NCBI GenBank assembly: GCA_030683815.1
Contig: JAUXPJ010000020.1
Location: 1-64,000 of the forward strand
DNA length: 64,000 bases
DNA from: Flavobacteriaceae bacterium
Lineage (GTDB): Bacteria; Bacteroidota; Bacteroidia; Flavobacteriales; Flavobacteriaceae
Direction of reading: 5' to 3'
Shown here piece by piece: positions 1 through 64,000 of the stretch (positions within the stretch are counted from its first letter, which is position 1; each line of letters opens with the position of its first letter). A model generated the notes under the pieces. The model was not told where the DNA came from and did no database searches. It saw only the letters and a program-made list of their open reading frames with translations. Made by a program: the position numbers and the translations under genes.

Positions 1-117
1 ATTATAAAATTATCTAAAGATTATTCATTTGACTTTTTTTATTGGCTATTTTTCAATGAATTTTCTATCAATAATTTTGATAGACCAAAACCAAACTTAA
101 TAAATTTAAAGTTTTAA
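1..117 (+). CDS. 3' end of an unidentified gene (partial)
   Basis: Frame 1 is open from the first base to a TAA at 115-117 and gives 38 residues, ending in a PKPNLINLKF-type tail after an aromatic-rich stretch. The start lies outside the window and no family is recognisable. It ends only 10 bp before the stop of the convergent truncated isomerase gene, which suggests that this gene and the broken isomerase were brought together by a rearrangement. It could also be a chance open frame in AT-rich DNA. Confidence 0.4.
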   Translation: MIKLSKDYSFDFFYWLFFNEFSINNFDRPKPNLINLKF

Positions 118-127
118 AAAATCTTTT

Positions 128-916
128 TCAGCAAACCCTAATTACTTGTCCGACACCCAATGTAAATTCAATCGGCTCTTTTCTGGAGTAGGACGAATCA
201 AAAATACTTCCATCTAACAACATCCCTTTGTAATGAACAGAAACTGTTTTTCCTTTCTCTGCATTTTTTCCACTTCCTTTTTGGATGATTTTATAACGCA
301 ATCCGCTATTGGTTTGGTCATAACCCGCCGATACACTTTCTAACAAATCTTCTTGTTCCTTTTTGACTGCTTCTGCTCTCTTTTCTAAACTTTTTTCAAA
401 AGTTCTGAAAGTTTCAACAGCTTTAAATTTTTCGGCTAATTCACCAACCCTAATAATTTCAATTGTTTCTAAAATATCATTTTGAGCGATGGTGTCAACA
501 ACATCTTGTCCTTCAATAACTTGTCCGAAAACAGTGTGTTTATTATCTAACCATGGCGTTGCAACATGAGTTATAAAAAACTGGCTTCCATTAGAAGCAG
601 GTCCAGAATTGGCCATCGATAAAATTCCTGCTTTGTCGTGTTTTAATGTTGGATGAAATTCATCATCAAAACTGTAACCAGGAGATCCTGTTCCTGTTCC
701 TAACGGACATCCACCTTGTATCATAAAATCAGCAATAACACGGTGAAATTTTAATCCGTTATAATAAGGAGTTCCTTGTGGTTTCATTTTATTTTCTAAA
801 TTTCCTTCAGCCAAAGCCACAAAATTTCCTACAGTACCGGGAGTTTTCTCAAATTCCAAGTTGATGAGAATTGTTCCTTTTGATGTTTTAATTGATGCGT
901 ATAATCCGTCTTTCAT
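128..916 (-). CDS. Peptidylprolyl isomerase, cyclophilin plus 3'-truncated FKBP domain
   Basis: Catalyses proline cis-trans isomerisation during protein folding. The N-terminal cyclophilin domain is complete, with [13 protein letters not shown] and [21 protein letters not shown] motifs. A linker of charged helix leads to an FKBP domain starting near [19 protein letters not shown]. This domain stops abruptly at GVGQVIRVC, where the family continues with a GW-type motif and about 45 more residues, so the second domain is probably non-functional. I place the start at the ATG at 916 (MKDGLYAS), in the context CATATGAAA. The longer frame to 949 begins inside a family A repeat. No signal peptide is visible. 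The truncation sits next to the partial gene ending at 117. Confidence in the family is high. Confidence 0.88.
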
Positions 917-946
917 ATGTGAATATTTTATTTGTTTTAATAATGT

Positions 947-1070
947 CATATGGAATAAGCCAGTTTGATGAAAATATTTTCATCAAAGTTTACTTCACAA
1001 AATTTTATTTGTTTCAGTGTTCAGTGATTGCTTCGCAATTGTTTTTTTGCAAACATGGCTATTTCATATG
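947..1070 (-). repeat. Family A repeat, copy 1 (long variant)
   Basis: On the minus strand it begins CATATGAAATAGCC and ends TTATTCCATATG, forming imperfect terminal inverted repeats. An inner stem is made of TTTGATGAAAATATTTTCATCAAA-like arms (about 969-988). This copy carries about 50 extra internal bases, absent from copies 2-5. It lies between prfC and the isomerase, directly upstream of the isomerase start. Confidence 0.75.
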
Positions 1071-1091
1071 TAAATATTTTAATTGATGTTA

Positions 1092-2693
1092 TTATTTTTT
1101 TAAAGAGTCAAATTCACTGGTAAAGTGTAATTTAACCGATGGATATTTTTGTTGTGTCATTTGAATAGTAAAAGCAGAATCAGCCAAAAATACTAATTGA
1201 TTTTGTTTATCCTTTGCTAAATAGCGTTGCTTTACTCTGAGAAATTCTTTAAATTCTTCATTTCTTTCATCATCTGGATGAACCCAGCAAGCCTTGTGTA
1301 TATTGATATTTTCATAAGAACATTTGGCTCCGTATTCATGTTCTAAACGGTATTGAATTACTTCATACTGAAGCGCGCCAACGGTTCCGATAATTTTTCT
1401 TCCGTTGTAATCTAAAGTAAATAATTGTGCCACACCTTCATCCATCAACTGATCAATTCCTTTAAATAATTGTTTAGATTTTAGAGGATCCGCATTGTTG
1501 ATGTATCTAAAATGTTCAGGAGAAAAACTTGGAATTCCTCTAAAGTTGATTTTTTCACCTTCGGTTAAGGTATCTCCAATTTTAAAATTTCCGGTATCGT
1601 GTAATCCAACAATATCACCGGGGAATGATTCTTCAACAATCTCTTTTTTCTCGGCAAAGAAAGTATTTGGACTCGAAAACTTGAATTTTTTATTGTGACG
1701 AACATGTAAATAAGGCGCATTTCGTTTAAAAATACCGGAAACAATTTTAATAAATGCCAGACGATCCCGGTGATTTGGATCCATATTGGCATGTATTTTA
1801 AAGACAAATCCGGTAAAAGTTTTTTCATCAGATCGAATCAGGCGTTCTTCTGCCTTTTTAGGAAGTGGAGTAGGAGCGATTTCAATAAAACAATCGAGCA
1901 ATTCATTTACCCCAAAATTATTTAAAGCAGAGCCAAAGAATACGGGTTGTAAATCGCCGTTTAAATATTCGTCTCTGTTAAATTCAGGGTAAACTTCATC
2001 AACTAATTCTAACTCGTCACGCAATGTTTTTGCCGATTTTTTACCAATTAAATGCTCTAATTCTGAACTCTCAATATCTGTAAATTCAACACCTGTAGAT
2101 ATTTTTTGCTTTAAATCGGGTGAAAATAAATTCAGTTTTTTATCCCAAATATTATAGATTCCTTTAAAATCGTAGCCCATTCCGATCGGAAAACTGAGTG
2201 GAGTTACACGTAAACCAAGTTTTTGTTCTACTTCATCCATCAAATCAAAAGCATCTTTTCCTTCACGGTCTAATTTATTGATAAAAACAATCATCGGAAT
2301 ATTGCGCATTCTGCAAACTTCAACCAATTTTTCGGTTTGTTCTTCCACTCCTTTGGCAACATCAATTACAACAATCACACTGTCAACAGCCGTTAAAGTT
2401 CTAAAAGTATCTTCGGCAAAATCTTTGTGACCTGGAGTATCTAATATGTTAATTTTCTTTCCTTTATATTCAAAAGCTAATACGGATGTTGAAACAGAAA
2501 TTCCACGCTGCCGTTCAATTTCCATAAAATCGGAAGTAGCTCCTTTCTTAATTTTATTGCTTTTTACCGCACCCGCTTCCTGAATTGCACCACCAAACAA
2601 CAATAACTTTTCGGTTAAAGTTGTTTTACCGGCATCGGGATGCGAGATAATTCCGAAGGTTCTTCTGCGTTGTATTTCTTTTAAAAAACTCAT
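1092..2693 (-). CDS. prfC: Peptide chain release factor 3 (RF3)
   Basis: Cytosolic translational GTPase that recycles release factors RF1/RF2 from the ribosome after peptide release. The 533-residue length is normal for RF3. The G1 loop is SHPDAGKTT, G3 is DTPGHKDF and G4 is NKLDRE, followed by EF-Tu-like domain II and the RF3 C-terminal domain. The N-terminal MSFLKEIQRRRTFGIISHPDAGKT matches the family start. A minus-strand TATCTTTG box lies 19 bp upstream of the ATG. It is divergent from idi. Confidence 0.97.
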   Translation of the reverse strand: MSFLKEIQRRRTFGIISHPDAGKTTLTEKLLLFGGAIQEAGAVKSNKIKKGATSDFMEIERQRGISVSTSVLAFEYKGKKINILDTPGHKDFAEDTFRTLTAVDSVIVVIDVAKGVEEQTEKLVEVCRMRNIPMIVFINKLDREGKDAFDLMDEVEQKLGLRVTPLSFPIGMGYDFKGIYNIWDKKLNLFSPDLKQKISTGVEFTDIESSELEHLIGKKSAKTLRDELELVDEVYPEFNRDEYLNGDLQPVFFGSALNNFGVNELLDCFIEIAPTPLPKKAEERLIRSDEKTFTGFVFKIHANMDPNHRDRLAFIKIVSGIFKRNAPYLHVRHNKKFKFSSPNTFFAEKKEIVEESFPGDIVGLHDTGNFKIGDTLTEGEKINFRGIPSFSPEHFRYINNADPLKSKQLFKGIDQLMDEGVAQLFTLDYNGRKIIGTVGALQYEVIQYRLEHEYGAKCSYENINIHKACWVHPDDERNEEFKEFLRVKQRYLAKDKQNQLVFLADSAFTIQMTQQKYPSVKLHFTSEFDSLKK

Positions 2694-2711
2694 GAATTTT
2701 TAATTGAGGTG

Positions 2712-2719
2712 CAAAGATA
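2712..2719 (-). promoter_or_regulatory. -7 box of prfC promoter
   Basis: TATCTTTG on the minus strand matches the Bacteroidota -7 consensus TAnnTTTG. A TTTTG at 2737-2741 lies 17 bp further upstream as a -33-like element. Confidence 0.6.
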
Positions 2720-2815
2720 CATCAATCTGCTAACTTCCAAAATTATATGAATTTATTTTGATGATTTCTAAAACCGATCTATAAAAACTTTAAAATTTAA
2801 ATTCATAAAAATTTG

Positions 2816-2823
2816 TAAATTTG
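2816..2823 (+). promoter_or_regulatory. -7 box of idi promoter
   Basis: TAAATTTG, 17 bp before the idi ATG, matches TAnnTTTG. It implies a very short leader for the idi-queD transcript. Confidence 0.55.
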
Positions 2824-2840
2824 TTTAAAATCAAAAAAAT

Positions 2841-3359
2841 ATGGCAGAAGAACTGGTAATTTTAGTAAATCAAAATGATGAGCAAATAGGACTGATGCCT
2901 AAAATGGAAGCGCATGAAAAAGGAATACTTCACAGGGCTTTTTCGGTTTTTGTATTTAATAAAGCCGGTGAATTGCTATTGCAACAGCGTGCAGCTTCAA
3001 AATACCATTCTCCATTATTGTGGACCAATACTTGTTGTAGCCATCAACGTAATGGCGAACGCAATATAGAGGCCGGCAAAAGAAGATTGCAGGAAGAAAT
3101 GGGATTCGTATGTGAATTAAGAGAAGTTACTTCTTTTATTTACAAAGCTCCATTTGAAAACGGATTGACAGAACACGAGCTGGATCATATCATGATTGGT
3201 TATTTTGATAAAAATCCTGAAATAAATAAGGATGAAGTAGCGCGTTATAAATGGCTGACTTTAGAAGATGTAAAAAAGGATATTTTTGAAAATCCAGATC
3301 AATATACAGCTTGGTTTAAAATCATTTTTGACAATTTTTATCACTATTTAAATAGTTAA
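2841..3359 (+). CDS. idi: Isopentenyl-diphosphate delta-isomerase, type 1
   Basis: Interconverts isopentenyl and dimethylallyl diphosphate in isoprenoid synthesis in the cytosol. The 172-residue protein has the type 1 IDI architecture: an N-terminal strand with HRAFSVFVFN, the cysteine-containing WTNTCCSHQRNGE motif, a Nudix-like helix (AGKRRLQEEMGF) and the TEHELDHIMIG segment with conserved acidic residues. The ATG gives the usual N-terminus (MAEELVILVNQND). It is followed after 3 bp by queD, so the two are probably co-transcribed. Confidence 0.95.
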   Translation: MAEELVILVNQNDEQIGLMPKMEAHEKGILHRAFSVFVFNKAGELLLQQRAASKYHSPLLWTNTCCSHQRNGERNIEAGKRRLQEEMGFVCELREVTSFIYKAPFENGLTEHELDHIMIGYFDKNPEINKDEVARYKWLTLEDVKKDIFENPDQYTAWFKIIFDNFYHYLNS

Positions 3360-3362
3360 TTT

Positions 3363-3773
3363 ATGAATGTAACAGTCAGTAGAAAAGCGCATTTTAATGC
3401 CGCACATAAGTTATATAACAGTGATTGGACTGATGCAAGAAATGCTGTAGTTTTTGGCAAATGCAGCAACCCAAACTTTCATGGCCATAATTACGAATTA
3501 ATTGTGAGTGTTAAAGGTTCTGTTCATCCGGAAACAGGTTTTGTGATGGATATGAAGGAATTAAAAAAGATGATCAATGCTGAAATTATTGATGCTTTTG
3601 ATCACAAAAATCTCAATGAAGAAGTCCCGGAGTTTAAAAAGTTAAATCCGACAGCTGAAAATATAGCTGTAGTTATATGGAATAAATTACGTTTAAAAAT
3701 AGCAATAAATTTAGCATTAACGATTACCTTGTACGAAACACCAAGAAATTTTGTAACTTATACAGGAGAATAA
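3363..3773 (+). CDS. queD: 6-pyruvoyltetrahydropterin synthase / 6-carboxytetrahydropterin synthase family
   Basis: Member of the PTPS/QueD family that makes 6-carboxytetrahydropterin for queuosine. Zinc ligands are visible in FNAAHKL and FHGHNYE, and the cysteine of KCSNPNFHGH is the catalytic candidate. DAFDHKNLN and the C-terminal LYETPRNFVTY complete the T-fold signature. The length of 136 residues is typical. It starts 3 bp after the idi stop. Whether it serves queuosine or another pterin pathway cannot be told from this window. Confidence 0.9.
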   Translation: MNVTVSRKAHFNAAHKLYNSDWTDARNAVVFGKCSNPNFHGHNYELIVSVKGSVHPETGFVMDMKELKKMINAEIIDAFDHKNLNEEVPEFKKLNPTAENIAVVIWNKLRLKIAINLALTITLYETPRNFVTYTGE

Positions 3774-3812
3774 TATTTTTTGTATCTTTATTAACCAATA
3801 AAAACTAAGAAT

Positions 3813-3929
3813 ATGGGTAAAGAAAAATCGCCTTCAAAAAATAGCCCTAAAAAACAGGCTGAGAAATCTTTAAAAGAAAAAAGACTTGAAAAAAAAGCGA
3901 AACAAGCTGAAAAAAGAAAAACTGATTAA
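3813..3929 (+). CDS. Small lysine-rich basic protein, 38 residues
   Basis: A 39-codon frame beginning MGKEKSPSKNSPKKQ and ending KRKTD, almost entirely Lys, Glu, Ala and Ser. It is followed directly by a strong hairpin terminator, and a TATCTTTA-like box (3782-3789) precedes it, which supports a real transcription unit. The composition suggests an unstructured or nucleic-acid-associated peptide, but the function is unknown. Confidence 0.6.
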   Translation: MGKEKSPSKNSPKKQAEKSLKEKRLEKKAKQAEKRKTD

Positions 3930-3930
3930 T

Positions 3931-3959
3931 AAAAAATCCCGAAAAAATCGGGATTTTTT
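3931..3959. terminator. Bidirectional hairpin terminator
   Basis: AAAAAATCCCGA pairs with TCGGGATTTTTT around a five-A loop. T-runs on both strands can serve the small basic gene on the plus strand and the deaminase gene on the minus strand, whose stop it overlaps. Confidence 0.85.
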
Positions 3960-4965
3960 ATGCATTTGATTTGAAATATGCTGCTAATTCTTGTAAATAT
4001 TTGTTTTTAGTTTCGGGTTCTAACAAGGAATATTCAAAAGAGTTTTTGGCAATTTGATATATATCTTCTTTGGTTAAATTCAATGCTTCCTGAATGGCTT
4101 CATAATTTTTGTTGACTTGTCCGCCAAAATAAGCCGGATCGTCAGAATTTACAGTAACTTTCAAGCCTAAGTCCATCATTTTTTTAAGTGGATGATCTTT
4201 TAAATCATCAACCACTTTTAAAGCTAAATTGGAGAGCGGACAAATAGTTAAAGCCAAATTACGTTTGATAATTTCTGTCACTAATTGTTCATCTTGTAAT
4301 GAATTGTTTCCGTGATCAATTCGTTTTATTCCCAATAAATCAATAGCTTCCCAAACGTAATCAGCATTACCATCTTCACCGGCGTGTGCTAAGGGGATAT
4401 AACCTTCCAAAACAGAAGCTTTAAAAACGTTTTGAAACTTTGATGGAGGATTCCCTTTTTCTGAAGAGTCTAATCCGATAGCTTTAATTTTATGTTTAAA
4501 GGGTAAAGAATCTGTTAAAGTTTTAAAAGCTTCTTCTTCAGATAAATGTCTTAAATAACTCATGATTAAAAACGAAGTTATACCGAAATTCTTTTTGGCA
4601 TCTTCTGTGGCACGTGAAATGCCGTTAATCACCGTTTCAAATGAAATACCTCTGTCTGTATGTGTTTGTGGGTCAAACATTATTTCGGTGTGACGCACAT
4701 TTTGTTCTTGACATTTGGTAAGATAACTATAAGTTAAATCGTAGAAATCTTGCTCATGGATTAAAACACCGGCGCCTTGATAATAGATGTCCAAAAAATC
4801 TTGTAAACAACTAAATTGATATGCTTTAGCTAATTCTTCTACCGATGAATACGGAAGTTTTATCTGATTGCGTTGCGCAATTTTGAACATTAATTCAGGT
4901 TCAAAAGTGCCTTCAATGTGAAGATGCAATTCTGACTTGGGTAAATTTTGGATAAATGATTTCAT
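3958..4965 (-). CDS. add: Adenosine/adenine deaminase family
   Basis: Zinc hydrolase that deaminates adenosine or adenine in purine salvage. The N-terminal SELHLHIEG supplies metal ligands, HAGED the catalytic region, and SDDPAYFGG the late aspartates. The SDDPAYFGG and GLDSSEKGNPP forms are those of the adenine-deaminase branch of the family (Aah1-like) rather than classical adenosine deaminase, so adenine may be the real substrate (inference). I use the ATG at 4965 (MKSFIQNLPKSELHLH): the longer frame to 5013 would place its start upstream of a TATTTTTG box at 4996-5003, outside the expected transcript. Confidence 0.9.
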   Translation of the reverse strand: MKSFIQNLPKSELHLHIEGTFEPELMFKIAQRNQIKLPYSSVEELAKAYQFSCLQDFLDIYYQGAGVLIHEQDFYDLTYSYLTKCQEQNVRHTEIMFDPQTHTDRGISFETVINGISRATEDAKKNFGITSFLIMSYLRHLSEEEAFKTLTDSLPFKHKIKAIGLDSSEKGNPPSKFQNVFKASVLEGYIPLAHAGEDGNADYVWEAIDLLGIKRIDHGNNSLQDEQLVTEIIKRNLALTICPLSNLALKVVDDLKDHPLKKMMDLGLKVTVNSDDPAYFGGQVNKNYEAIQEALNLTKEDIYQIAKNSFEYSLLEPETKNKYLQELAAYFKSNA

Positions 4966-4995
4966 TTCAAGAGAGATTAAGAGTAGTTTCTTTTG

Positions 4996-5003
4996 CAAAA
5001 ATA
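4996..5003 (-). promoter_or_regulatory. -7 box of the deaminase promoter
   Basis: TATTTTTG on the minus strand, about 30 bp upstream of the ATG at 4965. It decides the start choice for this gene. Confidence 0.55.
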
Positions 5004-5160
5004 GTACAATCAACTCAAAGCTGTTTATAAAATAAATATTTTTTCAATTGAATATTTTATACATAAATTAATATTATCAGTATCATTAATACTTTAAAAG
5101 CAAACTATTTACTTCTATCAAATTCTTAAAAATTTACTGTAAATATTTATTAAAATGTAC

Positions 5161-5168
5161 TACATTTG
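5161..5168 (+). promoter_or_regulatory. -7 box for the 5187 gene
   Basis: TACATTTG matches TAnnTTTG, 18 bp before the ATG at 5187. The longer frame with a TTG start at 5166 overlaps this box and is therefore unlikely. Confidence 0.6.
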
Positions 5169-5186
5169 CGCCATAAAAATAAAACT

Positions 5187-5453
5187 ATGGCAAGCGTAAA
5201 AAATTTAAAGAAAGACATTAATTATGTTTTAGGTGATATTGTTGATGCAATTTATTTATGGGAAATGTACAATCCTAAAGCTGATAACAAAGCATCTCAA
5301 GCCGTTGTAGAAGATGCATTTACATCGTATGATCAATTGATTGAGAAAGTTAATCAAAAAAAGATTGAAAATAAAAAAGCGCATTTTTCTTCAGTGAGAA
5401 AAGAGTTGGAAACTGTGGCTAATTCACTTGTAGAAAAAGTAAACGGCTTATAA
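5187..5453 (+). CDS. Conserved small hypothetical protein, 88 residues
   Basis: Begins MASVKNLKKDINYVLGDIVDAIY and is mostly charged alpha helix, with no signal peptide and no membrane segment. The start at 5187 follows directly from the promoter box at 5161-5168. It resembles small conserved hypothetical proteins of flavobacteria, and I recognise no named domain. The next gene (5507) lies 53 bp downstream on the same strand and may be co-transcribed. Confidence 0.75.
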   Translation: MASVKNLKKDINYVLGDIVDAIYLWEMYNPKADNKASQAVVEDAFTSYDQLIEKVNQKKIENKKAHFSSVRKELETVANSLVEKVNGL

Positions 5454-5506
5454 TAAATAAGAAAAACTTTCGTTATAGTTTTAACTAATCTTATTTGATT
5501 AAACCC

Positions 5507-5710
5507 ATGGCAAGAGCAATATACGATTACACTAAAACAGTACTGGAAAGAGTCAGTTTCGATGTGGAGTTATTTTGTAGAGAATTGTCCAAGGCAGTTC
5601 AAAGACTTTTGCCTTTTGAAATAAATGAATTACGAATTTGGTTATTTGAGTTTACCAAAGACAAACCACAACTTTATTCGTGTATTCACATCATAGAAAA
5701 TAAAAAATAA
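5507..5710 (+). CDS. Small hypothetical protein, 67 residues
   Basis: Begins MARAIYDYTKTVLERVSFD. The open frame extends four codons upstream to 5495, but the ATG at 5507 gives a sensible start. The protein is soluble and helical, with a hydrophobic C-terminal part. It is followed immediately by a hairpin terminator, which marks it as the last gene of the 5187-5710 unit. Function unknown. Confidence 0.7.
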   Translation: MARAIYDYTKTVLERVSFDVELFCRELSKAVQRLLPFEINELRIWLFEFTKDKPQLYSCIHIIENKK

Positions 5711-5738
5711 AAGGAGTTAATAAACTCCTTTTGTTTTT
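5710..5738. terminator. Bidirectional hairpin terminator
   Basis: AAAGGAGTT and AACTCCTTT form a perfect 9-bp stem with an AATA loop, followed by TTGTTTTTT. It overlaps the last codons of the convergent oxyR gene. Confidence 0.8.
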
Positions 5739-6670
5739 TGCAGCGGACTGATGATTTTGACATCATGAAAAGCAATTGCCCCTCTTACAACTCCATCAAT
5801 CGTAGTTTTTAAAGCTTCAATTAATTGCATTTTTAATTGAGATTTATGATGAATAATACTTACTGCTCTGGCAGGAACTGGAGTTGTAAATTCTCTCAAA
5901 TATTTTTTATCACTATCATTTAAATCAAAAGTTGTTAAATACGGAAGCAAAGTCATACCCATATTTTCTTTTGATAATTTAATAAGTGTCTCAAAATTAC
6001 CGCTCTGAAATTGAAATCCGGGTTTATTGTTATTTGGTAAAATATTGCATAAATTGATAATGCTGTCTTTAAAGCAATGTCCATCTCTTAAAAGTAGGAT
6101 GTCATTAAGATTTAATTCTGATGGATCAATTTTTTGTTTACTGTATAATCGGTGACTTTCAGGAATAAAATTTACAAATGGTTCGTAATACAAAATTTTT
6201 TCTTTGATGTTTTCATTTTCAAGCGGAGTTGCAGCGATAGCAGCATCCAAATGACCATCGGTTAGTTTTTTGATAATTTCTTGAGTGGTAAGTTCTTCAA
6301 CAATTAAATTGACTTTTGAATACTTTTTTAAAAAAGTTTTTAGAAACATCGGTAAAAGTGTAGGCGTAATTGTTGGAATAATTCCCACTCTAAAATCGCC
6401 GCCGATAAATCCTTTTTGCTGATCAACTATATCAGCTAAACGATTGCTTTCATTGACAATTGTTTTGGCCTGTTCAACCACTTTTTCCCCAATCTCGGTA
6501 AGTGCAATTGGTTTTTTATTGCGATTAAAAATTTGGATTTCCAATTCATCTTCAAGCTTTTGTATTTGCATACTTAAAGTAGGTTGAGTAACAAAAGAAT
6601 GCTCTGCAGCAATGGTGAAATTTCTATATTCAGCAACAGCTAGGACGTATTTAAGTTGTGTAATAGTCAT
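5717..6670 (-). CDS. oxyR: Hydrogen peroxide-responsive LysR regulator OxyR
   Basis: LysR-type transcription factor that senses peroxide through a disulfide. The N-terminal winged helix (MTITQLKYVLAVAEYRNFT...FVTQPTLSMQIQKLEDEL) is followed by the periplasmic-binding-like sensor domain. With the ATG at 6670 the redox pair in RDGHCFKDSIINLC falls at Cys199 and Cys208, the same numbers and eight-residue spacing as E. coli OxyR, which supports both the start and the assignment. Targets such as catalase or Dps are not in this window. Upstream DNA contains CTAT and ATAG half-sites (about 6700-6722) that may serve autoregulation. Confidence 0.95.
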   Translation of the reverse strand: MTITQLKYVLAVAEYRNFTIAAEHSFVTQPTLSMQIQKLEDELEIQIFNRNKKPIALTEIGEKVVEQAKTIVNESNRLADIVDQQKGFIGGDFRVGIIPTITPTLLPMFLKTFLKKYSKVNLIVEELTTQEIIKKLTDGHLDAAIAATPLENENIKEKILYYEPFVNFIPESHRLYSKQKIDPSELNLNDILLLRDGHCFKDSIINLCNILPNNNKPGFQFQSGNFETLIKLSKENMGMTLLPYLTTFDLNDSDKKYLREFTTPVPARAVSIIHHKSQLKMQLIEALKTTIDGVVRGAIAFHDVKIISPLQKTKGVY

Positions 6671-6770
6671 CGTTATCAATATTTGCGATAAAGATATAAA
6701 AACTATTGATAATGCTTATAGAAAAAAGTGATTGAATTTTAAAGAAAAAAATAATAAGAGAAATAACTAC

Positions 6771-7583
6771 TTAATACGATTGCCAAAAATCACGTTTTTT
6801 ATTAAGTTCTTCTTCACTTTTAACATATTCTTCAAGCGGTGTAACTTTTAAAAATGATGGATGCTGTTCAATAGCAAATTCAATTTTTTCAATGATACTT
6901 TCAACTTTTTCATTTTCATAGTCAATCTCCAGTGGAGCTTTGATTACCATTGACTGTAAAATTCCGCGTTTTTTCAAAAACAATCCTTTTTTATCAAAAG
7001 AACGTCTAAATCCGTCAATTACAATTGGAACAACAATTGGTTTGTAAGTTTTTATAATGTGAACGGTTCCTCTTCTAATTGGCTTAAAAGGTTTTGTAGT
7101 TCCTTGAGGAAAGGTAATGACCCAACCATCATTTAATGCAATACCAATATTGCTGATATCAGACATTTTAACTTGTCTATTCACCTCTTTGCCCGAATTT
7201 CTCCAAGTTCTGTCGATAGAAACTGAACCGGCATAGGCAAAAATCTTAGGTAAAATACCAGATTTCATGGTTTCAGAAGCGGCTATAAAATAAATATTCA
7301 GTTTTGGATGCCAAATATATCCTATGTTTTTTATGGTATCTACACGTCCTTTAAGCGATGCATTGAATACGTGCATCATGGCTGCAACATCAGCAAAATA
7401 GGTTTGATGATTAGAAACAAACAAAACATTATTAGGAGGTAAATCTCTAATAAATTCTGAACCTTCAATTTTTAGCTGATTAAAACCCCGGTAACGTTGA
7501 TGAGAGATAATGCCAAAAAATCGAATTAACCACTTTTTTAAGAGCAAAATTTGTCCAAAAGGATTCCGTTTAAATATTGGCAT
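6771..7583 (-). CDS. PlsC-like 1-acylglycerol-3-phosphate acyltransferase
   Basis: Membrane-associated glycerolipid acyltransferase. The acyltransferase signature is NHQTYFAD (HX4D) near residue 58, followed by an FPQGTTKPF block in the position of the usual EGT motif, where glutamine replaces the common glutamate. Length 270 residues. A minus-strand TAAATTTG at 7605-7612 is a -7 box 21 bp upstream. The substrate cannot be told from sequence: phosphatidic acid synthesis or an ornithine/amino-lipid pathway are both possible. Confidence 0.85.
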   Translation of the reverse strand: MPIFKRNPFGQILLLKKWLIRFFGIISHQRYRGFNQLKIEGSEFIRDLPPNNVLFVSNHQTYFADVAAMMHVFNASLKGRVDTIKNIGYIWHPKLNIYFIAASETMKSGILPKIFAYAGSVSIDRTWRNSGKEVNRQVKMSDISNIGIALNDGWVITFPQGTTKPFKPIRRGTVHIIKTYKPIVVPIVIDGFRRSFDKKGLFLKKRGILQSMVIKAPLEIDYENEKVESIIEKIEFAIEQHPSFLKVTPLEEYVKSEEELNKKRDFWQSY

Positions 7584-7604
7584 AAATAGTTAAGTTAGTC
7601 TTTG

Positions 7605-7612
7605 CAAATTTA
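7605..7612 (-). promoter_or_regulatory. -7 box of acyltransferase promoter
   Basis: TAAATTTG on the minus strand, matching TAnnTTTG, just upstream of the ATG at 7583. Confidence 0.5.
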
Positions 7613-7626
7613 ATAAGAAAATCGGA

Positions 7627-8259
7627 TTATAATAATTTAATTAAATCATTGATTTCACTTAACATCATCGCTGTTGCTCCCCAAACTATTTCTCCATTTA
7701 ATTTGAAACATGGAACCTCCGTATTTTTAGCGTAAGATGTGTTAAGTTTTATAGTTGATAAATTGTTAATATTCATTAAATCAGCTAGTTTAACTTCTAT
7801 CACATTTTCAACTTCATCATTTTTGTAAAAAAACGGATGATAATTTATATGACCAAGAAAAGGTGTTACACAAAAATTACTTGGCGGAATATAAACTTCA
7901 GTAATCGTTCTGATAAGATGTACATCTTCTTTGTTGATGCCAATTTCTTCATTAGTTTCTCTTAATGCGGTATTTTTCATTAAAATATCGGCATATTCGT
8001 GTTTTCCCCCCGGGAAACTTATTTGAGCTGAATGCGTTCCGTTATATTTTGCCCGTTTGGTTAATAATAACATTGTTTCATTTGATTGGTTTGGATAAAA
8101 AAGCACTAAAACCGCTGCTTTTTTTGGATTCAATCGTTTTATTTTTTCTTTGTCAAAAAGTTTTCTTAATTCGGGAGCCATTTTAAATTGAGAATCTAAT
8201 CCGCCTAATGGCAATTTTTTTAATTTTGAAATGTTGGAAAGGAAAAAATCAAATTGCAT
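7627..8259 (-). CDS. Nudix hydrolase, CoA pyrophosphatase type
   Basis: Hydrolyses nucleoside-diphosphate-linked compounds, probably coenzyme A to 3',5'-ADP and 4'-phosphopantetheine. The CoA-pyrophosphatase signature LLLTKRAKYNGTHSAQISFPGG precedes the Nudix box GGKHEYAD...ALRETNEEIGI. The 210-residue length matches NudL-like enzymes. A TAAATTTG box at 8286-8293 (minus strand) precedes it. It lies 43 bp upstream of the PlsC-like gene, which has its own promoter box. Confidence 0.9.
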   Translation of the reverse strand: MQFDFFLSNISKLKKLPLGGLDSQFKMAPELRKLFDKEKIKRLNPKKAAVLVLFYPNQSNETMLLLTKRAKYNGTHSAQISFPGGKHEYADILMKNTALRETNEEIGINKEDVHLIRTITEVYIPPSNFCVTPFLGHINYHPFFYKNDEVENVIEVKLADLMNINNLSTIKLNTSYAKNTEVPCFKLNGEIVWGATAMMLSEINDLIKLL

Positions 8260-8285
8260 ATTATTCTTGTTTTCGGCAATTGCAT

Positions 8286-8293
8286 CAAATTTA
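8286..8293 (-). promoter_or_regulatory. -7 box of Nudix gene promoter
   Basis: TAAATTTG on the minus strand, 26 bp before the ATG at 8259. Confidence 0.5.
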
Positions 8294-8445
8294 GGGAATC
8301 AAAATTAAACAATTCATCTTCGTTTTTCGACAATTCGGATTTATTATTTTTTAAAAAAAGAGGTCTAGTGACATTGAGGTATTATAAATAAAGAAATTAT
8401 ATTGATACTACAGATAACAGCAGTTATTTAATTTTCAGTTATTTA

Positions 8446-9153
8446 TTATCGGTAGTTATTTAGTATTTCCAGTAAATCAGTTGGAGTTTCAATTTCAAAA
8501 TCGGGTTTGAAAGTCCAAAATTTTGTGTCAGCACCACTATATTTTGCTGCTATTGAGATTACTTTACTTTTTTTGCATAATTCCTTTTCAATATTCCTGG
8601 CAAACACGACATCTCCTTCGTGGTCTCCAATGTAAAAAATAGTTTTATCAAGAGCAGTTCCAAATAGCTGCTTCAAACATTTTATACCTCCAAACGGAAA
8701 AGGTTTTTGAGCATTACCGGGAATATCGTCATACCCGACAATTGACTTAAATTTATGGATTAAATTATTTTTTTCTAAAACTCTGTTGATGTTTTCAGAT
8801 GAATTTTGAGAACAAATTCCTTGGGGTAAATGAATTTGATTGATGGTTTGCTCAATTTTGGAGAATAATTCTACCGGAGTTGAGTTTTTGAGTTGATATT
8901 CAGTCCACATAGTTCCTGCTTCGATTATTTCATTTTCTGTCATTCCGTAATAATTTGTGTATAGTTCTTGCCAATTTTTAGATTGATGATTTACTATATG
9001 ATATGCTTCTTCACTTTTTAAATAAACGGGTAAATTTTTTCCTGTCAGTCTTGGTGCTACAACTGAAAGAATTTGTTTAGTAATATCAATGTTTTTTGGC
9101 ACAGAATTTACTAAAGTTCCATCGTAATCCCAAAGAATAGCATCTATTTTCAT
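8446..9153 (-). CDS. HAD-family phosphatase, phosphoglycolate-phosphatase-like
   Basis: Haloacid dehalogenase hydrolase of 235 residues. The nucleophile motif is DYDGTL at the N-terminus, motif II lies at GICSQNSSENI, the lysine of motif III is in NAQKPFPFGG, and the acidic motif IV is IGDHEGD. An alpha-helical cap lies between motifs I and II. The substrate is unknown. About 185 bp separate it from the Nudix gene, with no clear feature in the gap. Upstream lies the 340-bp gap containing the rpsA promoter on the other strand. Confidence 0.85.
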   Translation of the reverse strand: MKIDAILWDYDGTLVNSVPKNIDITKQILSVVAPRLTGKNLPVYLKSEEAYHIVNHQSKNWQELYTNYYGMTENEIIEAGTMWTEYQLKNSTPVELFSKIEQTINQIHLPQGICSQNSSENINRVLEKNNLIHKFKSIVGYDDIPGNAQKPFPFGGIKCLKQLFGTALDKTIFYIGDHEGDVVFARNIEKELCKKSKVISIAAKYSGADTKFWTFKPDFEIETPTDLLEILNNYR

Positions 9154-9341
9154 TCATGTCAGTTTTAATTACAGAAAATATTTTTCAACACATCATTTAT
9201 AAACATAATTTAAAAGTAACCCACTTTTGTATTTGCATACTTACCATATGAAAATTGAATCCAACATCTAATATACCAGAATTGTTGTTTGTATTAGAAT
9301 TCTTATTTTCATTTTCATCCAATTAATTCATTCAATATCTT

Positions 9342-9373
9342 TTTGTTATATAGATTTTAATTTAGTAAATTTG
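9342..9373 (+). promoter_or_regulatory. rpsA promoter (TTTG-N20-TAAATTTG)
   Basis: TTTG at 9342-9345 and TAAATTTG at 9366-9373, separated by 20 bp, match the Bacteroidota -33/-7 consensus. The predicted leader before the rpsA ATG is about 115 nt, long enough for autoregulation by S1 as in other bacteria (inference). Confidence 0.65.
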
Positions 9374-9496
9374 CACGCCTTTTAGCGATAACAGATTTTA
9401 AAAGGTTTAAAAAAGAAATTTATATAACAACTCTGTAAGTTTCATCGCATTAAAAATCTGAAAAGCCGACAGATACAAAACATTAATCATCAGCAT

Positions 9497-11332
9497 ATGT
9501 CTGAAGAAACAACAAACATGGATGAGCAAGTAGAAGCTCAATCAACAGAAACAGCAACTCCTGAAGTAAAACCAGCTGTAAAACAAGTAAATCCTCAAGA
9601 ATTTTTAGCAAATTTTGATTGGCACAAATACGAACAAGGTATTGAAGCCATTGATGAACAAAAACTAAAAGAATTTGAAGACGCTCTAGTTGGAACAATC
9701 GGTTTTGTGAATGAGAATGAAGTAATTGAAGGTATCGTTATGAGAATGACTGACCGTGAAGCAATTATCGATATCAATTCAAAATCAGAAGGGGTAATTA
9801 CTTTAAATGAATTTCGTTACAATCCACACCTTAAAGTAGGTGATAAAGTGGAAGTTTTAGTTGACAAGCGCGAAGATTCATACGGTCAATTAGTACTTTC
9901 TCACAAAAAAGCAAGAGTTATCAAAGCATGGGATAGAGTTATTCATGCACATGATAACGGTGAAATAGTTAATGGTTTTGTAAAATGCAGAACTCGTGGT
10001 GGTATGATTGTAGATGTTTTCGGAATTGAAGCATTCTTGCCAGGATCACAAATTGATGTGAAACCAATTAGAGATTACGATCAATATGTAGAGAAAACTA
10101 TGGAATTCAAAGTGGTGAAAATCAATCATGAGTTTAAAAACGTAGTGGTATCTCACAAAGCACTTATTGAGGCGGATATTGAATCACAAAAGAAAGAAAT
10201 TATTGGTCAATTAGAAAAAGGACAAGTGTTGGAAGGTGTTGTTAAAAACATTACTTCTTATGGTGTGTTTATTGATTTAGGCGGTGTTGATGGATTAATT
10301 CACATCACTGATCTTTCTTGGAGTAGAATTAATCACCCAAGTGAAGTGTTAGAATTAGACCAAAAATTAAATGTGGTAATTCTTGATTTTGATGATGAAA
10401 AAACAAGAATCCAATTAGGTTTAAAACAATTACAAGCGCATCCTTGGGATGCTTTAGATGCTAACATTGCTGTTGGTGATAAAGTAAAAGGTAAAGTTGT
10501 TGTAATTGCTGATTACGGTGCATTTATTGAAGTTGCAAACGGTGTTGAAGGATTAATTCACGTTTCTGAAATGTCATGGTCAACTCACTTACGTTCTGCT
10601 CAGGATTTTGTAAAAGTGGGTGATGATGTTGAAGCGGTAATCTTAACTTTAGATAGAGAAGGTCGTAAAATGTCTTTAGGAATGAAGCAATTACACCCGG
10701 ATCCATGGTCAAATATCGCTGAAAAATATCCAGTAGGTTCAACTCACACCGGAACTGTAAGAAATTACACTAATTTCGGAGTATTTGTTGAGTTAGAAGA
10801 AGGAATTGATGGTTTAGTTTATATTTCAGATCTTTCTTGGACTGAAAAAATCAAACATCCATCAGATTTTGTTAAAATAGCTGATAAATTAGAAGTTCAA
10901 GTTTTAGAATTAGATGTTGAAGGCCGCAAATTAAATTTAGGACACAAACACACTGAAGATAATCCTTGGGAAGCTCACGAAAATACTTATACTGTTGATT
11001 CTGTTCACGAAGGAACTGTAAAAGAAAAAACAGATAAAGGAGCTATCGTAATCTTAGGAGATGGTATTGAAGCTTTTTTACCGGGTCGCCAAATGGAAAA
11101 AGAAGAAGGTGGAAAACTTGGTAAAGGTGATAAAGCAACTTTTAAAGTATTAGAATTTAACAAAGAATACAGAAGAATTGTTGTATCACATACGGCTGTT
11201 TACAAAGAGCAAGAAGAGAAAAATGTAAAAGTTGCCAATCAAAAAGCTGAAACTGCTTCAGAGAAAACAACATTAGGAGACATCTCTGATTTAGCTGATT
11301 TAAAGAAAAAAATGGACGCCAAGAAAAAATAA
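9497..11332 (+). CDS. rpsA: 30S ribosomal protein S1
   Basis: RNA-binding ribosomal protein that recruits mRNA to the 30S subunit. In 611 residues it has an acidic N-terminal extension and six S1 OB-fold repeats; the repeats G(V/T)V...(G)VF(V/I)(D/E)...GL(I/V)(H/Y)(I/V)S are clear from about residue 70 to 560. The typical repeat endings (LGxKQL, LGMKQL, LGHKH) can be read. It is the largest highly expressed gene in the first 12 kb and has a promoter and terminator of its own. Confidence 0.97.
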   Translation: MSEETTNMDEQVEAQSTETATPEVKPAVKQVNPQEFLANFDWHKYEQGIEAIDEQKLKEFEDALVGTIGFVNENEVIEGIVMRMTDREAIIDINSKSEGVITLNEFRYNPHLKVGDKVEVLVDKREDSYGQLVLSHKKARVIKAWDRVIHAHDNGEIVNGFVKCRTRGGMIVDVFGIEAFLPGSQIDVKPIRDYDQYVEKTMEFKVVKINHEFKNVVVSHKALIEADIESQKKEIIGQLEKGQVLEGVVKNITSYGVFIDLGGVDGLIHITDLSWSRINHPSEVLELDQKLNVVILDFDDEKTRIQLGLKQLQAHPWDALDANIAVGDKVKGKVVVIADYGAFIEVANGVEGLIHVSEMSWSTHLRSAQDFVKVGDDVEAVILTLDREGRKMSLGMKQLHPDPWSNIAEKYPVGSTHTGTVRNYTNFGVFVELEEGIDGLVYISDLSWTEKIKHPSDFVKIADKLEVQVLELDVEGRKLNLGHKHTEDNPWEAHENTYTVDSVHEGTVKEKTDKGAIVILGDGIEAFLPGRQMEKEEGGKLGKGDKATFKVLEFNKEYRRIVVSHTAVYKEQEEKNVKVANQKAETASEKTTLGDISDLADLKKKMDAKKK

Positions 11333-11356
11333 TTTTTTTTGATTCCAAATAAATAG

Positions 11357-11387
11357 AACGCCGTTAAGAAATTAGCGGCGTTTTTTT
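11357..11387 (+). terminator. rpsA terminator
   Basis: ACGCCG and CGGCGT pair around a TTAAGAAATTAG loop, followed by seven T residues. Confidence 0.85.
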
Positions 11388-11416
11388 GTTGATTTTTACA
11401 TATAAAAGTATCTTTG
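11385..11416 (+). promoter_or_regulatory. Promoter of the phosphohexomutase-PLP enzyme operon
   Basis: TTTG at 11385-11388 and TATCTTTG at 11409-11416, spacing 20 bp, 17 bp before the ATG at 11434. It starts within the rpsA terminator T-run. Confidence 0.6.
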
Positions 11417-11433
11417 ATAAAAAATAGACTGGA

Positions 11434-12831
11434 ATGACTCTAATAAAATCAATATCAGGAATAAGAGGTACCATAGGCCATAAAGTAGGAGAAAATTTAA
11501 CTCCTCTTGATACCGTAAAGTTTACATCAGCTTTTGGCTTTTGGTTAAAACAACGCAATAATAATGAGAGAATAAGAGTTATAATCGGAAGAGATGCTCG
11601 GATTTCCGGTAAAATGATCAGCGGATTGGTTTCAGAAACTTTAATCGGATTGGGAATTGATGTGCTTGATTTAGGTTTATCAACAACACCAACTGTTGAA
11701 GTTGCCGTGGCTCTTGAAAAAGCGCAGGGCGGAATTATCATCACCGCATCTCACAATCCGAAGCAGTGGAATGCCCTAAAATTATTGAATGAAAAAGGAG
11801 AGTTTATCAATACAAAAGATGGAGAAGAAGTATTGAAAATTGCAGAAGAAGAATCCTTTATTTTTGCTGAAGTTGATGATTTAGGAAAATTTTCAAAACG
11901 AACTGATTATATAGAAAAACACATCGATGAAGTTTTAAAATTAAAATTAGTTGATGTTGAAGCGATCAAAAAAACACAATTTAAAGTGGTGATAGACGCC
12001 GTAAATTCAACGGGCGGAATTGCAGTTCCCGCTTTATTGGACAGACTTGGAGTAAATTATGTAAAACTGTACTGTGAAACAAACGGGAAGTTTCCACACA
12101 ATCCGGAACCTTTACCTGAACATTTAACAGAAATTTCGTCATTGGTTGTCAAAGAAAATGCACATCTCGGAATCGCAGTTGATCCTGATGTAGATCGATT
12201 AGCCTTTATTTGTGAAGATGGTTCCATGTTTGGTGAAGAATATACACTCGTTGCTTGTGCTGATTATGTGCTTAAAAACAATCCGGGGAATACCGTTTCT
12301 AATTTATCATCTTCCAGAGCATTGCGCGATATTACCGAAAAACACAATAGAAAATATAATGCTTCTGCCGTTGGAGAAGTTAATGTGGTAGAAATGATGA
12401 AAGCTACCAATGCCGTAATTGGCGGCGAAGGAAACGGCGGAATTATTTATCCGGAGTCTCATTACGGACGTGATTCTTTGGTTGGAATTGCCTTATTTTT
12501 ATCGCATTTGGCGCATATGAAAATGAGTTGCAAAGAATTGAGAAATACATATCCTGAATATTTTATGAGTAAAAATAAAATAGAATTAACGCCTGTGGTT
12601 AATGTTGATATGATTTTGAATGAAGTCATTAAAATGTATGGTTCAGAACAAATTAGCACAGTAGATGGTGTTAAAATCGATTTTGAAAATGAATGGATTC
12701 ACCTTCGAAAATCAAATACAGAACCGATTATCAGAATTTATACAGAAAGCAATTCTCAAGAAAATGCCGATGCTTTAGCCCGTAAAATCATGTATGAAAT
12801 TCAAGAAATGTCTTTAAAGAATATTGTGTAA
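11434..12831 (+). CDS. glmM: Phosphoglucosamine mutase / phosphomannomutase family
   Basis: Alpha-D-phosphohexomutase of 465 residues. Catalytic phosphoserine loop TASHNP (GIIITASHNPKQWNALKLL), metal loop DPDVDRLAF, sugar loop GGEGNGGIIYPE and C-terminal phosphate loop RKSNTEPIIRIYTES are all intact. Flavobacterial members are usually called GlmM, which converts glucosamine-6-P to glucosamine-1-P for peptidoglycan and LPS, but phosphomannomutase activity cannot be excluded by sequence. It is followed after 3 bp by the PLP-dependent gene. Confidence 0.9.
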   Translation: MTLIKSISGIRGTIGHKVGENLTPLDTVKFTSAFGFWLKQRNNNERIRVIIGRDARISGKMISGLVSETLIGLGIDVLDLGLSTTPTVEVAVALEKAQGGIIITASHNPKQWNALKLLNEKGEFINTKDGEEVLKIAEEESFIFAEVDDLGKFSKRTDYIEKHIDEVLKLKLVDVEAIKKTQFKVVIDAVNSTGGIAVPALLDRLGVNYVKLYCETNGKFPHNPEPLPEHLTEISSLVVKENAHLGIAVDPDVDRLAFICEDGSMFGEEYTLVACADYVLKNNPGNTVSNLSSSRALRDITEKHNRKYNASAVGEVNVVEMMKATNAVIGGEGNGGIIYPESHYGRDSLVGIALFLSHLAHMKMSCKELRNTYPEYFMSKNKIELTPVVNVDMILNEVIKMYGSEQISTVDGVKIDFENEWIHLRKSNTEPIIRIYTESNSQENADALARKIMYEIQEMSLKNIV

Positions 12832-12834
12832 AAG

Positions 12835-14310
12835 ATGAAAAAATCGCTAACTCCATCAGAAGAATATTTTAAACCCTTCAGAGAAAATATCATTGGAATT
12901 GATCAAACATTTCAATCTCCTTTTGGAGAAAAAAAAATAATTTACACTGATTGGACTGCCAGTGGGAGATTATATAGACCAATTGAAGAAAAAATGTTGG
13001 AAGAATTTGGTCCTTTCGTTGCCAACACTCATACGGAAACATCTATTACTGGAGCCGCTATGACTTTGGCTTATCACAAAGCCAGAGAGATTATAAAGAA
13101 ACATGTAAATGCCAATAAAAATGATGTTTTAATTACTTATGGAACGGGAATGACAGGTGTTGTCAATAAATTTCAACGGATTTTGGGACTTAAAATTGCA
13201 GAAAATTTACAACCGTTCACGCAAGTTCCTCCCGAATTAAAACCGCTGGTGTTCATTTCGCACATGGAACATCATTCCAATCAGACGTCTTGGTTAGAAA
13301 CTATTGCAGATGTTATCATCATTCCGTGTCAAGAATCCGGATTAATTTGTTTAGAAAGTTTTGAAAAGTTAGTTAAAGAAAATCAAGATAGACCTATCAA
13401 AATTGCCTCAATCACAGCTTGTTCAAATGTAACAGGAATTAAAACTGAGTATCATCAAATTGCTAAAATAATTCATCAATACAACGGCGTTTGTTTTGTT
13501 GATTTTGCTTGTTCAGCCCCTTATGTTTCGATTGATATGCATCCGGATGATGATCGTTATTTAGATGCTATTTTCTTTTCTCCGCATAAATTTTTGGGAG
13601 GTCCCGGAACTTCTGGTGTCTTAATTTTTAATAAGAATTTATACCATAATATGATTCCGGATAATCCTGGTGGAGGAACCGTAAATTATACCAATCCGTG
13701 GGGAGATAGAGATTATATTGAAGATATTGAAACTCGTGAAGATGGCGGAACTCCCGGATTTTTACAAACCATTAAAATTGCCTTGGCAATACAGTTAAAG
13801 GAAGCAATGGATCCGCAAAAAATTGGAGAACGTGAAGATGAAATTAACAAAATAGTTTTTGAACGATTATCGGGCATTCCAAATCTTCATTTATTGGCAG
13901 AACAACACAAACACCGATTGGGTATTTTTTCTTTCTTTATTGATAATGCGCATTATAATTTGATTGTCAAACTTTTGAATGACCGTTTTGGAATTCAAAC
14001 AAGAGGAGGTTGTTCTTGTGCCGGAACTTATGGACATTTTCTTTTACATGTTGATATTCAATCATCTAAAGTAATCGAGAATCAAATAATGGAAGGTTGT
14101 TTTATTGATAGACCGGGGTGGATTCGGATGTCAATTCATCCAACCATCACCAATGAAGAAGTTGAATTTGTTTGTGAAAGCATCCAATTAACTGCTGAAA
14201 ATTTTGAAACTTGGAAAGAAGATTATAATTATCACTCTTTAAATAACGAATTTGTACACAAAAGTGGAGTGAAAATAGAAGAAGATTTAGTTAAAAAGTG
14301 GTTTAATTGA
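12835..14310 (+). CDS. Class V aminotransferase, cysteine desulfurase/selenocysteine lyase-like
   Basis: PLP-dependent fold type I enzyme of 491 residues. The PLP lysine is in SPHKFLGGPGTSGVL. A cysteine-containing RGGCSCAGTYGH motif near the C-terminus resembles the mobile catalytic loop of cysteine desulfurases, but the overall length is greater than SufS/IscS. It starts 3 bp after the mutase stop, so it is translationally linked. Its 3' end overlaps the convergent lpxL-like gene by 8 bp. The substrate is unknown. Confidence 0.85.
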   Translation: MKKSLTPSEEYFKPFRENIIGIDQTFQSPFGEKKIIYTDWTASGRLYRPIEEKMLEEFGPFVANTHTETSITGAAMTLAYHKAREIIKKHVNANKNDVLITYGTGMTGVVNKFQRILGLKIAENLQPFTQVPPELKPLVFISHMEHHSNQTSWLETIADVIIIPCQESGLICLESFEKLVKENQDRPIKIASITACSNVTGIKTEYHQIAKIIHQYNGVCFVDFACSAPYVSIDMHPDDDRYLDAIFFSPHKFLGGPGTSGVLIFNKNLYHNMIPDNPGGGTVNYTNPWGDRDYIEDIETREDGGTPGFLQTIKIALAIQLKEAMDPQKIGEREDEINKIVFERLSGIPNLHLLAEQHKHRLGIFSFFIDNAHYNLIVKLLNDRFGIQTRGGCSCAGTYGHFLLHVDIQSSKVIENQIMEGCFIDRPGWIRMSIHPTITNEEVEFVCESIQLTAENFETWKEDYNYHSLNNEFVHKSGVKIEEDLVKKWFN

Positions 14311-15190
14311 GAGGCGCTTTATCTTTGTGTTTCCAACGTCTGTGAGTCCAAAAATAAAGCGATGGTTTTCTTTTAATTTGCTCTTCAACTAATTTTAAGA
14401 ACTGATCTGTGATTTCATAGTTCTTAAAAGTTGAGGGATCATCAGCTAAAGTCTTAAGAGTAATTTCGTAATAACCACGTTTTATTTGTTCTACACTAAA
14501 ATATACAACAGCTAAATTATATTTTTTTGCGAGTACTTCAGCACCTGTATGAATCGGTACTTTAACTCCCATAAATTTATTCCAATAAATCGCTTTTTGA
14601 ACCATGGGTGATTGGTCACTTAACAAGCCGTAAATACTTAATTTTTGATTTTCTGTATTTTGTATGATGGTAGGAATAGTTTCGTTAGTCGGTACCAAAA
14701 CTCCTCCAAATCTTTCTCTAGATTTGCGAATCAACTCGTCAAAATAGGGATTCATAATAGTATTATAAGTACCATAAATTGTGTGTGATGTATATTGTGC
14801 CACATGAATAAACCATTCCCAATTACCATAGTGAGAACCAATCATTGCGACGCTTTTGTTTTTCTTGAATTGGGCTTCAAAAATATCCAAATTTAAAAAA
14901 CGATAACGTTTGGCAAATTCTCTGTCAGACATTGAAAAGGCTTTAATGGTTTCCATCAAAATATCACCAAAATGAAGATAAGAATCTTTGGCAATTTTAG
15001 TAATTTCTTTTTCCGATTTCTCAGGAAATACCAATCGCAAGTTGTCAAAAACTACTTTTTTACGATATCCAATAATATAATAAGTGAAAAAATAAAGAAT
15101 ATCAGAGATGCAATAAATTACCCAAAAAGGCAATCGTGACATCAACATGATGATTGGATACAGTATTATGTAGGAAATTAAATACATCAT
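14303..15190 (-). CDS. LpxL/HtrB-family lipid A acyltransferase
   Basis: Inner-membrane lysophospholipid/late lipid A acyltransferase, 295 residues. An N-terminal membrane segment (YLISYIILYPIIMLMSRLPFW), the catalytic region GSHYGNWEW (HX4D/E-type) and DQSPM are visible. It transfers a secondary acyl chain to lipid A or a related lipid. It is divergent from the rhomboid gene. Confidence 0.88.
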   Translation of the reverse strand: MMYLISYIILYPIIMLMSRLPFWVIYCISDILYFFTYYIIGYRKKVVFDNLRLVFPEKSEKEITKIAKDSYLHFGDILMETIKAFSMSDREFAKRYRFLNLDIFEAQFKKNKSVAMIGSHYGNWEWFIHVAQYTSHTIYGTYNTIMNPYFDELIRKSRERFGGVLVPTNETIPTIIQNTENQKLSIYGLLSDQSPMVQKAIYWNKFMGVKVPIHTGAEVLAKKYNLAVVYFSVEQIKRGYYEITLKTLADDPSTFKNYEITDQFLKLVEEQIKRKPSLYFWTHRRWKHKDKAPLN

Positions 15191-15220
15191 TTATAGGCTG
15201 CAAATATCGCACTTAATTTT

Positions 15221-15228
15221 ATCTTTGA
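15221..15228 (+). promoter_or_regulatory. -7 box of rhomboid gene
   Basis: TATCTTTG, 16 bp before the ATG at 15245. Confidence 0.55.
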
Positions 15229-15244
15229 AATAAAAATTATCAAA

Positions 15245-15886
15245 ATGAATGTATTATTAATTATTGTCATTGTTGCAAATGTGTTGGTTTCTATAAAGGG
15301 CTTTAAAGATTTGCATTTTTTTAATCGATATAAATTCCAAATATTAAACATCAATAAAGGAGAAAAGTATAGAATGTTTACCTCTGGTTTTCTTCATGCA
15401 GATTGGTTACACCTCATTTTAAATATGTATGCTTTGTATTTATTTGGCAAATTTGTGATGATGGAAGGAGGTAACTTTAATTTCATGATTATTTATTTCG
15501 GAAGTTTATTAGCAGGAAGTTTATATACTTTATATGTACATAAAAATGAACCTTATTACAGTGCGGTTGGAGCTTCTGGAGCTGTAATGGGAATTATTTA
15601 TGCGTCTATTTTATATTATCCGGAAATGACTTTATATATTTTTCCGCTTCCAATTCCTATAAAAGGGTATATTTTCGGAATTTTATATTTGTTATTTTCT
15701 ATTTATGGAATGAAAAAACAATTGGGAAATATCGGTCATGCAGCACATTTAGGAGGAGCCGTTGCGGGTTATGGACTCACTTTACTATTAAGTCCGTATT
15801 TATGGGATGAAAATACATTGGTTATCACACTCTCATCCCTACCGATTTTAATTTTATTCATTCTAGAAAAAACAGGTAAAATTTAG
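15245..15886 (+). CDS. Rhomboid-family intramembrane serine protease
   Basis: Multi-pass membrane protease of 213 residues with about six hydrophobic segments. The catalytic serine is in VGASGAVMG (GxSxG) and the histidine in GHAAHLGGAVAGY; the HADWLHLILNMYALYLFG segment is the conserved TM2 with HxxxN. It cleaves membrane protein substrates within the bilayer. It is monocistronic, and the next 270 bp hold two family A repeats. Confidence 0.93.
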   Translation: MNVLLIIVIVANVLVSIKGFKDLHFFNRYKFQILNINKGEKYRMFTSGFLHADWLHLILNMYALYLFGKFVMMEGGNFNFMIIYFGSLLAGSLYTLYVHKNEPYYSAVGASGAVMGIIYASILYYPEMTLYIFPLPIPIKGYIFGILYLLFSIYGMKKQLGNIGHAAHLGGAVAGYGLTLLLSPYLWDENTLVITLSSLPILILFILEKTGKI

Positions 15887-15932
15887 TTTGGTATTATTCT
15901 TGAAAAGTTCATTTAATCTAAAAATATAATTC

Positions 15933-16003
15933 TATGAAATAGCCATGTTTGACGTAAACGCAAATACCAATGAAAATCTAATATCAAACTGACGTATTCC
16001 ATA
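15933..16003 (+). repeat. Family A repeat, copy 2
   Basis: Starts TATGAAATAGCCATGTTTG and ends GACGTATTCCATA. The internal stem is degenerate. Copy 3 follows at 16054, separated by a spacer holding a perfect palindrome. Confidence 0.75.
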
Positions 16004-16008
16004 ACCTG

Positions 16009-16024
16009 TCCCGATATATCGGGA
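16009..16024. repeat. Perfect 16-bp palindrome
   Basis: TCCCGATATATCGGGA lies in the spacer between family A copies 2 and 3. It has no T-run, so it is a poor terminator; short intergenic palindromes of this type are known in flavobacterial genomes. Confidence 0.6.
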
Positions 16025-16053
16025 TAACAAATAAAAAAACAATAAATTATCTA

Positions 16054-16128
16054 CATATGAAATAGCCATGTTTGCAAAAACACAAACTTTGATGAAGAAA
16101 TTTTAATCAAACAGGCGTATTCCATATG
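16054..16128 (+). repeat. Family A repeat, copy 3
   Basis: Begins CATATGAAATAGCC and ends GGCGTATTCCATATG, with an inner stem around TTTGATGAAGAAATTTTAATCAAA (about 16086-16111). It is followed by 18 bp and TATCTACATATGAAA, the start of the SIMPL gene. Confidence 0.8.
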
Positions 16129-16156
16129 ACCATTAAAAATAATTAAATATCTACAT

Positions 16157-16843
16157 ATGAAAACAACATTCATACTTTTCGTTTTTTTAATTTCCTTTAG
16201 TTCTATCGCCCAAATGACCGACACAAAACCGATGATTTCAGTGGTTGGTGAAAGTACTTTGAAAGTAATTCCAGATTATGTAATTATTAAAGTTAGGGTA
16301 GAAGAAATTGCTAAAACTGCTGCTGAAGCCAAAAAAAGACATGATATCAGTGTAAATACAGTGATAAAATTTCTTAGAAAAATGAAAATTGATTCAAAAG
16401 ATATAGCAACACAATACCTGAATTTGAACAAGGTATATGACTACAGTACAAAAGAGTATAATTTTACAGCAAATCAATCTATTGATATTGTTTTGAAAGA
16501 TTTAACCAAATATGAAAACTTGATACAAGGTTTGTTAGAAAGCGGTATTAATAGAATTGACGGAATTCAATTTGCATCAACAGAAATAGAAAAACACCAA
16601 TCAAATGCCCGTAAATTAGCGATACAAAACGCTCAATTGAAAGCTTTAGAATATGTAGGTGAATTAAGACAAACTATTGGAAAAGCAATTCATATATCAG
16701 AAATTAATGTCGCTACATATCCGGTTTATAATACAAAAATGATGATGAATGAAGCCGTAACCGCTTTTTCTGGAACAGAAACGATTGCTATTGGAGAAAT
16801 TGTTATTTATGGGAAAGTCAATGTTAGTTTTGAATTAAAATAA
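16157..16843 (+). CDS. Secreted SIMPL-domain protein (DUF541)
   Basis: 228 residues with a signal peptide (MKTTFILFVFLISFSSIAQ) followed by a SIMPL/DUF541 domain, with VVGESTLKVIPDYVIIKVRVEE and the repeated beta-alpha pattern. Such proteins (BP26, YggE) form periplasmic oligomers; the exact role is unclear. The ATG is in the context CTACATATGAAA, identical to the left end of the family A repeats just upstream. A hairpin follows the stop. Confidence 0.88.
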   Translation: MKTTFILFVFLISFSSIAQMTDTKPMISVVGESTLKVIPDYVIIKVRVEEIAKTAAEAKKRHDISVNTVIKFLRKMKIDSKDIATQYLNLNKVYDYSTKEYNFTANQSIDIVLKDLTKYENLIQGLLESGINRIDGIQFASTEIEKHQSNARKLAIQNAQLKALEYVGELRQTIGKAIHISEINVATYPVYNTKMMMNEAVTAFSGTETIAIGEIVIYGKVNVSFELK

Positions 16844-16874
16844 AAAAATCCCAAACAAAAAGTTTGAGATTTTT
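16844..16874 (+). terminator. Terminator after the SIMPL gene
   Basis: AAAATC-CCAAAC and GTTTGA-GATTTTT pair with two small mismatches around an A5 loop. It also lies at the 3' side of the convergent tRNA gene. Confidence 0.6.
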
Positions 16875-16876
16875 AG

Positions 16877-16949
<73 letters not shown>

Positions 16950-16997
16950 AAAAGTGCTGCAAATATATAAATGCAATTAAAATTTGCAAATAAATTA

Positions 16998-17444
16998 TCA
17001 ATAAAACAATTGGTCTTCACGCAAGATTTTTACAAAGTGAAATCCGTAGATTTCATAACCTTCATTATAATAAAATTTATGCGATTTTCGATTTTGAACG
17101 TAGGTATTTAATTCGCTCGCCTCACATCCTTTGCTTTTGGCGTGCTCATAAATCCAATCAAATAACATTTTACCCAATCCTTGATTTTGATAATTTTTAT
17201 CAACCACCACATGATCAGGTTCAATACTTTTACCGACATAATGTCGGGTTATATACCACAAACCGCTTATCCCAATTAAATCTTCTCCATCATACATTCC
17301 AACACATTCATAATTCTCATTAACCATCGCCAATAATCGTTCTGTTAAAATAGAATCAGGGGTGGTTGTGTTTAAAGTTTTTAATAATGGTAGGATGCTT
17401 AAAATTTCTTCTTTTGGAATTATTTTTATCGTAATATTATTCAT
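16998..17444 (-). CDS. GNAT-family N-acetyltransferase
   Basis: 148 residues with an acetyl-CoA binding motif A (VDKNYQNQGLGKMLFDWIYEHAKSKG) and a C-terminal FYYNEGYEIYGFHFVK beta strand. I use the ATG at 17444 (MNNITIKIIPKEE). The longer open frame reaches into the divergent acetyltransferase gene and is not conserved-looking. The acceptor substrate is unknown. A second GNAT gene starts 36 bp away on the other strand. Confidence 0.85.
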   Translation of the reverse strand: MNNITIKIIPKEEILSILPLLKTLNTTTPDSILTERLLAMVNENYECVGMYDGEDLIGISGLWYITRHYVGKSIEPDHVVVDKNYQNQGLGKMLFDWIYEHAKSKGCEASELNTYVQNRKSHKFYYNEGYEIYGFHFVKILREDQLFY

Positions 17445-17480
17445 CTTTGTAATGTTTTTAACAAATATACAAACTTGACA

Positions 17481-17915
17481 ATGACTGTTAAAATTATAAA
17501 ACCAGAAGACACTTTTGAAATTCGTAAAAAAGTATTGCGTGAAAATATACCATTGCCTTATGAGTTTCCTGGTGATTTTGATGAGTCTACTACTCATTTT
17601 GGTTTTTTTATCGAGAATAAATTAGTGTCAGTTGCTACCGTTTTAAAATCATCCAATCAATTATTCAGCGGAAATCAATATCAATTAAGGGGAATGGCAA
17701 CTTTATCAGCATATCAAGGAAAGGGATATGGAAGTGTTTTATTGCAATCAATTATAGAATTTTTAAAGGATAAGAAGGCCGAAATACTTTGGTTCAATGC
17801 TAGAATAATTGCTTTAAACTTTTACCAAAAATTAGGATTTCAAACCATAGGAGAGTTGTTTGAATTGCAATATGTTGGAGAGCATTATATCATGTTTAAG
17901 AAATTTAAGAATTAA
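17481..17915 (+). CDS. GNAT-family N-acetyltransferase
   Basis: 144 residues from the ATG at 17481 (MTVKIIKPEDTFEIRKKVLRENIP). The Q/RxxGxG/A acetyl-CoA motif reads LSAYQGKGYGSVLLQ, followed by NARIIALNFYQKLGF. A TTG at 17475 two codons upstream is less likely. Substrate unknown. It is divergent from the neighbouring GNAT and not similar enough to be a recent duplicate. The following 237 bp before sucA show no clear gene. Confidence 0.85.
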   Translation: MTVKIIKPEDTFEIRKKVLRENIPLPYEFPGDFDESTTHFGFFIENKLVSVATVLKSSNQLFSGNQYQLRGMATLSAYQGKGYGSVLLQSIIEFLKDKKAEILWFNARIIALNFYQKLGFQTIGELFELQYVGEHYIMFKKFKN

Positions 17916-18152
17916 TCTAAAGAATTTCCCAAGGTTCTACCCCAGAGTTTAGAGGAAAATTTAAAAACCTAAGGTTTTCATAAAATGATAAAAGATTATT
18001 GTTCAGTTGAATACTCCGATGGTTCTGCCTCAGGACAGTTCATTGTCGAAAATTTACTATAACCAATCTTAGCAGATGAAATAATCGTCTAAAATTATGA
18101 ACTAAATCCCTACATATTTTTTATCTTGGATGCATATTATAAAAATTAAAAC

Positions 18153-20879
18153 ATGGATAATTATTCCTATTTGAGTAATGCTGACGGAAAAGTTATTGAT
18201 GACTACTATCAGCAATATCTGAATAAGCCTGAAACAGTTGGTGAAGATTGGAGAAATTTTTTCGAAGGATTTGAGTTTGCGAGAAAAAACTACGATACCG
18301 ATATGCCTGAAGGTTTCGATAAAGAATTTAAGGTTATTGACCTTATCAACGGTTATCGCTCGCGTGGTCATTTATTTACTAAAACAAATCCTGTTCGTGT
18401 ACGCAGAAAATACACCCCTACTCTTGATATAGAAAATTTTGGATTAAGCCAATCTGATTTGGAAACTGTATTTCAAGCAGGAACTCAAATTGGAATTGGA
18501 TTGGCAAAATTGAAAGATATTATTGCCCATTTACAACAAACCTATTGTCAATCCATTGGTGCAGAATATATGTATATTCGTACTCCTGAAATTATCGAAT
18601 GGTTTCAGAAAAAAATGGAGAGTTCCTTAAATACACCGGCATATTCGGAGGATGAGAAGAAAGAGATTTTAAATAAATTGAATAAAGCAGTTGTCTTTGA
18701 AAATTTTTTACACACCAAATTTGTGGGGCAAAAACGATTTTCATTAGAAGGAGCAGAGGCAATAATTCCCGCTTTGGATGCTGTTTGTGAAAAAGGTGCT
18801 GATATGGGAGCTGAAGATTTTGTGATTGGGATGGCGCATCGTGGTCGATTAAATATCTTGGTAAATATTTTAAACAAAACATATAAAGATGTTTTTACTG
18901 AATTTGAAGGAATCGAAAACGAAGATTCTTTATTCGATGGTGATGTAAAATATCACTTGGGTTATTCCAATGAAAGATTGAGCAAGAATGGAAAAAAAGT
19001 TTATTTAAGTTTAGCTCCTAATCCATCGCATTTAGAAACTGTTGATGCTGTAGTAGAAGGGATTTCACGGGCCAAAATTGATTTTGCATACCATAATGAT
19101 TACAATAAAGTTTGTCCGATTTTAATTCATGGCGATGCGGCATTGGCAGGGCAGGGAATCGTTTATGAAGTAATACAGATGAGCCAGTTAGACGGTTTTA
19201 AAACGGGCGGAACTATTCATTTTGTTATCAACAATCAAGTCGGGTTTACTACCAATTATCTGGATGGTCGTTCCAGTACCTATTGTACAGATATTGCAAA
19301 AGTGGTTTTATCCCCGGTTTTTCATGTTAATGGTGATGATGTTGAAGCATTAGTTTATGTTTCACAGTTAGCAGTAGAGTTCCGCCAACAATTTCATCGT
19401 GATGTTTTTATTGATGTTTTATGTTATCGCAAATATGGTCATAATGAAGGAGATGAACCCCGTTTCACCCAACCATTATTGTATAAGGCAATTGAGAAGC
19501 ATCCCAATCCAAAAGAAATTTACAGCAAACAATTAATTTCTCAAGGTATTATTGGAGATGATCTTGTAAAAGAAATGGAGAAAAAATTTAAAGATTTACT
19601 TCAGGAAAAATTAGACGAAGCAAAATTAAAAGAAAAAGTGTCAATTTCGTCTTTTTTCCATGGATCCTGGACTGGTTTAAGAACAGCTGTTTCCAAAGAT
19701 TTTGAAAAATCACCTGAAACAGCCATTGATAAAAAACTGTTTTTAGAAACCGCCCAAAAAATTTCTGAATTGCCAAAAGAAAAGAAGTTTTTTAATAAAA
19801 TTCAAAAGTTATTTAAAAATCGTATTTCGATGATCACAAATGATAATTACGATTGGGCAATGGCTGAATTAATGGCGTATGCAACATTGATGAATGAAGG
19901 GCACAATGTTCGTTTCAGCGGACAGGATGTGGAGCGTGGTACATTTTCACACCGCCATGCGGTCGTAAAAGTTGAAGATTCAGAAGAAGAATATGTTCCT
20001 CTTAATAATATAGGTGCAAAAGGAAAATTGAATATCTACAATTCATTACTTTCTGAATATGGTGTATTGGGTTTTGAATTGGGCTATGCACTTACAACAC
20101 CAAATTCATTAACTATCTGGGAAGCGCAGTTTGGCGATTTTTATAATGGAGCACAAATAATTATTGATCAGTATATAACTTCAGCAGAATATAAATGGAG
20201 AAGAATGAATGGCTTGGTTTTATTGTTGCCACATGGTTATGAAGGGATGGGGCCAGAACATTCAAGCGCACATATTGAACGCTTTTTACAACAATGTGCT
20301 GAAAATAACATACAGCTTGTTAATTGCACCACACCGGCAAATCAATTCCATGTTTTGCGCAGACAGTTGAAACGAGATTTCCGCAAACCATTAATTTGTT
20401 TTACTCCAAAAAAATTATTGCGATATCCAACATGTGTTTCTTCAGTAAAAGATTTTACCTCTGGTGGATTTCAGGAAGTAATTGATGATCCCTCTACTTC
20501 GCTCAGGACAGGTTCCACAGCTAAAGCAAAAACGGTTCAGAAAATTGTATTCTGTTCAGGAAAAATTTATTACGATTTAATGGAAGCTAAATTAAAAACA
20601 GGAAATGATCATCTCGCCATTGTACGAATAGAACAGTTGTACCCTTTCCCTATCATCCAATTAAAGGAGATAATAGCAAAATACAAAAATGCAAAAGAAT
20701 ATGTGTGGGCACAGGAAGAACCTGAAAACATGGGAGCTTGGACATTTATTTACCGAACTTTTCGCGAAGTACAATTGAAATATATAGGGAGAGATGAAAG
20801 TGCAAGTCCGGCAACAGGTTATAGTAAAATGCACGCCCGACAACAACAAAATATTATCGATAGCGTTTTTTTAAAATGA
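18153..20879 (+). CDS. sucA: 2-oxoglutarate dehydrogenase E1 component
   Basis: Thiamine diphosphate-dependent decarboxylase of the TCA cycle, 908 residues. The N-terminal E2-binding region (YLSNADGKVIDDYYQQYLNKPETVGEDW), HGDAALAGQG, the ThDP region NNQVGFTTN, GHNEGDEPRFTQP and the C-terminal SGKIYYDL are present. Near residue 780 a PSTSLRTGST stretch encoded at about 20487-20519 looks inserted, since it corresponds to a small dispersed DNA repeat (CTACTTCGCTCAGGACAGG); the reading frame is kept. sucB follows after 75 bp, so the pair forms an operon. The E3 gene is not here. Confidence 0.96.
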   Translation: MDNYSYLSNADGKVIDDYYQQYLNKPETVGEDWRNFFEGFEFARKNYDTDMPEGFDKEFKVIDLINGYRSRGHLFTKTNPVRVRRKYTPTLDIENFGLSQSDLETVFQAGTQIGIGLAKLKDIIAHLQQTYCQSIGAEYMYIRTPEIIEWFQKKMESSLNTPAYSEDEKKEILNKLNKAVVFENFLHTKFVGQKRFSLEGAEAIIPALDAVCEKGADMGAEDFVIGMAHRGRLNILVNILNKTYKDVFTEFEGIENEDSLFDGDVKYHLGYSNERLSKNGKKVYLSLAPNPSHLETVDAVVEGISRAKIDFAYHNDYNKVCPILIHGDAALAGQGIVYEVIQMSQLDGFKTGGTIHFVINNQVGFTTNYLDGRSSTYCTDIAKVVLSPVFHVNGDDVEALVYVSQLAVEFRQQFHRDVFIDVLCYRKYGHNEGDEPRFTQPLLYKAIEKHPNPKEIYSKQLISQGIIGDDLVKEMEKKFKDLLQEKLDEAKLKEKVSISSFFHGSWTGLRTAVSKDFEKSPETAIDKKLFLETAQKISELPKEKKFFNKIQKLFKNRISMITNDNYDWAMAELMAYATLMNEGHNVRFSGQDVERGTFSHRHAVVKVEDSEEEYVPLNNIGAKGKLNIYNSLLSEYGVLGFELGYALTTPNSLTIWEAQFGDFYNGAQIIIDQYITSAEYKWRRMNGLVLLLPHGYEGMGPEHSSAHIERFLQQCAENNIQLVNCTTPANQFHVLRRQLKRDFRKPLICFTPKKLLRYPTCVSSVKDFTSGGFQEVIDDPSTSLRTGSTAKAKTVQKIVFCSGKIYYDLMEAKLKTGNDHLAIVRIEQLYPFPIIQLKEIIAKYKNAKEYVWAQEEPENMGAWTFIYRTFREVQLKYIGRDESASPATGYSKMHARQQQNIIDSVFLK
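20487..20516 (+). repeat. Short palindromic-type repeat inserted in frame in sucA
   Basis: Contains CTACTTCGCTCAGGACAGG, matching the repeat type also seen at 22620-22637 (reverse) and, in a diverged form, at 34833-34856. It encodes SLRTG in SucA. Confidence 0.55.
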
Positions 20880-20954
20880 TAACTAAATGAACTCAAAATA
20901 TTTGATTCAAGAAACAATACTAATTTTGATTCTTCATCCTAAAAAAATAACAAT

Positions 20955-22220
20955 ATGGCAATTATAGAAATGAAAGTACCGAGTCCGGGCGAATCAATTA
21001 CAGAAGTGGTGATTGCCCGTTGGTTAAAAGAAGATGGAGAATTTGTAGAGAAAGATGAAGAAATTGCTGAGATTGATTCTGACAAAGCTACCTTAACCAT
21101 TAACGCAGAAGAAGCTGGTACTATTAAAATTTTTGCTGCCGAAGGAGATACTGTAGATGTTGGAGAAGTAATTTGTTCAATTGATACGAGTGTTAAGCCG
21201 GATGTTAAAAAAGTCATTGATTCCAAGAAAAAGCTCGTTGAAGAGACTGATGTAAAAACACCGGATAAGCATGAAAATAGCAGCCAAAAATTTTTGGAGA
21301 GTAATAGTGGAGAAATTACATTTACTAAAAAAAATTCAACACCATTGGCCAAAAAAATAATGGAGGAAAATAAAATCTCTGCCAATAAAATAATAGGGAC
21401 AGGTAGAGATGGCCGTATTATGAAAGCAGATGTTTTAAATTTATTATCAGCCGGTTTTAATTCGTCATCTGCTGTAGTATCTTCAGGAATGAGAGAAACA
21501 GAGCACTCCAAAATGTCCCCTTTACGGAAAAAGTTAGCGCAACGATTAGTGGCTGTTAAAAACGAAACAGCGATGTTAACTACCTTTAATGAAATAGATA
21601 TGAGCGCAATTTTTGTAATTCGCACAAAATATAAAGACAAGTTTAAAGAAACATATGGTACAAATTTAGGTTTCATGAGTTTCTTCACAAAAGCAGTTAC
21701 TGAAGCATTAAATTTATTTCCTACTGTAAATGCTATGATTGAAGGAGATGAAATTATTTATCACAAATATGCAGATATAGGAATTGCCGTTAGTGCTCCA
21801 AAAGGGTTGATGGTTCCTGTAATTCGTAATGCAGAACAAATGAGCTTTTCACAAATTGAAATTGCAATAAAAGATCTTTCCACAAAAGCCCGTGATAATA
21901 AAATCACTTTAGAAGAAATGACAGGCGGAACATTCACAATTACAAATGGTGGTGTTTTTGGTTCAATGATGAGTACACCAATTATTAACCCGCCTCAAAG
22001 CGCTATTTTGGGAATGCATAATATTATTGAACGGCCTGTTGCCATTGAAGGAAAAGTGGTAATACGACCAATGATGTACGTAGCATTAAGTTACGACCAC
22101 AGAATTATTGATGGTAGAGAATCAGTAGGGTTTTTAAAAACAGTAAAAGAGATGCTGGAAAACCCAATCTCCATTATTTTTGGAGGTAAAGATCCTGAGC
22201 AAGTGCTGTTGAATTTATAG
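20955..22220 (+). CDS. sucB: 2-oxoglutarate dehydrogenase E2, dihydrolipoyl succinyltransferase
   Basis: 421 residues. Lipoyl domain with EIDSDKATL (lipoyl-lysine), a Lys/Glu-rich linker, the E3-binding domain ([33 protein letters not shown]) and the catalytic domain ending in [16 protein letters not shown] with the active-site histidine and aspartate. It transfers the succinyl group to CoA. It follows sucA in the same operon. Confidence 0.96.
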
Positions 22221-22300
22221 TCTGAATAGAGGCATCTAATTTATTCAGATGTTGCTACGCCCATAAATCAAAAAAGCTTCCTAGAGAGTTTTTCTTTTAA

Positions 22301-22764
22301 TACGCTATAAGTATCACGCTTTCCGAACCCATCGGCTGCGAAAAAACAAGCTTGCTGGAACTGATGAAATTTATAGCAGTTCCTGAAAAGAAATTCCTTT
22401 TAACCACTTCCAGAGAAGTCAGCTTTGAATTTATCCAAGACGGTTACGAAATTATCCAACGCTACAGCAAAGGAATCCCCATGCAACACACCCGAAGAAA
22501 TATTGCATTTGACAACATCGGTACTGAAAGAAATCTCAAACACTATGAAACAAATGTAACATCGAGGCAGAGATATTACTCTCACGTTATGATATTTTTA
22601 AAAAATCAATAGAGGTTGCTGAGCGGGGTCGAAGCAAAACCCACATCACTACCAACATCTTCGCCAACGAGTTAGAGGACTATTACGGTAACCGTGTCCG
22701 ATCCAGACTCCGTAATATGTGTAACCTCATCGCTTTCGATAAAGAAGCGGTGGATAAAAGATGA
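22301..22764 (+). pseudogene. Frameshifted remnant of a DnaC-like/mobile-element ATPase
   Basis: One frame (22301-22560) reads a P-loop region IGCEKTSLLELM, in which the expected GKT glycine is Glu, then FLLTTSREVSFEFIQDGYEIIQRYSKG. At about 22557-22562 the frame shifts by one base: restoring one base gives NVNIEAEILLSRYDIF and then KTHITTNIFANELEDYYG and RVRSRLRNMCNLIAFDKEAVDKR to a TGA. This C-terminal pattern is typical of DnaC/IstB-like helicase-loader ATPases of mobile elements. A short repeat (22620-22637) adds residues before KTHITTN. There is no intact start. It marks the left edge of the restriction island. Confidence 0.7.
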
Positions 22765-23115
22765 AAAAATAAAGCCTTGATTATGAAAGAGCAACTAAAA
22801 ATTCCTATATTAGAACTCCCTCAAAATTGTATTAAAAAAATTTCTAAAACTTTCTTGGAATAAAGAATATTATACTCTTTTGGGTGTATATACTAAAATA
22901 TTTACATTTTTAAATTTAATCACTAAAAAAATGACATAAACTGAATAGCATGAAATTACTTAAAAAAAACATCTTTAAATTAACATAAACAAGGGTTATT
23001 ATTAAATAGAATAATTCAAAGAAATATACCATAATCATTTATACCAATATAATTCATTACAATTAAAAACTTAAATTAGCAGTCAGCTAATAACAAAAAA
23101 TACGTACCAATTAGA
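22765..23115. other. Gap with no convincing gene
   Basis: 351 bp, very AT-rich. It holds a 26-codon open frame at 22783-22863 with no recognisable product, and the presumed promoter region of hsdM. I see no clear -7 box, repeat or RNA. Confidence 0.4.
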
Positions 23116-24651
23116 ATGGCAAAAAAGAATACCACCGCAAAAGAGGAGCCTCTAGAAAAACAACTTTGGAAAGCAGCAGATAAACTCCGTAAAAATATTG
23201 ATGCAGCTGAATATAAACATGTTGTACTTGGTCTTATCTTTTTGAAATATATTTCAGATGCCTTTGAAGAATTATATGCACAACTAAAAGCAGAAGAAAC
23301 ACAGGGCGCTGACCCCGAAGATAAAGATGAATACAAAGCAGAAAATGTATTCTTTGTTCCTCAGGATGCTCGTTGGTCTTATTTGCAATCGAAAGCGAAA
23401 CAACCTGAAATTGGAAAGTTTGTTGACGATGCCATGGATGCGATTGAAAAAGAAAACGCTTCCTTGAAAGGGGTGTTACCAAAAGTATTTGCCCGACAAA
23501 ATCTCGACCCGACCAGTTTGGGCGAACTGATTGACCTTGTTGGAAACATCGCCTTAGGTGATGCCAAAGCAAGAAGTGCCGATGTGCTCGGACACGTTTT
23601 TGAATATTTCTTAGGCGAGTTTGCCTTAGCGGAAGGTAAACAAGGTGGACAGTTTTATACACCTAGAAGTATAGTAGAGCTGCTTGTAAAAATGCTTGAA
23701 CCATACAATGGCAGGGTGTTTGACCCTTGCTGCGGATCGGGTGGAATGTTCGTACAATCTGAAAAACTGGTGATAGAACACCAGGGAAAAGTAAACGACA
23801 TCTCTATTTACGGACAGGAGAGTAACCAAACCACTTGGCGACTGGCTAAAATGAACTTGGCTATTCGGGGTATTGACAGCTCTCAAGTTAAATGGAACAA
23901 CGAAGGTTCTTTTTTGAACGATACACACAAAGACCTGAAAGCAGATTACATCATTGCCAATCCACCATTTAACGTTAGTGATTGGGGCGGTGATTTAATG
24001 CGAACCGATGGACGTTGGCAATACGGAACACCGCCAACAGGCAATGCCAACTTTGCTTGGATGCAGCATTTTATTTACCACTTAGCACCAAGCGGACAAG
24101 CAGGTGTAGTGTTGGCAAAAGGAGCTTTGACTTCTAAAACATCAGGAGAAGGCGACATAAGAAAAGCATTGGTAGAAAATGGTTTGATTGATTGCATTGT
24201 AAACTTACCTGCTAAACTATTTTTAAATACACAAATTCCTGCTGCCTTATGGTTTATGAGCAGAAACAGAAAAAACGGAAAATTCAGAGACCGCAGCAAT
24301 GCAATTTTATTTATTGATGCCCGAAACCTTGGTCATTTGATAAACCGCAGAACCCGCGAACTTTCAAAGGAAGATATAGACAAAATCACCAGCACTTACC
24401 ACAATTGGAGAAACCCTGATGGAACCTATGATGACATTGCAGGCTTCTGTGTATCAGCCCCGATAAGTAAAGTTAAAGAGTTGGATTATGTATTAACGCC
24501 AGGGCGTTATGTGGGCTTACCCGATGATGAAGATGACTTTGATTTTAAAGAACGCTTTACAGCTTTAAAAGCAGAACTGGAAGAACAATTGAAAGAAGAA
24601 GCAAAACTCAATGAAACAATTGCAGCTAACCTACTGAAAATTAAATTTTAG
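23116..24651 (+). CDS. hsdM: Type I restriction-modification system, methyltransferase subunit
   Basis: N6-adenine methyltransferase of 511 residues. The HsdM N-terminal helical domain ([37 protein letters not shown]) is followed by the SAM motif [11 protein letters not shown] (residues 202-212) and the catalytic NPPF at 282-285. It works with HsdS for target methylation and with HsdR for cleavage. It is the first gene of an operon running to 31786; dinD follows after 4 bp. Confidence 0.96.
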
Positions 24652-24655
24652 AAAT

Positions 24656-25519
24656 ATGGCAAAAGAATTATCTAAAAATACCGCATCCATATTTGAGCAA
24701 ATCAAGCAAACCGATGAAAAAGGTAATGAATACTGGATGGCAAGACAACTATCCAAGGTTCTTGAATATGCAGATTTCAGAAATTTTACTTCGGTAATAA
24801 CAAAAGCCAAAGAAGCCTGTAAAAACAGTAGTCAGCCAGTCGATAACCATATCGTTGAGTTCAACGAGATGGTGTATATTGGTTCGGGAGCGGTAAGGGA
24901 AATGTCTAGTTATAAACTCTCTCGGTACGCCTGTTATCTCATTGTCCAAAATGCCGACCCATCTAAAGAAGTAGTGGCGTTGGGTCAAACCTATTTTGCC
25001 GTGCAAACCCGACTGCAGGAAATACGGCAAATGGATGAGTACAACCGACTGAGTACCGAAAATGATAAACGATTGTTTCTGCGGAACGAAATGGCAAAGC
25101 ACAACATTCAACTGGCGGCCGCTGCCAAAGATGCCGGTGTGATAGAGCCGTTGGATTACGCTATTTTTCAAAACCATGGGTATATGGGCTTATACGGTGG
25201 TCTGGATGCCAAAGCCATACACAAAAAGAAAGGATTAAAGAAAAGCCAGCAAATACTAGACCACATGGGCAGTACCGAACTGGCAGCCAACCTCTTCCGT
25301 GCTACGCAAACCGAAGAAAAACTAAGACGGGAAAACACCAAAGGCAAACAAAAAGCCAACCAAACCCATTACGAAGTAGGCAAAAAAGTACGCAAAACCA
25401 TACAGGAACTGGGTGGCAACATGCCCGAAAACCTGCCGGTGGCAGACAGTATCAAAAAATTAGAAAATACCCATCAAACCAAGAAGTTAAAATCTAAAAA
25501 GAAGGATAACAATGAGTGA
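24656..25519 (+). CDS. dinD: DinD-family (BRO-N) DNA damage-inducible protein D
   Basis: 287 residues. An N-terminal BRO-N-like domain (EYWMARQLSKVLEYADFRNFTSVITKAKEAC) is followed by helical regions and a basic C-terminus (KKLKSKKKDNNE). Escherichia coli DinD inhibits RecA filaments; family members are often found inside type I restriction operons. It overlaps the start of hsdS by 8 bp, so its translation is coupled. Its role in the restriction system is not established. Confidence 0.9.
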   Translation: MAKELSKNTASIFEQIKQTDEKGNEYWMARQLSKVLEYADFRNFTSVITKAKEACKNSSQPVDNHIVEFNEMVYIGSGAVREMSSYKLSRYACYLIVQNADPSKEVVALGQTYFAVQTRLQEIRQMDEYNRLSTENDKRLFLRNEMAKHNIQLAAAAKDAGVIEPLDYAIFQNHGYMGLYGGLDAKAIHKKKGLKKSQQILDHMGSTELAANLFRATQTEEKLRRENTKGKQKANQTHYEVGKKVRKTIQELGGNMPENLPVADSIKKLENTHQTKKLKSKKKDNNE

Positions 25520-26687
25520 GTGGAAAGAAATAACTTTAGGTGATTTAATCTATACAAATAGACAAAGTATCGGCCGTGATTATCCCTATACAGAGATTCA
25601 GTATCTAGACACAGGTTCAATTACTCGAAACAGAATTGAAGAATTACAAGCATACAAATTAAACGAAGCTCCAAGTAGAGCAAAACGTTTAGTGCAAAAT
25701 GGTGACATTATCTATTCTTCTGTTCGCCCAAATCAATTACATTATGGATTTATTGAAAACCCAAAAGAGAGTTTAGTTGTATCAACAGGTTTTGTTGTTA
25801 TTACGTGCAAAAAAGAAGCTATAGAACCAAAATTTTTGTATTATTTACTTTCACAAGAATCAACAACTGAATATTTGCATTCAATTGCAGAAGCTTCTAC
25901 ATCAACATATCCTTCGTTAAAACCAAGTGATATAGAAGCTTTAGAATTTTCCTTGCCCCCTCTCCCCGAACAAACCGCCATCGCCTCTGTCCTCTCCAGT
26001 CTCGATAACAAAATAGACCTGCTGCACCGCCAAAACACCACCTTAGAAAAAATGGCCGAAACGCTGTTTAGACAGTGGTTTGTGGAAGAGGAGAAGGAAG
26101 AGTGGGAAATGGGGAAGGTTTCTGACTATGCTTTACATTTTAAAGATTCCATTCATCCTCAAAAAAATCAATCAACGCTCTATTTTCATTTTAGCATTCC
26201 TTCTTTTGACAATGGAAAAAATCCAGTTAAAGAACTTGGTTTGGAAATTCAAAGTAATAAGTACAAGGTGCCCGAGTATTGTATTCTCTTTTCAAAATTG
26301 AATCCTCATAAAGATAAAAGGGTTTGGCTTCTTCAAGATGAAGTAGAACAAAACTCAATCTGCTCGACAGAATTTCAAGTTGTTTTACCTAAAAAGAAAG
26401 AACATTTATATTTTTTATATGGTTGGCTCAATTTAAACGAAAACTACAATGAAATAGCCTCAGGAGTTGGTGGCACTAGTGGAAGCCACCAAAGAATCGA
26501 CCCTAATACAATTTATGATTTTCAATGCCCGCATGTTTCAGATAGTGTTATCGAAAATTTAACGGTTAAAATAGAACCACTCTTTAAAAAGCAAGTAATT
26601 AACCAGTCCCAAATCCGCACCCTCACGGCATTGCGAGATACTTTGCTACCGAAGTTAATGAGCGGTGCCGTAACGGTAGAATTATAA
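25512..26687 (+). CDS. hsdS: Type I restriction-modification specificity subunit
   Basis: 391 residues with two target-recognition domains. TRD1 covers about residues 1-150 (ending PPLPEQTAIASVLSSLDNKI), followed by the central helical spacer (DLLHRQNTTLEKMAETLFRQWF). TRD2 covers about 195-360, followed by a second helical repeat (RTLTALRDTLLPKLMSGAV). It sets the bipartite DNA target. TRD2 is AT-rich relative to the conserved helices, as expected from TRD exchange. The target sequence cannot be predicted. Confidence 0.95.
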   Translation: MSEWKEITLGDLIYTNRQSIGRDYPYTEIQYLDTGSITRNRIEELQAYKLNEAPSRAKRLVQNGDIIYSSVRPNQLHYGFIENPKESLVVSTGFVVITCKKEAIEPKFLYYLLSQESTTEYLHSIAEASTSTYPSLKPSDIEALEFSLPPLPEQTAIASVLSSLDNKIDLLHRQNTTLEKMAETLFRQWFVEEEKEEWEMGKVSDYALHFKDSIHPQKNQSTLYFHFSIPSFDNGKNPVKELGLEIQSNKYKVPEYCILFSKLNPHKDKRVWLLQDEVEQNSICSTEFQVVLPKKKEHLYFLYGWLNLNENYNEIASGVGGTSGSHQRIDPNTIYDFQCPHVSDSVIENLTVKIEPLFKKQVINQSQIRTLTALRDTLLPKLMSGAVTVEL

Positions 26688-26697
26688 TGCTTATACG

Positions 26698-27114
26698 ATG
26701 TTTGATCAATTAAAAAAATATAAAAACAACGGTCACTTCTTCTTTAAAAAAGGCGATCACTTAAGTAAAGTAAGTGCAGCAGTACCCGAACTCCCTGAGG
26801 TGTATTACATTCTTAGATTAGCTAAAGGTAAGGTAGATTTGGTTTATATTGGAATGTCGGGTTCCATGCTGCAAAATGGTCAGTTTAAGTCACAATTACT
26901 TAAAAAACTCTTGAACAATATTCAAGGTGGTGTAAAACGTCAATTGTTTTTTGAAAACAAAATAGCCTTAGAAGAAATAGATGCTTTAGATATCTATTGG
27001 TATGTAACCTTTGATAAAAATAATCAAGATTTACCTGCTTATGTAGAAGGTCAATTGATGCAAGATTATTTCCGGGTACATGGCACTTTACCTGTATGGA
27101 ACAAAGATTTTTAA
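26698..27114 (+). CDS. GIY-YIG-like protein in the restriction operon
   Basis: 138 residues. VYYILRLAKGKVDLVYIGMSGSM resembles the two GIY-YIG strands (here YYI and VYIG), and a later VEGQLMQDYF could give the catalytic glutamate. LPVWNKDF ends the protein. It starts 10 bp after hsdS. It may be a nuclease-fold accessory, but the assignment rests on short motifs, and catalytic competence is uncertain. Confidence 0.6.
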   Translation: MFDQLKKYKNNGHFFFKKGDHLSKVSAAVPELPEVYYILRLAKGKVDLVYIGMSGSMLQNGQFKSQLLKKLLNNIQGGVKRQLFFENKIALEEIDALDIYWYVTFDKNNQDLPAYVEGQLMQDYFRVHGTLPVWNKDF

Positions 27115-27140
27115 GCTTATTGAGTTATAAGAACAATAAT

Positions 27141-27216
27141 ATATCACTTTAAGCGCATATCTATATTTATATCACTTTAAGCGCATATTTTTGGTTATAT
27201 CGAAAAAAGCGCATAT
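27141..27216 (+). promoter_or_regulatory. Three operators at 28-bp period around the satD promoter
   Basis: ATATCACTTTAAGCGCATAT occurs at 27141-27160 and 27169-27188, and a variant (ATATC-GAAAAAA-GCGCATAT) at 27197-27216. The period is exactly 28 bp with 8-bp spacers, and each copy is an imperfect dyad (ATAT at both ends). A -7 box TATTTTTG at 27186-27193 overlaps the end of copy 2, so copy 3 covers the expected transcription start, a layout suited to repression. Confidence 0.8.
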
Positions 27217-27238
27217 TTTTAAAGAAAAAAAGGAAGTT

Positions 27239-27838
27239 ATGGTAAGTATTATTACAGGAGATATCGTTAACTCTAGAGCTATAGACACACAATTATGGCT
27301 CCATGAGTTAAAAGAAACGCTAGCCAAATATGGTAAAGAACCCCAAAAATGGGAAATATTCCGCGGCGATAGCTTTCAATTAGAAGTTAGCCCGGAATAT
27401 GCCTTGGAAGCAGTAGTAGTATTAAAAGCGACAATCAAGCAATTCAAAGAACTAGACATTCGTATAGCGATAGGAGTAGGCGAAAAAACATATGCAGCTG
27501 CTAAAATTACAGAATCAAATGGCAGTGCTTTTATCAGGTCTGGAGAATGCTTTGAACAACTAAAAAAGCAAGCCTTAGCCATTAATACACCAAGTAACGA
27601 GTTAAACCAAACCTTGAATTTGATGTTTGAATTAGCCTCATTAACCATAGACGGCTGGTCACCAACTTCAGCATTTATTATTAAAACAGCTATTGAAAAT
27701 CCGGAAATGAACCAAAAAGAACTAGCAACAATACTGGGTATGAAACAAAGTAATATCAGTAGAGGTTTAAAAAGAGGTGGTTACGATGAAATTATTAAAA
27801 TGAATGAATATTATAAAAAAAATATCCAAACCTTATGA
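27239..27838 (+). CDS. SatD-family protein with C-terminal helix-turn-helix
   Basis: 199 residues from ATG 27239, which has a rare clear purine-rich ribosome site (AAAGGAAG). The N-terminal part (VSIITGDIVNSRAID...IFRGDSFQLEV...RIAIGVGEK) is the SatD-family domain, resembling nucleotide-cyclase folds. The C-terminus (NQKELATILGMKQSNISRGLKRGGYDEI) is a helix-turn-helix. The operator triplet directly upstream suggests autoregulation. The frame upstream to 27191 crosses the third operator and is rejected. It overlaps the DUF3307 gene by 4 bp. Confidence 0.85.
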   Translation: MVSIITGDIVNSRAIDTQLWLHELKETLAKYGKEPQKWEIFRGDSFQLEVSPEYALEAVVVLKATIKQFKELDIRIAIGVGEKTYAAAKITESNGSAFIRSGECFEQLKKQALAINTPSNELNQTLNLMFELASLTIDGWSPTSAFIIKTAIENPEMNQKELATILGMKQSNISRGLKRGGYDEIIKMNEYYKKNIQTL

Positions 27839-28557
27839 TAGATTTTATAATTAAATTAGTGTTAGCACACCTCATAGGTGACTTTTTATTACAACCAGCC
27901 AATTGGGTAAAAGACAAAGAGGAAAAAAAGTATAAATCAAAGTATTTATACTGGCACATTGGTATTCATGCTATCACCTTGCTTACTGTACTGCAATTCA
28001 ACTTAAAGTATGTATGGGGTATAATATTGCTGCTATTCTCTCATTTCATTATTGACTTAATTAAAATAAAACTAAGAAATCGCTTTAATGAACGATACCT
28101 CTTCTTTGCAGATCAATCAGCACATATGCTGGTAATTGCAGGTATCGTTTATATATATGTTCCCTACTATATCAATACAGAGCTTCTTTTTTCAACAGCT
28201 ACATTAGGTCTAATTACCTTCTTGTTATTGGTCACAGTAGTTTCATCCGTTATAATGAAAGTACTAGTGTCAAAATGGGATGTAAACACCATCAAAGAAA
28301 ATAATTCATTGGTAAATGCAGGAGCTTATATAGGAATGTTGGAAAGACTTTTTATTTTCGGATTTATTCTATTAAATTTTTGGGAAGGCATCGGGTTTTT
28401 ACTGGCAGCAAAATCTGTTTTTCGTTTTAGCGATTTGTCAAAAGCTGGCGATAGAAAATTAACAGAATATATCCTTATTGGAACGCTGCTTAGTTTTGGA
28501 CTAGCTATGGCATCGGGTTTAGGATACCAGTATTTTATGTCTATAGCAAATACATAG
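27835..28557 (+). CDS. DUF3307 membrane protein
   Basis: 240 residues with about six hydrophobic segments. LAHLIGDFLLQPANWVKDKEEKK and the downstream HIGIHAITLL are the hallmarks of DUF3307. SatD and DUF3307 genes are often neighbours; their function is not known. Here the pair (ATGA overlap) sits between hsdS and hsdR, with hsdR starting 1 bp after the stop. Confidence 0.88.
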   Translation: MIDFIIKLVLAHLIGDFLLQPANWVKDKEEKKYKSKYLYWHIGIHAITLLTVLQFNLKYVWGIILLLFSHFIIDLIKIKLRNRFNERYLFFADQSAHMLVIAGIVYIYVPYYINTELLFSTATLGLITFLLLVTVVSSVIMKVLVSKWDVNTIKENNSLVNAGAYIGMLERLFIFGFILLNFWEGIGFLLAAKSVFRFSDLSKAGDRKLTEYILIGTLLSFGLAMASGLGYQYFMSIANT

Positions 28558-28558
28558 T

Positions 28559-31500
28559 ATGTCAAAAATTACTGAAAACGCCATCGAATATTTAGCAATC
28601 CAACGTCTAGAAGAACTGGGCTATAATTATATTTATGGTCCAGAATTGGCGTCAGATGGCATAAAACCTGAAAGAGAAAACTACCAGCAAGTACTATTGC
28701 TCAATCGTTTACAAAAAGCAGTTAATAGGATAAATCCAACTATTCCTTTTGAAGCTCAGAAGGAAGCAATCAAAGAAATCCAACGTATTTCATCTCCTGA
28801 ATTATTGACGAACAACGAAACATTTCATCGTTTGCTTACCGAAGGTATTCCAGTTTCAAAAAGGGTGGATGGAGACGACAGGGGCGACAGAGTTTGGCTG
28901 ATTGATTTTAAAAATCCATTCAACAACGATTTTGTTGTAGCCAATCAATTCACCATCATTGAAAACGGAAACAACAAACGACCAGATATCATTCTTTTTG
29001 TAAATGGAATTCCGTTGGTAGTTATTGAACTGAAAAACGCAGCGGACGAAAACACCACCATCAATTCTGCTTTCAAACAAGTAGAAACCTATAAAGCAAT
29101 TATTCCTAGCCTGTTTACTTACAACGGCTTTGTTGTTATTTCGGATGGTTTAGAAGCTAAATCAGGTTCATTATCGGCAGGTTTTACACGTTATATGACA
29201 TGGAAATCAGCTGATGGTAGAGCTGAAGCCTCTCATTTAGTGAGTCAATTGGAAACCCTTATTCAAGGAATGTTAAACAAAGAAACCTTGATTGACCTCA
29301 TCAGACATTTCATTGTATTTGAAAAATCCAAAAAAGAAGATCCTAAAACGGGAATAACAACTGTAACTACAGTTAAAAAGCTGGCTGCCTATCATCAATA
29401 CTATGCGGTAAATAGAGCTGTGGAATCTACTTTAAGGGCATCAGGTTTTACAGTAAAAAAGAAAAATACATTTGATGTCATAATTGAATCCCCTGAAAGT
29501 TATGGTGTTGCTGGTGTTAAAAATCAACAAGAGGGCGATCGTAAAGGGGGAGTGGTTTGGCATACACAAGGTAGTGGAAAATCCTTATCAATGGTATTCT
29601 ATACAGGTAAAATAGTTTTGGTACTCGACAATCCAACCATACTGGTTATAACAGACCGTAATGACCTAGACGATCAATTGTTTGACACCTTTGCGGCATC
29701 CAAACAATTGCTGAGGCAAGAACCAGTTCAGGCAGACGACAGAAATCAATTAAAAGACTTATTGAAAGTTGCTTCGGGTGGTGTGGTATTCACAACCATT
29801 CAAAAATTTCAACCCGAAGAAGGCAATGTTTACGAATTGCTTTCCGACAGAAAGAACATTGTAGTAATTGCAGACGAAGCACATAGAACTCAATACGGCT
29901 TTAAAGCAAAAACCATTGATGCTAAAGACGGACAAGGAAATGTGGTTGGAAAGAGAATCGTTTACGGCTTTGCAAAATATATGCGTGATGCTTTGCCAAA
30001 TGCAACGTATTTAGGATTTACAGGAACACCTATTGAGAATACAGACGTAAACACACCAGCCGTTTTCGGAAACTATGTGGACATTTACGATATAGCACAA
30101 GCCGTTGAAGATGGTGCAACCGTTCGTATTTATTACGAAAGTCGTTTGGCAAAAGTCAATCTTAGTGAAGAAGGCAAACAATTGGTTGACGACCTTGATG
30201 ATGAACTGGAACAGGAAGATTTGACGAACACACAAAAGGCAAAAGCAAAATGGACACAACTTGAAGCCTTGGTTGGCAGCAAAAATCGAATTAAAAATAT
30301 TGCCAAAGACATTGTAACACACTTTATCCAAAGACAGGAAGTATTTGAAGGTAAAGGAATGATTGTTTCTATGAGCCGCAGAATTGCAGCCGATTTGTAT
30401 AAAGCAATTATTACCTTAAGACCCGAATGGCATTCAGATGATTTGAATAAGGGTGTGATTAAAGTGGTAATGACTTCTGCATCGTCAGATGGTCCAAAAA
30501 TTTCAAAACATCATACCACCAAAGAACAAAGAAGAACCTTAGCCGAAAGAATGAAAAATCCGGATGACGAATTACAATTGGTAATCGTTCGGGATATGTG
30601 GTTGACTGGTTTTGATGCGCCAAGCTTACATACACTCTATATTGATAAACCCATGAAAGGACATAATTTGATGCAAGCCATTGCAAGAGTGAATCGTGTC
30701 TATAAAGATAAACCAGGCGGATTAATTGTAGATTATTTAGGTATTGCAGCCGACTTGAAAAAAGCATTGGCATTTTATGCTGATGCAGGTGGTAAAGGCG
30801 ACCCAACAATTTTGCAAGAACAAGCAGTTCAATTGATGTTGGAGAAATTGGAAGTCGTTTCTCAAATGTATCATGGTTTTGCTTATGAAAATTATTTTGA
30901 AGCGGATACAGCACAAAAACTCTCATTAATTTTAGCTGCCGAAGAACATGTTTTGGGATTGGAAGAAGGTAAAAAGAGATACATCAATGAAGTAACCGCT
31001 TTATCAAAATCATTTGCAATGGCTATTCCTCATGACCAGGCAATGGATGTAAAAGAGGAAGTTTCATTTTTTCAAGCAGTAAAGGCAAGGTTGGCGAAAT
31101 TTGATAGAACCGGTTCTGGAAGAGCGGATGAGGATATTGAAACCACAATCAGGCAAGTAATTGATAAAGCATTGATATCAGAAAAGGTAATAGATATATT
31201 CGATGCAGCAGGTATTAAAAAACCAGATATTTCAATTCTATCAGAAGAATTTTTGATAGAATTAAAAGGAATGGAACATAAAAATATTGCACTCGAAGTA
31301 CTTAAAAAACTGCTGAATGATGAAATCAAATCAAGAGCTAAAAAGAACTTAGTAAAAAGTCAAACCTTGATGGAAATGTTAGAAAACTCCATTAAAAAAT
31401 ATCACAACAAAATTCTAACAGCGGCTGAGGTTGTAGAAGAATTAATTCATTTAAGTAAAGAAATTGTTAAAATAGATGAAGAAGCTAAACACCTTGGTTT

Positions 31501-31786
31501 AACCGATTTTGAATATGCCTTTTATACGGCTGTTTCTAACAATGAAAGTGCCAGAGAATTGATGCAACAAGATAAATTACGTGAATTAGCAGTAGTTTTA
31601 ACAGAAACAATCCGTCAAAATACATCGATTGACTGGACTATAAAAGAAAGTGTAAAAGCTAAATTAAAAGTAGCAGTAAAACGCTTGTTAAGAAAATATG
31701 GTTATCCACCAGACATGCAATTATTGGCAACCGAAACCGTTTTAAAACAAGCAGAGATGATTGCCAATGAAATTGCAACCTTTTAA
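28559..31786 (+). CDS. hsdR: Type I restriction endonuclease/translocase subunit
   Basis: 1075 residues. The PD-(D/E)xK nuclease at residues 141-178 (RPDIILF, IELKN, QVETY) is complete. The SF2 motor has Walker A TQGSGKS (336-342), DEAH (438-441), GFTGTPIE and the QAIARVNRVYKDKPGGLIVDYLG motif VI. A helical C-terminal region binds HsdM. It cleaves unmethylated DNA after ATP-driven translocation. It probably can be transcribed from the satD promoter as well as from the hsdM promoter. Confidence 0.97.
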   Translation: MSKITENAIEYLAIQRLEELGYNYIYGPELASDGIKPERENYQQVLLLNRLQKAVNRINPTIPFEAQKEAIKEIQRISSPELLTNNETFHRLLTEGIPVSKRVDGDDRGDRVWLIDFKNPFNNDFVVANQFTIIENGNNKRPDIILFVNGIPLVVIELKNAADENTTINSAFKQVETYKAIIPSLFTYNGFVVISDGLEAKSGSLSAGFTRYMTWKSADGRAEASHLVSQLETLIQGMLNKETLIDLIRHFIVFEKSKKEDPKTGITTVTTVKKLAAYHQYYAVNRAVESTLRASGFTVKKKNTFDVIIESPESYGVAGVKNQQEGDRKGGVVWHTQGSGKSLSMVFYTGKIVLVLDNPTILVITDRNDLDDQLFDTFAASKQLLRQEPVQADDRNQLKDLLKVASGGVVFTTIQKFQPEEGNVYELLSDRKNIVVIADEAHRTQYGFKAKTIDAKDGQGNVVGKRIVYGFAKYMRDALPNATYLGFTGTPIENTDVNTPAVFGNYVDIYDIAQAVEDGATVRIYYESRLAKVNLSEEGKQLVDDLDDELEQEDLTNTQKAKAKWTQLEALVGSKNRIKNIAKDIVTHFIQRQEVFEGKGMIVSMSRRIAADLYKAIITLRPEWHSDDLNKGVIKVVMTSASSDGPKISKHHTTKEQRRTLAERMKNPDDELQLVIVRDMWLTGFDAPSLHTLYIDKPMKGHNLMQAIARVNRVYKDKPGGLIVDYLGIAADLKKALAFYADAGGKGDPTILQEQAVQLMLEKLEVVSQMYHGFAYENYFEADTAQKLSLILAAEEHVLGLEEGKKRYINEVTALSKSFAMAIPHDQAMDVKEEVSFFQAVKARLAKFDRTGSGRADEDIETTIRQVIDKALISEKVIDIFDAAGIKKPDISILSEEFLIELKGMEHKNIALEVLKKLLNDEIKSRAKKNLVKSQTLMEMLENSIKKYHNKILTAAEVVEELIHLSKEIVKIDEEAKHLGLTDFEYAFYTAVSNNESARELMQQDKLRELAVVLTETIRQNTSIDWTIKESVKAKLKVAVKRLLRKYGYPPDMQLLATETVLKQAEMIANEIATF

Positions 31787-31946
31787 TTAAGTCCGATGAA
31801 TCTCAAAATCTGTATAAGTTTAAAATTTCATGGTATAATTTGGTGCTTAACAGGCAAACACTGAAATTATTTCTATAAAACAATTCCTTTAAAGGTTTGA
31901 TAAACAAAACAATAACATTTTACTGAATTTTAAGTAGCATTTTTAA

Positions 31947-32285
31947 TTACTGTAACTCCTCATTTATCATTTCAACCGTAATATAATGGGCTAAAAGGAT
32001 TTTATTAGTTGAACGAGTTGGTATTCTCACATCGTAAGAACAAAGAAAAGGTATTTTCTTCCAAGTACATAAAATTTCAACATGTGGCTCTCCAACATGC
32101 GCGTGTTCATATTTGAAAATTACTTTTTCAACAAAAAAATAACAGTGTTCAATGGCTGGCTTTTCTTCAATTAAATATAAAAACTGATAGGTGCTAAACA
32201 ACGATCCTTGTTCCACGATTTTAGCAGACTTGTGGGTAGCACTTAGCAGTATGCCAATAATTAAGTTCTCGGTTTTTTTATCCAT
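31947..32285 (-). CDS. Hypothetical protein, 112 residues
   Basis: Begins MDKKTENLIIGILLSATHKSAKIVEQGSLFS. No signal peptide or membrane helix. Mixed alpha/beta composition with a KYEHAHVGEPHVEILCTWKKIPFL stretch. It is convergent to hsdR, on the opposite strand. No family recognised, and it could be a remnant of the island. The flanking gap (31787-31946) holds nothing clear. Confidence 0.55.
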   Translation of the reverse strand: MDKKTENLIIGILLSATHKSAKIVEQGSLFSTYQFLYLIEEKPAIEHCYFFVEKVIFKYEHAHVGEPHVEILCTWKKIPFLCSYDVRIPTRSTNKILLAHYITVEMINEELQ

Positions 32286-32390
32286 AGCTTTTTTAATTTT
32301 AAAGAAACCAAAATATAAGTAACAATAGCATTAAAGCACCAAAATACTCAATTATTAAATACAGTCATACTTTTTATTTATTAAATTGAC

Positions 32391-32467
32391 GGTAATATAT
32401 AGGGAAAACAAAATGTGATAAACAATTGATTCCTATCACAATACGATTTTATCTATTGTCTATATTC
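32391..32467 (+). repeat. Family B repeat, copy 1
   Basis: Reads TTAAATTGACGGTAATATAT, a stem TGTGATA...TATCACA with 13-nt loop, then TTTTATCTATTGTCTATATTC. The 3' end is replaced by a short palindromic repeat at 32466-32530. Confidence 0.8.
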
Positions 32468-32530
32468 GAACCCCGAGCGCGGTCATTGAATGTGACCGAA
32501 ATTCAGCCGAAATGGAGTCGAGGGGTAAGT
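32466..32530. repeat. Palindromic repeat of the GTCGAGGGG type
   Basis: AACCCCGAGCG at the left and GAGTCGAGGGGT at the right form a loose inverted repeat around GGTCATTGAATGTGACC. The right end is the same repeat family that ends the AraC-type regulator gene at 34833-34856. Confidence 0.5.
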
Positions 32531-32710
32531 CTGGTTAATATTCAAATCCCATGAAATCCTATTAGACATTTCATATACTTTTTCTTGGGAAAAAGTAGGC
32601 AACACTTCTTTTGTTGAAAAATAAGAGTAAGTTTACAAATAAATAAAGGACAAGCATAAAATCTGCTTTTCACTTAAGAAATAGTAACTTTCAACAATAA
32701 GTATATTAAC

Positions 32711-32783
32711 TATGAAATAGCCATATTTGCAAAAACACCAACTTTGATGAAAATATTTTAATCAAACTGGCGTATTCCATATG
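32711..32783 (+). repeat. Family A repeat, copy 4
   Basis: Begins TATGAAATAGCCATATTTGC, has the TTTGATGAAAATATTTTAATCAAA-type stem (about 32743-32766) and ends GGCGTATTCCATATG. Copy 5 follows after 25 bp. Confidence 0.8.
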
Positions 32784-32808
32784 ATAAATAAAAAACAATA
32801 AATATCTA

Positions 32809-32877
32809 CATATGAAATCGCCATTAACCAAGCTGTTTGCGTAAGCAAACACCAATGAAGATAAGCGATACCATATG
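32809..32877 (+). repeat. Family A repeat, copy 5 (diverged)
   Basis: Begins CATATGAAATCGCCATT and ends CGATACCATATG. The loop has GTTTGCGTAAGCAAAC as its own hairpin. It is followed by TTATCTACATATGAAA, the start of the lipoprotein gene. Confidence 0.7.
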
Positions 32878-32906
32878 ACCTTTAAAAAACAAATAATTAT
32901 CTACAT

Positions 32907-33335
32907 ATGAAAAACATATTTTTACTTTTATTCTTCACCTCAATTTTATTGACAAGTTGCGGTACTGCAACCGGAACTGTTAAAGGGACTTTATGTTATC
33001 CTTCTGACTATATTCCGGCAATGAATGTTTATTTAAAAGACAAGGAAACTAATAAAACCTATTCGTTGGTCATCAAAGAAAATCAACAAACATTTAAATT
33101 TAAAAAAATTCAGGAAGGAAATTATGTTGTTTTTGCCTATACAATTACTGAAACCATCACTGACTTTAATAATAAATCATCTAAAGCCAGTGGTGGATAT
33201 ACCCATGCCGTTCCCTGTGGCTTAACAGTTAATTGCAACGACCATACATTGATAAATTTCAAAGTTAAAAATGGTAAAACAACAAAAGCAATTGATATTT
33301 GTGATTGGTATGGAGCAATCGTTCCGAAAGAGTAA
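32907..33335 (+). CDS. Predicted lipoprotein, 142 residues
   Basis: A lipoprotein signal (MKNIFLLLFFTSILLTSCG) with Cys at the lipobox is followed by a beta-rich domain resembling carboxypeptidase-regulatory-like folds (VKGTLCYPSDYIPAMNVYLKDKETNKTYS...KIQEGNYVVFAYT). Several further cysteines are present. The ATG is in CATATGAAA, preceded by family A copies 4 and 5. No function is recognised; probably attached to the outer membrane. Confidence 0.7.
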   Translation: MKNIFLLLFFTSILLTSCGTATGTVKGTLCYPSDYIPAMNVYLKDKETNKTYSLVIKENQQTFKFKKIQEGNYVVFAYTITETITDFNNKSSKASGGYTHAVPCGLTVNCNDHTLINFKVKNGKTTKAIDICDWYGAIVPKE

Positions 33336-33441
33336 TAAAAAAAACAATAGCTTTCTAATGTTTGAAAGTTTGAAAATTTGAACTTCCTTAACCTTTTTTA
33401 TTAATTCTTCATTATCAATTGTCAATTGTCCATTGAATAGA

Positions 33442-33508
33442 TGTGTGAATTATGCAACTTATCCTTAAAGTTATGTAACACTTTTATTTTTTATAGTACG
33501 CAACTTTG
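33442..33508 (+). promoter_or_regulatory. Stress-regulon operator plus -7 box, copy 1 (33557 gene)
   Basis: A 40-bp element (33442-33481) begins TGTGTGAAT, has ATGCAAC and TTATGTAAC half-sites 21 bp apart, and lies 23 bp before TTTG (33505-33508), the end of the -7 box. There is no separate TTTG at -33; the element takes that place. Confidence 0.85.
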
Positions 33509-33556
33509 TATAGATCTCTTAAATAGAGAAATCGATATAATTTAAAATCAGAAAAA

Positions 33557-34012
33557 ATGAAAACTTTAAAATTAATCGTTATCGGAATAGTCTTGTTCCT
33601 TGCAAACAATCTGCAGGCGCAAGTTTCAGTGAATATTAATATTGGGTCGCCTCCGCAGTGGGGTCCTGTCGGATATACTGATGTGCGATATTACTATCTG
33701 CCAGATGTAGAGGCCTATTACGATGTGCAAACCGCTATGTTTATTTATTATGTCGGAGGAACTTGGATTCATAGAACATATCTTCCTACGCGATACAGAA
33801 ATTATGATTTGTACAGCGGATATAAAGTGGTGATGGCAGATTATCACGGTAACACTCCTTACGTTCATTTTAAAGATTACAAAATGAAATATGCAAAAGG
33901 ATACCGAGCTAACGGACAAAAAACTATCGGTATGAAACCAACTAAAGGAGATAATCACTCAAAAATGAATATGAAAGGAAGCTCCAAGGGAAAATCCAAT
34001 AAAAAGAATTAG
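33557..34012 (+). CDS. Secreted hypothetical protein, 151 residues
   Basis: Signal peptide MKTLKLIVIGIVLFLANNLQAQ, then a Tyr/Pro-rich domain (GPVGYTDVRYYYLPDVEAYYDVQTAMFIYYVGGTW) and a basic, Gly/Lys/Met-rich tail. The YYYLPDVEAYYDV pattern is a recurrent flavobacterial motif of unknown function. It is under the shared 40-bp operator, so it is probably a stress-induced envelope protein. The promoter leaves a leader of about 40 nt. Confidence 0.75.
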   Translation: MKTLKLIVIGIVLFLANNLQAQVSVNINIGSPPQWGPVGYTDVRYYYLPDVEAYYDVQTAMFIYYVGGTWIHRTYLPTRYRNYDLYSGYKVVMADYHGNTPYVHFKDYKMKYAKGYRANGQKTIGMKPTKGDNHSKMNMKGSSKGKSNKKN

Positions 34013-34256
34013 CCAGGAAAATAGTAAATAGTATAAAATTTTATACGGTTTAATGTGATTAAAAAAAATCATTTACGCCAAAAAGTAAATAAAATTACAC
34101 TGCCTAAGTCAACACTCTAATAGAAAGTTGGCAAGAGCAGTGTATTTATTAAATAATTAATTCCCTATATGACATTAAAAATTAAAAATCTGTTCAAACC
34201 TAAATGCTTCACTATAAGATGTTTTTTTTGTAACTTGTGAAAAAAAGAGCAATTAG

Positions 34257-34871
34257 TTGAAGTTATATATCAAATATATGGTGAGCAACCGCTGTAAAAT
34301 GGTGGTGAAAGATGCCTTAAAAAAACTTGGACTGCATTTTACCCCGGTTGATTTAGGCGAAGTAGAGATTATGGAAAATATTTCTGATGAAGAAAGAAAT
34401 CTGCTTAATGAAGAGTTACTCAAATCAGGTCTTGAATTGATGGATGATAAAAGAGCGATACTGATTGAAAAAATAAAAAATACAGTTATAGAAATGGTTC
34501 ATAATAATACAGAAGAAACAATCAAAACAAAATTTTCTTGTTTTTTAAGCGAAAAATTAAATCATGATTATACCTATCTGGCAAATCTATTTTCAGAAGT
34601 GCAAGGAACTACAATTGAACAATTCATTATCTTTCATAAAATTGAACGGATAAAAGAATTGATGATTTATGATGAGCTGAGCATTACAGAAATTGCGTGG
34701 AAAATGAATTACAGCAGCGTGGCACATTTATCCAATCAATTTAAAAAAGTTACCGGACTTTCCCCGTCTCATTTTAAACAATTGAAAGATAAAAGGCGAA
34801 GTCCGATTGAAGAAATTGGAAATTTGAGAAATGCCCCTCGACCTCGCTCGGGGTACAGAAGTGAGAAATAA
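34257..34871 (+). CDS. AraC-family transcriptional regulator with HMA-like N-terminus
   Basis: 204 residues. I use the TTG start at 34257 because it gives MKLYIKYMVSNRCKMVVKDAL, the N-terminus expected in this flavobacterial family. The C-terminal AraC HTH is intact (LANLFSEVQGTTIEQFIIFHKIERIKELM...SITEIAWKMNYSSVAHLSNQFKKVTGLSPSHFK). In relatives the N-terminal segment has a CxxC metal-like site (recalled); here the first Cys is Ser. The last residues (NAPRPRSGYRSEK) come from a short DNA repeat. It is a candidate activator of the shared 40-bp operators (inference). A hybrid kinase gene follows after 54 bp. Confidence 0.82.
   Translation: MKLYIKYMVSNRCKMVVKDALKKLGLHFTPVDLGEVEIMENISDEERNLLNEELLKSGLELMDDKRAILIEKIKNTVIEMVHNNTEETIKTKFSCFLSEKLNHDYTYLANLFSEVQGTTIEQFIIFHKIERIKELMIYDELSITEIAWKMNYSSVAHLSNQFKKVTGLSPSHFKQLKDKRRSPIEEIGNLRNAPRPRSGYRSEK
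34833..34856 (+). repeat. Short repeat forming the 3' end of the AraC-type gene
   Basis: CCTCGACCTCGCTCGGGG at 34835-34852 belongs to the same palindromic family as 32466-32530 and the sucA insert. It encodes APRPRSGYR at the C-terminus. Confidence 0.5.
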
Positions 34872-34925
34872 AATTTTTCTAAATACTCAATACTAGTAAA
34901 TAAATCAAATTTGAAAGATTAGCAT

Positions 34926-37502
34926 ATGACTAAAATAAATAAATCAGATAAAGCAGCGTTATTGATGGCTAACAATGAACTTGTCTTTCAAAATAAAGAG
35001 AAAGAAAAACGGGCAGAAGAGTTAATCATTGCCAACAAAGAACTTATTTTTCAAAATAAAGAGAAAGAGAAACGGGCGGCAGAATTAATCATCGCCAATA
35101 AAGAACTTGCTTTTCAAAACGAAGAGAAAGAAAAACGGGCAGCAGAATTAATCATCGCCAATAAAGAACTGACATTTCAAAATAAAGAGAAAGAAAAAAG
35201 AGCAGAAGAGTTAATCATTGCCAACAAAGAACTGGCTTTTCAAAATGAGGAGAAAGAAAAGCGGGCAGCAGAGTTAGTCATTGCCAACAAAGAATTGGTA
35301 TTTCAAAGTATATTGAAAGAAAAAAGAGCATCAGAAAAAGAAAAGCGGGCAGCAGAGTTAGTCATTGCCAACAAAGAACTGGCATTTCAAACCAAAGAGA
35401 AAGAAAAACGGGCGGCAGAGTTAGTCATTGCAGACATAGAACTTGATTTTCAGAACAAAGAGAAAGAAAAACGGGAAATTGCCAATAAAGAACTGGAAGC
35501 GTTCAGCTATTCTCTAAAATTAGCGTCTCAATATTCGCTCAGCTTAATTGAAGCAAGTCTTGACCCCTTGGTAACCATCAGTACCGAAGGAAAGATTACA
35601 GATATGAATGAAGCTTTGTCAACCATTACTGGCTTGGCGCGCGAACAACTTACAGGTTCCGACTTCTTCGATTATTTTACCGAACCACAAAAGGCGCGTG
35701 AAGTATATCAGGAAGTATTCGCAAAAGGATTTGTTGCTGATTATCCATTGACACTCCACCATAAGGATGGAAAACTTACAGATGTGTTATTCAACGGATC
35801 GGTTTATAAAGATGATGGCGGAAATGTAATGGGTGTGGTAATTGTTGCCCGCGATGTTACCGACCAAAAAAGAATTGCAACAGAATTAAACGAAGCAATC
35901 GTATTTGCCGAGTTGGCAACGGGTATTGCTGAAACAGCACAAAAAAAAGCCGAAAGTGCCACATTAATTGCAGAAGATGCCGTAAAAGCAAAACAGCAAT
36001 TTTTGTCAAATATGAGTCATGAAATTCGCACACCAATGAATGCAATCATCGGATTTACAAAAGTGCTGTTGAAAACAGAATTGACACCAAGACAAAAAGA
36101 ATATTTACAAGCCATAAAATTAAGTGGAGATGCCTTAATTGTACTCATTAATGACATACTCGATTTGGCAAAAGTAGATGCCGGAAAAATGACCTTTGAA
36201 CAAGTGCCTTTCAAAATGTCAGTATCCATTGCTGCCATGCTCCATTTGTTCGAAACAAAAATTCAGGAAAAAAACTTAGAGTTGGTTACCCTTTATGATC
36301 CAAAAATCCCAGAGGTATTAGTGGGCGACCCCGTACGTTTACATCAGATTATTTTAAATTTGGTGAGCAATGCGGTTAAGTTTACCAACCAAGGAAAAAT
36401 TACCGTAAATGTTCGCTTACTGAAAGAAGATGATGAGAATGTAAGCATCGAATTTGCAGTTACAGATACCGGAATTGGAATAGCAGAAGAAAAAATAGCT
36501 TCCATTTTTGAAAACTTTCAGCAAGCATCCAGCATTACTTCAAGATTATATGGAGGAACCGGTTTGGGTTTAGCCATTGTTAAACAATTAGTAGAACCGC
36601 AAGGAGGTAGCATCAGTGTAAAAAGTAAAGTTGAAGAGGGCTCTACCTTTAGTTTTATGTTAAATTTTAAAAAAACTACGGAAGAAGCGGCCTTAGATAC
36701 AGAAATATTGGAATTGGATACCGAAATGGATAATATAAAAGTTTTGGTGGTAGAAGACATAGCGCTGAATCAATTATTGATGAGAACTTTATTAGATGAT
36801 TTCGGATTTGAATGTGTTATTGCTTCCAACGGAAAAATTGCCATCGAAAAATTAGAAAACGATATTTTTGATATTATTTTGATGGATTTGCAGATGCCCG
36901 AAATGAATGGGTTTGAAGCAACAGACTACATTCGCAATACCATGAATACTAAAATACCCATCATCGCTTTAACCGCCGATGTAACCACGGTTGATTTAGC
37001 AAAATGCAAAGCCGTTGGTATGAATGATTATGTAGCTAAGCCCGTTGACGAACGATTATTGTACAGTAAAATAGTGGGACTTGTAAAAAAAACAACATTA
37101 ATTAACGAACTGGAAGTGGATGTAAATAATTTAATAGAAAAAGTTAAATACACCGATTTGACCTATTTAATCCACCGAACAAAATCGAATCCAATATTGA
37201 TGATGGAAATGATTGCTCTTTATTTAGAACAAACACCCCCATTAATCAACACCATGAAACAAAGTTTGAGAGAAAAAGATTGGGTTTCATTGTACGGTGC
37301 AGTTCATAAAATGATACCATCCTTTGCCATTATGGGGATGAGTACAGAATTTGAAAATATGGCAAAGAAAGTGCAAGAATTTGCAAGCACACAACAACAA
37401 ACCGATGGAATACCAAACTTGGTGCGGCAGCTTGAGAATGTTTGTACACAGGCATGTATAGAATTAAAAGAAGAGTTTAACACCATGAAAAACAACTTAT
37501 GA
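34926..37502 (+). CDS. Hybrid sensor histidine kinase with tandem coiled-coil repeats
   Basis: 858 residues, no membrane segment. Residues about 18-190 are eight units of a 21-residue repeat (E-L-x-F-Q-N-x-E-K-E-K-R-A-x-E-L-I-I-A-N-K); unit 6 has a 7-residue insert and unit 8 is shortened. Then a PAS domain (about 205-315), HisKA with His365 (SHEIRTPMN), HATPase with NLVSNAVKF, a receiver domain with Asp654 (MDLQMP), and a C-terminal Hpt-like domain with His794. It is a cytosolic phosphorelay kinase. The stop overlaps the following response regulator by 4 bp. Signal unknown. Confidence 0.9.
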   Translation: MTKINKSDKAALLMANNELVFQNKEKEKRAEELIIANKELIFQNKEKEKRAAELIIANKELAFQNEEKEKRAAELIIANKELTFQNKEKEKRAEELIIANKELAFQNEEKEKRAAELVIANKELVFQSILKEKRASEKEKRAAELVIANKELAFQTKEKEKRAAELVIADIELDFQNKEKEKREIANKELEAFSYSLKLASQYSLSLIEASLDPLVTISTEGKITDMNEALSTITGLAREQLTGSDFFDYFTEPQKAREVYQEVFAKGFVADYPLTLHHKDGKLTDVLFNGSVYKDDGGNVMGVVIVARDVTDQKRIATELNEAIVFAELATGIAETAQKKAESATLIAEDAVKAKQQFLSNMSHEIRTPMNAIIGFTKVLLKTELTPRQKEYLQAIKLSGDALIVLINDILDLAKVDAGKMTFEQVPFKMSVSIAAMLHLFETKIQEKNLELVTLYDPKIPEVLVGDPVRLHQIILNLVSNAVKFTNQGKITVNVRLLKEDDENVSIEFAVTDTGIGIAEEKIASIFENFQQASSITSRLYGGTGLGLAIVKQLVEPQGGSISVKSKVEEGSTFSFMLNFKKTTEEAALDTEILELDTEMDNIKVLVVEDIALNQLLMRTLLDDFGFECVIASNGKIAIEKLENDIFDIILMDLQMPEMNGFEATDYIRNTMNTKIPIIALTADVTTVDLAKCKAVGMNDYVAKPVDERLLYSKIVGLVKKTTLINELEVDVNNLIEKVKYTDLTYLIHRTKSNPILMMEMIALYLEQTPPLINTMKQSLREKDWVSLYGAVHKMIPSFAIMGMSTEFENMAKKVQEFASTQQQTDGIPNLVRQLENVCTQACIELKEEFNTMKNNL
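34974..35500 (+). repeat. 63-bp in-frame tandem repeats (eight units)
   Basis: The repeats encode the 21-residue coiled-coil units of the hybrid kinase. Neighbouring units differ by only a few bases. The same unit occurs in the second kinase at about 50100-50830, which suggests duplication and homogenisation. Confidence 0.85.
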
Positions 37503-37933
37503 TAAACGGAAATAAAGTAAAACTGTTTTTAGTAGATGATGATGCCGTGTTTTTAAAATCCTTGGAAATAGATTTTTTGCAACATGCCGACTTTAGCATC
37601 GAAACCTTTGCTACAGGTGAACTTTGCTTGGCGCAGTTATCACAAAACCCGGATGTAATCATTTTAGATTATTATCTGGACGGAATTGTTAAAACCGCGA
37701 TGAACGGGATGTCAACATTGGATAAAATAAAAGCGTTTAATCCGGATATTCCGGTCATAATGCTTTCATCTCAAGATAAAATTGAGGTAGCAATCAGCTG
37801 TATGCATCACTTAGCTTTTGATTATGTGGTAAAAAGCGAAACCGCTTTTGTACGCTTACAAAAAATTATCACCACCATTTTCAAATACAAAAAAATGGAA
37901 AAAGAATTGAAATGGTATATGGATACGATGTAG
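37499..37933 (+). CDS. Single-domain response regulator
   Basis: 144 residues, receiver domain only. FLVDDDAVFLKSLEIDFL holds the acidic pocket, VIILDYYLDG the phosphoryl-accepting Asp, MLSSQ the Thr/Ser position and VVKSETAF the lysine. There is no output domain, so it probably works in a phosphorelay with the overlapping kinase or by protein contact. Confidence 0.88.
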   Translation: MINGNKVKLFLVDDDAVFLKSLEIDFLQHADFSIETFATGELCLAQLSQNPDVIILDYYLDGIVKTAMNGMSTLDKIKAFNPDIPVIMLSSQDKIEVAISCMHHLAFDYVVKSETAFVRLQKIITTIFKYKKMEKELKWYMDTM

Positions 37934-37998
37934 CAAATTTATAACTAAGTTCAATTAAAAAAAATCGATAGAATTTAGTGTTCAAAAATAAATAACAG

Positions 37999-38027
37999 TA
38001 TCTTTGATAGTATCAAATGATAGTATC
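37999..38027 (+). promoter_or_regulatory. fic promoter with two palindromic operators
   Basis: TATCTTTG (-7 box, 37999-38006) is followed by GATAGTATC at 38006-38014 and again at 38019-38027, 13 bp apart. Each is a perfect palindrome around the central G. They lie just before the ATG at 38031, over the expected start of transcription, so they may be repressor sites. Confidence 0.6.
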
Positions 38028-38030
38028 GCA

Positions 38031-39002
38031 ATGAAACCACCTTACGAGATTACTTCGAATATATTAAAGTTAATAACTTCCATTTCAGAAAAAATAGGAG
38101 CAGTTAATGCCAGTTTCCTAAACAAACCATCACCAAAATTGAGGAAACAGAATAGAATCAAAACTATTCATTCTTCATTAAAAATTGAAGGAAACATATT
38201 AACCGAAGAACAAATTACTGCTATTTTAGAAAATAAAAGAGTAATTGGACCACAAAAAGATATTAAAGAAGTTTTAAATGCTATCGAAATTTATGAGAAT
38301 TTAAAACAATTGAATCCGTATAATGAGAAGTCATTTTTAAAAGCACATCAGACTTTAATGCACAACCTCCTTGAAAAAGCTGGTAAGTATAGAAATCAAG
38401 GAGTAGGAATTGTGAAAGGATCAAAAGTTGAGCATTTAGCGCCTCCTTTCGAAAATGTTCCGTTTTTAATGAAGAACCTTTTTGATTACTTGAAAAATTC
38501 AGACGAAATTGAATTAATCAAAAGTTGCGTGTTTCATTATGAAATGGAATTTATTCATCCATTTTTAGATGGAAACGGTAGAATGGGACGCTTATGGCAA
38601 ACTTTGATTTTAATGGAAAAATATCCCGTGTTTGAATATTTGCCTTTTGAGACACTTATCAGCAAAGACCAGAAGAAATATTATAGGGCATTATCAGAAA
38701 GTGACAAATCTGGAAATTCAACAAAATTCATAGCATATATGTTGAACGTTATTGATATTTCACTAAGTGAATTATTAAAATTTAATAACCGAACGCTTAA
38801 TGAAAAAGACAGACTTGAATATTTCATTGCTCTCAATAAAATTGAATTTACAAGAAAGGATTATATGGATATTTTCAAAGATATTTCTTCTGCCACAGCT
38901 AGTAGAGATCTAAAAAATGGAGTAGCAATTAATCTATTTGAAAAAATAGGAGAAAAGAACAAAACAAAATACAGATTAGTAACTGGGCACAACAATGGTT
39001 AA
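38031..39002 (+). CDS. Fic-family protein
   Basis: 323 residues. The Fic core HPFLDGNGRMGRLW (HxFxDGNGRxxR) is complete, so AMP or UMP transfer is possible. An inhibitory motif of the SxxxE(G/N) type, SLKIEGN, lies upstream of the core at about residue 50, as in class II Fic proteins. The C-terminal part ends in a winged-helix-like segment. I choose the ATG at 38031; the TTG at 38004 lies inside the -7 box. Confidence 0.88.
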   Translation: MKPPYEITSNILKLITSISEKIGAVNASFLNKPSPKLRKQNRIKTIHSSLKIEGNILTEEQITAILENKRVIGPQKDIKEVLNAIEIYENLKQLNPYNEKSFLKAHQTLMHNLLEKAGKYRNQGVGIVKGSKVEHLAPPFENVPFLMKNLFDYLKNSDEIELIKSCVFHYEMEFIHPFLDGNGRMGRLWQTLILMEKYPVFEYLPFETLISKDQKKYYRALSESDKSGNSTKFIAYMLNVIDISLSELLKFNNRTLNEKDRLEYFIALNKIEFTRKDYMDIFKDISSATASRDLKNGVAINLFEKIGEKNKTKYRLVTGHNNG

Positions 39003-39011
39003 AAAAATACT

Positions 39012-39116
39012 ATTAAATCGACGGTAATATACAGGAAAAAGAAAATGAGATAAATTGTTGATTATTAAAATAATAGTCTTTTATCTATTGTCTATATTCT
39101 TTATTCTGCTTAATAA
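39012..39116 (+). repeat. Family B repeat, copy 2
   Basis: TTAAATCGACGGTAATATA...TAATAGTCTTTTATCTATTG then TCTATATTCTTT and TCTGCTTAATA. The central hairpin is degenerate in this copy. Confidence 0.8.
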
Positions 39117-39211
39117 ATTCAACTAAATAGAAAAATTAAACTAACTTTAAACTGATACAAATTCCAAAAAATGCGATTTCAAACACGCGAATAAACAATA
39201 AAAATATAGAT

Positions 39212-39406
39212 ATGAACATCAAAAGAATCTTTGGGTCAATACTTACTGTTCTCGGAATAGTAGGTCTTATTTATGCGGCAGCACTATTTGTAGATACATC
39301 AAGCAGTACCCGTGAAATTAAAATTGTGGTCATTTACGGAGTACTTGGTTTGCTGTTTTTTATTACCGGAATTAGCTTGGTTCGCACCACAAAAGACGAA
39401 TCTTAA
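39212..39406 (+). CDS. Small two-helix membrane protein, 64 residues
   Basis: Begins MNIKRIFGSILTVLGIVGLIYAAALFV; a second membrane segment (IVVIYGVLGLLFFITGISLV) ends in a charged TTKDES tail. It resembles small DUF-type membrane proteins of flavobacteria, like those at 45167 and 48167 but not a close copy. Function unknown. Lies between two family B repeats. Confidence 0.65.
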   Translation: MNIKRIFGSILTVLGIVGLIYAAALFVDTSSSTREIKIVVIYGVLGLLFFITGISLVRTTKDES

Positions 39407-39490
39407 AGCGTGAATAAAGTGATGAAAAGTTAAAATGCAGTAAAGTTGAAAAGTGCTGCTTTATTCTTTTTGAACTTCCCCGATTAATTT

Positions 39491-39598
39491 TATTAAATCG
39501 ACAGTAATAAATTGGAAAAATAAAATGATATAAATTATTGATTATTAAACCAATAATAGTCATTTATCTTTTGTCTATATTCTTTCGTCTGGTTAATA
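39491..39598 (+). repeat. Family B repeat, copy 3
   Basis: TTAAATCGACAGTAATAAATTGG ends CTTTCGTCTGGTTAATAATT (from 39580). It is most similar to copy 2, including the altered central stem. It ends next to the stop of the convergent outer-membrane gene. Confidence 0.8.
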
Positions 39599-39599
39599 A

Positions 39600-41447
39600 T
39601 TATTGATATAACACTATTGCCGGCTTTCCAATTTCAAAATCTCGGAAGCCAAAATCAGTACTCCTAAAAGAGTTTATTTTAAAAATATCCTGTCCTTTTC
39701 CTGGAATTGAGGGATAAAATGCAATAGACAGTTGAAAGGTATTGAGAACCAAGTTTTCATTTTTTATTAAAACGCCCAATCCTATTTGTGAATACACTTT
39801 GCTGTTTTTAAAGCCAATTTCATTATTGCCCAGCATACCAAATGAATAAATAAAATAAGGGGCAAAACGAAATCCAATTAAATTCATCGGAGCATATGCT
39901 TGTGTTTGCACCGTAAATAATAAGCGGCTGGTACCTTTCAATCCAGTGCTGTTAAATCCATCTAAACCATAACCGTCATTGATTGTTAAACTATCGCCAG
40001 AAAAGCGGTTTAAGCCAATAATAAGTTGCGGTTTTACAAATTGTCTGAATTTCCATTTTCCTATTTCAAATAATCCGGTAAAATAAGTGGCGCCAACCGC
40101 AATAACTCCCTGCTGTGGCTGTGATTTTTTAATATAAGTTCCATATTCAAAATTGGGACTCAAATATCCACACGGATAATAATTACCGGCAGCAATTTTT
40201 GCGCCTATATAAAACCGATCGCTATTATTTTTTTCCTGATACCCGCCTGTAATGCTGAAAACCTTACCAATAGGAACATCTTCTATGACACCAAATTTAA
40301 AAATATAGTTATCCTGCACATAGTTCCGTGTAGAAATACCGATGCTTGTCAGGTACAAATTTTCATCAGTAAATCGATTCCTTGTATCAAATATTTCCAG
40401 TGGCTTTTCAAGATAGCGTATTCGATAAAATCGAGCAGTAGTAATAAAATTAGTGGTGCGATTAAAAGCTGAATTGATTTTGAATAAACGTATGGCATTA
40501 CCCGCCCAATAATCTTGTGTGTTAAATTTAAATCGTTGCTGCATAAAAAGTGAATTGCTGCTCCAAACGGAATCCCTGCGAAATTCCTGCGTAAAATTTA
40601 CGCCTGCCGCCCACTTTGCCAAGGGTGAAAAAAACGGACGGTCCATCGTAAAACGCTTGTTGAAATAATTATGTCCGTCAATTTTGTAGTGTAATGTTGA
40701 ATTGATGAAGGTATTTCTGTAGTTCGGAATGGTATAGGTTGTATTAAAAGCATTAGTTCTTTCGGTGTAATTATGGCTAAAACCATTTTGAAATTCGTGA
40801 CCCAATCCTAAAAAATTTTTATCGGTTAAATCAATCGTACTGCGAGAAGAAGAAGTGGCAACTTTAGGAATAAAACTCCAATTATCCAGTTCGCGAATAA
40901 AAATATCAACAGAATCTGGATTTGTTGGGCTTGCTTTAACAAAAAATGACACATCGCGTATATAGCGCTGACCGCGCACCAATCGTTCTGATTCTTTTAC
41001 CAGTAATGAGTTGAATGCTTGGTTTTTCCGGAAAAGCAATAAGTTTCGAATGGTGAGCTGTTGGGTTTTAATATGCAAATTATTACCGGTTTTAGATAAA
41101 AAATCCTGAGGTACCAACTGGGTGTTCTCAATCGAATAACCAAAAGGATCCAGCGTTTCTATGTTAATATGCCGAATGGTTTTTCCTTCAAAGGTGTTAT
41201 ATGGTTTTTGAATTGGGTTTTTATGACCTTTTATTTTAAGTTCCTTTTTTTTAAAGAGTCCTTTTACAGGTTTAAAAACTAAGCGATGTACAAATTTGGT
41301 AAATTTACTTTTGTGTGCATAAGTTTCTATATCCTTATAAACAGTTGTTGAATCTTTTTTAACAGATGTTTGCTGCGCTATTGCAAAATCACTTATTAAA
41401 ATGGAAACAAATAAAAGGATATAAATATTTTTGAATCCCATGGGCAT
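39600..41447 (-). CDS. POTRA-containing outer-membrane beta-barrel protein
   Basis: 615 residues. Signal peptide (IYILLFVSILISDFAIAQQ), then a POTRA-like segment (GKTIRHINIETLDPFGYSI...ERLVRGQRYIRDVSFFV) and a long C-terminal beta-barrel. It is the last gene of the mla-type operon, 49 bp after mlaD. Omp85-like fold seems likely, but I do not see a clear VRGY/RGF motif. In the context of an Mla system without MlaA it could be the outer-membrane partner (inference). The ATG two codons further on (41441) is also possible. Confidence 0.75.
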   Translation of the reverse strand: MPMGFKNIYILLFVSILISDFAIAQQTSVKKDSTTVYKDIETYAHKSKFTKFVHRLVFKPVKGLFKKKELKIKGHKNPIQKPYNTFEGKTIRHINIETLDPFGYSIENTQLVPQDFLSKTGNNLHIKTQQLTIRNLLLFRKNQAFNSLLVKESERLVRGQRYIRDVSFFVKASPTNPDSVDIFIRELDNWSFIPKVATSSSRSTIDLTDKNFLGLGHEFQNGFSHNYTERTNAFNTTYTIPNYRNTFINSTLHYKIDGHNYFNKRFTMDRPFFSPLAKWAAGVNFTQEFRRDSVWSSNSLFMQQRFKFNTQDYWAGNAIRLFKINSAFNRTTNFITTARFYRIRYLEKPLEIFDTRNRFTDENLYLTSIGISTRNYVQDNYIFKFGVIEDVPIGKVFSITGGYQEKNNSDRFYIGAKIAAGNYYPCGYLSPNFEYGTYIKKSQPQQGVIAVGATYFTGLFEIGKWKFRQFVKPQLIIGLNRFSGDSLTINDGYGLDGFNSTGLKGTSRLLFTVQTQAYAPMNLIGFRFAPYFIYSFGMLGNNEIGFKNSKVYSQIGLGVLIKNENLVLNTFQLSIAFYPSIPGKGQDIFKINSFRSTDFGFRDFEIGKPAIVLYQ

Positions 41448-41496
41448 TGATCATTTTGAAAATTATAAAGAGGCAGTTCCAATATCCTGTAAATAA

Positions 41497-42240
41497 TTAG
41501 TTCTTCTTGGAAATTACTTTTACTTCAGCCGCTTTTTTTTCTTCAGCGTCTTTTTTCTTTTTTTCTGCTTCTTTTTCTTTCTTATTAAAATAACCTTTTA
41601 ATAGGAAATTATGTTTGGCGGCTTCCATATTTTCATCTAATCCTTTGCTGCTTCTTTTAAGATTTAACATTGTCTGATTAAAATTTTCAGCAATGGTTGT
41701 ATCCTGAATTAAACGGCCAAGTGTTCCTTGTCCACTGTTTATTTTAAACATAATTTCTGCAAGTTGCTGTGAAATAATTTCTGCATTTCCTGCTGTTATC
41801 TGCAAACTTGCTATAATAGCATCTGTTTCAACCGGTTCTATTGACATAAGACTTTGTCCTGCTTTTACCAAAAGTGCATCAGCACTTCCTTGCGTAATAA
41901 TTAAAAGTCGGTCACCAATCAATCCTTCAGAACCAATGGCCACTTCACTGTTGGCTTTAATAAATTGCTTTACATCTTTTTTAATCAACATATTAACCCG
42001 CACTGTTGAATCATTAATGATGTTGATGTTATCAACAGTTCCAACATTTATTCCGGAGAAACGGACGTTACTCCCAACCTGCAATCCGCTTACATTATTA
42101 AAAGTGGTGGTAAGTTTAAAAACAGGATCAAATAAGTTTTTTTGTTTTCCGATTAAAAAAATGCCGATTACAAAAAGTGTCAATCCTCCTGCAACAAAAA
42201 GTCCTAACCGTACTTTAAATTTGTGTGTATGTGTTTCCAT
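41497..42240 (-). CDS. mlaD: MlaD/MCE-family lipid transport protein
   Basis: 247 residues: one N-terminal transmembrane segment (LGLFVAGGLTLFVIGIFLI) and an MCE domain (FKLTTTFNNVSGLQVGSNVRFSGINVGTVDNI), then a helical tail ending in a Lys/Glu-rich stretch. It is the periplasmic substrate-binding subunit of a phospholipid ABC transporter. It is in an operon with the ATPase and permease upstream. Confidence 0.9.
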   Translation of the reverse strand: METHTHKFKVRLGLFVAGGLTLFVIGIFLIGKQKNLFDPVFKLTTTFNNVSGLQVGSNVRFSGINVGTVDNINIINDSTVRVNMLIKKDVKQFIKANSEVAIGSEGLIGDRLLIITQGSADALLVKAGQSLMSIEPVETDAIIASLQITAGNAEIISQQLAEIMFKINSGQGTLGRLIQDTTIAENFNQTMLNLKRSSKGLDENMEAAKHNFLLKGYFNKKEKEAEKKKKDAEEKKAAEVKVISKKN

Positions 42241-42289
42241 AATGTGGGTTTAAAGTTTAATGTTAATTGTTTATGTTGATGATTTATTT

Positions 42290-43063
42290 TTAGTTAAAGA
42301 ATGATGTAATTAAAGGGTCGGTAGAGTTTTCAAAGTCTGCTAATTTACCTTCCTTATAAACGGTTCCATCCGTTATCATGATTATTCGGTTGGCTGTGTT
42401 ACGGGCACATTTAAGATCATGGGTGATGATGATAGAAGAAGTCTTGTATTTTTGCTGAACATCATTAATGAGTGTGCTTATTTCATCGGAAGTAACGGGG
42501 TCAAGTCCGGTGGTAGGTTCATCATACAGCATAATCATCGGGTCAACAATAATGGTACGTGCTAAACTGATTCTTTTTCGCATACCGCCGGAAAGTTGTG
42601 AAGGCATTTTATGCAAGGCATCCGCCAAACCAACATTTTCCAAAACTTCTTTTACTTTTTCTTCAATTTCTTTTTCAGTAAGATGCTGTTTGATTCTTCG
42701 CAATGGAAATTCTAAATTCTGTTTTACGGTCATAGAATCATACAAAGCACCACTTTGAAAAAGGAAACCAATTTTCTGCCGCATCTTGTCCAATTCATTT
42801 TTGTTTAATGCATTCATATTTTCTCCAAGTACATTAATTGATCCGCTATCAGAATTTAACAAGCCGACAATACATTTTATCAAAACAGATTTCCCGGATC
42901 CTGATTTACCGAGTACCACCAAATTTTCGCCCTTAAAAAGCTGTAACGACATATTTTTTAATACTTCTTCTTTACCAAATGATTTTATAAGGTTATTTAT
43001 TTCGATAACCGGTTCATGGTGCATCGATTTAACTGAAACTTCTTTCAAATCTACTTTTTCCAT
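42290..43063 (-). CDS. mlaF: Mla-type ABC transporter ATP-binding protein
   Basis: 257 residues. Walker A GKSGSGKSVL, Q-loop FLFQSGALYDSMTV, signature LSGGMRKRISLARTI and Walker B MLYDEPTTGLDP are intact; the FQSGALYDSMTV form is characteristic of MlaF/Mkl proteins. It drives lipid transfer with the MlaE permease. It starts 7 bp after the mlaE stop. Confidence 0.94.
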   Translation of the reverse strand: MEKVDLKEVSVKSMHHEPVIEINNLIKSFGKEEVLKNMSLQLFKGENLVVLGKSGSGKSVLIKCIVGLLNSDSGSINVLGENMNALNKNELDKMRQKIGFLFQSGALYDSMTVKQNLEFPLRRIKQHLTEKEIEEKVKEVLENVGLADALHKMPSQLSGGMRKRISLARTIIVDPMIMLYDEPTTGLDPVTSDEISTLINDVQQKYKTSSIIITHDLKCARNTANRIIMITDGTVYKEGKLADFENSTDPLITSFFN

Positions 43064-43070
43064 TTTTAAA

Positions 43071-43991
43071 TTAAATTAACATATCAGTAATTTGTACGGC
43101 AATCACATCTACAATGATCACCAGAAGTGATGCTGACACAACTGCAGAATTGGCAGCAATACCAACGCTTTCTGTCCCGCGACCGGCATTGTATCCTTTA
43201 TAGCATCCTACCAATCCAATGACTGCTCCGAAAAAAAATGATTTGATGACCGCCGGAAAAAAATCCATAAAATCAACAACGCTGAATGCCTGTGAAAAAA
43301 ATAATACAAAGCTTACATCGCCTTTGATATTGGCGCCTGCCCAGCTTCCTATGATGCCAAGTGCATCTGCATACAAAATTAATAAAGGAATCATAAGCGT
43401 TGCTGCCAACACTCTTGTTACAACCAAAAACCGTATCGGATTGGTTGAAGAAACTTCCATAGCATCAATTTGTTCGGTTACTTTCATAGAACCTAATTCA
43501 GCTCCTATACCCGAACCAATTTTTCCTGCACATATCAATGCCGTAATCATGGGACCCATTTCTCTGATGAGCGATACAGCAACCATTCCGGGAAGCATCG
43601 TTACGGCTCCGAAATCAACTAGAACCGGACGCGACTGAATAGTAAGCACCAAACCCATAATGATTCCGGTAACTGAAATTAACGGTAAGGTTTTATATCC
43701 AATTTGATAACATTGATGCAGAAATTCTTTAAATTCAAAGTTGCGCGAAAAAGTTTCTTTTAAAATACACGTTATAAACAGGGTAACATCTGCAAAAGTT
43801 GTTAAAAAGTTATTGGCAGTTTCCGTTTTTGCCATTGTTTTTTCACTGAGCTTTACAAATTGCTTAGTTGCACCCTGAATGTTTGGGATTATTTTAATAA
43901 TTGGACTGAATTTTACCATTTTCAAGGATGCTTTTGTTAGTGTTGTTAAAAATGATTTTACGTAGAACGGTATTTCAAAAAAGGCATTCAT
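43071..43991 (-). CDS. mlaE: MlaE-type ABC transporter permease
   Basis: The MlaE domain (LPLISVTGIIMGLVLTIQSRP...REMGPMITALICAGKIGSGIGAELGSM) has about five membrane segments. The open frame extends to 44042, but a shared operator and -7 box (TTTG at 44040-44043) place transcription near 44033, so starts above that are excluded. I use the ATG at 43991; later ATGs at 43919 and 43835 (MAKTETANNF, closest to the usual 255-residue length) are possible. It is the first gene of the mlaE-mlaF-mlaD-OMP operon. Confidence 0.9.
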   Translation of the reverse strand: MNAFFEIPFYVKSFLTTLTKASLKMVKFSPIIKIIPNIQGATKQFVKLSEKTMAKTETANNFLTTFADVTLFITCILKETFSRNFEFKEFLHQCYQIGYKTLPLISVTGIIMGLVLTIQSRPVLVDFGAVTMLPGMVAVSLIREMGPMITALICAGKIGSGIGAELGSMKVTEQIDAMEVSSTNPIRFLVVTRVLAATLMIPLLILYADALGIIGSWAGANIKGDVSFVLFFSQAFSVVDFMDFFPAVIKSFFFGAVIGLVGCYKGYNAGRGTESVGIAANSAVVSASLLVIIVDVIAVQITDMLI

Positions 43992-44039
43992 GGTATTTGT
44001 CCCAGAATGACCTAAAATTACTTCCCCATTGCATTTATA

Positions 44040-44106
44040 CAAATTTAAAGGTCTTTTCTAGCGAAGGTGTTACAAAACTTTTTAAATAACTTACATGATT
44101 CACACA
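44040..44106 (-). promoter_or_regulatory. Stress-regulon operator plus -7 box, copy 2 (mla operon)
   Basis: On the minus strand the 40-bp element (44106-44067) begins TGTGTGAAT with ATGTAAG and TTTGTAAC half-sites 21 bp apart. 23 bp later comes TTTG (44043-44040) within TAAATTTG. The same layout as the plus-strand copies, oriented to the mla operon. Confidence 0.85.
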
Positions 44107-44261
44107 TAAAGGCGAAGGATTCATAGCCGGGTGCTGTTAAAATACAGAACTCTTTGCCGGTTAGAATGGCAGTTGAGCAATTATAGAATCCTAAAAAATG
44201 AATAGAGCAAATTCATGAACCAATAAATAGTTTTTGACATAATTATTTTCTAGTTACTTAA

Positions 44262-44304
44262 TACCAGATACCAGCTACCAGCTACCAGATACCAGATACC
44301 AGTT
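44262..44304 (+). repeat. Heptanucleotide tandem repeat TACCAGN
   Basis: Six consecutive 7-bp units (TACCAGA, TACCAGC, TACCAGC, TACCAGA, TACCAGA, TACCAGT) end 6 bp before the plus-strand operator at 44310. It lies in the 430-bp divergent region between mlaE and the 44555 barrel gene. Confidence 0.85.
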
Positions 44305-44309
44305 ACTAA

Positions 44310-44376
44310 TGTGTGAATCATGTAAGTTATTGCGGAAATTATGTAATACATTTTTTCTTTAAACACTTCACATTTG
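44310..44376 (+). promoter_or_regulatory. Stress-regulon operator plus -7 box, copy 3 (44555 gene)
   Basis: Element 44310-44349 begins TGTGTGAAT, with ATGTAAG and ATGTAAT half-sites. TTTG of the -7 box is at 44373-44376, again after 23 bp. The leader to the ATG is long, about 170 nt. Confidence 0.85.
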
Positions 44377-44554
44377 CCTTGTGGTTATGTTAATGATTAT
44401 TTAATAAAAAATCGTGAATAATACCCATAAAAATAGTGGAGACCAGAACCCACTTTAAAAACGGCTTGCTTGATTGTTTAAATCTTACATCATATTAAGG
44501 AAGGGTAGTATCAAAAAACCAAAGTATAAGAAACAATTTAAAGATTTAAAAAAC

Positions 44555-45055
44555 ATGAAAAAATTAATTTTAGTAGCAGCAGTTGCGTTAATTTCTGCGG
44601 TTTCGTTTAGTCAGAGTCCCTTATCAGTTGGAAAAAATCAACTTAATGTCGGTGTTGGATTATCAGAATGGGGTGTTCCCATTTATATAGGATTAGACCA
44701 TGGTATTAGTAGAGATCTGACAATTGGAGGTGAATTTTCTTTTCGTTCTTATAATGAGAATTGGAATAACAATGAATATAATCATAACATTGTAGGAATT
44801 TCAGCAAATCTAAACTATCATTTTAACACAGTGTTAAACATTCCAAATCAATGGGATTTTTATGCCGGTCCAAATTTAGGATTTTATTCTTGGTCATCTC
44901 CTGAAGGTTATACCGGTAATAAAAATTCTGGTTTGGGCTTAGGAGCTCAAATTGGCGGGAGATATTTCTTATCCGATAAAATGGCTTTAAATTTTGAATT
45001 TGGCAGCGGAAATGCCTTTTCAGGTGGAAAACTCGGACTTACTTTCAAATTATAA
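44555..45055 (+). CDS. Outer-membrane beta-barrel protein, 166 residues
   Basis: From ATG 44555 the signal peptide MKKLILVAAVALISAVSFSQ is followed by an eight-stranded-barrel pattern (alternating hydrophobic strands ending LGLTFKL with a C-terminal aromatic/hydrophobic residue). The open frame to 44474 adds a basic non-secretory N-terminus and is rejected. It is under the shared operator. Function unknown, PorT/OmpW-like size. Confidence 0.8.
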   Translation: MKKLILVAAVALISAVSFSQSPLSVGKNQLNVGVGLSEWGVPIYIGLDHGISRDLTIGGEFSFRSYNENWNNNEYNHNIVGISANLNYHFNTVLNIPNQWDFYAGPNLGFYSWSSPEGYTGNKNSGLGLGAQIGGRYFLSDKMALNFEFGSGNAFSGGKLGLTFKL

Positions 45056-45166
45056 CCTCCCTTATTATTGAGTAAAACATTGGTTTTATGAGGAAATAAA
45101 CACCCGCAATCTCCAATGTTTTAGGCATTTATATAAACAAGGTTTGATAAAAATATATTTAATAAG

Positions 45167-45394
45167 ATGCAAACAAGAAATTTAGGCGTCGCCATCATTA
45201 CAATTGGTATAATAATGATGATCTACACGGGCTTCAATTATATAACCATTGTAAGAGCAGGTGACGAAGCGTCCATCAAAATAAACACAGAAAAAAATAA
45301 CCCAACCCAATGGTGGTTGCCCATTGTTGGTTTAGTACTTATTGTTGGTGGGATTAAAGTAGTTGTTGATAACGAAAAAAATAGCTTAAATTAA
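45167..45394 (+). CDS. Small two-helix membrane protein, 75 residues
   Basis: Two membrane segments: LGVAIITIGIIMMIYTGFNYI and WWLPIVGLVLIVGGIKVVV, with a short extra-membrane loop between (INTEKNNPTQ). It is a clear paralogue of the 48167 protein: MQT-(R/K)-x-LG, IxIGIxMMIYTGFN, GLVLIVGGI are shared. Probably in the same transcript as the 44555 barrel gene. Function unknown. Confidence 0.75.
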   Translation: MQTRNLGVAIITIGIIMMIYTGFNYITIVRAGDEASIKINTEKNNPTQWWLPIVGLVLIVGGIKVVVDNEKNSLN

Positions 45395-45455
45395 ATCGCC
45401 GGTAATATATTAAGGAATAGAAAATGTGATAAACAATTGATTTCTATCATATTTT
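45391..45455 (+). repeat. Family B repeat, copy 4 (left part)
   Basis: TTAAATCGCCGGTAATATAT, then stem TGTGATA/TATCATA. The right third is missing; it is replaced by AACTTCCCTGAATAGTTGACCG, also seen after copy 5. Confidence 0.75.
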
Positions 45456-45599
45456 AACTTCCCTGAATAGTTGACCGTTTTTTATCCCATCCTAAATCCT
45501 TCCCAAGGGGAAGGACTTTTTGTTTATATTATTTAAACTTATTTTTTATTTATCATTTTTAATTGTCAATTGTTCATTATCAATTGTCCGTTGATTACA

Positions 45600-45666
45600 T
45601 GTGTGAATTTTGTAAATTTCAATTAGAATTATATAACTCATTTTTGAATGATATAAACCATCTTTG
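45600..45666 (+). promoter_or_regulatory. Stress-regulon operator plus -7 box, copy 4 (45738 gene)
   Basis: Element 45600-45639 begins TGTGTGAAT; half-sites are TTGTAAA and TATATAAC, the weakest pair of the set. TTTG lies at 45663-45666 after the fixed 23 bp. Confidence 0.8.
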
Positions 45667-45737
45667 TATAATTAATAAGGGATGACAATTAAGTCACTCA
45701 TAAAAGTAACTATTATAAACCCTAAATTTTAAATCTT

Positions 45738-46358
45738 ATGAACAAAAGAATTTTAGTATTATCAATTGCTTTTATAGCAATGGTATTTTATGCAAACGCG
45801 CAAAGTGGTTTTGGAGTAAAAGCCGGATTAAGTTATAATACCACAGGCGAATTAAAACAGTTTACCAATGAAACCGGAACTATTATTGATAATAAAGGAA
45901 GCGGAAAATCTGGATATAATGTCGGTATCTATGGTAAATTAGGACTGGGTCCCATTTTTTTGAGACCAGAATTGGTTTATACAAAAACCACTAGCGAGTA
46001 CATTCTAAATTCAGAATCCGTAGATTATAAAATGGCTAAATTAGATATGCCTGTTTTAGTTGGTATTAAACTGATTGGGCCATTAAGTGTATTTGCAGGT
46101 CCGGCATTTCAATATGTGTTAGACAATGATTTAAAAGGATTGGAATTTAATAAAATTGAAAATGATTTTACGGTAGGGTTTAACTTGGGAGCTTCATTAG
46201 AACTCGGAAGATTAGGTCTGGATGTCAGATACGAAAGAGGATTTAGCCAAAATGAAGTAGAATTTACAGGGGTGGGTCCTAATGTTACTTATCGACTAGA
46301 TTCGAGACCGGAACAAATTATATTTGGTTTATCATATCAATTATCTGCTAAAAAATAA
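45738..46358 (+). CDS. Outer-membrane beta-barrel (porin-like) protein, 206 residues
   Basis: Signal peptide MNKRILVLSIAFIAMVFYANAQ, then FGVKAGLSYNTTGELKQF...GKSGYNVGIYGKLGLGPIFLRPELVYT, the outer-membrane beta-barrel domain of PorT-like proteins, ending FGLSYQLSAKK. Controlled by the shared operator. A terminator follows. Specific role unknown. Confidence 0.85.
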   Translation: MNKRILVLSIAFIAMVFYANAQSGFGVKAGLSYNTTGELKQFTNETGTIIDNKGSGKSGYNVGIYGKLGLGPIFLRPELVYTKTTSEYILNSESVDYKMAKLDMPVLVGIKLIGPLSVFAGPAFQYVLDNDLKGLEFNKIENDFTVGFNLGASLELGRLGLDVRYERGFSQNEVEFTGVGPNVTYRLDSRPEQIIFGLSYQLSAKK

Positions 46359-46401
46359 TAATTGCTATGAAATGGAGTGTTAATGTATTTTAACTTCCTT
46401 T

Positions 46402-46428
46402 AAACTCCGATTTTTTCGGAGTTTTTTT
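46402..46428 (+). terminator. Terminator after the 45738 gene
   Basis: AAACTCCGA and TCGGAGTTTTTTT form a strong stem with a T-rich loop. Confidence 0.85.
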
Positions 46429-46431
46429 ATG

Positions 46432-46497
46432 ATTAAATCTGCGGTAATTAATAGGAAAAGAAAATGCGATAAACAATTGATTCTTATCATAATGAAC
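46432..46497 (+). repeat. Family B repeat, copy 5 (left part)
   Basis: TTAAATCTGCGGTAATTAATAGG, stem TGCGATA/TATCATA. The right part (TAATAGTCTTTTGTC to CTGATCAATA) is found at 46619-46662, so about 120 bp split the copy. Confidence 0.7.
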
Positions 46498-46618
46498 TTC
46501 CCTGATTAGTGTTGACCGTTTTTTATTAAATTTTCATTATCAAAAATAGTGAATTTTAGTTTGTTAAAATACTGATTATTGAACTCTACTGTTTAATGTT
46601 ACTGAAAACTGCTTACTT

Positions 46619-46662
46619 AATAGTCTTTTGTCTTCTATCCATATTCTTTTATCTGATCAATA
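46619..46662 (+). repeat. Family B repeat, copy 5 (right part)
   Basis: AATAGTCTTTTGTCTTCTATCC through ATTCTTTTATCTGATCAATA matches the 3' third of the family. It ends 4 bp before the operator of the 46782 gene. Confidence 0.7.
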
Positions 46663-46666
46663 CCAA

Positions 46667-46733
46667 TGTGTGAATGATGTAACTTATTTTCAAAATTGTG
46701 TAACGCTTTTCATATCTAAAGAATTTATCTTAG
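46667..46733 (+). promoter_or_regulatory. Stress-regulon operator plus -7 box, copy 5 (46782 gene)
   Basis: Element 46667-46706 begins TGTGTGAAT; half-sites ATGTAAC and TGTGTAAC are 21 bp apart. The -7 element at 46730-46733 is TTAG rather than TTTG, at the usual 23 bp. Confidence 0.85.
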
Positions 46734-46781
46734 TACACCACGCTAAATGAGTGGTGATTTAAAACAATAAATATCTACATT

Positions 46782-48023
46782 ATGAAAGCACAAATTAAAA
46801 TTTTTATGCTGTCCGTTATACTTTTTTCAAGTATATGGATAACGCCGCAAAAAGCAACTGCACAGATAAGTGTCAGTTTTCAGATTTTTTATGATGAATT
46901 AAGTCCCTATGGAACTTGGGTAGACTACCATGATTATGGATATGTTTGGATTCCCGATGTAGAACCGGGATTTACTCCTTATGGCACTAACGGCTATTGG
47001 GTATATACTTATGATGGTTGGACTTGGGTTTCTAATTATTCATGGGGATGGGCGCCTTTTCACTACGGTCGTTGGTTATTTGATCCTATATATGGACCTA
47101 TGTGGGTTCCTGATGATGAATGGGGTCCCGGATGGGTTACATGGAGAAGTTCTAACGGTTATTACGGATGGACACCGATTGGACCTGGAATCAGCATCAG
47201 TATAGCGTATAGCAGTCACTATAATGTGCCTTACAATCAATGGACTTTTGTAAGAAGTAGAGATTTTGGAAGAACTGACATTAATAACTACTACATCAAT
47301 TCTTCAAACAATGTTACAATCATCAACAATTCAACCGTTATTAATAATACTTGGGTCGATAAAACACGCAATGTAACCTATAATACCGGTCCCGATAGAA
47401 TGGAAGTAGAGAAATATGCTGGTAAAAGAATTATGCCGATTACTATTAGAGAAAGTAATAATCCCGGTCAGAATTTGAGCAACAATCAACTTTATATATA
47501 CAGACCGCAGATACAAAAAAATAGCGCTGCCGGACAAAAATTTGCTCCATCCAAAGTGGCTAATTTAAGAGATGTAAAGTCGGTAGAACAAAGAAGTCCG
47601 AAAACCCAGCAACAAAGAGAAAATCAGCCGGTTAAAAAAATACAGCAACAGCAACGTACTGAGGAATCGGCTAAGCAGCGGCCATCACAACAAACAAATC
47701 CTGCCAAAAAAGAGGGAAGAGAAAAACAGCCGCAACGTACTGAAGAACAAGCTAAGCAACGTCCATCACAACAAACAAATCCTGCCAAAAAAGTAGGAGG
47801 AGAAATGCAACAGCAACGTACTGAGGAGCAAACTAAACAAAGGCCATCACAGCAAACAAATCCTGCCAAAAAAATGGAAGGAGAAAAACAGCCACAACGC
47901 ACAGCAGAACCAACTGAGCAACAGCCATCACAACAAGTTAAGCCAGTTAAAAAAGTGGAAGAAAAAAAGAACGTTCGCATTAAACAACCAACTAAAAAGC
48001 AGCGTAAAGACACTTTAATTTAA
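46782..48023 (+). CDS. Secreted DUF6600-like protein with a repetitive Gln/Lys tail
   Basis: 413 residues. Signal sequence up to about residue 28 (QKATAQ), then a Trp/Tyr/Gly-rich domain (YDELSPYGTWVDYHDYGYVWIPDV, WVPDDEWGPGWVTW) of the DUF6600/YXWGXW kind. The C-terminal 150 residues carry about four copies of a 29-30-residue unit with QRTEE, KQRPSQQTNPAKK. The tail is basic and unstructured. Function unknown, expected to be periplasmic or surface-exposed. Under the shared operator. Confidence 0.8.
   Translation: MKAQIKIFMLSVILFSSIWITPQKATAQISVSFQIFYDELSPYGTWVDYHDYGYVWIPDVEPGFTPYGTNGYWVYTYDGWTWVSNYSWGWAPFHYGRWLFDPIYGPMWVPDDEWGPGWVTWRSSNGYYGWTPIGPGISISIAYSSHYNVPYNQWTFVRSRDFGRTDINNYYINSSNNVTIINNSTVINNTWVDKTRNVTYNTGPDRMEVEKYAGKRIMPITIRESNNPGQNLSNNQLYIYRPQIQKNSAAGQKFAPSKVANLRDVKSVEQRSPKTQQQRENQPVKKIQQQQRTEESAKQRPSQQTNPAKKEGREKQPQRTEEQAKQRPSQQTNPAKKVGGEMQQQRTEEQTKQRPSQQTNPAKKMEGEKQPQRTAEPTEQQPSQQVKPVKKVEEKKNVRIKQPTKKQRKDTLI
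47650..47960 (+). repeat. Tandem coding repeats (about 87-90 bp, four units)
   Basis: Repeated units in the tail of the 46782 gene encode QRTEE-x-x-KQRPSQQTNPAKK. The antisense strand is therefore open and Cys-rich, which explains the long false frame there. Confidence 0.8.
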
Positions 48024-48030
48024 AAGGGAT

Positions 48031-48133
48031 TTAAAAGATGAAAATATATAGGGAAAATATAAAGTGATAAACAATAGATTGCTATCACAATATGTCCTTT
48101 ATCTATGATTTATATACTTTCGGCTGGTTAATA
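48031..48133 (+). repeat. Family B repeat, copy 6
   Basis: AAAATATATAGGGAAAA, stem AGTGATA/TATCACA, then CCTTTATCTATGATTTATATACTTT and GGCTGGTTAATA. Confidence 0.75.
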
Positions 48134-48166
48134 TAAAGCTATAAAAAACATTTTAAAATTAATAAT

Positions 48167-48385
48167 ATGCAAACAAAAAGCTTAGGAATCGTCCTCATTA
48201 TCATTGGAATACTGATGATGATTTATACCGGATTCAATTTTGTAACTACTGAAAAAGTAGTTGACATAGGCCCAATTGAAATCAACCAGGAAAAAAATCA
48301 TCCCGTACAATGGTCGCCAATCATCGGTTTAGTCCTGATTGTTGGAGGTATTGTAATTGTTGCTCGTGATAAAAAAAATAGTTGA
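48167..48385 (+). CDS. Small two-helix membrane protein, 72 residues
   Basis: LGIVLIIIGILMMIYTGFNFV and WSPIIGLVLIVGGIVIVA are membrane helices joined by a polar loop with EINQEKNHPVQ. It is a paralogue of the 45167 protein (about half of the residues identical by eye). Probably follows the 46782 gene in one transcript. Function unknown. Confidence 0.75.
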   Translation: MQTKSLGIVLIIIGILMMIYTGFNFVTTEKVVDIGPIEINQEKNHPVQWSPIIGLVLIVGGIVIVARDKKNS

Positions 48386-48421
48386 TAAACCAGTTGAGCA
48401 AGACATAGTAATATTATTGAA

Positions 48422-48488
48422 TGTGTGAATGATGTAACTTATAGCTAAAGTTGTGTAACACATAACATGTTAAAGAGACGCACCTTTG
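48422..48488 (+). promoter_or_regulatory. Stress-regulon operator plus -7 box, copy 6 (csbD operon)
   Basis: Element 48422-48461 begins TGTGTGAAT; half-sites ATGTAAC and TGTGTAAC. TTTG is at 48485-48488 after 23 bp. The leader to the csbD ATG is about 35 nt. Confidence 0.88.
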
Positions 48489-48526
48489 TTTTGTGAAAAT
48501 AAATTCACCCCAAAAGATTAAAAAAC

Positions 48527-48715
48527 ATGAAAAATTTAACTGAAATAAAAGGAAACTGGAACGAGACAAAAGGGAAGCTCAAACAAAAATTCGCCATGCT
48601 TACAGACAGCGATTTGCTGTTGATTGAAGGTAAACAAGATGAAATGTTAGGTCGGCTTCAAATTAGACTCGGGAAAACAAAAGAAGAGATACAGAAACTT
48701 ATTTCTCAATTATAA
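48527..48715 (+). CDS. CsbD-family stress protein
   Basis: 62 residues: [45 protein letters not shown] is the CsbD-domain sequence, with the usual W-N-x-x-K-G-K-L-K core. CsbD proteins are induced by general stress in many bacteria; the molecular role is unknown. First gene of a probable operon with the 48774 and 49254 genes. Confidence 0.92.
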
Positions 48716-48773
48716 AAGCTGCATTCCATCCCAATAAGATTCATTAAATAGCAACCAATTAAAACCAATCAAT

Positions 48774-49208
48774 ATGAAAAAATCAATTTTACTAATGGCT
48801 GCCTTCACGTTTATAACAGGCGCAATCTTAACAAGTTGTAATACCCCTGCCGAAAAGGTAGATAATGCAGAAAAAAATGTTGTAAAAGCTAATAAAGATC
48901 TGGATAAAGCCAACCAGGAATATTTAGCTGATGTTGAAAAATACCGTAAAGAAACGGCAGATAAGATTGCGGCTAACGACAAAAGCATCGCTGAATTTAA
49001 AGCGAGAATAGCACATGAAAAAAAAGATGCTCAAGTTGCTTACCAAAAGAAAATTGCTGTATTAGAACAAAAAAACAGTGATTTAAAAAAGAAAATAGAT
49101 GCTTACAAAGCAGAAGGGAAAGAGCAATGGGAAAAATTTAAAATAGAATTCAGTAAGGACATGGATGAGCTTGGAACAGCATTTGTCAATTTTTTCAGTT
49201 CAAAATAA
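48774..49208 (+). CDS. Coiled-coil lipoprotein, sll1863-like stress protein
   Basis: 144 residues. The lipoprotein signal MKKSILLMAAFTFITGAILTSCN has the Cys at the lipobox. The rest is a long coiled coil (NAEKNVVKANKDLDKANQEYLADVEKYRKE...) ending DELGTAFVNFFSSK. It resembles the sll1863-type stress response proteins of flavobacteria (recalled). Probably co-transcribed with csbD, 58 bp upstream. Confidence 0.75.
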   Translation: MKKSILLMAAFTFITGAILTSCNTPAEKVDNAEKNVVKANKDLDKANQEYLADVEKYRKETADKIAANDKSIAEFKARIAHEKKDAQVAYQKKIAVLEQKNSDLKKKIDAYKAEGKEQWEKFKIEFSKDMDELGTAFVNFFSSK

Positions 49209-49253
49209 TCAATAAACCCAATATCAAAAATTAACAATTTAAAATCAAAAATT

Positions 49254-49409
49254 ATGGGAAATCTACTTTATACCATCGCAGTAATATTAGTTATTCTTTG
49301 GGCAATTGGATTCGTAGGATATAATCTTGGCGGATTAATACATATCTTATTAGTAATAGCAATTATTTCAGTGATATTGAGAATCATTCAAGGAAGAAAA
49401 ATCCTTTAA
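49254..49409 (+). CDS. lmo0937-like small membrane protein, 51 residues
   Basis: MGNLLYTIAVILVILWAIGFVGYNLGGLIHILLVIAIISVILRIIQG is the lmo0937-family pattern: two membrane helices joined by GFxGYNxGG. Length of 51 residues is normal. It lies 45 bp after the lipoprotein gene in the csbD operon. Function unknown but linked with stress in other bacteria. Confidence 0.85.
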   Translation: MGNLLYTIAVILVILWAIGFVGYNLGGLIHILLVIAIISVILRIIQGRKIL

Positions 49410-49431
49410 AATCATTCAGGATTACAAACGC

Positions 49432-49530
49432 TTATTAACCAGACGAAAGAATATAGATAAAAGACTATTGTGTTAGGTATCAATTGTTCAACATATTTTC
49501 TTTTCCTATATATTACCATCAATTTAATAA
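49432..49530 (-). repeat. Family B repeat, copy 7 (inverted)
   Basis: On the minus strand it reads TTAAATTGATGGTAATATAT, stem TGTT...AACA in place of TGTGATA/TATCACA (compensated change), then AATAGTCTTTTATC and CGTCTGGTTAATA. The only copy in this orientation. Confidence 0.8.
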
Positions 49531-49540
49531 AATAGAAAAT

Positions 49541-49801
49541 ATGGAAGAATCAAATAACTCAGGAGAGCTAAATGGAGCATTGTTAATAGGAGTTGTAATT
49601 GGCGGAGTGTTCGGAATTCTTTTTGCTCCCTATAAAGGCAGTAAAACACGTCAAAAAATCATAAAAAGATCTACAAGATTTATGGATATAGGAAAGAAAA
49701 AATTCGACGAATTTCTGAAAGAAATCCAACAGGAGGTAGAGATAATGAAAGAAGAAACCAATGAATTTCTAGAAATGGAACCGCAAAATTGGAGAAGTTA
49801 A
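49541..49801 (+). CDS. YtxH-domain protein
   Basis: 86 residues from ATG 49541 (MEESNNSGELNGALLIGVVIGGVFGILFAPYKGSKTRQKI). One glycine-rich membrane segment followed by the LFAP-x-KGxxTR motif and a helical tail is the YtxH pattern. The frame to 49484 starts inside the repeat and is rejected. Paralogue of the 63667 gene. It has no copy of the shared operator, only the inverted family B repeat upstream. Confidence 0.85.
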   Translation: MEESNNSGELNGALLIGVVIGGVFGILFAPYKGSKTRQKIIKRSTRFMDIGKKKFDEFLKEIQQEVEIMKEETNEFLEMEPQNWRS

Positions 49802-49877
49802 ACTAAAATAAAGAGCACATAAAAAGCGAACGCTTGCAAATTAAAGACCGTATAGCTGAATCCGGATGCAGTAACTA

Positions 49878-49973
49878 TGAAATCGACAGTAATAGAAGGA
49901 GAAAATGTGATAAAAATGATTCCTATCAATAGTCTTTTACCTATTATCTATATTCTTTTATCTAGTTAATAAA
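49878..49973 (+). repeat. Family B repeat, copy 8
   Basis: AAATCGACAGTAATAGAAGG, stem TGTGATA/TATCA, then ATAGTCTTTTACCTATTATC and TATCTAGTTAATAAA. Confidence 0.75.
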
Positions 49974-50009
49974 TCAATTATCAATAAAATAATTTTGTTT
50001 GCATCGGAT

Positions 50010-51515
50010 ATGGAAAAAAGAATAAAATTAACAGAGTTAACCAATGCTGACCAAAAATCTCCCATTCAAATTGAAGAAAAAGAAATATTGGCAGCAAAAC
50101 TTATCATTGCCAACAAAGAGCTTGCTTTTCAAAAGGAAGAGAAGAAGAAACGGGATGCAGAGCGAATCATTGCCAACAAAGAATTAAGCTTTCAAAACAG
50201 GGAAAAAGAAAAGCGGGCAGATGAATTAATCATTGCCAATATAGAACTTGCCTTTCAGAATAAAGAGAAAGAGAAACGCGCTGCCGAGTTAATCATTGCC
50301 AACAGAGAGCTTGCTTTTGAAAATAAAGAAAAGGAAATTAGGGCTGCCGAGTTGATTATTATTAACAAAAAACTTGCTTTTAAAAATCAGGAGAGAGAAT
50401 TAAAGACAGCAGAACTGAATGTTGCCAACAAAGAATTGACCTTTCAAAACGAAGAAAAAGAAAAGCGGGCTGCCGAGTTAATCATTGCCAACAAAGAATT
50501 GGCCTTTCAAAACGAAGAGAAAGAGAAACGGGCTTCCGAGTTAGTCATTGCCAATATAGAACTTGCCTTTCAGAATAAAGAGAAAGAGAAACGGGCTGCC
50601 GAGTTAATCATTGCCAATAAAGAATTGACCTTTCAGAATAAGGAGAAAGAAAAACGCGCAGCAGAATTAATCATTGCCAATAAAGAATTGACCTTTCAAA
50701 ACAGGGAAAAAGAAAAGCGGGCAGATGAATTAATCATTGCCAACAAAGAATTGGCCTTTCAAAATGAAGAGAAAGAAAAACGAGCAGCAGAATTAATTGT
50801 TGCGAACGATGAAATTACCTCTCAAAATAAGCAGTTGCATAATCAAAACAAGGAGTTGGAACAGTTTACTTATATAGCTTCTCACGATCTTCAAGAACCC
50901 TTACGTACCTTAATTAGTTTTACAGAACTTATTCAGCTGGAATATACAGGTAAATTTGACAAAAATGCCGACACCTATTTTAATTTTATTACTAAATCAG
51001 CTGAACGGATGCAAGAGCTGGTCAAAGGATTATTGGATTATGCACGAATTGGAAAAGAGAGAAAATTAACTTGGGTTGACTGTAACCAAATCATCAATGA
51101 TGTACTTTGTGATCTGACAGTTTCCATAAAAGAAAGTAATACCAAAATAACGGTACAGGAGTTGCCAAAATTAAATGGCTACGCAACAGAATTAAGACAA
51201 TTATTTCAAAATTTAATCAGCAATGCATTAAAATTCAGAAAAAAAGACGGGGGCTCAGAAATTAACATTTCTGCTATAAAAGAAAAAGATACCTGGCTTT
51301 TTTCGGTACAAGATAATGGTATTGGTATTGCTGAAAAGGATCAGGACAAAGTTTTTACAATCTACAAACGCTTACACAATCGGAATGAATATAAAGGGGT
51401 GGGTATTGGCTTAGCGCACTGCAAAAAAATAGTAGAGTTACACCATGGATCTATTTGGATAGACTCAGAACTTGGCAATGGAAGTATTTTTAATTTCACA
51501 ATCCCTAAACTTTAG
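50010..51515 (+). CDS. Sensor histidine kinase with eleven 21-residue repeats
   Basis: 501 residues. Residues about 35-275 are eleven tandem units of the E-L-A-F-Q-N-x-E-K-E-K-R-A-A-E-L-I-I-A-N-K type, a continuous coiled coil. Next come HisKA with His292 (ASHDLQEPLR) and HATPase (FQNLISNALKFRK, DNGIGI, GVGIGLAHCKKI). There is no membrane segment and no PAS domain. The fold is that of phytochrome-like/Bacteroidota soluble kinases. I use the ATG at 50010 rather than the TTG at 49995. The response regulator follows after 6 bp. Confidence 0.9.
   Translation: MEKRIKLTELTNADQKSPIQIEEKEILAAKLIIANKELAFQKEEKKKRDAERIIANKELSFQNREKEKRADELIIANIELAFQNKEKEKRAAELIIANRELAFENKEKEIRAAELIIINKKLAFKNQERELKTAELNVANKELTFQNEEKEKRAAELIIANKELAFQNEEKEKRASELVIANIELAFQNKEKEKRAAELIIANKELTFQNKEKEKRAAELIIANKELTFQNREKEKRADELIIANKELAFQNEEKEKRAAELIVANDEITSQNKQLHNQNKELEQFTYIASHDLQEPLRTLISFTELIQLEYTGKFDKNADTYFNFITKSAERMQELVKGLLDYARIGKERKLTWVDCNQIINDVLCDLTVSIKESNTKITVQELPKLNGYATELRQLFQNLISNALKFRKKDGGSEINISAIKEKDTWLFSVQDNGIGIAEKDQDKVFTIYKRLHNRNEYKGVGIGLAHCKKIVELHHGSIWIDSELGNGSIFNFTIPKL
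50100..50830 (+). repeat. 63-bp in-frame tandem repeats (eleven units)
   Basis: Encode the coiled-coil units of the second kinase. They share near-identical units with the repeats of the first kinase at 34974-35500. Confidence 0.85.
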
Positions 51516-51521
51516 ACAGTT

Positions 51522-51953
51522 ATGAAAAATAAACTAAATTGTATATTATTGGTTGATGATGATGAAGGAACCAACTTTTTCAACGAAATTGTCATTGATA
51601 ATGCAGGAATAACAAACCATATTGAAATTACCTTAAACGGAAAAGAGGCCATTGAATACATTACCTATAGTGGGGAAGATAATGAAAATGCCACCATTCA
51701 TCCCAAACCTGTGTTAATTTTATTAGACATCAATATGCCGGTAATGGATGGCTGGGAATTCTTAGAAGTGTTTCAGCATCTGAAAGAGAAACATAAAGGA
51801 AAAACCATTATCGTAATACTCACCACCTCTTCCAATCCGGATGACAGAACAAGAGCTGAGTCTATTTTAGAAGTCGCTGACTTTAAAAATAAACCATTAT
51901 CGGCTAAAACATTGGATGAAATAATGGAAAAACACTTTCCAGACTATCTTTAA
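51522..51953 (+). CDS. Rcp1-like response regulator
   Basis: 143 residues, receiver domain only: LVDDDEGTNFF (acidic pocket), LILLDINMPVMDGWEFL (phospho-Asp), LTTSSNPDD and FKNKPLS (Lys). The short insert ahead of the phospho-Asp and the NMPVMDGWEFL form are typical of the Rcp1 branch paired with DHDLQEPLR kinases. Probably the partner of the kinase directly upstream. Confidence 0.9.
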   Translation: MKNKLNCILLVDDDEGTNFFNEIVIDNAGITNHIEITLNGKEAIEYITYSGEDNENATIHPKPVLILLDINMPVMDGWEFLEVFQHLKEKHKGKTIIVILTTSSNPDDRTRAESILEVADFKNKPLSAKTLDEIMEKHFPDYL

Positions 51954-52080
51954 ACTGCTAAAACGCACAAAAACTAAATCCAAAATAAAAGATAGAATCT
52001 AAAGTGAGAGATAAAAAGTGCCGACAGTGAAAAAACTGCTCAGTTTTACACTTATCAGTTAAACACAACGAGTTTATTTT

Positions 52081-52136
52081 AGATTGACGGTAATAAATAG
52101 AAAATGTGATAAACAATAGATATCTAACATAATAAC
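52081..52136 (+). repeat. Family B repeat, copy 9 (left part)
   Basis: AGATTGACGGTAATAAATAG, stem TGTGATA...with ATCTAACA. The right part sits about 285 bp away, at 52420-52461. Confidence 0.65.
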
Positions 52137-52193
52137 ATCAGTTCGATATAAAAGTAATACAAAATTGTAGTAAAAATCCGAAGGTTTTCCAGA

Positions 52194-52291
52194 AATAGCT
52201 GTAAATCAAGCGAAAATGCGTTCCGTTTTATCGGAAAAGAGTATGAAGCGCAGATTTATCAGCGGTTTGAGGATGAAATCCTCAAAATTTA
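52194..52291 (+). pseudogene. Possible 3' remnant of a gene inside family B copy 9
   Basis: A frame reads SENAFRFIGKEYEAQIYQRF and then EDEILKI to a TAA at 52289-52291, with protein-like codon use but no start. The family is not recognised. It lies in the 285-bp stretch that separates the two halves of family B copy 9. Confidence 0.3.
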
Positions 52292-52419
52292 ATTAAAACC
52301 TTCTTGACTTTTTTGGTTCGTTTTTGTGTCAAGACAAAAATGAACGGAATAAAAACTTAATTATCAGTATAATATGAATTGCTGCTTTTTAAAAATTACA
52401 TCGAACACAGGTTAACAGT

Positions 52420-52461
52420 CTTTTATCTATTATCTATATTCTTTCATCTATATAATAATAG
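52420..52461 (+). repeat. Family B repeat, copy 9 (right part)
   Basis: AGTCTTTTATCTATTATC then TATATTCTTTCATCTATATAATA, 28 bp before the tamB start. Confidence 0.65.
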
Positions 52462-52488
52462 CTAAATTTAAACCTAAAACACCATAAT

Positions 52489-55400
52489 TTGAGAAAGTAC
52501 TTAAAGAAAAGTTTAAAGATTTTCCTATGGACTTTAAGTTCAGTAGTTGCTTTGTTTCTATTTTTAGTGCTTGTTATTCAAATTCCTTCGATTCAAAATT
52601 TTGTTAAAGAAAAAGTCGTAACGTATATTGTAGAAAAAATACACACTAAAGTTACCATTGATAAAATTGAAATTGGGCTCCCCAAAAAAATAATTCTTGA
52701 GGGTTTTTATATTGAAGATCAAAAAAAAGATACGCTGTTTGCCGGTGAAAAATTAGCGGTTGATATCAGCTTATTCAAACTGCTGAATAATAAAGTCGAA
52801 ATCAATTCTGTGCAACTTAAAGGTGTTATTGTAAATATAAACAGAGATGAAAATGCTGTTTTTAATTTCGATTATATCATCAAAGCTTTTACTTCACCAA
52901 ATAAACCGAAAGACGACCCGGTTCCTTTGCAGTTTTCGGTTGACAAAATAAATCTAGACAGAATAAAATTAAAATATACCGATGCCGTTTCAAAAAATGA
53001 CTTCAAACTTAAGCTGAATCATTTTGAAACCCGCCTAAGAACTTTTGATTTGGAACAAATGAATTTTGATATTCCAACAGCTGAAATTGATGGATTAAGG
53101 TTGTATTTAAAACAAGGATTGGCTCAAAAATCAAATGAAACAAAAGCAATTTCCCAAAAAAATATTTCAGTATCGGACTTCAAATTAAAACTGGGAAAAA
53201 TTGATTTATCTAAAATTGATATTTATTACGAAAATGAAAGTACAAAGTTGATAACTAAATTTTTACTGCAAAAAACAACGTTGAAATTCAATACAATTGA
53301 TCTCAAAAACCAATTGCTTGATATAGAAAATATAGCGGTATCAGACATAAAAGGGAATTTGGTTTTAGGTAAATTGGATAAACTAATTCCAAAAAAAGAA
53401 GCTGTTGCCAATGAACCAAACAATTGGGAAATCAACATAAAAAAAACCAATTTTAAACAAATCAATTTTCGCTTTGATGATGAAAATACGGTTGCTTTAA
53501 AAAAAGGAATTGATTACAGACATTTGAATCTTCAGAATTTAAACTTCAATGCCGATAATCTGAATTACAATCCGGTAAGTATTTCCGGAAACATCAATTC
53601 TTTCACTGTTAAAGACCAAAGCGGTTTGGAAATTCAATCTCTCAAAACAGATTTTTTCTACGGCAAAAAAAATACTTCCCTTAAAAAATTATACCTAAAA
53701 ACACCTCAAACGGTATTAAAAGATGAAATTATTATTGGATATCCTTCTATCGAATTTTTGAGTGAAAATTTAGGAGAATTGGACATTAAAGCATCTTTAA
53801 ACAACAGTAAATTGGGATTTAAAGACATCTTGCTTTTTGTTCCAACATTGGCAAACACCGATCCTTTTAAGAGCGATCCCAATGCGATACTATTGATAAA
53901 CGCCAAAGTTTCGGGTAAATTAAAAAACATAGAAATTCCAAATTTAGAAATGAGTGGTATTGGAACAACCAAAATTACGGCAAGCGGAAAAATTACAGGT
54001 TTGCCGGATGTAAAAAAGGCCTATTTTGATTTAGTGATTAAAGATTTTCAATCCAGTTCAAAAGATCTCAATGAATTTTTGCCCAAAGAAACAATTCCTG
54101 ATGCCATTCAGTTGCCTTCACAGTTGAACGTAAAGGGAACATTTAAAGGAACTATTGATAATTTTAACACCGATATGAGTTTGCTGAGTAGTTTTGGTGA
54201 CGCGAAAATCAAAGCCACTTTTGATCAAAGCAGCAAAAATCAGGAGCAATATGATGTCCAAACGGAACTCGATAATTTTGATTTTGGGAAATTAATCAAA
54301 AACGATTCGATTGGAAAAATCACTTTAAAAGCCCATATAAAAGGCATTGGATTGAATCCGAAAACGGCAACTGCAACTGTAAACGGAACAATTTTAAAAG
54401 CTGGTTACAACACCTATACCTACCAAAATTTAAACTTAGATGGAAAAATCAGTGACGGATTGTTCCATGCAACCGCCGATATAAAAGACCCAAATCTGAC
54501 TTTTGATTTGACAATCAGCGGAAGTTTTAAAGATCAATATCCCTCAGGAAAGTTAAAGTTAACCATTGACAGTGCCGATTTTGGAAAACTGAATCTATAC
54601 GCTGAGCCCTTGAAATTAAGAGGTATTTTAGAGGCCGATATTCAATCGGCAAACTTAGATTTTCTTAACGGAAAAGTGACTGTTCACCATATAACAATAG
54701 CTACTGCAACAGATCAATTTGTGTTGGATTCCATAAATGTAACGGCAGCATCAACTTTAGAAAAAAATTCTTTGAGGTGGAATTCTCAATTTTTAAAAGC
54801 TGAAATGAATGGGAAATACAAGCTGACAAAAATAGTGTCCGCTTTAAAGAATTCTGTTGCAAAATATTATGATTTCAATCCATCTTCTCCAAAAAAAATC
54901 ACAGAACAACAACAATTTGCATTTAAAATAGATATTAAAAGCAGTCCTCTTTTATTGAAATTTATTCCCGAATTAAAAAGTCTTGAACCCATCAATTTTA
55001 CGGGAAGATATAATTCTGTCAACGATTCCATAGTTTTAAACGGTGCTATTCCAAAATTGATTTATGGAAAAAATACCATTTCTAATGCGATTATAAAAGT
55101 AGAAACGAAAGAAAATACTTTGAGGTACAGCATTGTTGTAGATGATATTAAAAACGGGCAATTTCAACTGCCCTACACCAATATTTCCGGAAAAGCAGCA
55201 AATCAGCTGTTGGAGTACGCCGTGCAATTAAAAGATCTTAAAGACAAAGAACGATATTTGATTGCCGGAACACTAAAAGCATCAAACGGAAATAACGAAA
55301 TGAGTATTGACCCAAAAAAGCTGTTGCTCAATTATGAATCTTGGAATATAGCTTCTGATAATGTAATCCGATTTGGTAAAAATGGAATTTATGCGAATAA

Positions 55401-57471
55401 ATTTGAATTAAATAAAGAAAGAAATAGTTTAAAAATACAATCGAAGTCAGCTATGCCAAATGCGCCATTAGCGCTGGATTTCAGTAATTTCAAAATAGAA
55501 TCATTGAGCAGTATCACACAAAATAGCGATTGGGAAATGAGCGGGGAAATCAATGGAAAGGCATTGATAAAAAACCTGCATACGATTCCTGTTTTTACTG
55601 CTGATTTGACTATCGAAGATTTTACATTCAAAAAAGACACCGTCGGTATCATTAATATCAAAGTCGATAATGAAATTGCCAATATATACAATGCTGAAAT
55701 TTCAATTAGCGGTCAAGAAAATCAGGTCAATTTAAACGGAATATACAAAACCGGTGACAGTAGTTTTGATATGAATTTGAGTATTGAAAAATTGAACCTG
55801 AAAAGCATTCAAGGTTTCGCCATGAATCAATTAACAGAAAGCAGCGGTTTTTTTACCGGAGATTTCAAAATAACAGGAACTGCTTCTCAACCTAAAGTGA
55901 TGGGCGATTTACAATTCAACGGAATTGGATTTAAAGTAAGGCAACTCAATGCAAAATTCAAATCCATCAACGATAAAATTGTATTTACAGCCAATGCTGT
56001 TACATTCAATCATTTTATCATAAAAGATGAAAAAGACAACAAATTAGCCATCAACGGAAAAATTAACAGTCAGAATTTCAGCAATTTTGGTTTTGATTTG
56101 GCCATTGATGCCGCTAATTTTAAAGCCATAAATTCGAAGGCAAAAGACAATGATTTGTATTATGGCGAATTGTATTTGGACAATCATTTGCGCGTCAAAG
56201 GTGATTGGAATAATCCTATCGTTGATGGAAATATCAAAATTAACAAAGACGCAAAATTTACCATCGTTTTACCGCAAGAAGATCCATCAATTGCTGATAG
56301 GGAAGGTGTTGTAGAATTTATAGACCAAGACAATCCACTCTTAATTCAAACAATTGCTGCCAATGATGCTATCAGTAAAATTGTTGTAAAAGGCATTAAT
56401 GTATCGGTAAATATTGAAATTGATAAAGACGCAGAATTATCCTTAATTATTGATAAAGCCAATGGTGATTTTCTAAAATTAAAAGGAGAAGCCCAATTAA
56501 ATGGTGGTATTGATTCATCAGGAAAAACCACTTTAACAGGAAGATATGAGTTGACAGAAGGTAGTTATGAAATGAATTTTAGTGCTATTAAAAGGAAATT
56601 TGATATCAAAAAAGGAAGTTATATTCTTTGGACCGGTGAGCCAACAACGGCTGATATTAATATTACGGCAATTTATAAAACAGAAACTGCTCCAATAGAT
56701 TTAATAAATGACCAATTAGGAAATGTTACGGCTGAGGTTAGAAATACCTATAAACAGAAAATCCCTTTCGAAACTGTTTTAAAAATGAAAGGAGAATTGA
56801 TGAAGCCAAGTATCTCATTTGATATTATTTTGCCCGAAGGAAACAACAGCGTTTCTACAGAAATTATCAATGCCACTCAAGCAAAACTGGCACAATTGCG
56901 TCAACATCCTGATGAGCTTAACAAGCAGGTTTTTGCTTTGCTGTTATTGAATCGTTTTATTGGAGAAAATCCTTTTGCCAGTGAATCGGGTGGTACATCG
57001 GTTTCCACCTTAGCCAGAGAAAGTGCCAGTAAAATTTTATCGCAACAATTGAACAATCTGGCAGGAGATTTAATCAATGGAGTTGACATTAATTTTGATT
57101 TGAGTTCCTCGGAAGATTATACAACCGGACAACTCGAAAACAAAACCGATTTGAACGTGGGAATTTCTAAGAAATTACTAAACGATCGATTAAAAGTTAC
57201 TGTTGGAAGCAGTTTTGGGATTGAAGGTCCGCAACAAATAAATCAAAATACCCATAATATTGCCGGTGATGTTTCTTTGGATTATCAACTTTCAAAAGAT
57301 GGGAAATATAAACTGAGAGCATACAGAATCAACAAATATCAAGTGGCATTGCAAGGTGAAGTTGTAGAAACCGGCATCGCTTTTATAATTACTATTGATT
57401 ACAATAAATTTAAAGAATTATTACGCAGCGGTAAAGAACAAAAAAACTTAAAAAAGAAATCTGATGAATAA
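52489..57471 (+). CDS. tamB: TamB-like translocation/assembly module protein
   Basis: 1660 residues. N-terminal membrane anchor (IFLWTLSSVVALFLFLVLVI), a long repetitive beta-helical region (AsmA/TamB type) and a C-terminal DUF490 domain (about 1200-1640, with SGKTTLTGRYELTEGSYEMNFSAIKRKF). It bridges the inner and outer membranes and is linked with lipid transport and outer-membrane protein assembly. The start is TTG at 52489, the first in-frame start that includes the anchor. It overlaps tamL by 8 bp. Confidence 0.9.
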   Translation: MRKYLKKSLKIFLWTLSSVVALFLFLVLVIQIPSIQNFVKEKVVTYIVEKIHTKVTIDKIEIGLPKKIILEGFYIEDQKKDTLFAGEKLAVDISLFKLLNNKVEINSVQLKGVIVNINRDENAVFNFDYIIKAFTSPNKPKDDPVPLQFSVDKINLDRIKLKYTDAVSKNDFKLKLNHFETRLRTFDLEQMNFDIPTAEIDGLRLYLKQGLAQKSNETKAISQKNISVSDFKLKLGKIDLSKIDIYYENESTKLITKFLLQKTTLKFNTIDLKNQLLDIENIAVSDIKGNLVLGKLDKLIPKKEAVANEPNNWEINIKKTNFKQINFRFDDENTVALKKGIDYRHLNLQNLNFNADNLNYNPVSISGNINSFTVKDQSGLEIQSLKTDFFYGKKNTSLKKLYLKTPQTVLKDEIIIGYPSIEFLSENLGELDIKASLNNSKLGFKDILLFVPTLANTDPFKSDPNAILLINAKVSGKLKNIEIPNLEMSGIGTTKITASGKITGLPDVKKAYFDLVIKDFQSSSKDLNEFLPKETIPDAIQLPSQLNVKGTFKGTIDNFNTDMSLLSSFGDAKIKATFDQSSKNQEQYDVQTELDNFDFGKLIKNDSIGKITLKAHIKGIGLNPKTATATVNGTILKAGYNTYTYQNLNLDGKISDGLFHATADIKDPNLTFDLTISGSFKDQYPSGKLKLTIDSADFGKLNLYAEPLKLRGILEADIQSANLDFLNGKVTVHHITIATATDQFVLDSINVTAASTLEKNSLRWNSQFLKAEMNGKYKLTKIVSALKNSVAKYYDFNPSSPKKITEQQQFAFKIDIKSSPLLLKFIPELKSLEPINFTGRYNSVNDSIVLNGAIPKLIYGKNTISNAIIKVETKENTLRYSIVVDDIKNGQFQLPYTNISGKAANQLLEYAVQLKDLKDKERYLIAGTLKASNGNNEMSIDPKKLLLNYESWNIASDNVIRFGKNGIYANKFELNKERNSLKIQSKSAMPNAPLALDFSNFKIESLSSITQNSDWEMSGEINGKALIKNLHTIPVFTADLTIEDFTFKKDTVGIINIKVDNEIANIYNAEISISGQENQVNLNGIYKTGDSSFDMNLSIEKLNLKSIQGFAMNQLTESSGFFTGDFKITGTASQPKVMGDLQFNGIGFKVRQLNAKFKSINDKIVFTANAVTFNHFIIKDEKDNKLAINGKINSQNFSNFGFDLAIDAANFKAINSKAKDNDLYYGELYLDNHLRVKGDWNNPIVDGNIKINKDAKFTIVLPQEDPSIADREGVVEFIDQDNPLLIQTIAANDAISKIVVKGINVSVNIEIDKDAELSLIIDKANGDFLKLKGEAQLNGGIDSSGKTTLTGRYELTEGSYEMNFSAIKRKFDIKKGSYILWTGEPTTADINITAIYKTETAPIDLINDQLGNVTAEVRNTYKQKIPFETVLKMKGELMKPSISFDIILPEGNNSVSTEIINATQAKLAQLRQHPDELNKQVFALLLLNRFIGENPFASESGGTSVSTLARESASKILSQQLNNLAGDLINGVDINFDLSSSEDYTTGQLENKTDLNVGISKKLLNDRLKVTVGSSFGIEGPQQINQNTHNIAGDVSLDYQLSKDGKYKLRAYRINKYQVALQGEVVETGIAFIITIDYNKFKELLRSGKEQKNLKKKSDE

Positions 57472-59749
57472 AAATCATATACTGTATATTCTTTTTATAC
57501 TATTGTTTACGGCATCGTGTAGCAATACAAAATTTTTACCGGATGGTGAACTGCTTTATACGGGTGCAAAAGTAAAAATGGAAAGTTCGGGTACTTTAAA
57601 AAAAGAACACAAAGCATTAAAGCCCCAATTAGAGCAATTAATAAGACCAAAACCAAATTCAAAAATGCTTGGATTGAGACCAAAGTTGTACCTCTACAAT
57701 TTAGCGGGAACGCCAAAAAAAGAAAAAGGACTGCGCCATTGGTTAAAATTTAAAGTTGGTGAGCCACCCGTTTTATACAGTCAGGCAGATTTAGAATACA
57801 GCAAAAGTGTGTTACAGAATTTTACCGAAAACAATGGTTATTTCAACACACAAACTTCGGCAGTTTCTACCATCAACAAAAAAAGAGCAAAAGCTGTTTA
57901 TACGGTTAAACCGGCAAAACAATATATAATTCGTAACGTTATTTTTCCTGATGATTCATCCAATGTTGTAAAAGCTGTTTATGCTGCAAAACCGGAAAGT
58001 TTGTTGAAAAATAATCAAGGATATAGTCTTAATACGATTAAAGAAGAAAGAATCCGCATCGACACACGACTGAAAGAAAACGGTTTTTTTTACTTTAAGC
58101 CCGATTATCTAAAAGTACAAGTTGACAGTACCGTGGCAGATCATCAAGTAGATTTGATTGTAAAGGTAAAAAAAGAAACTCCTGAATTGGCTAAAATCCC
58201 ATTCAAAATCAATAAAATTATTGTTTACCCTAATTATTCAATCGGTTCCGACAGTATAAAATCGACGCTTGATGCTACTGAAAAATACAATGATTTTACC
58301 ATTATTGATGCTGAAAAATTGTTTAAACCGCAGATTTTTGATCGAACTTTATATTTCAAAAAAGGAGATTTCTACAATCGCACCAATCATAATCTATCAT
58401 TAAACCGATTGGTAAATTTGGGGACTTTCAAGTTTGTGAAAAATCAATTTAAAGTTTCTGATACCACAGGAAATTACTTGGATGCCTATTATTATCTCAC
58501 TGCTTTACCAAAAAAATCAATTCGCATTGAAGTTTTGGCAAAAACCAATTCTGCCAATTATACCGGAACCGAATTGAATGTAAACTGGAGCAACAGAAAC
58601 ACTTTTAGAGGTGCCGAATTACTTACTGTTACTGCTTTTGGCGGACTAGAAGTGCAGGTTTCAGGACTTAATGACGGTTTTAATGTTTACAGGATCGGTT
58701 CAGAAGCTAATTTGGTATGGCCAAGATTTATATCACCATTCCATCATCAATCTTCCGGTGGTTTTGTTCCAAAAACCAAGGCAACCGTAGGTTATGAATA
58801 CCAGAACAGAATCAAACTGTATTCGTTACAAACATTCAAAGCATCATTTGGTTATTTATGGAGAGAAAATGAACGGAAAGAACATCAATTGAGTGTTACA
58901 GAAATCACTTATGCGAGTCCGCAAAACGTAACAAATTTGTATCAAGAACAAATGACGGCCAATCCATCTCTTGGAAAAGTAATCGAAAAACAGTTAATTT
59001 TTGGACCAAGCTATTTCTATACATATACCAATACGATGGAAAAAAGGAAAATGAACACCTTCTACTATAAAGGAAGTGTATCCCTTTCCGGAACTATAAC
59101 CGGAGCAATTGCCGGTGCAAACAGTGAAAATCCTGTCAAAATTTTTGGTGTTCCGTTTAGCCAATTTATAAAAGCAGAAAGCGATTTCAGGCATTATTTA
59201 AAATTAGGAGATGATTCCCAATTGGCAAGCAGAATAATTGTTGGAGCAGGATTTGCTTACGGAAATTCAGAAGAATTGCCTTTTATGAAACAATTTTTTA
59301 TTGGTGGTACGAATAGTCTAAGAGCTTTCCGCGCACGTTCTATTGGTCCGGGAAGTTATGATGGTTCAGCGAACAGCAGTTCTTTTTTGGCAGATCAATC
59401 AGGAGATTTAAAACTGGAATTGAACACCGAATACAGAGCCAAGATTTACGGTCTTGTCAAAGGCGCATTGTTTATTGATGCCGGAAATATTTGGCTCATG
59501 AACGATAATCCGGAAAAACATGGCGCTCAATTTTCTAAAAAATTCTTAAACGAAATAGCGGTTGGAGCGGGAGTGGGACTCCGTTTTGATTTTTCATTTC
59601 TGATTCTTAGAACAGACCTCGCTTTTCCGATCAGAAAACCTTATTTACCTGATGGACAACGATGGGTTTTAGATCAAATTAATTTTGGCAACAGTTCGTG
59701 GCGCAAAGATAACCTGATTTTTAATCTTGCCATCGGTTATCCTTTTTAA
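57464..59749 (+). CDS. tamL: TamL, lipoprotein BamA/TamA-family outer-membrane protein
   Basis: 761 residues. The N-terminus MNKNHILYILFILLFTASCSNTKFLPDGE has a lipobox cysteine, as in the Bacteroidota TamL lipoprotein version of TamA. POTRA domains (about 40-330) and an Omp85 beta-barrel follow, with FIGGTNSLRAFRARSIGPG (the RGF-like L6 motif) near residue 615 and a C-terminal aromatic strand ending AIGYPF. It is in an operon with tamB. Confidence 0.93.
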   Translation: MNKNHILYILFILLFTASCSNTKFLPDGELLYTGAKVKMESSGTLKKEHKALKPQLEQLIRPKPNSKMLGLRPKLYLYNLAGTPKKEKGLRHWLKFKVGEPPVLYSQADLEYSKSVLQNFTENNGYFNTQTSAVSTINKKRAKAVYTVKPAKQYIIRNVIFPDDSSNVVKAVYAAKPESLLKNNQGYSLNTIKEERIRIDTRLKENGFFYFKPDYLKVQVDSTVADHQVDLIVKVKKETPELAKIPFKINKIIVYPNYSIGSDSIKSTLDATEKYNDFTIIDAEKLFKPQIFDRTLYFKKGDFYNRTNHNLSLNRLVNLGTFKFVKNQFKVSDTTGNYLDAYYYLTALPKKSIRIEVLAKTNSANYTGTELNVNWSNRNTFRGAELLTVTAFGGLEVQVSGLNDGFNVYRIGSEANLVWPRFISPFHHQSSGGFVPKTKATVGYEYQNRIKLYSLQTFKASFGYLWRENERKEHQLSVTEITYASPQNVTNLYQEQMTANPSLGKVIEKQLIFGPSYFYTYTNTMEKRKMNTFYYKGSVSLSGTITGAIAGANSENPVKIFGVPFSQFIKAESDFRHYLKLGDDSQLASRIIVGAGFAYGNSEELPFMKQFFIGGTNSLRAFRARSIGPGSYDGSANSSSFLADQSGDLKLELNTEYRAKIYGLVKGALFIDAGNIWLMNDNPEKHGAQFSKKFLNEIAVGAGVGLRFDFSFLILRTDLAFPIRKPYLPDGQRWVLDQINFGNSSWRKDNLIFNLAIGYPF

Positions 59750-59844
59750 AGAAATAGGAAATAACCAATTATAGGGGGTTGTAAAATAAGTAGTTAAAAC
59801 CAATTAAGCATCAAAAACACAGAAAAACAAAAAATTAAATAACA

Positions 59845-61029
59845 TTATTTTGTTATCAAAGAATAAGATTGGCTAGGAGGAAATAATAAACTTAAAGCAT
59901 TAGGTTTTAACTTAAAATTGCATCCTTTATCAATTACTGAACCGTCTGGCAGTCTTTTGATTGGATAATCAAGAGTAATGGCGCCTATATCAATTAATAG
60001 CCCAAATTGATTTAACAAAGGTTTTCGGGTATGTTCAGCTGACTTAAATAAAAAATATTCTTTATTGTCTTCGAATTTTGATTCTGCTTTAATCCAGAAT
60101 GTTTCTTTGTGTTTTATAGCTAATGCGTCTTTTAAAACTTGCAACTCCCAAACCAAAAAATCTCCGATTTCTTTTCTATCTGAATTTTCAAATAAATAAT
60201 CCAACTCATAATCAGTTCTCAAAATCAAACCCTGAGCATTTCTACCAGTTCCTCTAATTGTATTATACAATCTAAATATTCCACTTTCCCAATATCCAAA
60301 AGTATCAAGAATTTCAATTCTACTTTTAAACTTACTCAATTCCCAATTAGGCGTTTTCCCAAAGAGACCTTTTCTTGTTCCTTTATTTTCTCTTGCTGAT
60401 TTTAGTTCGATGCCTTTATAGTCAGGCGTCTTAGATGAATTCATTTTTATATCAAGCAGATGTTCTAAAGTTCGACCTATTGAAGTGTCTGCTTGCAATA
60501 AAGCAGGAATAAATCCTCTTGAAGCTAATTCTTTTAATTTGAATAATAATTCATCCGCAACTTCATTGGAGATATGGTTGATTTCATTGACTAATTCTTG
60601 TAGTGGATTTAGAATCTTGGAATTTAACAGTTTATACAAATCAATTTGAGTTATGTTCAACACATATAATATTCCTTCAAATTCAATTATTCCAAGAATA
60701 TCATTAGCTTTCGAATAATTGCCTAATCCTTTGAACCAAATTCTAGGGTCTCCATTTTTTGTATTTGGACGATATAAAGAAGCAATTGAATCAACAAATT
60801 TATCAACCTCAATTAGTTTAGAAACTATTTGAACTTTACTTTCTTGTCCTTGATTTTGCAATCTAAAATCGTGTATATTTTTAGATTTCAAAAAATTTCG
60901 AACAGAACCGGTTGCATCCATTATTGATTTAATTAAACCTGTTTCTGTTGGTTCAATCAAACATAGTTCAATAGCGTTTTCGGTTAAAAGTTTTATTCTG
61001 TCAATTTCAATAAATGTAAGTTGTCGCAT
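59845..61029 (-). CDS. MvaI/BcnI-family restriction endonuclease
   Basis: 394 residues. Near residues 183-216 GRTLEHLLDIKMNSSKTPDYKGIELKSAR matches the MvaI/BcnI catalytic core, with Asp203 and Glu208-x-Lys210 as metal/catalytic residues. Related enzymes cut CCWGG or CCSGG as monomers. The N-terminal 180 residues are an extra domain of unknown role. It lies 6 bp downstream of the methyltransferase, forming one unit. Its recognition site cannot be read from sequence. Confidence 0.85.
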   Translation of the reverse strand: MRQLTFIEIDRIKLLTENAIELCLIEPTETGLIKSIMDATGSVRNFLKSKNIHDFRLQNQGQESKVQIVSKLIEVDKFVDSIASLYRPNTKNGDPRIWFKGLGNYSKANDILGIIEFEGILYVLNITQIDLYKLLNSKILNPLQELVNEINHISNEVADELLFKLKELASRGFIPALLQADTSIGRTLEHLLDIKMNSSKTPDYKGIELKSARENKGTRKGLFGKTPNWELSKFKSRIEILDTFGYWESGIFRLYNTIRGTGRNAQGLILRTDYELDYLFENSDRKEIGDFLVWELQVLKDALAIKHKETFWIKAESKFEDNKEYFLFKSAEHTRKPLLNQFGLLIDIGAITLDYPIKRLPDGSVIDKGCNFKLKPNALSLLFPPSQSYSLITK

Positions 61030-61035
61030 AAACTA

Positions 61036-63261
61036 TTATTGAATGTTCTTTAAAATCTCAAGTGCAATTGCTCTTGCCATTAGTGGAGGAACTGCATTTC
61101 CAACTAATGTAAATTGAGGAACTTCAAATTTACGTTTATTTCCGCCAGTTGAACGTTTTCCTTGAAAAACAAATGAATCATCAAATGATTGAAGTCTTGC
61201 CATTTCACGAACAGTCAAAGCTCTTGGGTTTGAATAATGAATATAATCGTCAGCAATAGTCATAATTGTTGAACTTTGTCCTTCAGGTTTTAGTACGGTA
61301 TAACTTCTTTTATCTGATTCTAAACCAATTTCTTTAAGATTCGACTTTGCAGATTCATAATTTCCAGATTTTAAAATAACATTTAATCTTTTAATTACAT
61401 CCTTATTTTGCTTGCTTGTTTTATGATTTTGTAATGGCGCAACTAAATGTGTTAATGCGTTTTGAAGTTCTTCAAAGTTCCTTACGTAAAAAGGATTTTT
61501 AGCATTCAAAAAACGACCATTTAATCTTCCTTTTTTTGACCATTCAGAATAACTTAATCCATTATTTTCATTGGGCTTTCCATCAATATTTCTTTTCTGA
61601 ATTAATGCTTTCATTTTTTCAGAAGAACCGTTGTATTGCGCTTTTAAATTAATTTTTTCATAATCAAATCTTTCGTCATCATTTCCAACAAAATCTAAAT
61701 CATAAATTGCCTCAAAAACATTTACTTTTTCATTATGTTTTACTGTTGCAGGAATATCATTTATAAGTTTTTGGTCTTTTCTACAACCAATAAACAAAAC
61801 TCTTTCACGGTTTTGAGGAACTCCATAGTTTGAGGCCAATGCTACAAAAGGTTGCTCAATATTATATAATCTAATTTTCGATAAAATCGTTTCAAATTCT
61901 TTCTCTTTATTTGCCTTTACAACAAAAGAATTTAATCCTTTTACGCATTCATCAAAAGAGTAATCAAATATTTCAAGGGCTGTAATAATTTGTTTTATAT
62001 CCTCTAAAAAGACGACATTTGGCTTCAAATTATTAAAAGCAGTATGTATTTTTTCAATAATCGTTTCAGATTCAATTGAAGTTAAAAATGAATCAAAATC
62101 AACAGCGAAAAAATCATTGTCTAAATTAGAAAATGCTTTTTCATTGATTACTTTTTTCCTAATATATTCAAGTTCTTTAACACGTTTCAAAAGATTAAAT
62201 CCGTGACGAATTGTGCTGATGTTTTTATCGGTTTTGCTTGTCTTATAATCAACAATTTTAGGAGTTAAAAGTCTAAATTTATTCTCTAAATTATTAATAT
62301 AATTGTTCTTTAGATTATATGATTCTTTATCTGTAGCTTTTTCAAATTGTAAACGTAAATTGTAACATTCTAAAATAAAAGATTGTTCAATTTCGACTTT
62401 TTTGAGTTGAGCAACAAAAAAAATAAGCTGACTAAATTCTTTTAAATCAACTATTGATCTAATTTCTTGAAGGATCATTTCCTTAATCTTGCCTTGCTCT
62501 TTTGTTAAAATCCCTTTGACATTTTCCATTACAAAATATTTGGGACGCAATTGTCTTATAACTTTTAAGTAATGTGCAAATAAATCATCTTTTTTATCAA
62601 ATTTTTTTCTTTTTCCAGCCAAACTAAAACTTTGACAAGGTGGACCACCACAAACAATATCAATTTCTTTATCTCCAATTTTCTTAAGAAAGTTATCTAA
62701 AAAATCTGGTTCGGTAATATCTTGTCGAAGAAATTCTGCATCTAAACCTAGTTGATAATTGTATCTTGCTAAATGGGTAAGTTCGCAATTTTCATTTATA
62801 TCGCTTCCAAGTCTAAAATCATAATATTTGTTGTCATATTCAGCTTGAAGAAAACCTTCGCTAAATCCGCCAGCACCTGCAAATAAGTCCACAAAAGTTA
62901 CTTTAGATTTATTTTCATATTCTGATGAAAGTTCTGAAACTATATTAATATCCGTATTTTCTCTTCGTCTATTTACTAAAGATGTTATTTTTTCTTTAAT
63001 TTTTTTATCAGTAAAATTAGAATGTAATTCCATTTCAAAATATTTCTCAACCTCGTGCTTTAAAAAAATTAAAAACTTATTTATTGATTTATGAGAATAT
63101 TCGGTATCCTTAACCAATTGATTTGAGTTATCCCAATCTTTCTTCATTATCTTTTCTCCAGTTGCAACTTTGATTTGCAAATCTTTTTGACGCAATACAA
63201 GATGAATCGGAAATCTTTTACTTTTATCTGCTTTATCGAGGTAGAATTTTACATTTATCAT
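61036..63261 (-). CDS. DNA cytosine-5 methyltransferase with integrase-like N-terminus
   Basis: 741 residues. Residues 1-75 (NVKFYLDKADKSKRFPIHLVLR...IMKKDW) resemble the arm-type DNA-binding segment of Bacteroidota tyrosine recombinases. C5 motifs are I (VDLFAGAGGFSEGF, 123-137), IV (GGPPCQSF, 205-212), VI (ENV, 246-248), VIII (QNRERV, 483-488) and X (VGNAVPP). About 210 residues (260-470) are inserted between VI and VIII. It protects against the adjacent nuclease. The upstream region holds ACGGACA-type direct repeats (63262-63300). Confidence 0.92.
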   Translation of the reverse strand: MINVKFYLDKADKSKRFPIHLVLRQKDLQIKVATGEKIMKKDWDNSNQLVKDTEYSHKSINKFLIFLKHEVEKYFEMELHSNFTDKKIKEKITSLVNRRRENTDINIVSELSSEYENKSKVTFVDLFAGAGGFSEGFLQAEYDNKYYDFRLGSDINENCELTHLARYNYQLGLDAEFLRQDITEPDFLDNFLKKIGDKEIDIVCGGPPCQSFSLAGKRKKFDKKDDLFAHYLKVIRQLRPKYFVMENVKGILTKEQGKIKEMILQEIRSIVDLKEFSQLIFFVAQLKKVEIEQSFILECYNLRLQFEKATDKESYNLKNNYINNLENKFRLLTPKIVDYKTSKTDKNISTIRHGFNLLKRVKELEYIRKKVINEKAFSNLDNDFFAVDFDSFLTSIESETIIEKIHTAFNNLKPNVVFLEDIKQIITALEIFDYSFDECVKGLNSFVVKANKEKEFETILSKIRLYNIEQPFVALASNYGVPQNRERVLFIGCRKDQKLINDIPATVKHNEKVNVFEAIYDLDFVGNDDERFDYEKINLKAQYNGSSEKMKALIQKRNIDGKPNENNGLSYSEWSKKGRLNGRFLNAKNPFYVRNFEELQNALTHLVAPLQNHKTSKQNKDVIKRLNVILKSGNYESAKSNLKEIGLESDKRSYTVLKPEGQSSTIMTIADDYIHYSNPRALTVREMARLQSFDDSFVFQGKRSTGGNKRKFEVPQFTLVGNAVPPLMARAIALEILKNIQ

Positions 63262-63304
63262 TTTGCGGACATTTTTACGGATACGGACAAATTTACGGAC
63301 AAAT
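63262..63304 (-). repeat. Short direct repeats upstream of the methyltransferase
   Basis: On the plus strand GCGGACATTTTTACGGATACGG and AATTTACGGACAAATT carry four near copies of TTACGGACA at about 11-14 bp intervals. They could bind the methyltransferase N-terminus or a controller; none is proven. Confidence 0.5.
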
Positions 63305-63428
63305 TCTAAATACGCAAGAAAAACCGAGATTATTTTCGAAAAGCTAGGAAATACTGGAATAAATTATAAGAACGATTAAAAACTGAAGGAAATGAACTGG
63401 TGACAAATAGTTACCAGTTGAAAATGGT

Positions 63429-63528
63429 ATTAAATTGACGGTAATATATTGAAAAAAAAATGTGATAAACATCTGATAGCTATCATAATAGTCTTTTATC
63501 TTTGATCTATATTCTTTAGTCTGGTTGA
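63429..63528 (+). repeat. Family B repeat, copy 10
   Basis: TTAAATTGACGGTAATATATTG, stem TGTGATA/TATCATA, AATAGTCTTTTATCTTTG, ATCTATATTCTTTAGTCTGGTT. The last copy in the window, just before the ytxH operator. Confidence 0.8.
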
Positions 63529-63559
63529 GACTTCTAAAAATGATTTTTTTGATAAAAAA

Positions 63560-63626
63560 TGTGTGAATAATGTAACTCTTTTTCGAAATTATGTAATACA
63601 AATCCGTATAGATAAAACCAACTTTG
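63560..63626 (+). promoter_or_regulatory. Stress-regulon operator plus -7 box, copy 7 (ytxH)
   Basis: Element 63560-63599 begins TGTGTGAAT; half-sites ATGTAAC and ATGTAAT. TTTG at 63623-63626 follows after 23 bp. Confidence 0.88.
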
Positions 63627-63666
63627 TACTTATTATTTAATCAAATAACACTTAAAACATAAAATT

Positions 63667-63957
63667 ATGGGAACTGGTAAAATTTTATTAGGCGTATTAG
63701 CAGGAGTAGCCGTTGGTGCTGCATTGGGTATTTTATTTGCACCTGATAAAGGAGCTAACACACGAAAAAAAATCGTTAAAAAAGGGGATGATTATGCTGA
63801 TGAATTAAAAGAAAAATTTCAAGATTTTGTTGAAAACATAACAGAGAAATTTGAAAATGTAAAAGAAGAAGCTTCCAACTTTGTTGAAAAAGCCAAAAAC
63901 AAAGCGGAAGAAATGGAAGTAGCAGCAAACGATGCTGTTAACTCAAAAATGCAATAA
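63667..63957 (+). CDS. YtxH-domain protein
   Basis: 96 residues: MGTGKILLGVLAGVAVGAALGILFAPDKGANTRKKIV is the YtxH signature (glycine-rich membrane helix then LFAPxKGxxTR), followed by a long amphipathic helix. Homologue of the 49541 gene. Transcribed from the shared stress operator with a leader of about 35 nt. Function unknown; YtxH proteins are commonly stress-induced. Confidence 0.92.
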   Translation: MGTGKILLGVLAGVAVGAALGILFAPDKGANTRKKIVKKGDDYADELKEKFQDFVENITEKFENVKEEASNFVEKAKNKAEEMEVAANDAVNSKMQ

Positions 63958-64000
63958 TTAGAATATTAGAAAAGAAAATTTAAAAGTTAGATTTAACCTC

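Follow-up and report, generated by a model that had tools for sequence, protein, structure and literature searches.

Operator elements and genes at the locus

The window, as the whole 64,000-nucleotide stretch of Flavobacteriaceae DNA analysed here is called, carries seven copies of a 40-bp element, each lying 5' of a gene or operon (Table 1). The genes that follow encode a secreted protein, the Mla proteins, two outer-membrane barrel proteins, a DUF6600 protein, a CsbD protein together with an sll1863-family stress protein, and a YtxH protein. Genes for an AraC-type protein, a hybrid histidine kinase and a receiver protein are found behind the secreted-protein gene.

Table 1. Operator elements, -7 boxes and genes in the window
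Feature	Position	Strand	Remarks
Element 1	33442..33481	+	5' of secreted protein, then AraC-type regulator gene
TTTG of -7 box, element 1	33505..33508	+	23 bp downstream
Secreted protein, first gene after element 1	33557..34012	+	No Pfam match; paralog after site C6:70943
Proposed cognate regulator, AraC-type HTH protein	34257..34871	+	TTG start; HTH_18 above Pfam cut-off
Hybrid histidine kinase	34926..37502	+	Coiled repeats, PAS, HisKA, HATPase, receiver
Receiver protein	37499..37933	+	No Pfam DNA-binding domain
MlaD (mla operon)	41497..42240
ATPase (mla operon)	42290..43063
MlaE (mla operon)	43071..44042
TTTG of -7 box, element 2	44040..44043	-	23 bp downstream
Element 2	44067..44106	-	5' of mla operon
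Element 3	44310..44349	+	5' of outer-membrane barrel ORF 44474-45055, likely start ~44555
TTTG, element 3	44373..44376	+	23 bp downstream
Element 4	45600..45639	+	5' of barrel protein 45738-46358
TTTG, element 4	45663..45666	+	23 bp downstream
Element 5	46667..46706	+	5' of DUF6600 protein 46782-48023
TTAG, element 5	46730..46733	+	23 bp downstream
Element 6	48422..48461	+	5' of genes 48527-48715 (CsbD) and 48774-49208 (sll1863-family stress protein)
TTTG, element 6	48485..48488	+	23 bp downstream
Element 7	63560..63599	+	5' of YtxH gene 63667-63957
TTTG, element 7	63623..63626	+	23 bp downstream

The initial annotation had reported the seven elements, and its coordinates and strands were correct in every case when checked against the window sequence. 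The position 44067 given there is the low end of the minus-strand element at 44106. All seven copies open with TGTGTGAAT, and the two half-sites are 21 bp apart in each of them, both as first described. The half-sites are of the ATGTAAC type, with variants that include TGCAAC, TGTAAG, TGTAAA, TATAAC and TGTAAT. The gap between the element and the downstream box is 23 bp in 7/7 copies, the box being TTTG in six and TTAG in one, which bears out the constant spacing that had been claimed. The start of the listed mla ORF (44042) falls within the -7 box, so the real start should lie further inside.

The similarity of the seven copies had been judged too great for chance, and the scores agree. With a matrix made from 128 non-redundant foreign sites, the seven elements score 36.8-50.3 bits, the next best window position scores -0.6 bits, and the best score in 30 first-order Markov randomisations of the 64-kb window is 10.9 bits. 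The element was also said to replace the usual -33 TTTG. The geometry fits this proposal; the replacement itself we infer. For F. johnsoniae, the accessible part of PMC7366714 states that no -33 box could be made out.

The fixed interval between element and box resembles a two-part promoter, and the element might accordingly be read as the promoter of an alternative sigma factor and not as a regulator site. We regard this as very unlikely. At some 40 bp, and with a 21-bp repeat inside it, the element far exceeds a -35 element in length, the downstream TTTG box is of the sigma-A consensus type (PMC7366714, accessible part), and the six F. psychrophilum promoter motifs given in the accessible part of PMC9723704 are unlike the element. 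The reading as a regulator site beside a sigma-A promoter is the one followed below.

Sites in the whole genome and in related Bacteroidota

The genome scan suggested in the initial annotation yielded 14 sites that are sharply separated from the next match. Model R1, built from 10 sites of the genome itself with the box included, placed all 14 at E <= 1.2e-7; the match that came after them stood at 0.02. Model R2 describes the element alone and was built from 90 of the 128 non-redundant foreign sites, with no site of this genome; it found the identical 14 sites at E <= 2.3e-6, with the next match at 0.028. Because R2 recovers precisely the R1 set without having been given any of its members, we count this result in favour of an activator site. 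In addition to the seven in the window, the set includes C6:66283, 67005, 70943 and 75614 (minus strand) and one site each on contigs C12, C13 and C17; thus 11 of the 14 fall within 42 kb of the same contig, C6. All 14 sites precede a gene, which speaks against a motif that is equally common away from genes. The box begins at +23 in 12 of the sites (nine TTTG, two TTAG, one TTTA), at +22 in one and at +21 in one. The spacing of element and box is therefore exact in the window and near-exact across the genome. The sites on C12 and C13 show a third repeat about 20 bp past the second half-site.

Some of the targets are paralogous, namely those of 45600 and C12:54122, whose flanks are alike, and those of 33442 and C6:70943. 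The sites might on this account be functionless copies left by recent DNA duplication. Such an origin is scarcely credible, as unrelated genes follow the sites, the motif persists in different families of Bacteroidota, and the interval between element and box (columns 46-57) has little sequence in common over the 211 sites of the related loci described next.

The related loci were the best 80 of at least 377 confirmed, selected for encoding relatives of the regulator, and amounted to 1.30 Mb. They were scanned with a matrix built from the sites of our genome, from which the box was left out and in which the first two columns of C6:67005 were set to N. At >= 16 bits, 211 sites were found in 70 of these 80 loci and none in the other 10, and the reversed matrix gave 1 match. 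Because the loci were picked by the regulator, the sites in them show association with it, not absence elsewhere. The profile repeats itself only at a shift of 21 bp, the sole positive value among shifts of 8-31. TTTG or TTTA stands at +22/+23 in 199/211 sites (117/128 when redundancy is removed), with the box absent from the matrix, and TTTG occurs at +18 to +21 in 0/211. The midpoint of a site lies inside a reading frame of >= 100 aa in 3/211 cases, compared with 3422/4220 random places (81%). Near distant SxxC paralogs of the regulator (58-63% identical), 24 weaker sites were found with the foreign-site matrix in 16/17 loci, with 0 for the reversed matrix, and 22/24 of them have TTTG or TTTA at +22/+23. 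Identity across families is 70-86%, which suggests that horizontal transfer may have occurred.

Repressor sites often lie over the -33 region, as the downstream half-site does here. A regulator sitting there might block RNA polymerase until stress releases it, and we consider such repression unlikely. In 199 of the 211 sites the -7 box stands at a constant 22-23 bp, as expected of an activator that touches the polymerase; repressors tolerate varied positions. Tandem AraC sites beside the -35 region are moreover the layout of an activator, as in araBAD. Activation thus remains the preferred reading of the element.

The AraC-type regulator and its partners

The gene at 34257-34871, which lies within the interval of the initial annotation, is a strong candidate for the protein that binds the element, judging from its predicted domains and its association with the sites. 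The initial annotation named no regulator. The protein matches HTH_18 with 59.3 bits (cut-off 33.6) and HTH_AraC with 32.5 bits (cut-off 26.6) in Pfam. The prediction of its fold drew on 52 of the 70 related proteins free of stops, together with the protein of the window, and the VIA-align comparison covered the chains ranked by Foldseek. The predicted C-terminal AraC-type double HTH matches AraC-type domains at Z 8-12, including the AraC DNA-binding domain 2k9s (Z 9.2, rmsd 3.1, 107 aligned) and the class II complex 7bef (Z 8.9, rmsd 2.6, 106 aligned). In the related loci, a site starts 60-450 bp (median 95) 5' of the regulator gene in 53 of the 78 among the best 80 with enough upstream sequence. 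A site was also sought directly 5' of the regulator gene in our own genome and none was found there, so that transcription of this gene would have to run on from element 1 over a gap of 245 bp, or start at another promoter.

Regulator and kinase are two separate ORFs, and the regulator has no receiver domain. Among the best 80 of at least 377 related loci, the ORF that follows the regulator encodes a kinase matching the core of the 34926-37502 kinase in 66 of the 76 testable loci.

Sites and regulator also go together across genomes. Of the other genomes that bear a site, 35/39 have a regulator homolog at E <= 1e-40, compared with 118/355 of the site-less genomes (Fisher p 5e-12, kinship ignored). 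In G131, found by a genome search that was not centred on the regulator, the site is 132 bp 5' of an 81%-identical ortholog. Searches of the same kind place a site at or <=50 bp from the 3' end of a regulator homolog in G070, G238, G343, G394, G502, G517, G608, G432 and G672. Of the 18 other site-bearing genomes in the R1 family search, 7 have a site at most some 6 kb away from a listed homolog; among the homologs listed, none was near a site in the other 11 (G047, G056, G061, G075, G097, G110, G133, G134, G172, G212 and G283). Four of the 39 site-bearing genomes have no homolog at E <= 1e-40. The homologs of two of these, G309 and G314, are merely 33-35% identical, and no homolog was found at E <= 1e-6 in G481 (two sites at ~1e-7) or G600 (one weak site). 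G440 has a close homolog (1.5e-80) and no site at E <= 1e-3.

Response regulators of the LytTR type likewise have sites made of direct repeats spaced by about 21 bp. A protein of this type, or some other DNA-binding protein, might be the one that binds the element, and the AraC-type gene would then be just one of its targets. With a site before its gene in 53 loci, the regulator is itself a target whatever protein binds; its gene is linked to those of a kinase and a receiver protein; G481 and G600 carry sites without a homolog; and 11 of the 18 genomes in the family search, in which no listed homolog is near the site, point the same way. On the other side, the linked receiver protein has no DNA-binding domain in Pfam, and site and regulator co-occur over the phylum. 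Paralogs of the regulator with CxxC add to this. In L191, L176, L052 and L057, a site lies between the gene of such an AraC-type paralog and a heavy-metal P-type ATPase gene, and no kinase or receiver ORF was recognised by eye in the 3-kb stretch. A site without these partners points to the AraC protein itself as the binder, although the sites of L052 (7.0 bits) and L057 (13.5 bits) are weak when set against the 10.9 bits of the best of 30 random 64-kb windows. We consider another binder improbable, and the AraC-type regulator probably operates the element.

The N-terminus of the regulator reads MVSNRC where copper chaperones have MxCxxC, one metal cysteine thus being lost. SxxC was found in 80/80 fetched loci (the best 80 of at least 377), one of the two patterns in the scan for related loci having itself required KYMVS. 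The predicted order of N-terminal elements is b-a-b-b-a-b, and residues 1-65 match copper chaperones and metal-binding domains at Z 7.1-7.7 (rmsd 2.1-2.6, 59-64 aligned), where caution is advised below Z 8. ACT and AcuB domains fit the N-terminal model about equally, AcuB with Z up to 7.8. Pfam HMA (PF00403) was absent from the matches of the regulator even at E <= 1, while the heavy-metal ATPases that neighbour the paralogs do match it. In the tree, which is unrooted and has just six CxxC rows, these on long branches, a branch (90/86, not starred) sets the SxxC rows apart; the direction of the SxxC/CxxC change is not given by it.

Regulon, proposed mechanism and comparison with known systems

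In the related loci, the targets include genes for ice-binding, OmpA, CsbD, MlaE, BON, YtxH, ferritin-like (Dps type), Hsp20, DnaJ, Usp, YceI and SPFH proteins. Stress and envelope genes are enriched among the targets relative to control genes. The tally covered 100 of 150 non-regulator downstream proteins, each of >= 50 aa, whose gene starts were picked by script. The controls were 86 of 100 randomly picked genes, with four AraC-type proteins still among them; seven that were the regulator, six long ORFs, of which several were the neighbouring kinase, and L137:10779 were left out. The initial annotation spoke of an envelope-stress regulon. A promoter-linked operator set for envelope and stress genes stands, but "envelope stress" is too narrow. 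As ferritin-like, Hsp20, DnaJ, Usp, YceI, BON, SPFH and ice-binding proteins are also targets, "general stress and envelope" fits better. Near the distant paralogs, cupin-like proteins match Cupin_2 below its cut-off. CsbD-like proteins were also named there by eye, and three that were tested gave no Pfam match, so this name is given on inspection. In the open-licence literature, a scope that leaves most subscription journals outside, we found no earlier description of the regulon, as the initial annotation had supposed, nor of the regulator.

In this study, we believe it highly probable that the element is a tandem site for an AraC-type activator, and that the regulator and its kinase control a general stress and cell-envelope regulon. 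Two copies of the regulator would bind the direct half-sites GAATnATGTAAC and rTTATGTAAC, which are 21 bp, or two helical turns, apart. The downstream half-site would occupy the position of the would-be -33 box, so that the bound protein could make contact with RNA polymerase and switch on a sigma-A promoter whose single box, the -7 TTTG, stands at a constant 22-23 bp. The frequent site before the regulator's own gene may provide positive feedback, and the product of the adjacent kinase probably feeds a stress signal into the regulator.

We know of no master regulator of the SigB or RpoS type in Bacteroidota. A wider reading, which we offer tentatively and doubt slightly more than we believe, is a general stress response, widespread in the Bacteroidota, that would be functionally like the SigB or RpoS regulons and run by an AraC-type activator. 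The activator would descend from a copper sensor, having lost a metal ligand and been brought under the control of a histidine kinase. The system would travel between families as operon plus island, and recruit any gene that gains the 40-bp site at the right spacing from a TTTG.

The motif, the candidate regulator, the linked kinase and the predicted targets open the coordination of stress and envelope functions to ordinary experiments in a culturable Flavobacterium, and offer a testable candidate for how Bacteroidota run their general stress response. The 40-bp element can serve as a signature for annotating such regulons in further genomes. Through the paralogs beside heavy-metal ATPases, the possible conversion of a metal sensor to a new use can be studied.

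E. coli AraC binds a 21-bp direct repeat (araI1-araI2) next to the -35 region and activates in the class II manner. The system described here resembles AraC/XylS activators in the double HTH of the regulator, seen in Pfam and in the predicted fold, and the class II layout in its pair of direct half-sites, which are 21 bp apart and keep a constant distance to the core promoter. An N-terminus predicted to be ferredoxin-like or copper-chaperone-like instead of a cupin sets it apart, as do a promoter of the TTTG kind found in Bacteroidota, a regulon for stress and not for sugar use, and a histidine kinase gene behind the regulator. Any likeness to CopZ, Atx1 and the metal-binding domains of P-type ATPases would lie in the predicted N-terminal fold, which ACT and AcuB domains fit about equally, and some paralogs retain MxCxxC; unlike these domains, the regulators of this class carry SxxC where CxxC would stand and do not match HMA in Pfam.

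The DNA-binding domain of the hybrid two-component systems (HTCS) of Bacteroides is also of the AraC type. In HTCS, histidine kinase and DNA-binding domain form one polypeptide (PMC11253607, accessible part, in which no half-site spacing was found). Both systems belong to Bacteroidota and combine a histidine kinase with an AraC-type domain, whereas kinase and regulator here are separate adjacent genes and the regulator carries no receiver.

The targets of SigB in Bacillus and Listeria and of RpoS in E. coli include CsbD, YtxH, Dps-type ferritin, BON (OsmY type) and Usp proteins and small membrane proteins. The target types found here are similar. Unlike in the SigB and RpoS regulons, a predicted AraC-type activator on sigma-A promoters would take the place of the alternative sigma factor.

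Operator sites and the genes behind them

The seven 40-bp elements (33442+, 44106-, 44310+, 45600+, 46667+, 48422+ and 63560+; elements 1 to 7) lie exactly where the initial annotation had placed them. Their ATGTAAC-type half-sites, 21 bp apart, and the TTTG or TTAG of the -7 box, 23 bp downstream in 7/7, were also as described. Together with three sites found by a strict pattern, they aligned without gaps across 72 columns. Scored with a matrix derived solely from other genomes' sites, the seven reached 36.8-50.3 bits, against -0.6 bits for the window's next-best place and 10.9 bits for the best in 30 randomised windows, which bears out the claim that they cannot be chance. The whole genome was scanned with R1, a profile of ten own sites with the box, and R2, a profile of 90 foreign sites with the box left out. 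R1 gave 14 places at E <= 1.2e-7 (next no better than 0.02), and R2 gave the identical 14 (next no better than 0.028), a clear gap with both. Eleven lie inside 42 kb of C6, the contig carrying the window (33442 to 75614), and one each on contigs C12, C13 and C17. At C12:54122 (L022) and C13:74850- (L018), a possible third half-site was seen about 20 bp past the second, near the -7 box.

Genes preceded by the 14 sites, and other features of the window
Feature	Position	Relation to sites or remark
Type I restriction-modification system	23116-31786	HsdM, BRO-N protein, HsdS, HsdR; other genes interspersed
Secreted protein gene	33557	window, downstream of element 1
AraC-type regulator gene	34257-34871	
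Histidine kinase gene	34926-37502	
Receiver gene	37499-37933	
Fic-domain protein gene	38004-39002	immediately after the kinase-receiver genes
Paralogous small membrane protein genes	45167-45394, 48167-48385	within the island; one site of another genome (L059) has a similar small protein behind it
Second kinase gene	49995-51515	
TamB-like giant protein, then Omp85-family barrel gene	52489-59749	in stress island; own operator site absent
MvaI/BcnI-type restriction endonuclease, adjoining C-5 cytosine methylase	59845-63261	immediately upstream of element 7
mla operon		window, downstream of an element
Two outer-membrane barrels		window, each downstream of an element
DUF6600 protein		window, downstream of an element
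CsbD and sll1863-family stress protein		window, downstream of one element
YtxH		window, downstream of an element
Small membrane protein		downstream of site C6:66283
Ig-like/ice-binding lipoprotein		downstream of site C6:67005
Paralog of 33557		downstream of site C6:70943
Lipocalin-like lipoprotein		downstream of site C6:75614 (-)
DUF4382 lipoprotein		downstream of C13 site
OmpA protein		downstream of C17 site
Paralog of 45738 barrel		downstream of C12 site

A candidate AraC-type regulator

Because the half-sites form a 21-bp direct repeat, an AraC-type binder was suspected. The interval holds one AraC-type gene (HTH_18, 59.3 bits), and the order runs from element 1 through the secreted protein gene to this regulator, the kinase and the receiver. 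No DNA-binding domain was found in the receiver in Pfam. Both kinases of the window carry long arrays of a repeat of about 20 residues (KEKRAAELIIANKELAFQNEE).

In the family survey, 299 genomes were searched with R1 and separately with the regulator protein. A site lay near a listed homolog in 7 of 18 other site-bearing genomes: 132 bp upstream of an 81%-identical ortholog (G131), at the end of a homolog (G070, G238) or within about 6 kb of one (G226, G171, G121, G042). In the other 11, no homolog was near the site among the matches listed. In the phylum survey (395 genomes; R2 sites against homologs at E <= 1e-40), 40 genomes carried a site, 36 of them with a homolog. With our own genome excluded, homologs were present in 35/39 site-bearing versus 118/355 site-free genomes (p 5e-12, kinship ignored). 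The site was at or no more than 50 bp from the homolog's 3' end in G343, G394, G502, G517, G608, G432 and G672. Site-bearing G309 and G314 have homologs only 33-35% identical, no homolog was found in site-bearing G481 and G600, and no site was found in G440, which has a close homolog. Two strong sites were observed in G481 at L171 (G481:C28:10106), where the homolog is undetectable; a missing contig or another binder may lie behind them.

Sites, targets and paralogs across the phylum

Genome contigs were scanned with five relatives of the regulator, and the best 80 of 377 loci were kept. They span Flavobacterium, Lutibacter, Prolixibacteraceae, Chitinophagaceae, Emticicia and others, at 70-86% identity. 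With the own-site matrix (columns 1-42), 70 of the 80 loci together yielded 211 sites; the reversed matrix found 1. Although the box was outside the matrix, TTTG or TTTA stood 22 or 23 bp past the element in 199/211 sites (TTTG +23 in 126, TTTG +22 in 21, TTTA +23 in 41, TTTA +22 in 11), or 117/128 with near-copies removed. An A three bases upstream of the box is conserved (88%); the bulk of the element-box interval is not. Site midpoints fell inside reading frames of at least 100 aa in 3/211 cases, compared with 3422/4220 random places in the same loci, in agreement with the intergenic placement first reported.

Among 78 loci with enough sequence, 53 had a site (54 in all) 60-450 bp ahead of the regulator (median 95); counted by first downstream ORF, the regulator stood behind 53 sites, spread over 52 loci. 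Where 1 kb or more was available after the regulator (76 loci), the next ORF was in 66 cases a histidine kinase that matched the core of the window's kinase; identity was 69-82% for 65 of these and 37% for the remaining one. Repeats like those of the window's kinases open several of the related-locus kinases and are missing from others. Among 100 other downstream proteins, there were matches to Ice_binding (18), receivers (8), OmpA (6), Ig-like (6), histidine kinases (5), CsbD (4), MlaE (3) and BON (3). Among 86 control genes of the same loci, receivers led with 14, ahead of kinases and PAS domains at 3-6 each, and ice-binding, OmpA, CsbD, BON and MlaE were absent among the 25 families listed. 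Single targets by Pfam included ferritin-like (Dps type), Hsp20, DnaJ, Usp, YceI, SPFH, DUF5670 and YtxH. The envelope-stress regulon first proposed was therefore right in kind but too narrow, given the ferritin-like, Hsp20, DnaJ and Usp targets, and no regulator had been named for it.

Seventeen distant paralogs with an N-terminal SxxC motif (58-63% identical) had 24 weaker sites in 16 loci (10.6-27.1 bits, foreign-site matrix); the reversed matrix gave none at 10 bits. TTTG/TTTA followed at +22/+23 in 22/24, and ten sites are located right at the regulator's stop codon. The next genes encode, among others, cupin-like, SPFH and short proteins, some of the latter CsbD-like by eye with no Pfam match. 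An unrooted 35-row tree has a branch (90/86) that keeps the SxxC rows together to one side. At the MxCxxC paralogs L191, L176, L052 and L057, the site directly follows the paralog and precedes a heavy-metal P-type ATPase gene, and two of these sites are weak (L052 7.0 bits, L057 13.5). These four are probably a copper-responsive branch of the family. L192 also has a site ahead of such an ATPase, with the nearest homolog among the matches listed about 4 kb off; L173 and L175, likewise CxxC, are followed by a gene for an Ig-like lipoprotein (by eye).

Predicted structure and proposed mechanism

The AlphaFold model of the regulator (53 sequences) had a mean pLDDT of 81. Residues 1-63 are modelled as strand-helix-strand-strand-helix-strand, followed by an AraC-type double HTH that matches AraC, MarA, Rob and ToxT domains (Z 8-12; Foldseek, VIA-align). 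The first 65 residues match copper chaperones (Z 7.1-7.7); AcuB and ACT domains score alike, so descent from a metal sensor is a reading, helped by the finding of heavy-metal ATPase genes next to CxxC paralogs, and not proof. Most likely, two regulator molecules would occupy the tandem half-sites and, with the downstream one taking the place of a -33 box, turn on a sigma-A promoter whose sole box is at -7. The regulator has no receiver domain; presumably, the linked kinase supplies the signal.

An excerpt of PMC7366714 gives the consensus as -7 TAnnTTTG and -33 TTTG, the latter not found in F. johnsoniae. The element is not among the six F. psychrophilum promoter motifs in an excerpt of PMC9723704, whose main text lacks the words AraC and CsbD. 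The initial annotation knew of no description of this regulon, and none of it or of this variant was found in the open-licence full-text literature searched, a scope outside which most subscription journals fall. AraC-type activation as a kind is already known; what is new is a predicted regulon of stress and envelope genes that is widespread and comes with its operator, promoter geometry, candidate AraC-type regulator and linked kinase.
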